A DNA stretch of 37,885 nt, from positions 1-37,885 of the IMG/VR virus record IMGVR_UViG_3300020411_000981, one strand, 5' to 3'. The translations under genes were made by a program, and so were the position numbers. Within the stretch, counting starts at the first letter, position 1, and the number at the start of each line of letters is the position of its first letter. This DNA is from a virus. Under the pieces are notes generated by a model that saw nothing but the letters and a program-made list of their open reading frames with translations, did no database searches and had not been told where the DNA came from. Shown here piece after piece: positions 1-37,885 of the stretch.

Positions 1-336
1 GATATAGATGAAGGATGGGTTTATTTTAAAGGAGATCCAGTTGATAATGAAAAGAGAATAAAGGATGGATGGAATCCCGTATCCCAATATATTACGATTG
101 AGACAAGTGTTAAACCAAAAACTGAATGTGTTTATACCAGTGGTAAACCAATGAAGCACAAAATGATTCATACATTATTATTGTGTAATAGGGAACAATG
201 GCACGAATTAAAATTTATAAAGAGAAGAAGTCAACAAGAGTGTCAACACTATTCACAATATGATGATGTACATGGTAATGAAGATAGTGCATCAATGTAT
301 AAATCCCAAAGGCATAGGTATCAGGATATTCAATAA
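1..336 (+). CDS. 3' end of an unidentified gene (partial)
   Basis: The frame is open from the first base to TAA at 334-336 and gives 111 C-terminal residues. The start lies upstream of the window. I do not recognise the product. It is hydrophilic, with a run of aromatic, His and Cys residues and a basic stretch (FIKRRSQQECQ) about 40 residues before the end. The last 7 nt overlap the 3' end of the convergent homing-endonuclease gene. The upstream end is missing, so function cannot be inferred from context. A trimmed enzyme C-terminus is possible, because homing genes often insert beside conserved phage genes. The internal ATG at 151 is unlikely to be the true start, since the coding frame continues unbroken upstream of it. 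Confidence 0.55.
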   Translation, partial: DIDEGWVYFKGDPVDNEKRIKDGWNPVSQYITIETSVKPKTECVYTSGKPMKHKMIHTLLLCNREQWHELKFIKRRSQQECQHYSQYDDVHGNEDSASMYKSQRHRYQDIQ

Positions 337-1124
337 TAAGACCATTTGTATCCCCATGCATGACACCATGGTTTATTCTCCTGTATATTTTTAATGATAG
401 ATGGTACAGCAGTATAATCACCTTTAATATAAAATGATGCCTCACTAATTGAATTAAAATATAATACCTTATCTGATAAACCTTTTTCTTTTGCCATGAC
501 TCTACGTTTACATTTTTCAGCAGATATTTTACCCATATTACTATAGTATGAACTGCCCCTATTTTTAGGTGCTGTTTTTATATTTTTAAGTGGTATCTTT
601 CTCCCATCACTTATACGAAATAACCACCAATTCTTACATGCTATCTTATTAGTATGTGGACTGTTTAATGATAAGTTAATGTTAGCATTTTTCTTTCTAT
701 TCTTTTCAATATCTTCAGCACAATCTGCTTGACTATTCCATTCCTTATATTCATGAGTAATAGTATGATAACCATATATCTTTCTTTCTTTATTAATACT
801 TCTCTTTCTTGTTTTCTTTATTAATGGTTTACTTTCCTTTTGTATTGTTACATTATTTGATATTGTATTGTATTCCTTGTGTGTACCTAACTTATTAATC
901 CACTCTTCTTTCTTATCATTTATTATGTCATTATTACATTCTTCTAATACTCTGAATTTAAAGAAATGATACCCATATCTATTAATTGCCTTTAACAGTG
1001 GAGTATCATTTAATTCTTTAATTTGATTATATTTTTTCCATTCATCGTAAGGATTGGACTTTGTAGTGATACCAATGAATCTGAACTTGTTGATGTTATT
1101 GGTAATAGAATAGATATAACCCAT
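330..1124 (-). CDS. GIY-YIG homing endonuclease with NUMOD-like DNA-binding tail
   Basis: A 264-aa protein. The N-terminal 90 residues match the GIY-YIG nuclease fold: Y3-I4-Y5 in the first strand, F16-I17-G18 in place of YIG, the helix pattern around AINRYGYHFFKFRVLEEC (46-63), and the Glu-Glu-Trp-Ile segment (73-76) that carries the metal-binding Glu in the family. The tail has a helix-turn-helix-like segment at about 116-172 and a NUMOD1-like segment at about 220-264 (SISEAS, ending GYKWSYY), as in freestanding phage homing enzymes. The Arg that precedes Trp in I-TevI (R27) is Glu here (E28-W29), the following His is Tyr, and the YIG Tyr is Phe, so cleavage activity is doubtful. The gene is convergent with the partial gene at 1-336. 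No strong Shine-Dalgarno sequence precedes the ATG. Confidence 0.85.
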   Translation of the reverse strand: MGYIYSITNNINKFRFIGITTKSNPYDEWKKYNQIKELNDTPLLKAINRYGYHFFKFRVLEECNNDIINDKKEEWINKLGTHKEYNTISNNVTIQKESKPLIKKTRKRSINKERKIYGYHTITHEYKEWNSQADCAEDIEKNRKKNANINLSLNSPHTNKIACKNWWLFRISDGRKIPLKNIKTAPKNRGSSYYSNMGKISAEKCKRRVMAKEKGLSDKVLYFNSISEASFYIKGDYTAVPSIIKNIQENKPWCHAWGYKWSYY

Positions 1125-1321
1125 TAGAAAATATAGTTGTGTATTATATATCTAATACTGTGGAAAACGGTAATGGTTTATTATTTGGATAGTATCCTTG
1201 TGTATCTTTGAGTATCAAATCTTATGTTTTTTAGTGTATTTTAAATGGTGATATTAATTGTAACCTTTGCGAGCATACCATGAGGATCGCAATTTGTCAA
1301 GTATCAGGATTTTTATTTTGT

Positions 1322-1426
1322 TACGAGATCCTTACAATTTTATAAATAAGTTCATATATACTACTGACTACGAGATTTTACTACGAGATTTCGTACCATA
1401 TACACTACGAGATTTCGCTACGAGAT
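1322..1426 (+). repeat. Five direct TACGAGAT repeats upstream of an early promoter
   Basis: Copies of TACGAGAT start at 1322, 1369, 1382, 1406 and 1419, giving spacings of 47, 13, 24 and 13 nt. The last four share the longer form CTACGAGATTT. The half-site CGAGAT occurs again inside the promoter spacer just downstream, as an inverted pair (ATCTCG-T-CGAGAT, 1464-1476). Direct repeats ending about 30 nt before a -35 box, plus an inverted pair between -35 and -10, look like operator sites for a regulator. No protein is assigned. The interval 1125-1520 holds no convincing gene; an open frame at 1267-1449 merely translates these repeats. Confidence 0.75.
1341..1348 (+). promoter_or_regulatory. Possible T4-like late promoter -10 (TATAAATA)
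   Basis: This is an exact match to the T4 late motif, but it lies 180 nt upstream of the nearest plus-strand start codon (1521). The two clearest late promoters in this window sit 25-26 nt before a gene. It may be chance in AT-rich DNA, or it may give late transcription across the repeat region. Confidence 0.25.
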
Positions 1427-1458
1427 TTCTTTATATCATTATATCATAATAACAATAC

Positions 1459-1487
1459 TTGACATCTCGTCGAGATTTTGTTATAAT
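1459..1487 (+). promoter_or_regulatory. Consensus sigma70-type early promoter
   Basis: TTGACA (1459-1464) and TATAAT (1482-1487) are both perfect consensus hexamers separated by exactly 17 nt. Transcription should begin near 1494 and serve the small gene at 1521. The spacer contains the perfect inverted repeat ATCTCG-T-CGAGAT (1464-1476), whose half-site matches the direct repeats upstream, so repression by a bound protein is plausible. Promoters of this strength are typical of phage early genes read by unmodified host RNA polymerase. Confidence 0.85.
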
Positions 1488-1520
1488 CATTATACATTCA
1501 TCAATTCTCCTACTAGATTC

Positions 1521-1676
1521 ATGAACGATTATCCATCTGTTTTTGACTACGAGTATTCCGCCCACGATCTGGACGAGAATTATGCATACGATATACAAAA
1601 TACATATGACCTAGATGAAGAATACGCGAGAGATTCTTGCGATTATTCACAACTAGCGTACATACATTATGCATAA
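1521..1676 (+). CDS. Small acidic early protein, unknown function (51 aa)
   Basis: The first ATG after the consensus promoter opens a 51-codon frame ending in TAA. The product is very rich in Asp, Glu and Tyr (strongly acidic, about ten Tyr), which is common for phage early proteins that bind host machinery. There is no Shine-Dalgarno sequence; the preceding 20 nt are pyrimidine-rich, as before several other small genes here. The leader would be about 27 nt. I do not recognise a family. Support comes from promoter position and composition only. Confidence 0.55.
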   Translation: MNDYPSVFDYEYSAHDLDENYAYDIQNTYDLDEEYARDSCDYSQLAYIHYA

Positions 1677-1857
1677 AATGATTGATAATGCATACCTCTA
1701 GTTTATCATAAACTCACAAAAAATGCAAGCAACCAGATAACAAATAGTGCATCAATCCGTGTGGAACTTGATGTAATCTATTCGTTGCAATTTGGTTTAA
1801 TTGTTTATACATTACCATACTAATATTTTCACTAAGGAATATATTGTGCCAGAGATT

Positions 1858-1903
1858 AAAGTGGCATAGTATATTCCTATTTTTCGTATTTTCATGTTAT
1901 ATT
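1858..1903 (+). promoter_or_regulatory. Box/TTCCAT/TATATT promoter, copy 1
   Basis: The box AAAGTGGCATAG (1858-1869) is followed after exactly 28 nt by TATATT (1898-1903). The -35 position reads TCCTAT with a 17-nt spacer. The same arrangement recurs six more times in this window. The predicted start site, about 1910, coincides with the first base of a hairpin. It should drive the gene at 1958. Confidence 0.65.
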
Positions 1904-1909
1904 ATACAC

Positions 1910-1931
1910 ATACTCGAAATCAGTCGAGTAT
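1910..1931 (+). other. Hairpin at the predicted 5' end of an mRNA
   Basis: A perfect 7-bp stem (ATACTCG, 1910-1916, with CGAGTAT, 1925-1931) and an 8-nt loop lie between promoter copy 1 and the start codon at 1958. No T-run follows, so it is not an intrinsic terminator. Its first base is where transcription from the TATATT at 1898 is predicted to start, so it may be a 5'-terminal stabilising hairpin. An operator is the alternative. Confidence 0.5.
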
Positions 1932-1957
1932 TTGTAAACAATTACCAAAAACAGTTT

Positions 1958-2206
1958 ATGACATCTAACAACCCAATTGTAGTTAAATCTGAATACTTTG
2001 CGATGGGATTTTGGTTGGAAGATGTAACAAATGATTTGAAATATGCCCCACTAAATGTTGACATGACAGTTGATTTTGACTGTGATGGTTATGTATCAGA
2101 GTGGGATGATTGGGAGGGAGTTAATTACAATATTCTATTTGATATTATCTCTAGATTAATAACACTTAAGCAACAGAAGGTTGACACTTTAGAAACTGTC
2201 ATATGA
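1958..2206 (+). CDS. Small acidic protein, unknown function (82 aa)
   Basis: The open frame extends back to 1844, but its first 38 codons cover the promoter and the 5' hairpin. I therefore take the ATG at 1958, which gives 82 aa beginning MTSNNPIVVK. The product has a strongly acidic, Trp-containing middle (DFDCDGYVSEWDDWEG) and no recognisable domain. The end of the gene (LETVI and stop) also carries the conserved box of the next promoter, so coding and regulatory sequence overlap at 2193-2206. No Shine-Dalgarno sequence is visible. Function is unknown. It is part of the small-gene array. Confidence 0.6.
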   Translation: MTSNNPIVVKSEYFAMGFWLEDVTNDLKYAPLNVDMTVDFDCDGYVSEWDDWEGVNYNILFDIISRLITLKQQKVDTLETVI

Positions 2207-2238
2207 TTTTTCCATTCGTTGAAATTTCATGTTATATT
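2193..2238 (+). promoter_or_regulatory. Box/TTCCAT/TATATT promoter, copy 2
   Basis: The box AAACTGTCATAT (2193-2204) lies over the stop codon of the previous gene. TTCCAT occupies the -35 position, and TATATT (2233-2238) follows the box after exactly 28 nt. Predicted transcription start is 2245, which is the A of the next gene's ATG. Confidence 0.7.
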
Positions 2239-2244
2239 AACAAC

Positions 2245-2562
2245 ATGGAAACAATTCTTTCACTTTTCGTTATTACTTTCATTATGGAATTTCTTCGTAA
2301 GGATACAATTAGTGGAGACACAATTGTTAACTATTATCCCGTAAAAGGTTGGGATAACTTTATACGAGACAACGTAATCTTCAAAGTTGTTGAGTTTATG
2401 GCAGGTGGATTTAAGACTTATAGCAAACAATTAGTGAGCAAATCTACGTTTGAAAATGATATTCAACGTATGAAACTTTCACCTGATTGGGAGTTAATTA
2501 GTGAGTATATGCCACCCCAATTTATTAACAGTGACACACTGAAAGATTTCGTGCCTCGTTAA
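2245..2562 (+). CDS. Small protein with hydrophobic N-terminus, unknown (105 aa)
   Basis: The frame is open from 2203, but those codons lie in the promoter; ATG 2245 coincides with the predicted transcription start, so a leaderless mRNA is likely. ATG 2284 (92 aa) is the alternative start. The first 15 residues (METILSLFVITFIME) are hydrophobic, possibly a membrane anchor. The rest is mixed alpha-helical and basic, with Trp and Tyr. No family is recognised. It is followed after 37 nt by another small gene whose upstream spacer resembles the one before 5000. Confidence 0.6.
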   Translation: METILSLFVITFIMEFLRKDTISGDTIVNYYPVKGWDNFIRDNVIFKVVEFMAGGFKTYSKQLVSKSTFENDIQRMKLSPDWELISEYMPPQFINSDTLKDFVPR

Positions 2563-2563
2563 T

Positions 2564-2602
2564 AACAACCTATTCCAATTCATTTCATTAATTATCATCA
2601 TG
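2564..2602 (+). repeat. Intercistronic linker repeat, copy 1
   Basis: This linker begins AACAACC, contains TCCAATT and ends TTAATTATCATCATG at the next start codon. A related copy occupies 4965-5002. Coding sequences on either side of the two copies are unrelated. It lacks a purine-rich Shine-Dalgarno sequence. Confidence 0.5.
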
Positions 2603-2746
2603 CCTGAAACATTACGCACATTAAGTATCACTGAAGCAGAGGAAACTGCATTCGTTGAAATTATCAAATACTTCAACGATTTGGGTTTACCTGATAACAT
2701 TATTCCAGAGGATTATGACTCCTTAAGTGATAAGATTCTTGGGTAA
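2600..2746 (+). CDS. Small acidic helical protein, unknown (48 aa)
   Basis: The ATG at 2600 opens 48 codons (MPETLRTLSI...SDKILG) ending TAA. The product is acidic and predicted mostly helical, with a repeated short hydrophobic spacing. It follows the linker repeat and is closed by the terminator at 2769-2797, so it is the last gene of a two-gene unit begun by promoter copy 2. A longer minus-strand frame covers this interval, but no promoter or start context supports it. No function can be given. Confidence 0.6.
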   Translation: MPETLRTLSITEAEETAFVEIIKYFNDLGLPDNIIPEDYDSLSDKILG

Positions 2747-2768
2747 TTACACTCAATAGTTTACATTA

Positions 2769-2797
2769 ATACTCTTCCTTATGTGAAGAGTATTTTT
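2769..2797 (+). terminator. Intrinsic terminator
   Basis: A perfect 9-bp stem (ATACTCTTC with GAAGAGTAT), a 7-nt loop and a T-run directly downstream. It ends the plus-strand unit 2245-2746. Confidence 0.8.
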
Positions 2798-2804
2798 GTA
2801 CTAC

Positions 2805-2823
2805 CTGCGATCTCTGCGATCTC
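2805..2823 (+). repeat. Tandem CTGCGATCTC decamers
   Basis: Two copies of CTGCGATCTC (2805-2814 and 2814-2823) share one base. The same decamer recurs at 3507-3516 and 4414-4423, with variants near 3210 and 3885. Those other copies sit upstream of promoter boxes; this pair lies between two opposed terminators with no gene of its own, so it may be a relic. Confidence 0.55.
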
Positions 2824-2840
2824 CGCCGGTCTGAGGCATT

Positions 2841-2864
2841 AAAAAACCCCCGTGTTGGGGGTTT
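2841..2864 (-). terminator. Intrinsic terminator for the minus-strand gene
   Basis: AAACCCCC (2844-2851) pairs with GGGGGTTT (2857-2864) around a 5-nt loop. Read on the minus strand it is followed by a run of six T. It lies 5 nt after the stop of the gene at 2869-3120. The plus-strand side also has T-rich sequence, so it may work both ways. Confidence 0.8.
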
Positions 2865-2868
2865 CATT

Positions 2869-3120
2869 TTACTGTAATGCCAATCTCCAATGATGCAAGT
2901 CAGTTGTTGCTTTCATTTCATTAAACATTGATTGCACTTCGGAATAATCAGCATCATCCCAGGCAACCCCGTCGTCAGTAAAGAAACTTCCAACATCGTT
3001 ATGCATGACATTTTTCCATTCTTGAAATCCTGCACACTCTAATGCCAATCTGTAAAGGCATTCCGTGTTTTGAATCCAAAGGGATACATTCCAGGTTTCA
3101 TAATTTTTCCACCCATTCAT
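2869..3120 (-). CDS. Small conserved protein of the NYETWN type (83 aa)
   Basis: An 83-aa protein starting MNGWKNYETWNVSLWIQN. I recognise this N-terminal NYETWN-x-LWIQN signature from small proteins of cyanophages and some bacteria whose function is unknown. The remainder is acidic with several Trp and ends in a basic Trp-Arg-Leu motif. The start is supported by AAAGGA about 8 nt upstream and by a promoter of the repeated class (TATATT at 3152-3147) giving a leader of about 20 nt. A terminator follows immediately. It is a single-gene unit pointing against the neighbouring plus-strand genes. Confidence 0.75.
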   Translation of the reverse strand: MNGWKNYETWNVSLWIQNTECLYRLALECAGFQEWKNVMHNDVGSFFTDDGVAWDDADYSEVQSMFNEMKATTDLHHWRLALQ

Positions 3121-3146
3121 AATGCAAATCCTTTGTTAACTCTTTA

Positions 3147-3192
3147 AATATAAACGATTTTAACCACGAATGGAAAAAGTGTGTGACAGTTT
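3147..3192 (-). promoter_or_regulatory. Box/TTCCAT/TATATT promoter, copy 3 (minus strand)
   Basis: On the minus strand the box AAACTGTCACAC (3192-3181) is followed by TTCCAT at the -35 position and, 28 nt after the box, TATATT (3152-3147). Upstream of the box lie AACCAGTTGAG and a GC-rich GATCTCAGCCGC (3217-3206). It shares CGTGGTTAAAATC with copy 5. Confidence 0.7.
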
Positions 3193-3241
3193 CTCAACTG
3201 GTTTCGCGGCTGAGATCTTGAGTACGGGTGAGTACGGGGCA

Positions 3242-3436
3242 TCACTGCCCGTTTCTATATTCACCCATAAGGCATTTTCCATACCAAACTTCGGAATGCC
3301 CGTATTCTTCGGATAAGTCAAGGCATAAACCCCAACATTCGTCAAGGGTTTTAAAAACTGTATTCTCATGCGGAGCAGATGCACACACGACTGCGTAAGG
3401 AAACGCAGGATTAAAAGTGGTATTTGGATTAAACAT
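3242..3436 (-). CDS. Small Cys-containing protein, unknown (64 aa)
   Basis: From ATG 3436 this gives 64 aa (MFNPNTTFNPAFPY...) with four Cys (CAS, CWGLC, KC) and an acidic centre. A GTG at 3451 would extend it by five residues, but the predicted transcription start is 3436 itself, favouring the ATG and a leaderless mRNA. No domain is recognised. The stop is followed, on the minus strand, by the GC-rich part of the next promoter module, so the two are packed closely. Function is unknown. Confidence 0.55.
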   Translation of the reverse strand: MFNPNTTFNPAFPYAVVCASAPHENTVFKTLDECWGLCLDLSEEYGHSEVWYGKCLMGEYRNGQ

Positions 3437-3442
3437 AATATT

Positions 3443-3489
3443 ATTATACACATAAAAACCCCCACTTTGGGGGTTTAGTGTGCCACTTT
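3443..3489 (-). promoter_or_regulatory. Box promoter, copy 4 (minus strand), with hairpin in place of -35
   Basis: The box AAAGTGGCACAC (3489-3478) is intact and TATAAT (3448-3443) lies 29 nt further on. The usual TTCCAT interval is replaced by a terminator-type hairpin. AACCAATTAAG and GATCGCAGCCGC precede the box, as in copy 3. Predicted start is 3436. Confidence 0.55.
3453..3476 (-). terminator. Intrinsic terminator embedded in a promoter
   Basis: AAACCCCC (3456-3463) pairs with GGGGGTTT (3469-3476) around a 5-nt loop, and the minus strand continues with T residues. It is placed to end transcription of the gene at 3523-3789 while lying between box and -10 of promoter copy 4. Confidence 0.7.
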
Positions 3490-3522
3490 CTTAATTGGTT
3501 TAGCGGCTGCGATCTCAACCCC

Positions 3523-3789
3523 CTAAAAAGGGGGAGAGGCAGTAAATTCACAGGTTTGCCTTGCCATATCCTCCCAAACTTGGGTGTGATGCAAATCCTT
3601 CAACGTTGCCAGGCAATTGTTAACCATTCTCCGGATGACTTGCCTGGTTGGGGTTGAGGCATAGTCTTCAGTGAAGGGAGCATATTCTTTAATGATGCGA
3701 TTGACACAAATGGAAATATCACCCGTGCCTATCTCTTCAACATCGGTAAACATGAAATCCACATTGTCTGAAATGATTTCATAAAGCAT
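3523..3789 (-). CDS. Small protein, unknown function (88 aa)
   Basis: The frame is open back to 4194, but that extension overlaps the opposing gene and two promoters. ATG 3789 is preceded by GGAG 11 nt upstream and lies 18 nt after the predicted start of promoter copy 5, so I take it. The 88-aa product (MLYEIISDNVDF...) has an acidic N-terminal half and a helical C-terminal half (TPTRQVIRRMVNNCLATLKDL) and resembles no family I know. A GC-rich inverted repeat (five C and five G, 3519-3534) overlaps its stop codon. Confidence 0.6.
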   Translation of the reverse strand: MLYEIISDNVDFMFTDVEEIGTGDISICVNRIIKEYAPFTEDYASTPTRQVIRRMVNNCLATLKDLHHTQVWEDMARQTCEFTASPPF

Positions 3790-3813
3790 AAGAAAGACTC
3801 CGGTGTTATTAAT

Positions 3814-3859
3814 AATATAAAGGATTTTAACCACGTATGGTAAAACACTGTGACAGTTT
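3814..3859 (-). promoter_or_regulatory. Box/TACCAT/TATATT promoter, copy 5 (minus strand)
   Basis: The box AAACTGTCACAG (3859-3848), TACCAT at the -35 position and TATATT (3819-3814) lie exactly 28 nt apart, box to hexamer. It is arranged back to back with copy 6 and shares CGTGGTTAAAATC with copy 3. Confidence 0.7.
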
Positions 3860-3911
3860 GATAATTGGATGCTGCGACCTGCGAACGGCGGAGATCTGAC
3901 GACCAATTTAT

Positions 3912-3957
3912 AAAGTGGCACACATTTCTTCCACTGCAACCAAAAACCGTGTATATT
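3912..3957 (+). promoter_or_regulatory. Box/TTCCAC/TATATT promoter, copy 6
   Basis: The box AAAGTGGCACAC (3912-3923), TTCCAC at -35 and TATATT (3952-3957) show the same 28-nt gap. A TG precedes the -10 hexamer directly. CCAATT and GGCGGAGATC lie upstream. It drives the gene at 3977 with a leader of about 13 nt. Confidence 0.7.
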
Positions 3958-3976
3958 AAGAGAGTCAAATGAATGA

Positions 3977-4378
3977 ATGAATTTTATGCCTGTTAAGTCA
4001 ACAACTGCGACACCTGCAAAGGCAACAACCCCACGCAAAAGACGCACACGTAAGACTACAACAACAGCAGCAAAATCAGTTGCTAAAGTAACAACAAAGA
4101 AGGCAACTCCTTCTCCTAAAGTTACAACAACTCCAAAGATTGAGACAAAGAAAGTAACAGTAACTACTTTCGAATCTGGTAAAGTTGTCAACAAATCAAC
4201 TGAATTAGTGAAACCAAATGCCCCTCTAATCCAAATGAGAGACTACCAACGTGACATTTCTAACCGTTGGAATATTCATCATTATGAGATGCAGGAATTG
4301 GTGAAAGACATCAGAGGATTTGTTAATAATATTCTACCATATTACAGACAGTTAGTGAAGTCACTTCAAACCACTTAA
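3977..4378 (+). CDS. Lys/Thr/Ala-rich protein with conserved C-terminal helix domain (133 aa)
   Basis: The N-terminal 75 residues are low-complexity, basic and rich in Thr, Lys, Ala and Pro (PRKRRTRKTTTT, KKATPSP), like a histone-H1-type nucleic-acid-binding tail. The last 50 residues (MRDYQRDISNRWNIHHYEMQ... to end) form a predicted helical domain of a type I remember from cyanophage hypothetical proteins. ATG 3986 is an alternative start three codons in. The gene has its own promoter (copy 6) and a strong terminator, so it is monocistronic. DNA or RNA binding is inferred from composition only. Confidence 0.75.
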   Translation: MNFMPVKSTTATPAKATTPRKRRTRKTTTTAAKSVAKVTTKKATPSPKVTTTPKIETKKVTVTTFESGKVVNKSTELVKPNAPLIQMRDYQRDISNRWNIHHYEMQELVKDIRGFVNNILPYYRQLVKSLQTT

Positions 4379-4384
4379 TCAATT

Positions 4385-4408
4385 ATCCCCCTCACGGGGG
4401 ATTTTTTT
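4385..4408 (+). terminator. Intrinsic terminator
   Basis: ATCCCCC and GGGGGAT form a 7-bp stem with a 4-nt loop and are followed by a run of seven T. It closes the gene at 3977-4378. Confidence 0.85.
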
Positions 4409-4448
4409 ATGCCCTGCGATCTCCGCAGTTCGCAGCAAACCAGTTGAC

Positions 4449-4494
4449 AAAGTGTCACAACACATTCCCATATACACTCAGAATCATGTATATT
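4449..4494 (+). promoter_or_regulatory. Box/TCCCAT/TATATT promoter, copy 7
   Basis: The box AAAGTGTCACAA (4449-4460), TCCCAT at -35 and TATATT (4489-4494) again have a 28-nt gap, with TG directly before the hexamer. Upstream are CTGCGATCTC and AACCAGTTGAC. The leader to the gene at 4613 would be about 112 nt. Confidence 0.7.
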
Positions 4495-4612
4495 ATAAAG
4501 GTGGGAGAGAGGTTGACATCCCTGAGACTTTAATTAGACTTGGTAAACAAGTTAGCATAAGTCAGACATCTGTTACCTCACCCACTTTTCACCTCTATTT
4601 CTTTTTACTTAC

Positions 4613-4960
4613 ATGCGTAAAATTGAAGCAAAAATGTGTGAAGCAATTCGTAATAGGAAAGATTGGTGTCAAGCAAACACCCAAGTTTCTTATAACGACT
4701 TGACAAAATGTGCACAAATTTATCTACATGGGCATCAAATTGCAACGTATGATTATAACACTAAAGGTGTGTTATTGTCATCCTGTGGATATGAAACAGT
4801 GACGACAAAATCAAGACTAAATGCAATTTTGCATGAGGTAAAATACGGGGCAAGTGTATATCAAAGAAACTTCAATTGGTTTGTTAGTTTTAGACAAAAA
4901 ACAACCGATTTCTTTGATGGAATTGTATTACATGACACGGCAGAATTGTCTTACAGTTAG
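4613..4960 (+). CDS. Conserved cyanophage-type hypothetical protein (115 aa)
   Basis: A 115-aa protein starting MRKIEAKMCEAIRNRKDW. It has the pattern LHGHxIA...CGYET-TTKSRLNAIL (about residues 38-73), which I recognise from a family of small proteins in cyanophages of unknown function. A GASVYQRNFNWFV segment and an acidic tail follow. It lies downstream of promoter copy 7 with a 112-nt untranslated leader (4501-4612) that holds no ATG. A frame open from 4452 across that leader begins inside the promoter and is not supported. No Shine-Dalgarno sequence; the start is preceded by a pyrimidine tract. Confidence 0.75.
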   Translation: MRKIEAKMCEAIRNRKDWCQANTQVSYNDLTKCAQIYLHGHQIATYDYNTKGVLLSSCGYETVTTKSRLNAILHEVKYGASVYQRNFNWFVSFRQKTTDFFDGIVLHDTAELSYS

Positions 4961-4964
4961 TGTC

Positions 4965-5002
4965 AACAACCCTTATCCAATTACCCCCTCTTAATTATCA
5001 TG
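4965..5002 (+). repeat. Intercistronic linker repeat, copy 2
   Basis: The same organisation as 2564-2602: AACAACC, TCCAATT, a C/T-rich stretch, TTAATTATC and then the ATG of the next gene. The flanking genes are not homologous between the two sites. Confidence 0.5.
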
Positions 5003-5128
5003 TATGAAGACGAAATCCTCCTGGAGTTAATGAATACTCCAGGCGAAATCTTTGACATTCCAGAGTTACAACAGGAAGACAAATTTGATGTAGAAAGTTA
5101 TATTAATGGAGAGACAGATTATGCGTGA
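5000..5128 (+). CDS. Tiny acidic protein, unknown (42 aa)
   Basis: The ATG at 5000 opens 42 codons (MYEDEILLEL...GETDYA). The product is strongly acidic with an N-terminal amphipathic helix and no recognisable domain. The last 8 nt overlap the start of the next gene, suggesting translational coupling. It is preceded by the linker repeat rather than a Shine-Dalgarno sequence. Real coding is likely from the tight overlap and consistent composition but is not proven. Confidence 0.55.
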   Translation: MYEDEILLELMNTPGEIFDIPELQQEDKFDVESYINGETDYA

Positions 5129-5261
5129 TAAAATGTTAACATACACACCTGAAATGTATCAGGAAATTGAGAAGTATGCATCACAATTAGAAATCACATG
5201 TGATTACTTTATGATGGAATTTCTCACCGAAACTAACACAAACTCTTCTCCCCTTAATTAA
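5121..5261 (+). CDS. Tiny helical protein, unknown (46 aa)
   Basis: A 46-codon frame (MRDKMLTYTPEMYQEIEKYA...) overlapping the previous gene by 8 nt. The middle reads like one or two helices (EMYQEIEKYASQLEITCDYFMMEFL), a pattern I associate with cyanophage mini-proteins without known function. It ends 2 nt before the next ATG. It is part of a three-gene chain of 42, 46 and 44 residues closed by the terminator at 5421. Confidence 0.6.
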   Translation: MRDKMLTYTPEMYQEIEKYASQLEITCDYFMMEFLTETNTNSSPLN

Positions 5262-5263
5262 CA

Positions 5264-5398
5264 ATGAACACTACAATCATGTATTCCTTTCCTGATGATT
5301 TAAAATACAGATATATGTCTTTTAATACATATCAAAAGGCATTAAAAGCGATTGAATTGTTTACACAAATCAATGTAAAAGCAGAGGTTAAAGTATAA
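5264..5398 (+). CDS. Tiny protein, unknown (44 aa)
   Basis: ATG 5264 starts 2 nt after the previous stop and opens 44 codons (MNTTIMYSFPDDLKYRY...AEVKV). It is Tyr-rich at the N-terminus and predicted helical in the middle. The start context (CCCCTTAATTAACAATG) resembles the ends of the linker repeats. An intrinsic terminator follows 23 nt after the stop. Function is unknown. Confidence 0.55.
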   Translation: MNTTIMYSFPDDLKYRYMSFNTYQKALKAIELFTQINVKAEVKV

Positions 5399-5420
5399 AC
5401 AACTCATTCGTGCGTGAATA

Positions 5421-5455
5421 CAACAGTTGCCCCCGTTTAACGGGGGTTGTTGTTT
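5421..5455 (+). terminator. Intrinsic terminator
   Basis: A stem of CCCCCG with CGGGGG around a short AT loop, extended by CAAC with GTTG, followed by a T-rich tail. It ends the unit 4613-5398. Confidence 0.7.
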
Positions 5456-5564
5456 AAAATCGATAGGTACCGATAAGCTATAAAGTGTTACGAAAGCTAG
5501 GTATATCTCAATTTCATATAAAAATATTTTTCCCTATATAAAAACGACCACAGGGTTCGCTTAC

Positions 5565-5735
5565 ATGAAAAAAAATTTCGATGATATTTTTAGCACCATA
5601 GAGATTGATCCAGTAACGGATAAGTATCATATAGTAATACCAGAAGAAATAATAAACGAATTCGGTTGGTACGAAGATTTGGTACTTAAATGGAATATAG
5701 ATAGTAATGAGATCATTATTACTGAACATGAATAA
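5565..5735 (+). CDS. AbrB/MazE-like small DNA-binding protein (56 aa)
   Basis: A 56-aa protein with the swapped-hairpin beta-barrel pattern: IEIDPVTDKYHIVIPEEIINEFGWYEDLVLKW then an acidic strand ending IIITEHE. The I-PEEI--EFGW-EDLVLKW core (about residues 25-43) matches the VTIPxEIxxxLGxxxGDxVxx signature of SpoVT/AbrB and MazE domains, which bind DNA as dimers. No toxin partner is evident; the next gene overlaps by 8 nt and looks like a phage hypothetical. The 166 nt upstream (5399-5564) hold a terminator and AT-rich sequence without a clear promoter. Confidence 0.6.
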   Translation: MKKNFDDIFSTIEIDPVTDKYHIVIPEEIINEFGWYEDLVLKWNIDSNEIIITEHE

Positions 5736-5907
5736 AACATATCACATTTACTTAAAGGAAGAGTGTTTGTTCAAAGATCTTAATGAAGCGGAGTTTAAGG
5801 TAATTTGGGGAAGGATATACAAATCATATTTTAAAGAAGACTTAACATATTCAGAGATTACGGAAAACCAGATAGAAGCAAAGGAATTGGCAGAGGCATC
5901 GTATTGA
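5728..5907 (+). CDS. Small conserved phage protein, unknown (59 aa)
   Basis: The frame is open from ATG 5707, but ATG 5728 gives MNKTYHIYLKEECLFKDLNEAEF and the 8-nt overlap with the preceding stop expected of coupled genes, so I choose it. The pattern of a short two-strand start (YHIYLKEECLFKDL) followed by a helix and a Glu-rich end resembles the 61-aa protein at 6691 (YRIIRNGEEVFSDLTQGEF-like), suggesting the same fold. Its 3' end contains the -35 box of the next promoter. Function is unknown. Confidence 0.65.
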   Translation: MNKTYHIYLKEECLFKDLNEAEFKVIWGRIYKSYFKEDLTYSEITENQIEAKELAEASY

Positions 5908-5932
5908 CAATTAACAATATATACTGTATGAT
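5904..5932 (+). promoter_or_regulatory. Sigma70-type promoter of the glycosyltransferase gene
   Basis: TTGACA (5904-5909), a 17-nt spacer and TATGAT (5927-5932). It overlaps the stop codon of the upstream gene and predicts transcription from about 5939, 16 nt before the ATG at 5955. Confidence 0.7.
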
Positions 5933-5954
5933 ATTGAAGTAATTACACAACGTT

Positions 5955-6713
5955 ATGGCAAAAGGATTTACAGTTAAAGCTAATGCACCTAAAGCCTCTT
6001 CGAAAGAACCTGAATGGGATTATGAGAAGGCAAAAGAAATAATTAAAGGTAAGGCAGTCGTATTCTGTTTACCTGGAAGAGGAGTTTCTTATCAATACTT
6101 GAAGAGTTTCGTTCAATTATGCTTTGATTTGGTACAGAGTGGTGCAAGTATCCAAATATCTCAAGACTATTCCTCCATGGTAAACTTTGCAAGATGCAAG
6201 TGTCTTGGAGCAAACGTCTTAAGAGGACCAGACCAGTTACCGTGGGATGGCAAGCTTAAGTATGATTATCAATTATGGATTGATAGTGATATAGTATTCA
6301 ATACAGAGAAGTTCTGGCAACTTGTTCTTATGGATAAAGATATAGCATCTGGTTGGTATTGTACCGAAGATGGCAAAACTACCTCTGTAGCACATTGGAT
6401 GGAAGAGGATGATTTTCGAAGTAACGGTGGAGTGATGAATCACGAAACTATCGAAAGTATATCCAAACGTCGCAAACCATTTACAGTTGATTATGCAGGT
6501 TTCGGTTGGTTATTAATCAAGCATGGTGTATTTGAGCACAAAGAAATGACTTATCCATGGTTCGCACCAAAGATGCAAGTCTTTGAATCTGGTGAAGTAC
6601 AAGATATGTGTGGAGAGGACGTTTCTTTCTGTCTTGATGCGAAGGAAGCAGGTATGGAAATCTGGTGTGATCCAAGAGTTAGAGTAGGACATGAAAAAAC
6701 CAGAGTCATCTAG
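5955..6713 (+). CDS. Anp1-like GT-A glycosyltransferase (252 aa)
   Basis: A 252-aa protein with a GT-A layout: nucleotide-binding start VVFCLPGRGVSY (about 35-46), SQDYSSMVNFAR (69-80), and the acidic Asp-x-Asp motif WIDSDIVF (about 109-116) that binds metal and sugar nucleotide. The acceptor-side features GWYCTEDG and DYAGFGWLLIK, and a GEDVSFC motif near 216-222, follow. This is the Anp1/MNN9-type enzyme common in cyanomyoviruses, probably modifying virion protein, DNA or cell-surface glycans; the acceptor is unknown. It has its own sigma70-type promoter, pointing to early expression. The 3' end overlaps the next gene by 23 nt. The first 20 residues are a basic, flexible leader. Confidence 0.85.
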   Translation: MAKGFTVKANAPKASSKEPEWDYEKAKEIIKGKAVVFCLPGRGVSYQYLKSFVQLCFDLVQSGASIQISQDYSSMVNFARCKCLGANVLRGPDQLPWDGKLKYDYQLWIDSDIVFNTEKFWQLVLMDKDIASGWYCTEDGKTTSVAHWMEEDDFRSNGGVMNHETIESISKRRKPFTVDYAGFGWLLIKHGVFEHKEMTYPWFAPKMQVFESGEVQDMCGEDVSFCLDAKEAGMEIWCDPRVRVGHEKTRVI

Positions 6714-6876
6714 AGAGTTATATCGAATAATACGCAATGGTGAGGAAGTATTTTCCGATCTCACACAAGGAGAATACTTCAACCGTATGCAAGATTATGC
6801 GATTGAATTCTATCAGACTGGACATCCCACTGAAAATGAACTAAAAACTGAAATTTACTTGGAGGACAATGGCTAA
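6691..6876 (+). CDS. Small conserved phage protein, unknown (61 aa)
   Basis: A 61-aa protein (MKKPESSRELYRIIRNGEEVFSDLTQGEYF...) of a type common in cyanophages. Two beta strands around NGEEVF are followed by a helix (YFNRMQDYAIEFYQTG) and an acidic end. It starts inside the glycosyltransferase gene (23-nt overlap) and overlaps the next gene by 8 nt, so translation is probably coupled. Its layout resembles the 59-aa product at 5728. Function is unknown. Confidence 0.7.
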   Translation: MKKPESSRELYRIIRNGEEVFSDLTQGEYFNRMQDYAIEFYQTGHPTENELKTEIYLEDNG

Positions 6877-7015
6877 AGCAAAAGCAGGTTTATCGGGCGG
6901 TCAGACTATTGAGTCGATACCCAAAAAATCTCGTCAAGGAAGAGGAAAACACTCAAAATACTCTGCAACGTCCCGTAACTCGGCTCGAAAAAGATACAGA
7001 GGACAAGGAAAATAA
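6869..7015 (+). CDS. Very basic conserved small protein (48 aa)
   Basis: ATG 6869 is preceded by a good Shine-Dalgarno sequence (GGAGG, 6861-6865) and opens 48 codons. The C-terminal 30 residues are packed with Arg, Lys and Ser (KKSRQGRGKHSKY, SARKRYRGQGK). I recognise this peptide as conserved in cyanophages, without known role. The charge suggests binding of DNA, RNA or an acidic protein. It is the last gene before a strong terminator. Confidence 0.75.
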   Translation: MAKAKAGLSGGQTIESIPKKSRQGRGKHSKYSATSRNSARKRYRGQGK

Positions 7016-7018
7016 CCG

Positions 7019-7044
7019 AAGTGTCTCGAAAGAGGCACTTTTTT
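7019..7044 (+). terminator. Strong intrinsic terminator
   Basis: A 9-bp stem (AAGTGTCTC with GAGGCACTT, one G-T pair) capped by a GAAA tetraloop, followed by six T. It separates the glycosyltransferase unit from the late baseplate operon. Confidence 0.9.
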
Positions 7045-7047
7045 ACG

Positions 7048-7055
7048 CTAAATAA
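7048..7055 (+). promoter_or_regulatory. Probable late promoter -10 (CTAAATAA)
   Basis: A near match to the T4-type late motif (NATAAATA), directly after the terminator and 25 nt before the ATG at 7073. The exact TATAAATA motifs have the same spacing before genes 25 and 8. Confidence 0.5.
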
Positions 7056-7072
7056 TTTTTTTACGTGAAAAA

Positions 7073-7192
7073 ATGGAAAATTCGAAGGAATTAGACTCAA
7101 AATATGATGGAGAAGGGAGAATTATTCAAGAAGTTATGAATGATGAGGCTCCCGAATACAATAAAAAGGAGAAAATTAATCTTAATGAGTAA
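7073..7192 (+). CDS. Small acidic late protein, unknown (39 aa)
   Basis: ATG 7073 opens 39 codons (MENSKELDSKYDG...KINLNE) ending TAA at 7190-7192. The product is highly charged, with alternating Glu, Asp and Lys and no hydrophobic core, so it is likely disordered or partner-bound. Its position 25 nt after a late-type motif and just before gene 25 suggests late expression. No family is recognised. Confidence 0.5.
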   Translation: MENSKELDSKYDGEGRIIQEVMNDEAPEYNKKEKINLNE

Positions 7193-7210
7193 TTTTATTA
7201 AGATTTTAGG

Positions 7211-7218
7211 TATAAATA
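7211..7218 (+). promoter_or_regulatory. Late promoter of gene 25 (TATAAATA)
   Basis: An exact T4 late-promoter -10 motif 26 nt before the gene 25 start. It would be used by host RNA polymerase carrying a phage gp55-type sigma factor and should transcribe genes 25, 6 and 7. Confidence 0.8.
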
Positions 7219-7236
7219 AAGAAAAACTGTATTTTA

Positions 7237-7638
7237 ATGGCCATTTCTAGGATATCAAGAGCATTTAAGGACATTAGTTTGTCTTTTGTGCCTCATCCTG
7301 TGACAAAAGATCTACCAATCTTGAAAAATGAGAGTGCTATTCGCAGATCAGTTAGAAATATTGTAGAGACCATTCCCACTGAAAAATTTTTTGATTCTTC
7401 TTTCGGGTCTGATGTTTATAAAAGTCTATTTGATTTTGTAGATTTTGGTACTGCATCAATTATTGAAGACCAAATTAAGACTTCAATAAGTAATTTTGAA
7501 CCAAGAGTAAATAATGTACGATTGGAGGTACTTCCTAGACCCGACGATAATGAATTTGAAATAAATGTTATGTTTGATATTATAGGTCAAGAGTTTCCAA
7601 CTCAAGAATACTCATTCATACTAGAAGCGACCAGATAA
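7237..7638 (+). CDS. 25: gp25 baseplate wedge protein (lysozyme-like fold)
   Basis: A 133-aa protein, against 132 in T4. It carries the GPW/gp25 domain: SFVPHPVTKDLPILKNESAIRRSVRNIV (about 16-43), then SDVYKSLFDFVD, then helices and the closing strand VMFDIIGQEFPTQEYSFIL. In T4, gp25 is a wedge component that helps trigger sheath contraction. It is the first gene of the late baseplate operon, directly after the TATAAATA motif, and ends 1 nt before gene 6. Confidence 0.95.
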   Translation: MAISRISRAFKDISLSFVPHPVTKDLPILKNESAIRRSVRNIVETIPTEKFFDSSFGSDVYKSLFDFVDFGTASIIEDQIKTSISNFEPRVNNVRLEVLPRPDDNEFEINVMFDIIGQEFPTQEYSFILEATR

Positions 7639-7639
7639 T

Positions 7640-9556
7640 ATGCCTTTTACTAAATTTACAAACCTCGATTACGACCAAATAAAAACGTCTATTAAAGACT
7701 ATCTTCGGGCAAATTCAAATTTTACGGACTTTGACTTTGAAGGATCAAACTTTTCTGTCTTAATCGATACTCTAGCATACAACACTTATATAACTGCCTT
7801 TAACTCCAATATGGTAGTTAATGAGTCTTTCTTGGATTCAGCAACTATTAGACAGAATGTAGTATCTCTGGCAGGTAATATAGGGTACACACCACGTTCC
7901 AGAACTGCTGCAGAGGCAACAGTATCCTTTGATGCACCTGTTCAAGACGGTGTTACTGTTGCATCATTACAACCAGGATTAGTTTGTACTGGAAATTTAA
8001 ATGATACGTCATATACTTTCTCAATTGTCGAAAAAATAAGTTCAAATGTAGTTAATAATGTAGCAAAATTCGAAAATATTAAAATATATCAAGGAACATT
8101 CCTTACAAAAACGTTTGAATATGACGGATCACTCGATCAAAGATTTATTTTAGACAATTCAAACATTGATACCTCAAAAATAGTCGTTTATGTTAAAAAA
8201 TCTGGTGACAGTGGACTAGGATTGAAGTATTCTTTAGCATCTGACATCACAAATATCGATTCTACATCAAGAATTTACTTTATTAGAGAGATTCAGGATG
8301 AAAAATATGAACTTAAGTTTGGAGACGGTCTTTTTGGTAAGAAATTAGGTACAGAATCATCTGATGATGGTAATATAATTACTGTTCATTATATGATTAC
8401 TGATGGTGAGGATGGTAATGATGCTGGTAATAGTAATAGTTTCTCATTTTCAGGAAGTTTTGCCAATCAAAATGGGGCAAGTATTATACCATCCGATTCA
8501 ATAACTGTATCAACAATTCTAAAGGCACATAATGGGTCTGGTATTGAACCTGTAGACTCTGTTAAGTACTATTCACCCCTAATATACTCTGCACAAAATA
8601 GAGCAGTCACAGCAAGGGATTATGAGGCAATAATTAAAAAAATATACCCAAATACGGAATCTGTTTCTATTGTTGGTGGTGAAGAATTAGAACCACCAGA
8701 ATTTGGAACAGTTAGGATAAGTATCAAACCAAAAAATGGTAGTTATGTTTCTGATTTTTCAAAATCTCGTATTCTTTCCCAATTAAAGCAATATAGTGTT
8801 TCTGGAATTAACCAAAAATTGGTTGATCTTAAAATATTATATGTTGAAATAGATTCGAGTGTTTATTATAATGATTCATTTGTTTCAACACCAGATTCAT
8901 TGAGAACTAATGTTATTAATGCATTAACAGATTACTCAAAATCAGTTAATTTGAATAAATTTGGTGGTAGATTCAAATACAGTAAAACTCAACAAACAAT
9001 TGATGATACTGATAAAGCAATTACCTCAAATATAACCAAAATAAGGATTAGAAGAGATTTGCAAGTTGCTGCAAACCAATTTGCACAATATGAATTATGT
9101 TTTGGTAACCAATTCCATGTAAATGCAAAAGGAAGAAATATAAAATCTACTGGATTTAATGTTTCTGGAGAATCTTCTACTGTATATTTGACAGATGTTC
9201 CAAATTCAGATATGAAAACAGGAACATTATCTATTGTTAAGATAATATCAGAAAATGAAGCAAGAGTCGTAAATTCCTCTGCAGGTGTCGTTGATTATGT
9301 TAAAGGTGAAATTATATTGACTACTGTTAATATAACTTCTACAGATAAACCAAATAATGTTATTGAAATTCAAGCAATACCAGAATCTAATGATGTCATT
9401 GGATTAAAGGATTTATACCTCTCATTTGACGTTTCTAAAAGTTCAATAAATATGGTAAGAGATGTAATTGCATCGGGAGATGAGATATCTGGAGTTCAAT
9501 TTGCCAGAGATTTCTATACATCAAGTTATTCTAACGGAAAAATGATACGAGAGTAG
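7640..9556 (+). CDS. 6: gp6 baseplate wedge protein
   Basis: A 638-aa protein, close to the 660 aa of T4 gp6. The N-terminal 100 residues (MPFTKFTNLDYDQIK...SFLDSATIRQNVVSLAGNIGYTPRSRTAA) are the conserved gp6 signature, followed by the baseplate-J-like core with FGDGLFGKKLG at about residues 228-238 and NRAVTARDYEAIIKKIYP at about 317-334. gp6 dimers form the inner wedge ring that links hub and periphery and rearranges during contraction. The gene is spaced 1 nt from genes 25 and 7 on either side, so all three are probably co-translated. Confidence 0.95.
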   Translation: MPFTKFTNLDYDQIKTSIKDYLRANSNFTDFDFEGSNFSVLIDTLAYNTYITAFNSNMVVNESFLDSATIRQNVVSLAGNIGYTPRSRTAAEATVSFDAPVQDGVTVASLQPGLVCTGNLNDTSYTFSIVEKISSNVVNNVAKFENIKIYQGTFLTKTFEYDGSLDQRFILDNSNIDTSKIVVYVKKSGDSGLGLKYSLASDITNIDSTSRIYFIREIQDEKYELKFGDGLFGKKLGTESSDDGNIITVHYMITDGEDGNDAGNSNSFSFSGSFANQNGASIIPSDSITVSTILKAHNGSGIEPVDSVKYYSPLIYSAQNRAVTARDYEAIIKKIYPNTESVSIVGGEELEPPEFGTVRISIKPKNGSYVSDFSKSRILSQLKQYSVSGINQKLVDLKILYVEIDSSVYYNDSFVSTPDSLRTNVINALTDYSKSVNLNKFGGRFKYSKTQQTIDDTDKAITSNITKIRIRRDLQVAANQFAQYELCFGNQFHVNAKGRNIKSTGFNVSGESSTVYLTDVPNSDMKTGTLSIVKIISENEARVVNSSAGVVDYVKGEIILTTVNITSTDKPNNVIEIQAIPESNDVIGLKDLYLSFDVSKSSINMVRDVIASGDEISGVQFARDFYTSSYSNGKMIRE

Positions 9557-9557
9557 T

Positions 9558-12500
9558 ATGATACAAACAGGATTTGATAATAGAGTTAAAATACAAGATA
9601 TTGTATCCAATCAACTTCCAAATTATATTTTGGAAGAGAGTCCTACTGCGGTAGATTTTTTAAAACAATATTATATTTCTCAAGAATATCAAGGTGGACC
9701 AGTTGATATTGCCGAAAACCTTGATCAATACTTGGATGTAGACAATTTAATTCCAGAAGTTATTGTTGGATTTACAACTCTTTCTACAGGTATCAGTACA
9801 TCCTCCACAACGATAAATGTATCCAGTACCAAAGGATTTCCCGATCAATATGGATTATTAAAGATTGATAATGAAGTTATTACATATACTGGATTAACAA
9901 CTGATAGTTTTACTGGATGTATTCGTGGATTTAGTGGTATTACCAGTTATCATCAAGAGTTAAATCAAGAAGAACTTGTTTTTAGTGATACTGAAACATC
10001 AACACATTCATCTAATAGTAAAATACAGAATTTAAGTTCTTTATTTTTAAAAGAATTTTATAAAAAGACAAAATATACTTTTACTCCAGGATTAGAAGAA
10101 ACTGATTTTTATTCTGGACTTAATGTTGGTAATTTTATAAAAGAAGCAAAATCTCTTTACCAAACAAAAGGTACTGATGAATCATTTAGAATATTATTTA
10201 ATGTACTTTATGGAACAACTCCAGATATAATAAATTTAGAGAATAATTTACTTAAACCATCATCTGCAGATTATATCAGAAGACAGATTGCTATTGCTGA
10301 AGTAATTTCTGGAGATCCTTTAAAATTAAAGGGACAAAGTTTGTTTAGAAGTGATATTAATGAAGATATAAACGCATCAGTATCGGAAATAGAACCTTTT
10401 AATAGAGTTGGTGTAGGAACATACTATAAAGTTGGTTTATTTGTTGGATATGATGAAATATCTGATGTTCAAGGTGATTTTATTGTTATACCAAATTCAA
10501 AGTCATTAGAAAACGTTTCTGCTGGATCATCTGTTATTTCTGTAGATTCTACTATTGGTTTTAATACTACAGGAACTATTAAATCTGGTATTAATACAAT
10601 TTCTTATACTGATAAATCAATAAACCAATTTTTAAATTGTACGTGGGTAGGTGCAGGATCTACAATTTATGCTACAGATAATATAAGATCTGATAATTTC
10701 TATTATGGTTATGAGGATGGTGATATTACAAAACAAGTAGTATTGAGATTTACTGGAGTATTATCAAGTTTCTTTAAAACTAGTCCTTTAGATGTTAATG
10801 AAAATGACATAATTTCAGTAAAAACTATTGGTGATAAGGTATTAAATCCAAATAAAAATAAAACTTATAAGCAAATATTTGCAAATTCTTGGATTTATAA
10901 TACCAGTTCATCATATAACATAAAAAGAGGATCTACTACATCTCCATTAACTCTAGATAGTCCAATTTATAGATCAAGTTTAAAATATGGTGATACAGTA
11001 GAAATTGTAGAAAGAGAAAGTAATAAAGTTGTTTATCCTTTAGATGGTGACAATATACCATTTGTATCGGAAGAAATTGATGATGGGACATACATTGTCA
11101 CATTACAAAATTTTAATCAGAGTTTAAATCCAAATATAGAATATAAATTAAGAAGAAAAGTTAGTAAGGCAAGTAGTCTTAATACACCTATTGTTTATGG
11201 TAATGATACAATTTTAGCAGATATTCAGAATGTTTATATTCAAAGGGATAATGAATATGCATATGTTGCTTCCAATTCATTACCAGGATTTAAAGGTTCT
11301 TATCCATACAATGAGCAAATAACAGAGAAAGTAAAGACAATATCTCTGGATATTTCAAATAATGTTGGTTTTCTTACTGGATTATCTGATGATGTATATA
11401 ATACAATTGCATTTGCAGATCAAGTACCTTTTGAAATTGGAGATAGAGTTTTTTATGAGTCTGAAGGATCACCTTTAAGTGGATTAGAAGATGGTATTTA
11501 CTATGTAAATCTAGTTGGTGATGATGGTAAAAGAATTAAATTATATGGATCTAGTTCTGGAATAGTTGATGATAGACATATTACGTTTACAGTTGCTCCA
11601 AATGGTGATGGTGTTCATAATTTTACTCTTTACTCACAAAAATCAAGAGAAATAGGTCCACAAAAATTATTAAAGAAATTTAAATTACCAGCAGATATTT
11701 CAACTGGTATAGGACAATCAACTTCAACTGGTACAACAGGAATGTTGATTAATGGTGTTGAAATTAGTAATTATAAATCACCTGATAAAATTTATTATGG
11801 TCCTATAGAATCTGTTTCTGTATTGAATAATGGTAGTAATTATGATGTAATTAATCCACCAAATTTATTAATCAGTTCTGGTTCTGGTACAACAGCACTT
11901 GCTACTCCTGTTATTAGTGGATCTATTAAAAATGTATCTGTTGATCCACAGAATTTTGATATTGATACTATAACTTCAATTAATATAAGTGGTGGTAATG
12001 GTACTGGATGTATTCTAGAACCTATTGTAGCAGAAAGGTATAGAGAAGTTGTATTTAATGCAAATACGACTTTAAATGGTGGAGGTATTAATACATCAAC
12101 AGAACAGATTGTATTTTTAGAAGATCATTACTTTATTGATGGCGAACCTATAGTTTATGATACAAATTTAAATATTGGACTTGGAGTAGGAAGTGGTGAC
12201 GGAAAATTAGTCAATAATGCAGTATATTATCCCGATATTTCAAATAATAAAACCATAAAATTGCATGAAACATATGCAGATTATGTTGCAGGTATTAATA
12301 CTGTTAATTTAAATGGAAATAATACAGTTGGACTTCATAAATTTAAAGTTGGTCCAAGAAATACATTATTAGAAGTTAAAGTTTTAAATGAAGGTACTAA
12401 TTATACAAATAGATTATTAAAAGTAAAATCAGTTGGTATTAATACTGCTAATAATACTATTAATTTTGAAAATCACAATTTTCAAAGTGGTGAGATTGTA

Positions 12501-15500
12501 GAATATACACCATCTAGTGGACAAAGTGGTGATATAATATCTGGATTAACAACAACAAATCAATATAAAATTGTTAAAATTGATGACAATTCCTTTAGAT
12601 TGTGTGATGTTGGTGTTGGTGCAACAATATCCTCAAATTATATAAGTAAAAATTATATACAATTTGAAAATACAGGTAATGGGTATCAACATTTTTCATA
12701 TCCTAAAATTGAAGCATCTATAGATTTTGTTGCTGTTGGTGTTGGAACTACATCTATTGATTTAACACCAACTGTTAAAGGAAACATAAAAGAGGTTTAT
12801 TTATATGATGGTGGTACTGGATATGGATCAACAATATTAAATGATAGGCAAAGACCATTTGTAAATTTACAAATTGGAAAAGATGCTGCAATGACACCTT
12901 ATGTTGTTAATGGTAAATTAAATTCAATTAACATTGAATATGGTGGAAAAGAATATTATTCAGTTCCAGATGTAACTCTTTTTGATCCTACAGGAAGTGG
13001 TTCTGGTGCTGAAATTAGACCTATTATAGAAAATTTAAAAATAGTTGATACTAAAATTATAAATGCTGGTATTGGTTATTCAACATCATCAGTTATTAAA
13101 GTTACTTCATCTGGTATAAATGCTTCATTTGATGCAAAAATTAGAGGATTACAAATTAATCAATTTAATAAGTTTGGTAAAAATTTATTAGTAGAAAGTT
13201 ATAACAATAAGTTAAAATATACCGTATGTGGATATACAACAAATACATTTAATGATGGTGATAGTAAAACATCAGGTATTATTGGATGGGCGTATGATGG
13301 TAATCCAATATATGGACCATATGGATATACAGACCCACAAGAAAATCCATCAAACCCAACAACTAATCCTGTACGTTTACAGTCTGGTTATGTACTTGAT
13401 ATTAATACTATTAATGATAGACCTGTAGGATTTGCTTCAGGATACTTTACTGAAGATTATTATTATGATAGTTCTGTTGGTGATTTAGACGAACATAATG
13501 GTAGATTTGAAAAAAATGTAGATTTTCCTAATGGTGTTTATGCATATCGTGCATTAGTGGATTCTTCAGATGATCCAATATTTCCATACTTCATTGGGGA
13601 TAAGTATAGATCTATTCCAGAGAAAGAAAATTTAGAAGTATTCGATCAATCACTTTTTGATTTTAATAGTAAAGATATACTTAGAAATACATTCCCTTAT
13701 AAAGTATCTGATAAAAATGCTAATAATGACTTTTTAGTTGAAACACCAGAGATTGTAGATCAGAAAATTGAAATACAATCTGTATCTTCTGGTCCTATTA
13801 CTGGATTTGATATTATTTCTCCAGGGTCAAAATTTAAATGTGGTGATATTTTAAATTTTGATAGTACTGGAACTAGTGGTGATGGATTAATCACTAAAGT
13901 TAAGAATATTAAGGGTCAAAAAGTTAATAATATTGAAACTACAATAGAAGAGTATGATAATTCAATTCTTCTATGGGAAGATAATCAAGTTAAAATTCAT
14001 ATACCAAATAATAATTTAAATGATAAAGACTTTATCAATCTTTCTGGTATATCAACTAATATTTCAAAATTAAATTCATCATATCAAATTGGAATAACTT
14101 CATTTACAGCAAGTACAATTTCTACATGTATAGCTTCACCTAGTGTTGGATTTACTACAGAGATATATGTTTCTTCTATTCCAGATTCAGTATCTATAGG
14201 TAGTAGTATTTCTATAGGTACAGAAACATTAAAGATATTGAATATTTTTAAAAATTTAAATGTTATTCGTGTTAAAAGAGGTTTTACTTCATTTAATGTA
14301 GAGCATCCTGAAGGTAGTTTGGTTAATTATATCCCAGATAATTTTACAATAAATCAAACTGTACCGTTTTTTGATTCTAAACTGAATAATAAAGCATATT
14401 TCAATCCAGTAAAATCAGCTGGTATTGGAACAGAAGATGGTACCGAATATTCAACTACATTTGATTTTGCTGGTAGATCTATTACAAGAAATATTCCAAT
14501 TAGAGAACTTTATATAGAAAATCATGGATTTGAACATAATCAGAAAATTAATTTAACTATACCTTTTGCTGGATCAAATTTATCTGTTTCTACGACTACT
14601 AATAATGTTACTTTTAATTTGCCAACTACTGGATTATATGCTGTACCAAAAACAATAAACACACTAGGTATTAAAACTGGATTGGAACATACAGAGTTGT
14701 ATTTTAGAAGTACTGGTGGCACTGGGGATAATGATGAATATTTGTTAGAAACTGAATTAAATCAAATAACAGGTAAAGTTGATAGAATAAAATCTACTGT
14801 TTCTATTTCTACTGCACATGGATTAACTTCTGGTGATTTAGTAAAATTAGAGATTAAACCAAATCTTTCTGTTGGTCTTGGAGCAACACCTTCAATATCG
14901 GTAGAAAGAAATGAAGGTGCTGGAACATCTAATGATGGTTTTATTTTAATTAATGGAAAAACAATAGGTACAGTTAATATTCATAAGGATAGGATTAATA
15001 TACCAGATCATGAATACAAAACTGGAGATAAGGTATTTTATAGTGGAAGTGCAACTGGTTTAGTTAATAAGAATTCATATTTTGTTTATAGACAAGATGA
15101 TGATTTTATACAATTAGGTCATACTCTCTATGATGTACAACAAGATCCTCCAAATATAGTTGCAATTACAACGGCAACTGGTGGAAATGCACAAAGATTA
15201 GCTCTTATAAATCCACAGATTGAATGTGTAAGAAATAATAATTTAGTATTTGATATATCAAATTCTACATTAAATGGATATAATTTTAAAATTTATCATG
15301 ATAATGAGTTTAAAAATGAATTTGTGTCTACAGGATCTACATCACCCTTTAGTGTTTCTAATGATGGATCTTTATTAACTATTGGATATGGTAGTAGTTT
15401 ACCACCTATTCTTTATTATAATGTAGAAAAATCAGGTTTTATTAGTACCGCAGATAAGGATGTTAAAAATTATTCATCTATAGTATTGGTTGATAGTCTT

Positions 15501-18500
15501 TATAATGGAAATTATAATATTTCTGGAGTAGGTGCAACAACATTTGACATATATTTAAAAAATAAACCAGAAACTTTATCTTATGGATCTACACAATGTG
15601 ATAAGTTAGATTATTCTACAACATCACTATCTGCTGAAGGTCCTATTAATAATATTGATATCGTTTCTGGTGGAAGTAATTATAAAAAAATTCCAACATA
15701 TATTGGAGTATCTGGAACAAATTCTTCTGGTCAAGATGCAGTTATAATACCAACATCAGAATTTATTGGTGATGTTGAAAAAGTAAGAATTATCAATGAG
15801 GGATTTGAATATTCTTCAGATAAAACTTTAGAACCAGAAGCATATATTTCACCTGTAATCCAACTTGACAATGCTAGTACACTTGGAATTGTTAGTGTAA
15901 CTGATGGTGGATCCAATTTCATCACTGCTCCCGATATAATTATCGTTAATACTGATACTGGAGAAAGAATTGAAAGTGGTTTCTTGGAACCAATAATGTT
16001 AGAGAGTTCTATCATAAACATTAATGTTGAAGAACAACCATTAGGTTTACCAGAAACAACTGTAACTTTACGTACAATTAATAATACCAATGGTATTAAT
16101 ATTAAGAGTATTGGGTCAAATTCTGGTTCTACATTCCAATGTACATTAACAACACCTATTTTAGGATTTAATATTCCACCATTCAGTGTTGGTCAAAATG
16201 TCTTTATTGAGGGTATTGAAAAAATTAGTGAAGATGGAACAGGATTTAATTCAGCAGATTATGGATATAAATTACTTACTATTTCTGCATATGATATAAT
16301 TGCTGGTGATGTAAGACTTACCATTGATGTTTCTCCATATACCTCAAACACTGGTATTGCTAAAACATTGCCAACAGAATATGCTTATGCAGTAAATGAA
16401 AATGATTATCCAGAATTTTATGTTAAGCAGGTAACGTCTCCATTTAGCATAGGAGAATCTATTACAGTTAATGGAAATGAAACAAATTTAGTTATTACAG
16501 AGTCATCTTCAAATACTATAAAAGTATCTCAAGACTATACATTTAAAATTGGTGATATAGTTGTAGGTAAGAATTCTGGAAATACAGCAACAATTAAAAA
16601 AATTAGAGAGAATTTTGGAAGATATAAAACTGGTTTCTCATTAATTAAAGATATTGGATGGAATGATACTGTAGGTAAGTTGAGTGATGATACTCAAGTA
16701 ATTGCTAATAATGATTATTATCAAAATTTATCATATTCTATAAAAAGTCCATTAGAATGGAAAAAAATACAAACTCCAGTTAATAATTTACTTCATACTA
16801 GTGGATTGAAGAATTTTTCTGATACTGGAATAACATCAACAGCAGGAGTTAGTGTAGGATCTTCTAATGTTACTAGTATAGTCTATGACATCATAGAAGA
16901 GCATAGAGTTGATACTGATTACTATATTGATATGGTTTATGATGAAGAACCTGCAGGATCAACTTCTAGATTAATTAAATTTGAAAATATAAGATTGAGT
17001 GACTATATTGATTGTAGATCCAATGAAGTATTTACTATTGATAATATAAACAAATCATTCTCTAATTTAAATTCTGGGGTAACACAACATATTGACATCT
17101 TTGAATTTGGTGCAGCAGATATCTACAATAATTATATTGTCAGAATAAACAGTGTTGATCAGACAACTAATGATTATCAAATGAATGAATTAGTTGTTTT
17201 GAGTACTGGTTCTAATAATGCATTATTAGAAAAATCTAGCTTTACAAATTCTGGTGCTGGATATACTTCATATTCTGAAAACATAATAGGAAAATGGGAA
17301 TTATTTGAAGATACTAATATTAATAAGAATTATGTTAGATTTATACCAAATAATCCAAATGATTATGATTATGATATAAAAATTCTTTCCAGCAAATACT
17401 ATTCAAATCTTGCTGGTTTTGGAAGTGCTTCTGTTGGTCCTGTAGATTTAAATTCTTTTGTGGGAACAATTAATAGCGGATCAACTGGAAATATTATATC
17501 AGTTCCTTCTGATAAATTTGGATCTTTCCATGTAACATCTCAAATAACTGATACTGTTACGAATAAGATAAATTTTGTAGAGTCATATGTAACTCATAAT
17601 GGTCAAGATACATTTGTATCTGAATTTTATGTTAATAGTGATTCAACTGCATTATCTTTAGATAAAATTGGTATTTTAACAGCATCTCTATCAGCAAATA
17701 TGTTCTCATTTAATTTTGAGAATGATACATCCAATAATATTAAAGTTAGATCTAAAATTGTTGGATTTGGTACTACTGGAGTTGCAAATGGTGTTTATAG
17801 ATTTACTTCTACTGGACAACCTGATGGTACAGAAAGATCTGCATTCTATCAAGGAATAACAAATATTGGTATTGGTACGACTGCAATATTTAAAGATGAA
17901 GGATTAAATAAATCTGTATTTGATGCTGTTAAATCTATAGTTGAAGTTAGTATAGGATCATCAAAAGCATTACATGAAGTACTGACAATAAATGATGATA
18001 TTGGAGATACATATGTACAACAATCACAAATTTTATCTGTAGATACTGGAAGTAATTCGCAATACGATCCTGCAATTGGACTTGGAACTTTTGGTGGTGC
18101 AGTTGAGGGAGATGATTTTAATGTTTGGTTCCATCCAGATAATTTAACAGGAGTAACTACATTAACAGTATTAAATCAATGTTTCTACAGAAATCTTGAT
18201 TTGGCAAATATTCCAACACCATTAACTTATGGAAAAATTATTGAAGATATTGATAATGAACAATATAATGCTATTAATGGTGGTAGAATTAATAGAAAGG
18301 ATTTCCCATTAAATAGAAATTCTATACCTATTTTTGCAAAATCATTTAATCCATCAGATTCAAATGATTTAAACTTATCCACTGGTAATTTTACATTAGA
18401 TAATCATTACTTTAGAGCAAATGAGGAATTAGTTTATACTCCTGGATCAACATTTGCTGGTATTTCTTCAAGTCCAATGACTTATAAAAATCAGTCAGCT

Positions 18501-21500
18501 GGAATTTCAAGTACATTACCTTCAAGAGTATTTGTTAAGACCGTTGTTAACGAGAATAATTTTACTATTTCTACAACAAGAGCAGGTGCAGCAGTTACTT
18601 TTGTTAATGTTGGTACTGGTAATTACCATCAATTTGCAATGGCAAAGGCAAATGAGAAATCTTTAATATCAATTGATGATATTGTTCAATCACCAATAAC
18701 ACCAACAGATATACAATATACTTTGGAAAATAATGTTGGAAGTCAGATTGGAGCAGGAACATCTATACTTTCATTAAGTGGAATATCAACATTAACTACA
18801 GGCAATTTACTTAAAATTGGTAACGAATTTACTAAAATTCTTGCTGTTGGTATGGGTACTACAACTTCTGGTCCAATTGGAGTAGCAGGAACATATTCTT
18901 TAGTTAAGGTTGAAAGGGCAGTTGCAGGAACTATTGCAACAACATATACTGACACTACAGAAGTAGATTTATTTAAAGGATCATATAATATTACTGGTAA
19001 GGATATTTGGTTCCTAGAAGCTCCACGAGGAAATCCTAATGTTCAACAATTATCAAATGCATTACCATTCCCAACATCAAGCTTTAATGGTAGAGCATAT
19101 TTTAGAAATAATTATGGATCAAATATAATTTATGATGATGTTTCTAATAATTTCAATGGTATTACAACAACATTTACATTAACTGTTGGTGGTGCAAATA
19201 CTACTGGAATAGGAACTAGTGGTGGAAGTGGTATTTTATTCATAAATGGAGTTTTCCAAACACCAACTACAGATAATAATCCAGATAATAATTTCCAAAT
19301 TATAGAAAATGCTGGAATATCTAGTGTTGTATTTACAGGAATTACATCATCTGATGGATCTTTGGCAATATCAGATTCTGATGTAAATATGAATCAACTA
19401 CCAAGAGGTGGTGTTCCTATATCAATAGGATCTTCAAATGGATTGGGATATGCAAGATTGACTCCAGCGATCGTCAGACCAGTGATAGATTCAAATGGTT
19501 CTCTTACATCAATAGTTGGAGTTGGAACGACTGGAACTGCTTTAGGAGTACAAACAGCACAGTATAACAAAGTAACTGGAATAGTAACCATAACAACATC
19601 TTCAGCACATGGATTTGTCTTTGGTTATAATGATAGTGATTCTGTTAAGTTATCTGGATTAGTATTTGAATGTGATGGTGCATATACAGGAATGACAACT
19701 ACCATATTCCCAAGTGGTGTTTATGGAGATCAATTCTCAATTGTATCTGTAGCATCTACCAATACATTTAGTGTTAATGTTGGAACTAGTACAGTTACGC
19801 ATAGTTATGTTGGTCAAGGTACAGTTTATCCTTATTATGGTGATTTAACATTTGGATCTGGTTATAATGATATAGTACCTATAGAGGTTAAAGTTAATGA
19901 TCGTGGATATGATCATAAGTTTGTATCAGCAAGTACTGGAGCAATTAATAAAGTTAGTGGAGGACAATTAACACCTATTTCTGCTGATTATGATCCTGTA
20001 TCAGGAATAATCACATTTACTGCTTCAAATCATGGTATGGTTACCACTGATCTTGTAACTTTAGATAACAATTCTCTCATCTTTACATGTTCTAAAGATA
20101 ATCATACAACAACACATTCATATCCAAGAAATGGAACAGATCCAGTTGCTGGAGTACAAACAAACATAACAAGAGTTAATGAAGATATATTCTCGATATT
20201 TGTTGGTTCTTCTGTTGGTACTGGAGCAGTAGTTACTGCAAGTCCTGTTGGAATTAATACTCATAAATTTATTTCTGGAACTTCACAATCAGTTAAAATT
20301 GTTAATTGTGCTGCAAATCCAGGATTGAATAATACTTTCATTACACCTGCTAATGGAACTTCATACAACCCAGTAAATGGTAGATTAACTATCTTTAAGA
20401 CATCACACAACCTTGCTACTAATGATACTATTTTATTAACTAATAATTCATTATCATTCTCATGTGCACAAGATAGTCATCAAACAGTCCATACATATCC
20501 TCGTGGTGGTTTGGAGCATAAGTTTGTTAGTGCTACATCTACTGCTGTTAATGGATCATTACAACCAATCAATGCCATTTATAATGGAGATACTGGTTAT
20601 ATGACATTAACATTTGCAAGTGCTCATGGAATATCTAATGGAGCAACTATAACTATTGCTGATAATTCATTGACACTGACTTGTGCTAAAGATGGTCATG
20701 CAACTGAACATACATATCCAAGATCAACTGATCCTATTTCTGGAATAGGAACAGTAGTTTCTAACGCAACTGCTAATTCTGGAAAGGATCTTACCGTTAA
20801 TGTTGGTAGATCTGGATTATCTGATCCTATTGCTGGAATAACTACTGCTATAACAAAAACAAGTAATAATGAATTCTATATTGAAGTAGGTAGATCATCA
20901 AATCATGGTGGTGGAGCATTGAAATTTGATATAGTTGGTGCTGGTGTAAGTTATAAGAATCCTTATATAACAGTTTCAGAACCTTCTTATGATAATCTTT
21001 CAGTTAGAGGTATTTCTAGGTTAGGAGAAGGTGCAACAACTGATACTGGTGTTGGTTTATTGGTTAATGCTATTGTTGGTCCATCAAGTACTTTAATTGG
21101 ATCTGATCCTGGATTCTTTGAAATTTCTGAATATGATATTAAGAGATCTGGTTATGCATTTAGAGAGGGTGATATTTTTGAACCAGTTGGATTAGTTACT
21201 GATAGAAGATTGATTGAAATTGTCGATAAAACATCATTAACTGTTGATAAAACATATTCTGATGATTTCTCTCTATGGCAATTTGGTGAATTTGATTTTA
21301 TAGATTCTGTCAAGTCATTCCAAGATGGAACAAGAGTTAAATTCCCATTATATTATAATGGAAGTTTAATAAGTCTAGAAGCAGCTGAAGGATTGGATGC
21401 TGATATTGCTGCAGTATTATTAATCGTTATTAATGGTATTATTCAGGAACCAAATAAGTCATATACATTTACTGGTGGATCAGCATTTGTGTTTACTTCT

Positions 21501-22811
21501 CCTCCAGATCCTAGTGATAATATTGCAATATTTTTCTACAAAGGAACTGATAGTGTTGATTGTGTTGTAGTTGATGCAGAAGTTCCACCTATAGAAATTG
21601 GTGATGATGTTCAAATTCTTCAAAATCCTTCTATTAGTACAACTAGATCTCAAGAAAAGAGAACAGTTTTATCATTAAACACATCACAAGCATTAGAAAC
21701 TAATGTTTATCGTGGACCTGGTATTAACAATCTAGATAAAAAACCAATTGCTTTAATGAGACAAAAAGTTGATAAGGTTATTAATAAAGAAGTTGTATCT
21801 AAAAAGAGGATTGATTTGGAACCTAGAGTATATCCAACAACTAAAATTATTCAAGATATTGCAACATCAGGTGGAGAATTCTATGTAACAAGTGCAGAAT
21901 TATTTGATTATGATGGTGGAACACCTACATTTGGTGGATTAATTGTTTCGGGAGAACCAGATCCTGTTCCAGCAAAGGCAACAACAACAATTGGTAATAA
22001 TGGAGATGTTACTGCTATTACACTTGTTAATGGTGGTAGTGGATATAAAACAGCACCAACTGTTTCTATATCAGCACCATCAAATCTTGTAGATGATAAT
22101 AATGTTGCTATAGGTATAACTGCAACTGCTACAGCAACTCTGAATGGGGATGTAGTTGATAGTTCATTTACTATTACAAATGCAGGTACTGGTTATACAG
22201 TTGCACCTAACATTCTTATAGAGACACCAGAAGCATCATATGAAGCACTTCCAAGTGGAAGTTCATTAGCAATTCAACATACATCTGGATTTATTACTGG
22301 TATAGGTACAACTAGTGCTGGAGCAGTTTCTGGAGGTACTTTAGGTATCAGATTAGTTGCAATTAGTACTAGTGGTTTTGATCCTATATCCGTAGGAAGT
22401 CCAATATACATCTATGATTCTAGAGTTGGTGATGGAGTTATTTCTATTGATGGAACAGATACTAATACTGTTGGTGTTGGTACATCATTTGCGGATAACA
22501 TTTATAAAGTATCTGAATTTACTTCTAGTGGATTGGCTGGAGATCCAGGAAATCCAATGGTAGGTATTATTACATGTAATATAAAATCAGATACAGATGT
22601 AATTGGATTAACATCTACAGGAGATGCTAAAAATCCTGTTGCCAAGTATTCTCTAGGTAAATTTACTGGATTTAGTAGATCTGGTTCACCAATATCTATA
22701 GGCGTAACAGGATTGAGAATTGATTCTGGGTTAACAACATTCCCAACCTTACAAAGAAGGGGTGGGGCTGATACTTTTGAATCAACAGGTGCACTTAAAA
22801 CACCTACTTAA
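9558..22811 (+). CDS. 7: Giant gp7-type baseplate wedge protein (4417 aa)
   Basis: The frame is unbroken for 13.2 kb and lies in the gp7 position between genes 6 and 8; T4 gp7 has 1032 aa. The first 300 residues (MIQTGFDNRVKIQDIVSNQLP..., with KSLYQTKGTDESFRILFNVLYGT at about 197-219) are the conserved wedge-anchoring part. Most of the rest is beta-rich repeat: GSGY-type modules (for example near nt 11800, 12800-13130, 15640-15975, 22010-22220), an RG-H module at residues 71-146 with later copies, a YHYH-like domain at about residues 1240-1350, and three tandem Cys/Asp/His repeats near 3500-3720. The end reads FPTLQRRGGADTFESTGALKTPT. The extra length probably builds peripheral baseplate or fibre-like structures. 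Confidence 0.85.
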   Translation: MIQTGFDNRVKIQDIVSNQLPNYILEESPTAVDFLKQYYISQEYQGGPVDIAENLDQYLDVDNLIPEVIVGFTTLSTGISTSSTTINVSSTKGFPDQYGLLKIDNEVITYTGLTTDSFTGCIRGFSGITSYHQELNQEELVFSDTETSTHSSNSKIQNLSSLFLKEFYKKTKYTFTPGLEETDFYSGLNVGNFIKEAKSLYQTKGTDESFRILFNVLYGTTPDIINLENNLLKPSSADYIRRQIAIAEVISGDPLKLKGQSLFRSDINEDINASVSEIEPFNRVGVGTYYKVGLFVGYDEISDVQGDFIVIPNSKSLENVSAGSSVISVDSTIGFNTTGTIKSGINTISYTDKSINQFLNCTWVGAGSTIYATDNIRSDNFYYGYEDGDITKQVVLRFTGVLSSFFKTSPLDVNENDIISVKTIGDKVLNPNKNKTYKQIFANSWIYNTSSSYNIKRGSTTSPLTLDSPIYRSSLKYGDTVEIVERESNKVVYPLDGDNIPFVSEEIDDGTYIVTLQNFNQSLNPNIEYKLRRKVSKASSLNTPIVYGNDTILADIQNVYIQRDNEYAYVASNSLPGFKGSYPYNEQITEKVKTISLDISNNVGFLTGLSDDVYNTIAFADQVPFEIGDRVFYESEGSPLSGLEDGIYYVNLVGDDGKRIKLYGSSSGIVDDRHITFTVAPNGDGVHNFTLYSQKSREIGPQKLLKKFKLPADISTGIGQSTSTGTTGMLINGVEISNYKSPDKIYYGPIESVSVLNNGSNYDVINPPNLLISSGSGTTALATPVISGSIKNVSVDPQNFDIDTITSINISGGNGTGCILEPIVAERYREVVFNANTTLNGGGINTSTEQIVFLEDHYFIDGEPIVYDTNLNIGLGVGSGDGKLVNNAVYYPDISNNKTIKLHETYADYVAGINTVNLNGNNTVGLHKFKVGPRNTLLEVKVLNEGTNYTNRLLKVKSVGINTANNTINFENHNFQSGEIVEYTPSSGQSGDIISGLTTTNQYKIVKIDDNSFRLCDVGVGATISSNYISKNYIQFENTGNGYQHFSYPKIEASIDFVAVGVGTTSIDLTPTVKGNIKEVYLYDGGTGYGSTILNDRQRPFVNLQIGKDAAMTPYVVNGKLNSINIEYGGKEYYSVPDVTLFDPTGSGSGAEIRPIIENLKIVDTKIINAGIGYSTSSVIKVTSSGINASFDAKIRGLQINQFNKFGKNLLVESYNNKLKYTVCGYTTNTFNDGDSKTSGIIGWAYDGNPIYGPYGYTDPQENPSNPTTNPVRLQSGYVLDINTINDRPVGFASGYFTEDYYYDSSVGDLDEHNGRFEKNVDFPNGVYAYRALVDSSDDPIFPYFIGDKYRSIPEKENLEVFDQSLFDFNSKDILRNTFPYKVSDKNANNDFLVETPEIVDQKIEIQSVSSGPITGFDIISPGSKFKCGDILNFDSTGTSGDGLITKVKNIKGQKVNNIETTIEEYDNSILLWEDNQVKIHIPNNNLNDKDFINLSGISTNISKLNSSYQIGITSFTASTISTCIASPSVGFTTEIYVSSIPDSVSIGSSISIGTETLKILNIFKNLNVIRVKRGFTSFNVEHPEGSLVNYIPDNFTINQTVPFFDSKLNNKAYFNPVKSAGIGTEDGTEYSTTFDFAGRSITRNIPIRELYIENHGFEHNQKINLTIPFAGSNLSVSTTTNNVTFNLPTTGLYAVPKTINTLGIKTGLEHTELYFRSTGGTGDNDEYLLETELNQITGKVDRIKSTVSISTAHGLTSGDLVKLEIKPNLSVGLGATPSISVERNEGAGTSNDGFILINGKTIGTVNIHKDRINIPDHEYKTGDKVFYSGSATGLVNKNSYFVYRQDDDFIQLGHTLYDVQQDPPNIVAITTATGGNAQRLALINPQIECVRNNNLVFDISNSTLNGYNFKIYHDNEFKNEFVSTGSTSPFSVSNDGSLLTIGYGSSLPPILYYNVEKSGFISTADKDVKNYSSIVLVDSLYNGNYNISGVGATTFDIYLKNKPETLSYGSTQCDKLDYSTTSLSAEGPINNIDIVSGGSNYKKIPTYIGVSGTNSSGQDAVIIPTSEFIGDVEKVRIINEGFEYSSDKTLEPEAYISPVIQLDNASTLGIVSVTDGGSNFITAPDIIIVNTDTGERIESGFLEPIMLESSIININVEEQPLGLPETTVTLRTINNTNGINIKSIGSNSGSTFQCTLTTPILGFNIPPFSVGQNVFIEGIEKISEDGTGFNSADYGYKLLTISAYDIIAGDVRLTIDVSPYTSNTGIAKTLPTEYAYAVNENDYPEFYVKQVTSPFSIGESITVNGNETNLVITESSSNTIKVSQDYTFKIGDIVVGKNSGNTATIKKIRENFGRYKTGFSLIKDIGWNDTVGKLSDDTQVIANNDYYQNLSYSIKSPLEWKKIQTPVNNLLHTSGLKNFSDTGITSTAGVSVGSSNVTSIVYDIIEEHRVDTDYYIDMVYDEEPAGSTSRLIKFENIRLSDYIDCRSNEVFTIDNINKSFSNLNSGVTQHIDIFEFGAADIYNNYIVRINSVDQTTNDYQMNELVVLSTGSNNALLEKSSFTNSGAGYTSYSENIIGKWELFEDTNINKNYVRFIPNNPNDYDYDIKILSSKYYSNLAGFGSASVGPVDLNSFVGTINSGSTGNIISVPSDKFGSFHVTSQITDTVTNKINFVESYVTHNGQDTFVSEFYVNSDSTALSLDKIGILTASLSANMFSFNFENDTSNNIKVRSKIVGFGTTGVANGVYRFTSTGQPDGTERSAFYQGITNIGIGTTAIFKDEGLNKSVFDAVKSIVEVSIGSSKALHEVLTINDDIGDTYVQQSQILSVDTGSNSQYDPAIGLGTFGGAVEGDDFNVWFHPDNLTGVTTLTVLNQCFYRNLDLANIPTPLTYGKIIEDIDNEQYNAINGGRINRKDFPLNRNSIPIFAKSFNPSDSNDLNLSTGNFTLDNHYFRANEELVYTPGSTFAGISSSPMTYKNQSAGISSTLPSRVFVKTVVNENNFTISTTRAGAAVTFVNVGTGNYHQFAMAKANEKSLISIDDIVQSPITPTDIQYTLENNVGSQIGAGTSILSLSGISTLTTGNLLKIGNEFTKILAVGMGTTTSGPIGVAGTYSLVKVERAVAGTIATTYTDTTEVDLFKGSYNITGKDIWFLEAPRGNPNVQQLSNALPFPTSSFNGRAYFRNNYGSNIIYDDVSNNFNGITTTFTLTVGGANTTGIGTSGGSGILFINGVFQTPTTDNNPDNNFQIIENAGISSVVFTGITSSDGSLAISDSDVNMNQLPRGGVPISIGSSNGLGYARLTPAIVRPVIDSNGSLTSIVGVGTTGTALGVQTAQYNKVTGIVTITTSSAHGFVFGYNDSDSVKLSGLVFECDGAYTGMTTTIFPSGVYGDQFSIVSVASTNTFSVNVGTSTVTHSYVGQGTVYPYYGDLTFGSGYNDIVPIEVKVNDRGYDHKFVSASTGAINKVSGGQLTPISADYDPVSGIITFTASNHGMVTTDLVTLDNNSLIFTCSKDNHTTTHSYPRNGTDPVAGVQTNITRVNEDIFSIFVGSSVGTGAVVTASPVGINTHKFISGTSQSVKIVNCAANPGLNNTFITPANGTSYNPVNGRLTIFKTSHNLATNDTILLTNNSLSFSCAQDSHQTVHTYPRGGLEHKFVSATSTAVNGSLQPINAIYNGDTGYMTLTFASAHGISNGATITIADNSLTLTCAKDGHATEHTYPRSTDPISGIGTVVSNATANSGKDLTVNVGRSGLSDPIAGITTAITKTSNNEFYIEVGRSSNHGGGALKFDIVGAGVSYKNPYITVSEPSYDNLSVRGISRLGEGATTDTGVGLLVNAIVGPSSTLIGSDPGFFEISEYDIKRSGYAFREGDIFEPVGLVTDRRLIEIVDKTSLTVDKTYSDDFSLWQFGEFDFIDSVKSFQDGTRVKFPLYYNGSLISLEAAEGLDADIAAVLLIVINGIIQEPNKSYTFTGGSAFVFTSPPDPSDNIAIFFYKGTDSVDCVVVDAEVPPIEIGDDVQILQNPSISTTRSQEKRTVLSLNTSQALETNVYRGPGINNLDKKPIALMRQKVDKVINKEVVSKKRIDLEPRVYPTTKIIQDIATSGGEFYVTSAELFDYDGGTPTFGGLIVSGEPDPVPAKATTTIGNNGDVTAITLVNGGSGYKTAPTVSISAPSNLVDDNNVAIGITATATATLNGDVVDSSFTITNAGTGYTVAPNILIETPEASYEALPSGSSLAIQHTSGFITGIGTTSAGAVSGGTLGIRLVAISTSGFDPISVGSPIYIYDSRVGDGVISIDGTDTNTVGVGTSFADNIYKVSEFTSSGLAGDPGNPMVGIITCNIKSDTDVIGLTSTGDAKNPVAKYSLGKFTGFSRSGSPISIGVTGLRIDSGLTTFPTLQRRGGADTFESTGALKTPT
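13270..13605 (+). other. YHYH-like domain inside the gp7-type protein
   Basis: The translated segment has the order of the YHYH family: GIIGWAYDGNPIYGPYGY, then a long loop, then DEHNGRF, FPNGVYAYRAL and FPYFIGDKY. The signature Tyr-His-Tyr-His is replaced by Tyr-Ala-Tyr-Arg, so any metal or ligand site may be lost. The family is also found in secreted bacterial proteins. Its presence in cyanophage gp7 is, to my memory, usual. Confidence 0.6.
20065..20730 (+). repeat. Three Cys/Asp/His protein repeats in gp7
   Basis: Three copies of SLxF(S)C-x2-D-x-H-x3-H-x-YPR are encoded near 20065-20135, 20441-20510 and 20659-20730, separated by HKFVSA-type linkers. Each keeps Cys, Asp, two His, Tyr, Pro and Arg while the surrounding DNA has diverged. 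A degenerate fourth copy (VFECDGAYTGMTTTIFP) lies upstream near 19660. Confidence 0.75.
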
Positions 22812-22819
22812 AATGTTTG

Positions 22820-22827
22820 TATAAATA
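22820..22827 (+). promoter_or_regulatory. Late promoter of gene 8 (TATAAATA)
   Basis: An exact late -10 motif 25 nt before the gene 8 start, in the 33-nt gap after the gp7 stop. The spacing is almost identical to the promoter of gene 25. Confidence 0.8.
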
Positions 22828-22844
22828 TCTAAAAAACTATTAAG

Positions 22845-24452
22845 ATGCCAGCGGTAGTCACAGATCAATTTAGAATATCGAATGCAAGTAATTTTATAGA
22901 TTCTGTACTAGATTCTAATAATTCTTACTATGTATTTCTGGGTTTACCAAACCCGACAGTTGTTGGATTTGGTAGAACTAGTACTTGGAATAATAATACC
23001 ACAAATAGTATTCCTTCACCAGTAGATAATTTTGAATATTCTTCACATTATAAGGATACTTCACTTTTTGGTAAGAAAGTTAGTAGTGCTAATATTAGAA
23101 GAGTTATAAAGAAATATTCTTGGACAGCTAATACAAGATATGATATGTATCGGCATGATTATCAAGTTGGAATTAATACGGCACCTAATGGAAATACTGG
23201 TAGTTTATATAAAACAAATTATTATGTAATGAACTCTGATTATAGAGTTTATATTTGTTTGGATAATGGATCATATGGTGCAAAAGGGTCTGACACTGCT
23301 AAAGGAACAAGATCTTTAGATGAACCAACATTTACTGATTTGGAACCAGCAGCTGCTGGAATTCAAGATAATTATATTTGGAAATATTTGTTTACGGTTT
23401 CTCCAAGTGATATTATAAAATTTGATTCTACCGAGTATATTGTATTACCAAATAATTGGGAAACTTCTACCGATTCTCAAATTCAAAATGTTAGAGAAGC
23501 TGGCAATTCTGATATTAATAACAACCAAATAAAGAAAATATATATTGAAAGTGGTGGTGATAATTATGGTAATGAAGCAGCAACTGATTATGTTGTTGAT
23601 ATTTTAGGTGATGGTACTGGAGGAAAGGTATTAATATCAGTAGATAATAATGGTGTTATAACTGATGCAAAGGTAACTAGTGGTGGATCTGGTTATACTT
23701 ATGGAGTAGTTGATTTAAGTTCATTTAATTCAGGTGCACTTTCTAATAATACTAAAGCAAAATTAATCCCTATAATTCCACCATCTAAAGGTCATGGATA
23801 TGACCTTTATACAGAATTAGGTGCTGATAAGGTATTGGTCTATGCAAGATTTGATGATTCAACTAAAGATTATCCAACAGATACACATTTTGCTCAAGTT
23901 GGTATATTAAAAAATCCAACTGAATTTGGATCTACTGGAATATCTACAGTTAATCAATATTCTTCATTATATTCATTAAAATTAAATAATACAATCAACG
24001 TTGATAATTTAAATAATGTTATTGGTGTTGGAATAACACAACTTCGATCTGATGGTAATCTTGCTATAGGATATGTTGCTTCTTATGATGAAGACACTAA
24101 AGTTTTAAAATATTTTCAAGATAGATCTTTATATTTTGGGAATGGAAATGATCAAACTGATAATGGCAATATAGGACAAAGTTCAAAAGTCCTCTCTTTT
24201 GAGTCAACTGCTGCAGAAATTAAATCTGTTGCTGCTAATGCATCATTTAGTGTTAGTGTTGATACCAATTTTAGTGGCATAACAAGTTCTGTAGGTAATA
24301 AATTGATCAATTTAGGTGTCAATTTTACTAATGGACTTGCAAATCCTGAGATAAATAAAAAGACAGGAGATGTCATCTACATTGATAACCGTAAAGAGGT
24401 TGAAAGAGATTTAAGACAAAAAGAAGACATTAAGATTATTCTGGAATTCTAA
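22845..24452 (+). CDS. 8: gp8 baseplate wedge protein
   Basis: A 535-aa protein; T4 gp8 has 334. The conserved N-terminal half begins MPAVVTDQFRISNASNFIDSV and includes NNSYYVFLGLPNP, the RVYICLDNG strand, and DNYIWKYLFTVSPSDIIKF, typical of gp8 in marine T4-like phages. Residues about 228-297 form a GSGY-type insertion (IYIESGGDNYG..., TSGGSGYTYG) related to modules in gp7 and gp14. In T4, gp8 dimers contact gp7 and gp10 in the wedge. It has its own late promoter; the next gene starts 5 nt after the stop. Confidence 0.9.
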   Translation: MPAVVTDQFRISNASNFIDSVLDSNNSYYVFLGLPNPTVVGFGRTSTWNNNTTNSIPSPVDNFEYSSHYKDTSLFGKKVSSANIRRVIKKYSWTANTRYDMYRHDYQVGINTAPNGNTGSLYKTNYYVMNSDYRVYICLDNGSYGAKGSDTAKGTRSLDEPTFTDLEPAAAGIQDNYIWKYLFTVSPSDIIKFDSTEYIVLPNNWETSTDSQIQNVREAGNSDINNNQIKKIYIESGGDNYGNEAATDYVVDILGDGTGGKVLISVDNNGVITDAKVTSGGSGYTYGVVDLSSFNSGALSNNTKAKLIPIIPPSKGHGYDLYTELGADKVLVYARFDDSTKDYPTDTHFAQVGILKNPTEFGSTGISTVNQYSSLYSLKLNNTINVDNLNNVIGVGITQLRSDGNLAIGYVASYDEDTKVLKYFQDRSLYFGNGNDQTDNGNIGQSSKVLSFESTAAEIKSVAANASFSVSVDTNFSGITSSVGNKLINLGVNFTNGLANPEINKKTGDVIYIDNRKEVERDLRQKEDIKIILEF

Positions 24453-24457
24453 AAAAA

Positions 24458-27400
24458 ATGGCACAAAAAACGAATTTAAATGTAAGTCCTTATTATGATG
24501 ATTTTTCTTCCGAGAAAAATTTTTATAAAGTCTTATATAAACCAGGATTTCCAGTTCAGGCAAGAGAGTTAACGTCTTCGCAATCAATATTACAAAACCA
24601 GATACAATCTTTTGGAGATAATATATTTAAAGAAGGATCTGTAGTTATTCCTGGTGGTATTTCTTATGATGGTCAATACCAAGCAGTAAAGTTAAATGCT
24701 GAAAATTATGGTGTTGATATATCACTTTATATAAACAGTTTTATAGGAAAGAAAATAATTGGACAAAATTCTGGAGTTAGTGCTTTTGTAAAATTTGTAT
24801 CTTTTCAGGATGGTGTAAATGTTGATGATTTGACAATATATGTTACTTATTTGAGTGGTGATAATGATTCACAACTTAACCCATTTTCTGATGGAGAACC
24901 ATTGATATGTGATGAAAATGTAACTTATGGAAATACAACTATAAATGCAGGTACACCATTTGCTTCATTGATTTCTTCAGATGCAACTGCAATAGGATCT
25001 GCTGCATTCATATCTAAAGGTGTATATTTTATTAGAGGGTACTTTGTAAATGTTGATGATCAAACTATAATATTAGATAATTATACCAATACTCCCTCTT
25101 ACAGAGTAGGTTTAAAAATTGATGAATTGGTTGTAACTGCTAAAGATGATCAGTCTTTATATGATAATGCAAAAGGATTTACAAACTATGCAGCACCAGG
25201 TGCTGATAGATTAAAAATTAATTTATCATTAACTAAAAAATTATTATCAGATAATAATGATACAGATTTTGTTGAGTTAATGAGGATTGATAAGGGTAAG
25301 ATTAAAATCCTACAAACAAAAACTCAATATAATATTGTTAGAGATTGGATTGCAGAAAGGACATATGATGAATCTGGAGATTATACTGTTTCTCCATTTG
25401 GAGTATCTTTACACAATTCACTAAACGATGGATTGGGTAATGGTGGTTTATATTTTGAAGATGATAAAACTGAACAGAGAAATACACCTTCAGATGATTT
25501 ATTGGCAGTAAAAGTATCAGCAGGAAAGGCTTATGTTAGAGGATATGATGTTGAAAAGGTAGGAACTACTATTATTGATGTAGATAAACCTAGAGAAGTT
25601 GGTATTAAGAGTGAAGTTAGTGTTAACTTCGAAATGGGTAATATTTTAAAGGTTAATACAGTTGAAGGATTACCAAAACAAGGAGAATATGTAAGATTAT
25701 TTAATAAGTTTGGACAAGCAGGGGATAATATAGGTAGTGCAAGAGCATATTCGTTTAATTTAGAAGATGCTGCATATACTGGAGATGCTAGTGTTTGGGA
25801 ATTGAGATTATTTGATATTCAAACAAATACTTCATTAACATTAAATGATGCTGTTAGTTCTACAGAAATTCCTGCTGGATCATTAATAGAAGGAAAAAGT
25901 AGTGGTGCTAGTGGATATACAGTTGCTGCAGGTAGTAATTCCGAATACATTGACGTAAATCAAACATCAGGATCTTTTTCAAAAGGTGAACAGATACAAG
26001 TAAATGGTATAGATTTTTCCAGAACTATTGGTATTATTACTGCATATAATACACAAAATATTAAATCAGTTTCTGCAACTAATAGTTTATATCCAGATTT
26101 TAAAGCAAATTCTCATTTAGAATCATTTAGACTTCCTAATGGTATTACTAATGTTGCTCTTGGCTCCGGCGGTGTAGTAACTGCTGGTTCACAACCGTTT
26201 ACTGGACTTAGAAAAGGATCTGTTGTAATATTCAATTACTTTATGAGTGGTGATCCTTATTACAATACTGTTAAAGCTATAGGTGCTGGTGGAACATCTC
26301 TTGAACTAGAAGCAATTTCTCCAGAGGTACCAGGTGTTTTTAAAGGATCATTGGTTTCCAATGCCACAGTAGAAATGAAGGTTGGTGCACCTATAGTTGT
26401 AGGATCTGGGAGACTTTATTCTCCACTTGAAAATATTAATGTTTCTACAGTTAATCTTGATGGATCACAATTAAAAGTTACTAAACAATTAACTGGTCAA
26501 GAAATTGCTGGTGCTGCTTCTACCGTTCCAATTGCTGATGTAACTGCTCAATATTCAGAAATAACAAATGCAACCTTTGAACCTTTTGATCAAGAGAGAT
26601 ATTCTGTACATTATCAGGGTGGTGGAATAGGAACAATTAGAAATGATACTTTTGCATATGGAAGTAGTAATCTTGTATTTAGTGGTTTAGGTGAAGGATC
26701 TGGATCACAAAACGTTATTAGTGTTTCTATTAATAAAAAAGGAACTAAAAGTAAAGTTAAAGAATATAATAGATCTAAAACTCTTGATGTAATCTATTCA
26801 AACAACCCATTATCAGGTAGTGTTGCTGTAGGTAATGGTGCACAACAATTAGCAGATGGACTTGAGTATGACAAGAGATATGGTTTAAGAGTTCAAGATA
26901 AGGAAATTTCATTAAATTATCCAGATGTTGTTAAATTCTTGGCTGTTTATGAGTCAATTGATACTTCTGCACCATCTTTTGATGTATTAAAATTCCCAAG
27001 TACAATAGATGTTCAAACGAATTCTATTATTGGTGAAGATATTGTTGGTGAGAATAGTAAAGTAATTGCAAGAATAGTAACAAAACCTGCTGCTGATAAG
27101 TTAGGTATAGTTTATTTGACACCAGATCATTTTAGTTCAGGTGAACCAGTTAAATTTACTGAATCTAATATAACAACAAATGTTGAAAGTATAGAACTTG
27201 GAAATTATAAAGATATTACAAATTCATTTACAATAAACAAAGGACAAAGACATCAATATTATGATTATTCTAGATTGGTTAGAAATGATGGAGTATCAGC
27301 ACCATCTGGTAGGTTATTAATCGTATTTGATTATTATTCTGTTCCTAGTGATGATAATGGTGATGTATTTACTGCTTTAAGTTACGATAAGGAAAGATTT

Positions 27401-30400
27401 AATAATGATATTCCACTTATTTCAAATCAAATAAGGGCTACTGATGTTATTGATTTTAGACCTAGAGTATCTGTATACAATCCTGCTGTAGATGATAAAT
27501 CTCCATTTGCATTCCAATCAAGGAATTTTAGTGGAGGAATAAAGCAATACTTAATACCTAATGAAAGTTCAACTATAGGTTATGAATATTATTTACCAAG
27601 AATTGATAAACTTTATTTGAATAAGTTTGGTGATTTTGTTTATGAAAAGGGATTATCTGCAGAAAATCCAAAACCACCAGCAAGAAATGATGAATTAATG
27701 CAATTGGCAACTATTAATATGCCACCATATTTGTATAATCCACAAAATGCTTTCTTAACATTGGTTGATAATAGAAGATATACAATGAAAGATATTGGTG
27801 GTATTGATGATAGAGTTTCTAATTTGGAAGAAACTACTACACTATCATTATTAGAATCAAGTGCACAATCTTTACAAATACAGGATTCTGAAGGAAGAAA
27901 TAGATTTAAAACTGGTTTATTTGTAGATCCATTTAGGAATTATGCCAATATCAATAGGTTACTTTCTTCAGTACAGGTAAATCCCAGAAGAAGAGAAATT
28001 ACTGCTCGTCGTACTAGAGATAGTCTTTCATTATTACCTACTCCAAAAGCATCTACTATACCATCCAGTATAGATTTTAATACTGATTATGAATTATTCG
28101 ATTCTAATGTACAAAAAACAGGTAATGTTATTACATTAAAATATGATGAAGTTGATTGGATAACACAAGCATATGCAACAAAGACAGGTGATGTTTTAGA
28201 TATTCTTAATGTAAACCCATATGAACTTCCTGCTATTAGTGCTGATGTACATTTGGATCCTGATTCTGATAATTGGACAAGAACAATTCAACTTGAAGAT
28301 AATACTATACAACAAACGGGAACAAATTCAGTAGATACTCTGAATTTTGATATGAGTCAATCAGGAACATTAGATCTTGGAAATCTTATATTTAATACAA
28401 CATCAGAATCTACTGTTAGGAATCCTGGATGGCGTGCACCTAATAATCGAAGAGTAACAGTTACAGATCAAACAGATGATTTTGGTGGATCTCTTACTCT
28501 TGCTGGATCTTCTAGTGATAGTGTAGTTACAAGTAATACTGATACTACTATACAAAATAGATTATTATCATCTGCTTCAGAAGATTTTATGAGATCTAGA
28601 AATATTGAGTATGTTTCTACAGGATTCCCAGAGCATACCAATATATACTTATTTGTTGATGGTCAACAAATATTTGATATTATTCCAAAACTTGTAGAGA
28701 TTTCACCAAATCCAGAACTTGACGTTGATGGTTCAGTGAATACATTTGTAATAGGTGAAAAAGTAACAGCATATGATTCTGAAGGTAATATAATTATGAC
28801 TTTCAGAATTTGTAGACCAGATCATAAAGAAGGGGCATTTAATAACCCATCTTCACTATATGCAAGTAATCCATATTCTCATGGTAGTGATGGTATTGGT
28901 ACAGATTATACAACATCCTCACCATTTTTAAATGTTGATACTCGTGCTTTATCGGAACAAGCTCAAGGATTATATTCTGGATATCTTACTAAAGGTTGTA
29001 GATTAGTTGGAGAAAATGGAGCATCTGCTTATGTTAAAGATTTGAGATTGGTATCTGATAGTTTTGGTAGTATAGTAGGATCTTTCTTCTTAAGAAATCC
29101 AAATTCTATACCAGCACCAGCTGTTAAGATTAATACAGGTGCTAAAACAGTTACATTAACCACAAGTCAAACTAATAGAAAAGTACTTCCTGGACAAGAT
29201 CCCGATGTTATTGTAGGTGAAACAAATTATACTGCTATAGGAACAGTAGAAGAATGGCAAAATGATATTACTGTAACTACAAACACATCAACATTAAATG
29301 TTAATGCTGGATTTAATGCAACTATAAATGCTGAAGGATCCATGACTTGGAGAAATACACATACAACAAATGCTGTATATACAGATCCATTGGCACAAAC
29401 TTTTGTTGTTGGTGGAAATGTAAATGCACCATCTGCTGTTGGTGCTAATGATGATATGAATGGTGCAATTCTAACTGCAGTTGATGTATTCTTTGCATCA
29501 ATTGATACTGTAACTGAAACACCTGTAAGATGTGAAATAAGAACTACAACAGGAGATGCCCGTCCTTCTATGACAGTTCTTGGAAGTAAAATATTATATC
29601 CAACTAAAATAGATTCAAATGGACAAGTTGTAAATAATATCGAATTTGATCCCGATTCTGCTAGTAAGCCAACTAAATTTGTATTCCCAGAACCAATATA
29701 TTTGGCACCTGGTGCTTCATACGCAGTAGTACTTCTTGCTGAAAAGAGTACTGCATATACTGTATGGACTGCTAGACATGGTGGTACTGCGGTTAATCCT
29801 GCAAGTATACCAGGATCGACTGGAGGGGCATCTATAACATATTCTAGGCAATATGGTGCTGGTGCATTATTTAAGTCACAGAACGGTGCTTTATGGACTG
29901 AAGATCAGACCATGGATATGACATTTAAACTTTATAAAGCTAAATTTACTTCTACTGGTGGTTCTGCATTCTTTAGCAATCCAGATTTAGATGGAAGTAA
30001 TGGATATATTCCAACATTAAGAAACAATCCAATACAAACATTACCAAAAACAGGTTCTGTGGGTATAACAACTATTCCATCTTCCAATACAGTATTAACA
30101 ACTGTTTTATCTGAAGGAAGAAAAATCTGTGGTAATAAGCCAACGAGTACTGCAGTTATTAGTGGTGTTGGATGTTCTGTTACTGGATTGTCAGTTGTTC
30201 CAGATTCTGGTGGTTCTAATTATAAACCAAATGTTACAAATACAAATACTGTAGATGCATTTACAATTACTGGACAAGGTAAAGATTTGAAATTTAATTA
30301 TACTTCGGATGAGAATGGAACAATTACTGCTGTTCAAATAGTAGATGCTAATAGAGGAACTGGATATAAGGTTGGTGATGTAGTTGGAATTGTTACTAGT

Positions 30401-31996
30401 ACTGTTGATGGATCTACTGGAGACGGTGCTAGAATAACTATTCAATCGATTGGTGGTATTGATACTTTGTATTTGACAAATATACAGGGAACAGATACAT
30501 CATATACTGGTGTTGGGGTAAGTTATTTTAATAATAGTGGTAATTTGGTTGGATTGGCAAATACAACAATTTTAGAGACTAATTTCAATAATACTGGTAT
30601 TAATGCAGGAAACACATTTAAAGTTACTCAATTTAATCATGGAATGTATTCCAGTACAAATAAAGTTTCTATACAAAATTTACAAACAGATTCACCATCA
30701 TCTATTTTGGATGTTTCATTAACACAATCTGAAGGAAGTGGTTCTGGAGGAACTATTGGTGTTGCTAATACTACACCATTTGATTTATTTGAAGGTGTTA
30801 AAGTAAGTGCTGCAAATACAGGATACGTTACTGTTGGTGGTGAAATTATTGGATATTCTGGAGTTGGTAATGGTATATTGCAGATAGCAAATTCCAATGG
30901 AAATAAGAGAGGTGTTGATGGCACAAATGCTATTTCACATGAAATTGGTGATGTTATTAGAAAATATGAATTAGGTGGTGTATCTTTAAGAAGATTGCAA
31001 TTAGAACCTAATTCAATTCTCAATGATAATTTTGATCTTGATAGTTACTATCTCTCATTTGATAGATCCAAAAATGGTTTAGATAGATCATCCGATGATG
31101 TTGATATTCCACAATTATCATTTACAAGTGATTCATTTGTTGGTGGTAATAAAGCTAGTGCTACTCAAAATATTCTTTATAGTGCAGTAGTTCCAAGATT
31201 TGATGCATTAACACCTACAGGTATTGGTGGAGCAACTACGGGAATAAATGCTTCTATAAGAACAGTTACAGGAACAAGTGTTTCTGGAACTGAAAATTCA
31301 TTTGTTGATAATGGTTATGAACCAGTGGCATTAAATAGATTTAATAAACTTAATAGTGTTAGAATTGTTGCATCAAAAACAAATGAAAATGAATATTTGA
31401 GTGAAATTCCTAGAAATAAATCATTTACTGCAGTATTAAATTTAACATCAAATGATGAAAATTTATCACCAATGATTAGACTTGGTAGTGGTTCTTCCGT
31501 AGAATTTATAGGTCATCGTTTAAACAATCCTATTGGTGATAATTATGTTCGTAATAGTGGTGCTAATTCTATTTTGAATGATCCACATACAGCAGTATAT
31601 GTTTCCAGTCCTGTTAGATTAACAAAACCAGCAACATCATTAAAAGTTTTATTAACTGGATATAGGCATTCTAGTTCAGATTTTAGAGTTTTGTATGCTC
31701 TAGAAACAAGTGATTCTAGTGAAATTGGGCAAGCATTTGAATTATTCCCAGGATATAGGAATCTTATTGATAATAATGATGATGGATTTGGTGATGTTGT
31801 AATAGATCCAGCATTTAATGATGGTAAATCAGATTCGTTTGTTTCTGCAAGTACTAGAGATCAATATAAAGAATATCAGTATACTGCTGATAATCTTCCA
31901 GAATTTACTGGATATACAATCAAAATTGTAATGTCTGGTACAAATCAGGCAGAACCACCAAGAATACGAGAGTTGAGAACAATTGCTGTACGATGA
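24458..31996 (+). CDS. Giant DUF4815-type virion protein in the gp9/gp10 position (2512 aa)
   Basis: The N-terminal part (NVSPYYDDFSSEKNFYKVLYKPGFPVQARELTSSQSILQNQI at about 8-50, then IFKEGSVVIPGG) is the DUF4815 signature of cyanophage structural proteins. A second conserved stretch lies near 1000-1180 (VIDFRPRVSVYNP, RRYTMKDIGGIDDRVSNLE). Around 1600-1780 are beta-sandwich-like segments (DPLAQTFVV, CEIRTTTGDARPS, ASYAVVLLAEK). A GSGY module sits near 1908-2005 and an RG-H module near 2090-2180, before a C-terminal domain ending AEPPRIRELRTIAVR. Position after gene 8 suggests the wedge periphery or fibre attachment, the role of gp9/gp10 in T4, but I see no clear similarity to those proteins. 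It overlaps the next gene by 4 nt. Confidence 0.8.
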   Translation: MAQKTNLNVSPYYDDFSSEKNFYKVLYKPGFPVQARELTSSQSILQNQIQSFGDNIFKEGSVVIPGGISYDGQYQAVKLNAENYGVDISLYINSFIGKKIIGQNSGVSAFVKFVSFQDGVNVDDLTIYVTYLSGDNDSQLNPFSDGEPLICDENVTYGNTTINAGTPFASLISSDATAIGSAAFISKGVYFIRGYFVNVDDQTIILDNYTNTPSYRVGLKIDELVVTAKDDQSLYDNAKGFTNYAAPGADRLKINLSLTKKLLSDNNDTDFVELMRIDKGKIKILQTKTQYNIVRDWIAERTYDESGDYTVSPFGVSLHNSLNDGLGNGGLYFEDDKTEQRNTPSDDLLAVKVSAGKAYVRGYDVEKVGTTIIDVDKPREVGIKSEVSVNFEMGNILKVNTVEGLPKQGEYVRLFNKFGQAGDNIGSARAYSFNLEDAAYTGDASVWELRLFDIQTNTSLTLNDAVSSTEIPAGSLIEGKSSGASGYTVAAGSNSEYIDVNQTSGSFSKGEQIQVNGIDFSRTIGIITAYNTQNIKSVSATNSLYPDFKANSHLESFRLPNGITNVALGSGGVVTAGSQPFTGLRKGSVVIFNYFMSGDPYYNTVKAIGAGGTSLELEAISPEVPGVFKGSLVSNATVEMKVGAPIVVGSGRLYSPLENINVSTVNLDGSQLKVTKQLTGQEIAGAASTVPIADVTAQYSEITNATFEPFDQERYSVHYQGGGIGTIRNDTFAYGSSNLVFSGLGEGSGSQNVISVSINKKGTKSKVKEYNRSKTLDVIYSNNPLSGSVAVGNGAQQLADGLEYDKRYGLRVQDKEISLNYPDVVKFLAVYESIDTSAPSFDVLKFPSTIDVQTNSIIGEDIVGENSKVIARIVTKPAADKLGIVYLTPDHFSSGEPVKFTESNITTNVESIELGNYKDITNSFTINKGQRHQYYDYSRLVRNDGVSAPSGRLLIVFDYYSVPSDDNGDVFTALSYDKERFNNDIPLISNQIRATDVIDFRPRVSVYNPAVDDKSPFAFQSRNFSGGIKQYLIPNESSTIGYEYYLPRIDKLYLNKFGDFVYEKGLSAENPKPPARNDELMQLATINMPPYLYNPQNAFLTLVDNRRYTMKDIGGIDDRVSNLEETTTLSLLESSAQSLQIQDSEGRNRFKTGLFVDPFRNYANINRLLSSVQVNPRRREITARRTRDSLSLLPTPKASTIPSSIDFNTDYELFDSNVQKTGNVITLKYDEVDWITQAYATKTGDVLDILNVNPYELPAISADVHLDPDSDNWTRTIQLEDNTIQQTGTNSVDTLNFDMSQSGTLDLGNLIFNTTSESTVRNPGWRAPNNRRVTVTDQTDDFGGSLTLAGSSSDSVVTSNTDTTIQNRLLSSASEDFMRSRNIEYVSTGFPEHTNIYLFVDGQQIFDIIPKLVEISPNPELDVDGSVNTFVIGEKVTAYDSEGNIIMTFRICRPDHKEGAFNNPSSLYASNPYSHGSDGIGTDYTTSSPFLNVDTRALSEQAQGLYSGYLTKGCRLVGENGASAYVKDLRLVSDSFGSIVGSFFLRNPNSIPAPAVKINTGAKTVTLTTSQTNRKVLPGQDPDVIVGETNYTAIGTVEEWQNDITVTTNTSTLNVNAGFNATINAEGSMTWRNTHTTNAVYTDPLAQTFVVGGNVNAPSAVGANDDMNGAILTAVDVFFASIDTVTETPVRCEIRTTTGDARPSMTVLGSKILYPTKIDSNGQVVNNIEFDPDSASKPTKFVFPEPIYLAPGASYAVVLLAEKSTAYTVWTARHGGTAVNPASIPGSTGGASITYSRQYGAGALFKSQNGALWTEDQTMDMTFKLYKAKFTSTGGSAFFSNPDLDGSNGYIPTLRNNPIQTLPKTGSVGITTIPSSNTVLTTVLSEGRKICGNKPTSTAVISGVGCSVTGLSVVPDSGGSNYKPNVTNTNTVDAFTITGQGKDLKFNYTSDENGTITAVQIVDANRGTGYKVGDVVGIVTSTVDGSTGDGARITIQSIGGIDTLYLTNIQGTDTSYTGVGVSYFNNSGNLVGLANTTILETNFNNTGINAGNTFKVTQFNHGMYSSTNKVSIQNLQTDSPSSILDVSLTQSEGSGSGGTIGVANTTPFDLFEGVKVSAANTGYVTVGGEIIGYSGVGNGILQIANSNGNKRGVDGTNAISHEIGDVIRKYELGGVSLRRLQLEPNSILNDNFDLDSYYLSFDRSKNGLDRSSDDVDIPQLSFTSDSFVGGNKASATQNILYSAVVPRFDALTPTGIGGATTGINASIRTVTGTSVSGTENSFVDNGYEPVALNRFNKLNSVRIVASKTNENEYLSEIPRNKSFTAVLNLTSNDENLSPMIRLGSGSSVEFIGHRLNNPIGDNYVRNSGANSILNDPHTAVYVSSPVRLTKPATSLKVLLTGYRHSSSDFRVLYALETSDSSEIGQAFELFPGYRNLIDNNDDGFGDVVIDPAFNDGKSDSFVSASTRDQYKEYQYTADNLPEFTGYTIKIVMSGTNQAEPPRIRELRTIAVR

Positions 31997-32199
31997 TTAA
32001 AGTAGAAGGGCATTCACATCTTTATAGAGATGAAAAAACAGGTGCCATAATTAACTGTGATGATCAAGGATATGATCAGTATGTAAGATCATTAAAAATT
32101 AGAGAAAAAAAGGATAGAGAACTTGATAAAATCAAAGAAGATATTGATGAAATCAAGGAATCTCTTAAACTTATAATTAGTGGTCTAAATAAGACCTAA
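31993..32199 (+). CDS. Small coiled-coil virion-operon protein (68 aa)
   Basis: A 68-aa protein starting within the stop of the previous gene (ATGA overlap). The N-terminal half (IKVEGHSHLYRDEKTGAIINCDDQGYDQYVRSLK) is a short conserved motif I know from T4-like phages. The C-terminal half is a heptad-like coiled coil (DRELDKIKEDIDEIKESLKLIIS). It probably binds a neighbour in the baseplate or acts in assembly. The stop lies inside a small inverted repeat. Confidence 0.75.
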   Translation: MIKVEGHSHLYRDEKTGAIINCDDQGYDQYVRSLKIREKKDRELDKIKEDIDEIKESLKLIISGLNKT

Positions 32200-32220
32200 A
32201 TAATAATAACGTTATTATTA
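32182..32220 (+). promoter_or_regulatory. Double inverted repeat with late-type motif
   Basis: GGTCT-AAATA-AGACC (32182-32196) is a 5-bp hairpin over the stop codon, and 32201-32220 is a perfect 20-bp AT palindrome (TAATAATAAC and its complement). Between them lies CTAAATAA (32196-32203), a late-promoter-like motif 32 nt before the next ATG. The AT palindrome lacks the GC stem and T-run of a terminator. Confidence 0.5.
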
Positions 32221-32227
32221 GAAATAG

Positions 32228-32569
32228 ATGGCTGCTGTATATGTATCTAACCTTATAGTAAATGCTAGTGCAACTTTTGCTCAAGAATTCAGTCTTGTTG
32301 AGAGTACTGATGATGGTCCTTTGAATTTATCTGGTTATACTGTAACAGCACAAATAAGAAAACATGCATCTAGTGCTACTAAAAAAGCTGATTTTGCAAT
32401 AGCAATAACAAATGCAAGTGAAGGAAAAATTACTCTTTCCTTAACAGACACTCAAACCAGTTCAATGAAACCTGGTAGATATGTCTATGATGTTGTAACT
32501 GAAATAGGTGGTATTAAAACAAGAGTTCTTGAAGGATCAGTTCTTGTACGGGAGGGAGTTACCAGATAA
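32228..32569 (+). CDS. Small beta-rich virion protein, BppU-N-like (113 aa)
   Basis: A 113-aa protein with an Ig-like beta pattern: FAQEFSLVESTDDGPLNLSGYTVTAQIRKHASSATK (about 17-52), GKITLSLTDTQTSSMKPGRYVYDVV, and KTRVLEGSVLVREGVTR. The layout recalls the N-terminal domain of phage upper-baseplate proteins (BppU-N) and a common cyanophage structural ORF. It lies at the start of the fibre/neck segment and shares one base with the next gene's ATG. Virion location is inferred from context. Confidence 0.75.
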   Translation: MAAVYVSNLIVNASATFAQEFSLVESTDDGPLNLSGYTVTAQIRKHASSATKKADFAIAITNASEGKITLSLTDTQTSSMKPGRYVYDVVTEIGGIKTRVLEGSVLVREGVTR

Positions 32570-33729
32570 TGGCAGATATAAAAGTAAGAATTGGACAATC
32601 AGATGCAATAAAAGTTATTGCTAGTCGTCAAGGTGTGACTGGCGAATCAGCTTCATCTGCTTACGCCAATCAATCAGGTATTTCCAGTTCTTCAAATTAT
32701 GCTGTATCTGCAGGAGTTGCTACGTATACTACCTATGCTGAAAATTCAGGTATAGCAACAAATGTTATTGGTGGTATTGGTTCAGTAACTCAATTAAATG
32801 TATCTGGATTATCAACATTCTCTGGTAATATTAATATACCTGATAATATATCAGCAAAATTTGGTAATGATGGTGATTTAGAACTTGTTCATTACGACAC
32901 TAATCATTCGATTATTAGACATACTGGTTCTGGTAATTTACAAATTTGGGGAGATACTGTTCAATTTAATGCTTCTAATGGAATAGGACCATCTTTAACA
33001 GTAGATACTGGAATTGGTGTTACTGTTTATGGAAATACTGAAACTCAAACCTTAAATGTAACTGGTATTTCTACATTTAATGATGATGTAGTTTTCACGG
33101 GTCAAAATACTAATGCAAGATGGGATAAATCTAAAAGTGATTTAGTTTTATATAATGATACTCGATTAACATTAGGATCTAATGAAGATTTCCAGATGTG
33201 GCATGGAGGTACTAACACCTTCATAAAAAATACTGGTGGTGATCTCCGAATTCGTGGTGATGTTATAAAACTTCAAAGAGAAGATAGTAGCGAGACATAT
33301 CTTAAAGCTACTGTTAATTCGTCTGTAGAATTATATCATGGAATGGGTGGTGCATCAGCAGAGAAAAAAATTGAAACAACCACAACAGGAGCAATAGTAA
33401 CTGGAATTTTAACTGCAAATCAATTTAAAGGTGATGGATCTGGATTAACCGGAGTTACTGCTTCTGGAACTGGTGTTAATGTTAGAGATAATGGATCAGT
33501 AATTGGTGTTGCTGCAACTATTGATTTTGGACAAAATCTTGCAGTATCTCCAGTTTCTACTGGTTTTGTAACTGTAACTGCTACTCCAGTTAATCAATTT
33601 ACTAATTTAGAAGTAACTGGTATTACTACATTATCGAACCTTAAAATTTCTTCTGGAGTTATTACTACAACATCAGGAATTGTTACATATTATGGTGATG
33701 TTGCACAAATAGATGGAGGATCGTACTAA
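32569..33729 (+). CDS. Tail-fibre-like structural protein (386 aa)
   Basis: A 386-aa, Gly/Ser/Thr-rich, beta-repetitive protein. Repeats of the form LNVSGLSTFSG, LNVTGISTFND and LEVTGITTLSN alternate with DLELVHYDTNHSIIRHTGSGNLQIWG and EDFQMWHGGTNTFIKNTGGDLRIRG blocks; FKGDGSGLTGV near 285-295 is a frequent fibre motif. It occupies the place of genes 11, 12 and wac in T4. The short N-terminus (MADIKVRIGQSDAIKV) is probably the attachment part. No chaperone-type self-cleaving domain is visible. Confidence 0.8.
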   Translation: MADIKVRIGQSDAIKVIASRQGVTGESASSAYANQSGISSSSNYAVSAGVATYTTYAENSGIATNVIGGIGSVTQLNVSGLSTFSGNINIPDNISAKFGNDGDLELVHYDTNHSIIRHTGSGNLQIWGDTVQFNASNGIGPSLTVDTGIGVTVYGNTETQTLNVTGISTFNDDVVFTGQNTNARWDKSKSDLVLYNDTRLTLGSNEDFQMWHGGTNTFIKNTGGDLRIRGDVIKLQREDSSETYLKATVNSSVELYHGMGGASAEKKIETTTTGAIVTGILTANQFKGDGSGLTGVTASGTGVNVRDNGSVIGVAATIDFGQNLAVSPVSTGFVTVTATPVNQFTNLEVTGITTLSNLKISSGVITTTSGIVTYYGDVAQIDGGSY

Positions 33730-34574
33730 TGGCAAAACCAGCAACAAGACAAGAATTAATAGATTATTGTTTAAGAAAACTTGGTGCTCCTGTTTTGGAA
33801 ATCAATGTTGATGATGATCAAATAGATGATGCTGTTGACGATGCTTTACAATTATTCAACGAACGTCATTTTGACGGTGTTGAGAGGATGTATTTAAAAT
33901 ATAAGATATCAGAAGAAGATATTGATAGAGGAAAAGCAACTGGAACTGATGGTGTTGGTATAGTTACTACTACTGCTAATTCTACTAATGTAAGTGGAAT
34001 GGGAACAGTAACTTCAAATTGGTACGAAACATCTAATTTTATACAAGTTCCAGATTCAGTAATAGGAATAGAAAAAGTATTTAAATTTGATACGAATACA
34101 ATATCTGGCAGTATGTTTGGAATAAAATATCAATTATTTTTGAATGATTTATATAATTTTAATTCAATTGATTTATTACAATATTCTATGGTAAAGACAT
34201 ATCTTGAAGATATTAATATGCTTTTGACTACAGATAAACAGGTTAGATATAATAAAAGACAAGATAGATTATATCTTGATATTGATTGGAGTGCTCAATC
34301 TAAAGATGTTTTTCTTGTTATGGATTGTTGGAGAATTTTAGATCCAGATCAATTTACTGGTGTTTATAATGATAGTTTCTTAAAATTATATTTGACTGCA
34401 TTAATAAAAAGACAATGGGGTCAAAATTTGAGCAAATTTAAAGGAGTTAAACTTCCTGGTGGTGTTGAATTTAATGCTAGAGAAATATATGATGATGCAG
34501 AAAGAGAAATTGAAGCTATAAGAGAAAGACTAATTAATGAATATGAATTACCACCTTTTGACATGATAGGATAA
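33729..34574 (+). CDS. 13: gp13 neck protein
   Basis: A 281-aa protein (T4 gp13 has 309). The start RQELIDYCLRKLGAPVLEINVDDDQIDDAVDDALQLFNERHFDGVER (about 7-53) and the end (WRILDPDQFTGVYNDSFLKLYLTALIKRQWGQNLSKFKGVKLPGGVEFN) are characteristic of gp13. With gp14 it forms the neck that seals filled heads and accepts the tail. Start and stop share bases with the neighbouring genes (TAATG). Confidence 0.95.
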   Translation: MAKPATRQELIDYCLRKLGAPVLEINVDDDQIDDAVDDALQLFNERHFDGVERMYLKYKISEEDIDRGKATGTDGVGIVTTTANSTNVSGMGTVTSNWYETSNFIQVPDSVIGIEKVFKFDTNTISGSMFGIKYQLFLNDLYNFNSIDLLQYSMVKTYLEDINMLLTTDKQVRYNKRQDRLYLDIDWSAQSKDVFLVMDCWRILDPDQFTGVYNDSFLKLYLTALIKRQWGQNLSKFKGVKLPGGVEFNAREIYDDAEREIEAIRERLINEYELPPFDMIG

Positions 34575-35986
34575 TGGCATTAAATCCCTTCTTTCTACAA
34601 GGTTCACAAAGTGAACAAAGACTAATCCAAGATTTGATTAATGAACAATTACAAATCTATGGGGTAGAAGTAATTTATTTACCTAGAAAAATTGTTAAAA
34701 AAGATAGTCTTTTTACAGAATTAGAATCATCAAAATTTGATGATAATTTTGCATTAGAAGCATATGTGAATACTTATGAAGGGTATGATGGTGCTGGAGA
34801 TATAATGACTAAATTTGGAATGAGTTTGAAGGATGAATTGGTTGTAACAATATCAAAAGAAAGATTTGAAGATTTTATTGCACCATTTTTAGCAACATTA
34901 CCTGAATCTGAAGTTGAAGTAACAACTAGACCTCGTGAAGGTGATGTAATTTATTTTCCATTAGGAAAAAGACTATTTGAAGTTAAATTTGTAGAACATG
35001 AGAAACCTTTTTATCAATTAGGTAAAACTTATGTTTATGAATTGAAGTGTGAATTATTCGAACTTGAAGATGAGATGGGTGGATGGAGTGAACCTAATGC
35101 AATAACAGAAGAAATAGATGAGATTTTAGAAGATCAAGGATATATTACAACAATGAAGATGATCTCTATTGGATCTACTGCAACTTTAGGGGTATCAACT
35201 GCTTCTGGATATATTAGATCAATCAATCTTACTAATGATGGATATGATTATAGTAAAACACCAACAGTTGCAATTAGTACAGCACCTGCTGGAGGAACTA
35301 ATGCTACTGCAGTTGCTATAACAACTTCTATTAATGGTATAGAATCTGTCAAAGAAATATTATTAACTAATCCAGGTGCTGGATATACTGTTACTCCAAC
35401 TGTTACTATAGTTAGTTCTGGATCAACTATATCTAATGGTGTTGGAGCTGCTGCTACTGCTACACTCGTTACTAATTCTGCTGGTATAGGAACTGTAAGT
35501 ATTGCGTCAAGTGGTAGTGGATATGCAACAGATCCGGCAATATATTTCAATACACCAACTTCTGGTGTTGGCACTGCTATTGCTAGATCTTGGATAAATG
35601 CTGCTGGATTTGTAACTTCTATTCTTATTTCAGATGCTGGTATTGGATATACTGCAGGAACTGGTATTGCAACAGTTGCACCTCCTCCAGTTATTTCTGG
35701 TGTAGGAACTTATAAGTATAATGAACTTGTAACTGGTTCTGTTTCTAATGCTAAAGGTAGAGTTAAAACTTGGAATAGGGTTGATAATGTTCTTAAGTTA
35801 GGTACTACAAGTGGTACATTTACACCAGGAGATGTTGCTATAGGTGCTACATCAGGTGCTAGATATACTGTTGATTATGTCGAGTCTGCTGAATTTGTGG
35901 ATAAATATGATAAAGGTGATGAAATAGAAACCGAAGCAGATTCTATTTTAGATTTCACAGAGACGAATCCATTTGGTAACGTATAA
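34574..35986 (+). CDS. 14: gp14 neck protein with a large beta-repeat insertion
   Basis: A 470-aa protein against 256 in T4. Residues 1 to about 193 are gp14-like (NPFFLQGSQSEQRLIQDLINEQLQIYGVEVIYLPRK, KDELVVTISKERF, GDVIYFPLGKRLFEVKFVEHEKPFYQLG), and the last 90 residues end DSILDFTETNPFGNV as in the family. Between about 195 and 373 lie four GSGY-type units (TNDGYDYSKTPTVAIS, NPGAGYTVTPTVTI, SSGSGYATDPAIYF, SDAGIGYTAGTGIA) like those in gp7. The insertion may form an external decoration of the neck. Confidence 0.92.
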   Translation: MALNPFFLQGSQSEQRLIQDLINEQLQIYGVEVIYLPRKIVKKDSLFTELESSKFDDNFALEAYVNTYEGYDGAGDIMTKFGMSLKDELVVTISKERFEDFIAPFLATLPESEVEVTTRPREGDVIYFPLGKRLFEVKFVEHEKPFYQLGKTYVYELKCELFELEDEMGGWSEPNAITEEIDEILEDQGYITTMKMISIGSTATLGVSTASGYIRSINLTNDGYDYSKTPTVAISTAPAGGTNATAVAITTSINGIESVKEILLTNPGAGYTVTPTVTIVSSGSTISNGVGAAATATLVTNSAGIGTVSIASSGSGYATDPAIYFNTPTSGVGTAIARSWINAAGFVTSILISDAGIGYTAGTGIATVAPPPVISGVGTYKYNELVTGSVSNAKGRVKTWNRVDNVLKLGTTSGTFTPGDVAIGATSGARYTVDYVESAEFVDKYDKGDEIETEADSILDFTETNPFGNV

Positions 35987-36783
35987 TGTTAGGAACTTAT
36001 TACTATCACGAAATAATTAGAAAAACTATTGTAGCATTTGGTACTCTTTTCAATCAAATTAATATAAGGCATGATGATGCTGCAGGTAATACTTATACGG
36101 AAATGAAAGTTCCTTTAGCATATGGACCTGCTCAAAAATTTCTTGCTAGGTTAGAACAACAGGCAGATTTAAATAAACCAGTTCAAATAACATTACCAAG
36201 AATGTCATTTGAAATGAATGGTGTTGCCTATGATTCTACAAGAAAGGTTGGTGTAACACAAACTTTTAAAGCTTCTGATGGTACAAATTTGAAGAAAGTT
36301 TTTATGCCAGTACCATATAATATTGGATTTGAATTAAATATTCTAACAAAATTAAATGATGATGCATTACAAATTGTAGAACAAATACTACCATATTTTC
36401 AACCATCATTCAATTTGACAGTAGATTTAATAAAGGAAATTGGTGAAAAAAGAGATATACCAATTGTTTTGGATAATATATCATTTCAAGATGATTATGA
36501 AGGAGATTTTGCAACAAGAAGAGCATTAATATATACATTATCATTTACAGCAAAAACCTACTTATTTGGTCCTGTTGCAGAGTCTTCTGAAGGTCTTATT
36601 AAGAAAGTTCAGATTGATTACCATACTGATACAGATGTTAAGAAGTCTAAACGTGAAGTAAGATATACAGTTACACCAGATCCTATTACTGCTGGTCCTG
36701 ATGATGATTTTGGATTTAATGAAACTACTTCAGTTTTCTCTGATTCTAAATCTTATAGTCCAACACAAGGAAAAGATATTTAA
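35986..36783 (+). CDS. 15: gp15 tail terminator / sheath stabiliser
   Basis: A 265-aa protein (T4 gp15: 272 aa). It shows the gp15 order: LGTYYYHEIIRKTIVAFGTLFNQI at the N-terminus, RLEQQADLNKPVQITLPRMSFEMNGVAYDSTRK (about 51-83), PYNIGFELNILTKLNDDALQIVEQILPYFQPSFNL, and a long acidic C-terminus. It caps the tail tube and sheath and joins them to the neck. It shares one base with gene 14 and lies 3 nt before gene 16. Confidence 0.95.
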   Translation: MLGTYYYHEIIRKTIVAFGTLFNQINIRHDDAAGNTYTEMKVPLAYGPAQKFLARLEQQADLNKPVQITLPRMSFEMNGVAYDSTRKVGVTQTFKASDGTNLKKVFMPVPYNIGFELNILTKLNDDALQIVEQILPYFQPSFNLTVDLIKEIGEKRDIPIVLDNISFQDDYEGDFATRRALIYTLSFTAKTYLFGPVAESSEGLIKKVQIDYHTDTDVKKSKREVRYTVTPDPITAGPDDDFGFNETTSVFSDSKSYSPTQGKDI

Positions 36784-36786
36784 ATT

Positions 36787-37218
36787 ATGTCTAGTTATGA
36801 TCCTATTGACGAAGCACTCAATACTAGTAGTAGTATAGAAGTAAGCAATACACCAGAAGGTGGTTGTGTTAGAAGAAAAGATGAACTTAAAAATGTAAGT
36901 GATGATGTTGATAAAGACTACGAATATACTCGTGCTAATTTGTATTCATTAATAGAGAAAGGTCAAGAATCTCTTAATGGTATAATGGAACTTGCAGGTG
37001 AAAGTGCAAGTCCAAGAGCATATGAAGTTGCAGGACAGATTATTAAGTCAGTTGCTGATACTACTGATAAGTTGATGGAACTGCAAAAGAAAGTTAAAGA
37101 AATTGATGAGGATAAAGGAAAACCAACACAAGTTACTAATAATGCAGTATTTGTTGGATCAACTTCCGATTTATCTAAAATGCTTAAGGATGGAATTTTG
37201 AACAATGACAAAAAATAA
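36787..37218 (+). CDS. 16: gp16 small terminase subunit
   Basis: A 143-aa protein (T4 gp16: 164 aa). An acidic start (SYDPIDEALNT) is followed by two long helices (DKDYEYTRANLYSLIEKGQESLNGIMELAGESASPRAYEVAGQIIKSVADTTDKLMELQKKVKEI, about 38-102) that form the oligomerising coiled coil of the family, and a C-terminal FVGSTSDLSKMLKDG motif. It recognises DNA and regulates the large subunit. Its last 14 nt overlap the next small ORF. Confidence 0.93.
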   Translation: MSSYDPIDEALNTSSSIEVSNTPEGGCVRRKDELKNVSDDVDKDYEYTRANLYSLIEKGQESLNGIMELAGESASPRAYEVAGQIIKSVADTTDKLMELQKKVKEIDEDKGKPTQVTNNAVFVGSTSDLSKMLKDGILNNDKK

Positions 37219-37369
37219 CATACCTTGGGAAGAAGATAGTATTCAAGTTAATGATGCTGATGGTAATCTAGCATTTGAAGTAATTGATTTGGTTAAACCA
37301 GATAAATTAGTTCCTACTTTTGTAAAAGGTGCTGAGTATTCAGATTGGAGGAAGGAATTAGATGTCTGA
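37205..37369 (+). CDS. Small ORF between terminase genes, unknown (54 aa)
   Basis: ATG 37205 overlaps the end of gene 16 by 14 nt. The 54-codon frame (MTKNNIPWEEDSIQV...YSDWRKELDV) ends 8 nt inside gene 17. The product is acidic, with a hydrophobic centre (LAFEVIDLVKPDKLVPTFVKG) and a Trp at each end. Overlap on both sides implies coupled translation in stoichiometry with the terminase subunits, so a packaging cofactor or chaperone is possible. T4 has no separate gene here; I know of no characterised homologue. Confidence 0.7.
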   Translation: MTKNNIPWEEDSIQVNDADGNLAFEVIDLVKPDKLVPTFVKGAEYSDWRKELDV

Positions 37370-37885
37370 TGATATTTACCTTGGTAATCCCAATTTAAAA
37401 AAAGCAAATACTGCTCATGAGTTTACAGAAGAGCAAGTTATTGAATTTGTTAAATGTAAACAAGATCCAGTATATTTTGCTAATAATTATATAAAGATTG
37501 TTTCTTTGGATGAAGGATTAACCCAATTTCATCCATATGACTTCCAAGAGAAGTTAATTAGAAACTTCCATGAAAACAGATTCAATATCTGCAAGATGCC
37601 TAGACAGACTGGTAAGTCTACTACGTCTGTATCTTATCTTTTACATTATGCTGTTTTTAATGACAGTACAAACATTGGTATTCTTGCTAACAAAGCAGCA
37701 ACTGCTAGGGATTTATTAAGCAGACTGCAGATTGCATATGAGAATTTGCCTAAATGGATGCAACAGGGTATAATCTCATGGAACAAAGGGAGTCTAGAAC
37801 TTGAAAACGGATCAAAGATATTGGCTGCTTCTACGTCTGCAAGTGCTGTCCGAGGCATGTCGTTCAATATCCTTTTCCTCGACGA
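37362..37885 (+). CDS. 17: gp17 large terminase subunit (5' part, cut by window end)
   Basis: ATG 37362 opens a frame that runs to the window end (174 complete codons). It has the packaging-ATPase layout: the adenine-motif region FHPYDFQEKLI (about 56-66), Walker A KMPRQTGKSTT (about 78-88) with the Arg that precedes it in terminases, SRLQIAYENLPKWMQ, a SKILAASTSASAVRGMS segment, and Walker B ILFLDE (170-175) just at the border. The C-terminal nuclease domain lies outside. It powers DNA translocation into the head and cuts concatemers. Confidence 0.97.
   Translation, partial: MSDDIYLGNPNLKKANTAHEFTEEQVIEFVKCKQDPVYFANNYIKIVSLDEGLTQFHPYDFQEKLIRNFHENRFNICKMPRQTGKSTTSVSYLLHYAVFNDSTNIGILANKAATARDLLSRLQIAYENLPKWMQQGIISWNKGSLELENGSKILAASTSASAVRGMSFNILFLD

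Follow-up and report, generated by a model that had tools for sequence, protein, structure and literature searches.

Do four otherwise different virion proteins of one phage share a single added domain, is that domain exchanged between them, and what might it do? The question arises from a sequence-only reading of a viral contig, in which repeats of the form GG-x-GY-x3-P-x-V/I-x-I were noticed in gp7, gp8, a DUF4815 protein and gp14, and were proposed to be an exchangeable surface domain of baseplate and neck, binding glycans or forming lateral contacts. The window analysed here is the whole 37.9 kb IMG/VR contig (37,885 nucleotides). Its source is a T4-like phage of marine origin; among named phages, S-SRM01, P-SSM2, S-SKS1 and S-T4 are the closest to it (about 44-58% identity for gp14 and gp8). 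The genes concerned are arranged as follows:

7640-9556: gp6
9558-22811: gp7-type wedge protein, 4417 aa
22845-24452: gp8
24458-31996: DUF4815 protein, 2512 aa
32569-33729: fibre-like protein
between the fibre-like protein and gp14: gp13
34574-35986: gp14
after gp14: gp15

Gene 18 lies beyond the end of the window, so that the presence of the domain in this phage's own sheath is not visible from it. The repeats aside, gp14 and gp8 are, as had been suggested, typical of their families. The neck core of gp14 matches PF11649 (1.3e-34) and phrog_460 (1.6e-120), with T4 gp14 structures as its top fold matches, and the gp8 core belongs to the PF09215 family (phrog_438, 2e-144; VIA Z 18.9 to 1n7z). 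Foldseek searches with both proteins gave confident matches only to T4-type core homologues. The giant gp7-type protein also contains a YHYH domain (PF14240, 5e-19; 13254-13553), and several copies of a different repeat can be seen by eye in its translation at aa ~3320-3740 (~19515-20780), with the rough form YNPVTG..TLT..SHG...D.ITL.NNSLTFTC..DGH.T.HTYPR.

All of the coordinates originally given for the repeat fall in frame on the motif, in gp7 (aa 748-789, 1078-1191, 2028-2139 and 4151-4221), gp8 (aa 230-295), the DUF4815 protein (aa 1908-2003) and gp14 (aa 211-373). The motif is thus real, but the formula proposed for it is too strict, since as a regular expression it matches literally only once, in gp7 (22032-22070). 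The real signature is therefore looser: I-x-x-[IV]-x-[IV]-x-N-x-G-[SA]-[GN]-Y-x(2-3)-[P/GD]-x-[VI]-x-[VI]-(loop)-G-x-[GA]-A-x-A-x-V, over about 40 residues. A profile of gp14 units, searched against this phage and its relatives, had been suggested as a check. The three best units of gp14 served as the seed of an HMM, which we iterated over 215 ORFs of 14 phages, with locally shuffled sequences as decoys (best decoy 6-8 bits). It converged on ITSVTITNGGSGYTVGPTITISGPPSGGSGA and recognized units clearly in gp14 (36.9, 31.8, 23.5 and 6.4 bits) and gp7 (27.7, 27.1, 24.2, 23.3, 18.6, 16.4 and 6.9 bits), moderately and once in DUF4815 (15.8 bits), and marginally in gp8 (7.0 and 5.3 bits, by itself decoy level). 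Additional units were found in gp7 at aa ~937, 1414 and 3785, sites that carry units in relatives. The units and modules of the window are:

11805..11927, + strand: gp7 aa 750-790, GSGY unit; HMM 24.2 bits; same site in relatives
12366..12437, + strand: gp7 aa 937-960, degenerate unit; 1.5 bits; units at the site in relatives
12786..13157, + strand: gp7 aa 1077-1200, three successive units (aa 1077, 1121, 1163); 2.1, 23.3 and 6.9 bits; cross-matches to phrog_460 (3e-8) and phrog_701 (3e-13); relatives with units at 1122 and 1163
13797..13907, + strand: gp7 aa 1414-1450, GYxVGD-type unit; 3.7 bits; clear unit at the site in 26 relatives
15645..15992, + strand: gp7 aa 2030-2145, three successive units (aa 2030, 2073, 2109); 18.6, 2.1 and 16.4 bits; PHROG cross-matches
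20910..21032, + strand: gp7 aa 3785-3825, degenerate unit; no window score listed; unit at 3788 in 8 relatives
22008..22262, + strand: gp7 aa 4151-4235, two-unit module; 27.7 and 27.1 bits; 26 and 33 relatives at the sites
23529..23783, + strand: gp8 aa 229-313, two-unit module with six predicted strands; AF2, VIA, hhalign
30191..30457, + strand: DUF4815 aa 1912-2000, two-unit GYxVGD-type module; 15.8 bits; carries GTGYKVGD in an alignment of 17 relatives
35210..35701, + strand: gp14 aa 213-376, four-unit array; 36.9, 31.8, 23.5 and 6.4 bits; AF2

Profile-profile comparison joins gp8, DUF4815 and gp14 (2.7e-8, 7e-6 and 1.2e-4), the best of these values being that of the DUF4815 module profile against gp8 by hhalign, across both units. 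The gp8 fragment also matches the gp14-family phrog_460 (2.2e-6), eight of its residues (G238, Y241, G255, D256, G257, G280, G281 and Y284) do not vary among 48 gp8s, and a module profile built without gp8 or gp14 sequences matches both proteins in complete phage genomes. We therefore consider gp8 a true carrier. At each site, 48-49 homologues show little or no variation in the signature glycines and tyrosine. Taken together, the unit HMM, the profile-profile comparisons and the PHROG cross-matches indicate that, at the level of sequence, one homologous beta module is common to these four otherwise different structural proteins. It matched no Pfam or NCBIfam family at cut-off and nothing credible in the PDB by sequence (spike-protein matches at E 0.8 lay outside the module), apart from a weak profile match to tailspike chain 28lx_A (E 0.056). 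A literature search for the motif letters found no paper.

To describe the fold, we used AlphaFold2 models of gp14 (49 homologues) and gp8 (48 homologues), which place about three strands in each unit. Confidence was high in gp8 aa 220-310 (pLDDT ~80-95) and mostly 79-93 in the gp14 array, with one block of 62. The gp8 module has six predicted strands (232-236, 247-255, 261-266, 272-279, 287-289 and 306-309). The best explanation is that a GSGY unit is a three-strand half and that two units make one six-stranded domain; the gp7 and DUF4815 modules would have the same fold. A preference for even unit numbers in bacteria, as might be expected if two units made one barrel, was also considered; the counts were unconvincing given the bias of a two-unit query.

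The gp14 array is flanked by a second type of repeated segment, FTVGEKITGSTSGATARVVSVDSDTKTLKVKQVSS..GTFSTGETITGS, common to gp14, gp8, DUF4815 (three copies) and gp7 (one copy). Its own iterated HMM gives 27-55 bits, vs. up to about 8 for decoys:

16443-16595: second module, gp7
24021-24140: second module, gp8
24743-24916, 25877-25999 and 27026-27184: second module, DUF4815, three copies
35711..35872, + strand: gp14 aa 380-433, second small barrel (SGA type) flanking the array; own HMM 55.5 bits; a strand also near aa 190

By VIA, the gp14 and gp8 copies resemble EF-Tu/eIF2-gamma barrels (Z ~5-6.5), the gp14 matches spanning residues 190-441. The second module may be a small barrel like EF-Tu domain III, although the likeness in these models may reflect a common arrangement only. 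The gp14 GSGY array looks inserted into this barrel.

Is the GSGY module mobile? We compared its sites across 160 related contigs and 12 named phages. Among the marine relatives, 469 of 482 distinct units matched best to the same site of the same protein. The same was true of 51 of 67 units in the divergent named phages, vs. a mean of 5.3 and a maximum of 15 when sites were permuted within phages. The module is nonetheless extra relative to T4, whose gp14 and gp8 contain no detectable unit, and in P-SSM4 gp14 the neck core runs straight into the flanking barrel, with both flanks kept and the array absent. The impression of an inserted module thus holds, but not as a new insertion: a recent insertion in this phage was rejected in view of the conservation across homologues and the same sites in relatives. 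A cassette recently moving between gp7, gp8, DUF4815 and gp14 within the phage group could be imagined from the presence of the unit at several sites and the empty gp14 site of P-SSM4. The orthologous nearest neighbours and the permutation largely refute this idea, which we consider very improbable, and the exchange originally proposed is not seen among marine T4-like phages. Since the sites are fixed, yet empty in P-SSM4 gp14 and in T4, the sequences indicate that the marine lineage acquired the domain in these proteins early on, or that other lineages lost it, and that it has since been passed on by descent; over longer times it appears to come and go.

Nor is the unit restricted to the four proteins first listed. 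Marine relatives carry it in a putative tail fibre (S-SRM01) and weakly in gp5, and the tail sheath of Stenotrophomonas phage IME-SM1 (NC_054952.1, 82934-84988) has two full GSGY units at aa ~242-310 (21.5 and 29.3 bits; module-profile match in the annotated sheath, E 9e-9). It occurs in many PHROG structural families, tail-fibre PHROGs included, and many proteins of bacteria and archaea contain it, frequently as tandem copies spaced by about 40 residues; the bacterial and archaeal fragments tried matched no Pfam or NCBIfam family at cut-off.

A probable relative of the module is domain I of the T4 tail sheath protein gp18. The gp8 module aligned with T4 gp18 (3fo8, residues 99-188, end points only) at VIA Z 5.8 (3.0 A, 75 residues), and with the KP1 sheath (9ev2_S1) in the same place at Z 5.1, the only 2 of 50 VIA rows confined to the module part of the gp8 model. 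It should be noted that a Z of 5.8 is below 8, the level clearly above common arrangements, and is no proof alone, and that no gp18 was among the VIA candidates for the gp14 module. The unit HMM scored 10.8 bits on T4 gp18 aa 103-118 (ISTPGSNYAVGDKITV), vs. 7.5 for the best of 2000 shuffles. On T4-type sheath domains, it scored 8.8-20.3 bits at the same place in 33 of 33, all of which have a G-S-N-Y-x-V-G-D turn after the first strand. Module profiles matched gp18 domain I by hhalign at 1.3e-5 and, for DUF4815, 7.8e-5, over 21-23 columns only; gp8 alone did not match gp18 (0.15, elsewhere), and T4 domain I as a single sequence fell on the modules of the gp14 and gp8 profiles, not significantly. 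We also ran the Pfam model of the domain (PF22639, Gp18_dom_I; curated cut-off 27 bits) over 14 phage records. Outside T4, it gave 10 sub-threshold matches (8.1-24.7 bits), 9 of which overlapped independently found modules. The cut-off was reached only by T4 and the window gave no match, and we therefore describe the module as a probable relative of domain I rather than a member of this family.

In T4, the six strands of gp18 domain I form a barrel that stands out from the tail without gp18-gp18 contacts and serves as a binding site for the baseplate and for long tail fibres in the retracted state; G106S, S175F and A178V, in two of its loops, block fibre retraction (PMC3004832). Numbering without the initiator Met brings all three mutant positions into agreement with the sequence. 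G106 provides the signature glycine (in PGSNY), and S175 and A178 lie within an SSSSGLAA loop that corresponds, by eye, to the GSGA turn. The marine sheaths checked contain no GSGY unit. In a separate observation, the likeness of marine T4-like sheaths to T4 gp18 was limited to the N-terminus and the part beyond about aa 351, with a different domain I-II region in between. The resulting distribution, sheath vs. baseplate and neck, is reciprocal, which is suggestive, albeit from few lineages and a distant relation.

On balance, we lean towards the view that the modules are barrels related to gp18 domain I that form protruding docking or lateral-contact surfaces on gp7, gp8, DUF4815 and gp14. 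They would sit on the baseplate wedge (gp7 and gp8), the protein of the adjoining DUF4815 gene and the neck (gp14), added between the core domains of their carriers and most likely protruding from the virion. They would offer surfaces to, for example, folded-back fibres or neighbouring tail proteins, as in T4, and would be neither catalytic nor recently swapped receptor-binding domains. Their outward position and docking role are inferred from T4. The lateral contacts suggested initially are a plausible possibility through the likeness to domain I, and fibre docking in marine phages is suggested by analogy only. A fibre-like protein is encoded at 32569-33729, between DUF4815 and gp13, at the place of wac in T4, and is a candidate partner for such surfaces. 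A broader and decidedly speculative extension is that GSGY barrels are one general docking element of T4-like tails, carried by the sheath in the T4 clade and by baseplate, DUF4815 and neck in marine relatives lacking the sheath copy, and serving fibre storage or baseplate latching at the two tail ends.

Other readings were weighed against docking by domain I-like barrels. The gp18 likeness could be convergence on a common beta hairpin and GxxY turn, the four-protein module being real and unrelated to the sheath, and both the modest Z of 5.8 and the limitation of the gp18 sequence match to some 16-23 residues would fit. However, the fold, the unit HMM in 33 of 33 sheaths and the co-location of PF22639 matches (9 of 10) all point to the same place, and the sheath of a T4-like phage of Stenotrophomonas itself contains two full GSGY units, at another position. 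Convergence seems to us rather unlikely. We give about the same weight to inert padding, in which a stable beta spacer would add thickness or stiffness to large marine T4-like virion proteins, making intramolecular or nearest-neighbour contacts only and having no docking partner. The variable number and preservation of the units (gp14 unit 3 is the least conserved of its array) and the wide spread of tandem arrays in bacterial and archaeal proteins are consistent with padding, whereas the near-invariance of the signature glycines and tyrosine in 48-49 homologues per site, which may be needed for folding alone, and the binding of fibres by the related gp18 domain I argue against it.

The glycan binding first proposed, by which surface domains would attach the phage to polysaccharide of the cell surface or the environment, found no support, and no carbohydrate-binding family of Pfam or NCBIfam was matched at cut-off. 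The unit does occur in tail-fibre PHROGs, the putative S-SRM01 tail fibre and many bacterial proteins, and the tailspike match (28lx_A) points the same way. However, gp14 in the neck is far from the host surface and the conserved positions are Gly, Tyr and Pro, typical of turns, making this function improbable in our view. Our data provide a likely fold and a testable role for a widespread repeat that had no Pfam or NCBIfam model in our searches, and indicate which residues to test. They also connect 'structural protein' annotations, scattered over abundant marine phages, with a domain of T4 whose genetics are long established (G106S, fibre retraction).

How do these modules compare with known systems? 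The window proteins are full members of PHROG 460 (head closure Hc2, gp14) and PHROG 438 (baseplate wedge, gp8), whose profiles include the module region; the entries do not describe it as a shared domain. In tailed phages, Ig-like domains are small, beta-structured and present as additions to a wide range of virion structural proteins. GSGY modules are analogous additions, but consist of repeated three-strand half-units, and gave only scattered sub-threshold matches to the Pfam Ig-like families, none at cut-off. The IME-SM1 sheath insert has full GSGYxxxPxVxI units like those of the window, but in another protein and at an insertion point that differs from that of T4 domain I. T4 gp18 domain I (PF22639; 3fo8, 9ev2) is located on the sheath (aa 98-188) rather than on gp7, gp8, DUF4815 and gp14, and has a clear signature in its first half only. 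Nevertheless, its six strands equal the number predicted for the gp8 module, which aligns with it structurally, and it shares with the window modules the G-S-[GN]-Y-x-V-G-D turn and insertion in a structural tail protein.
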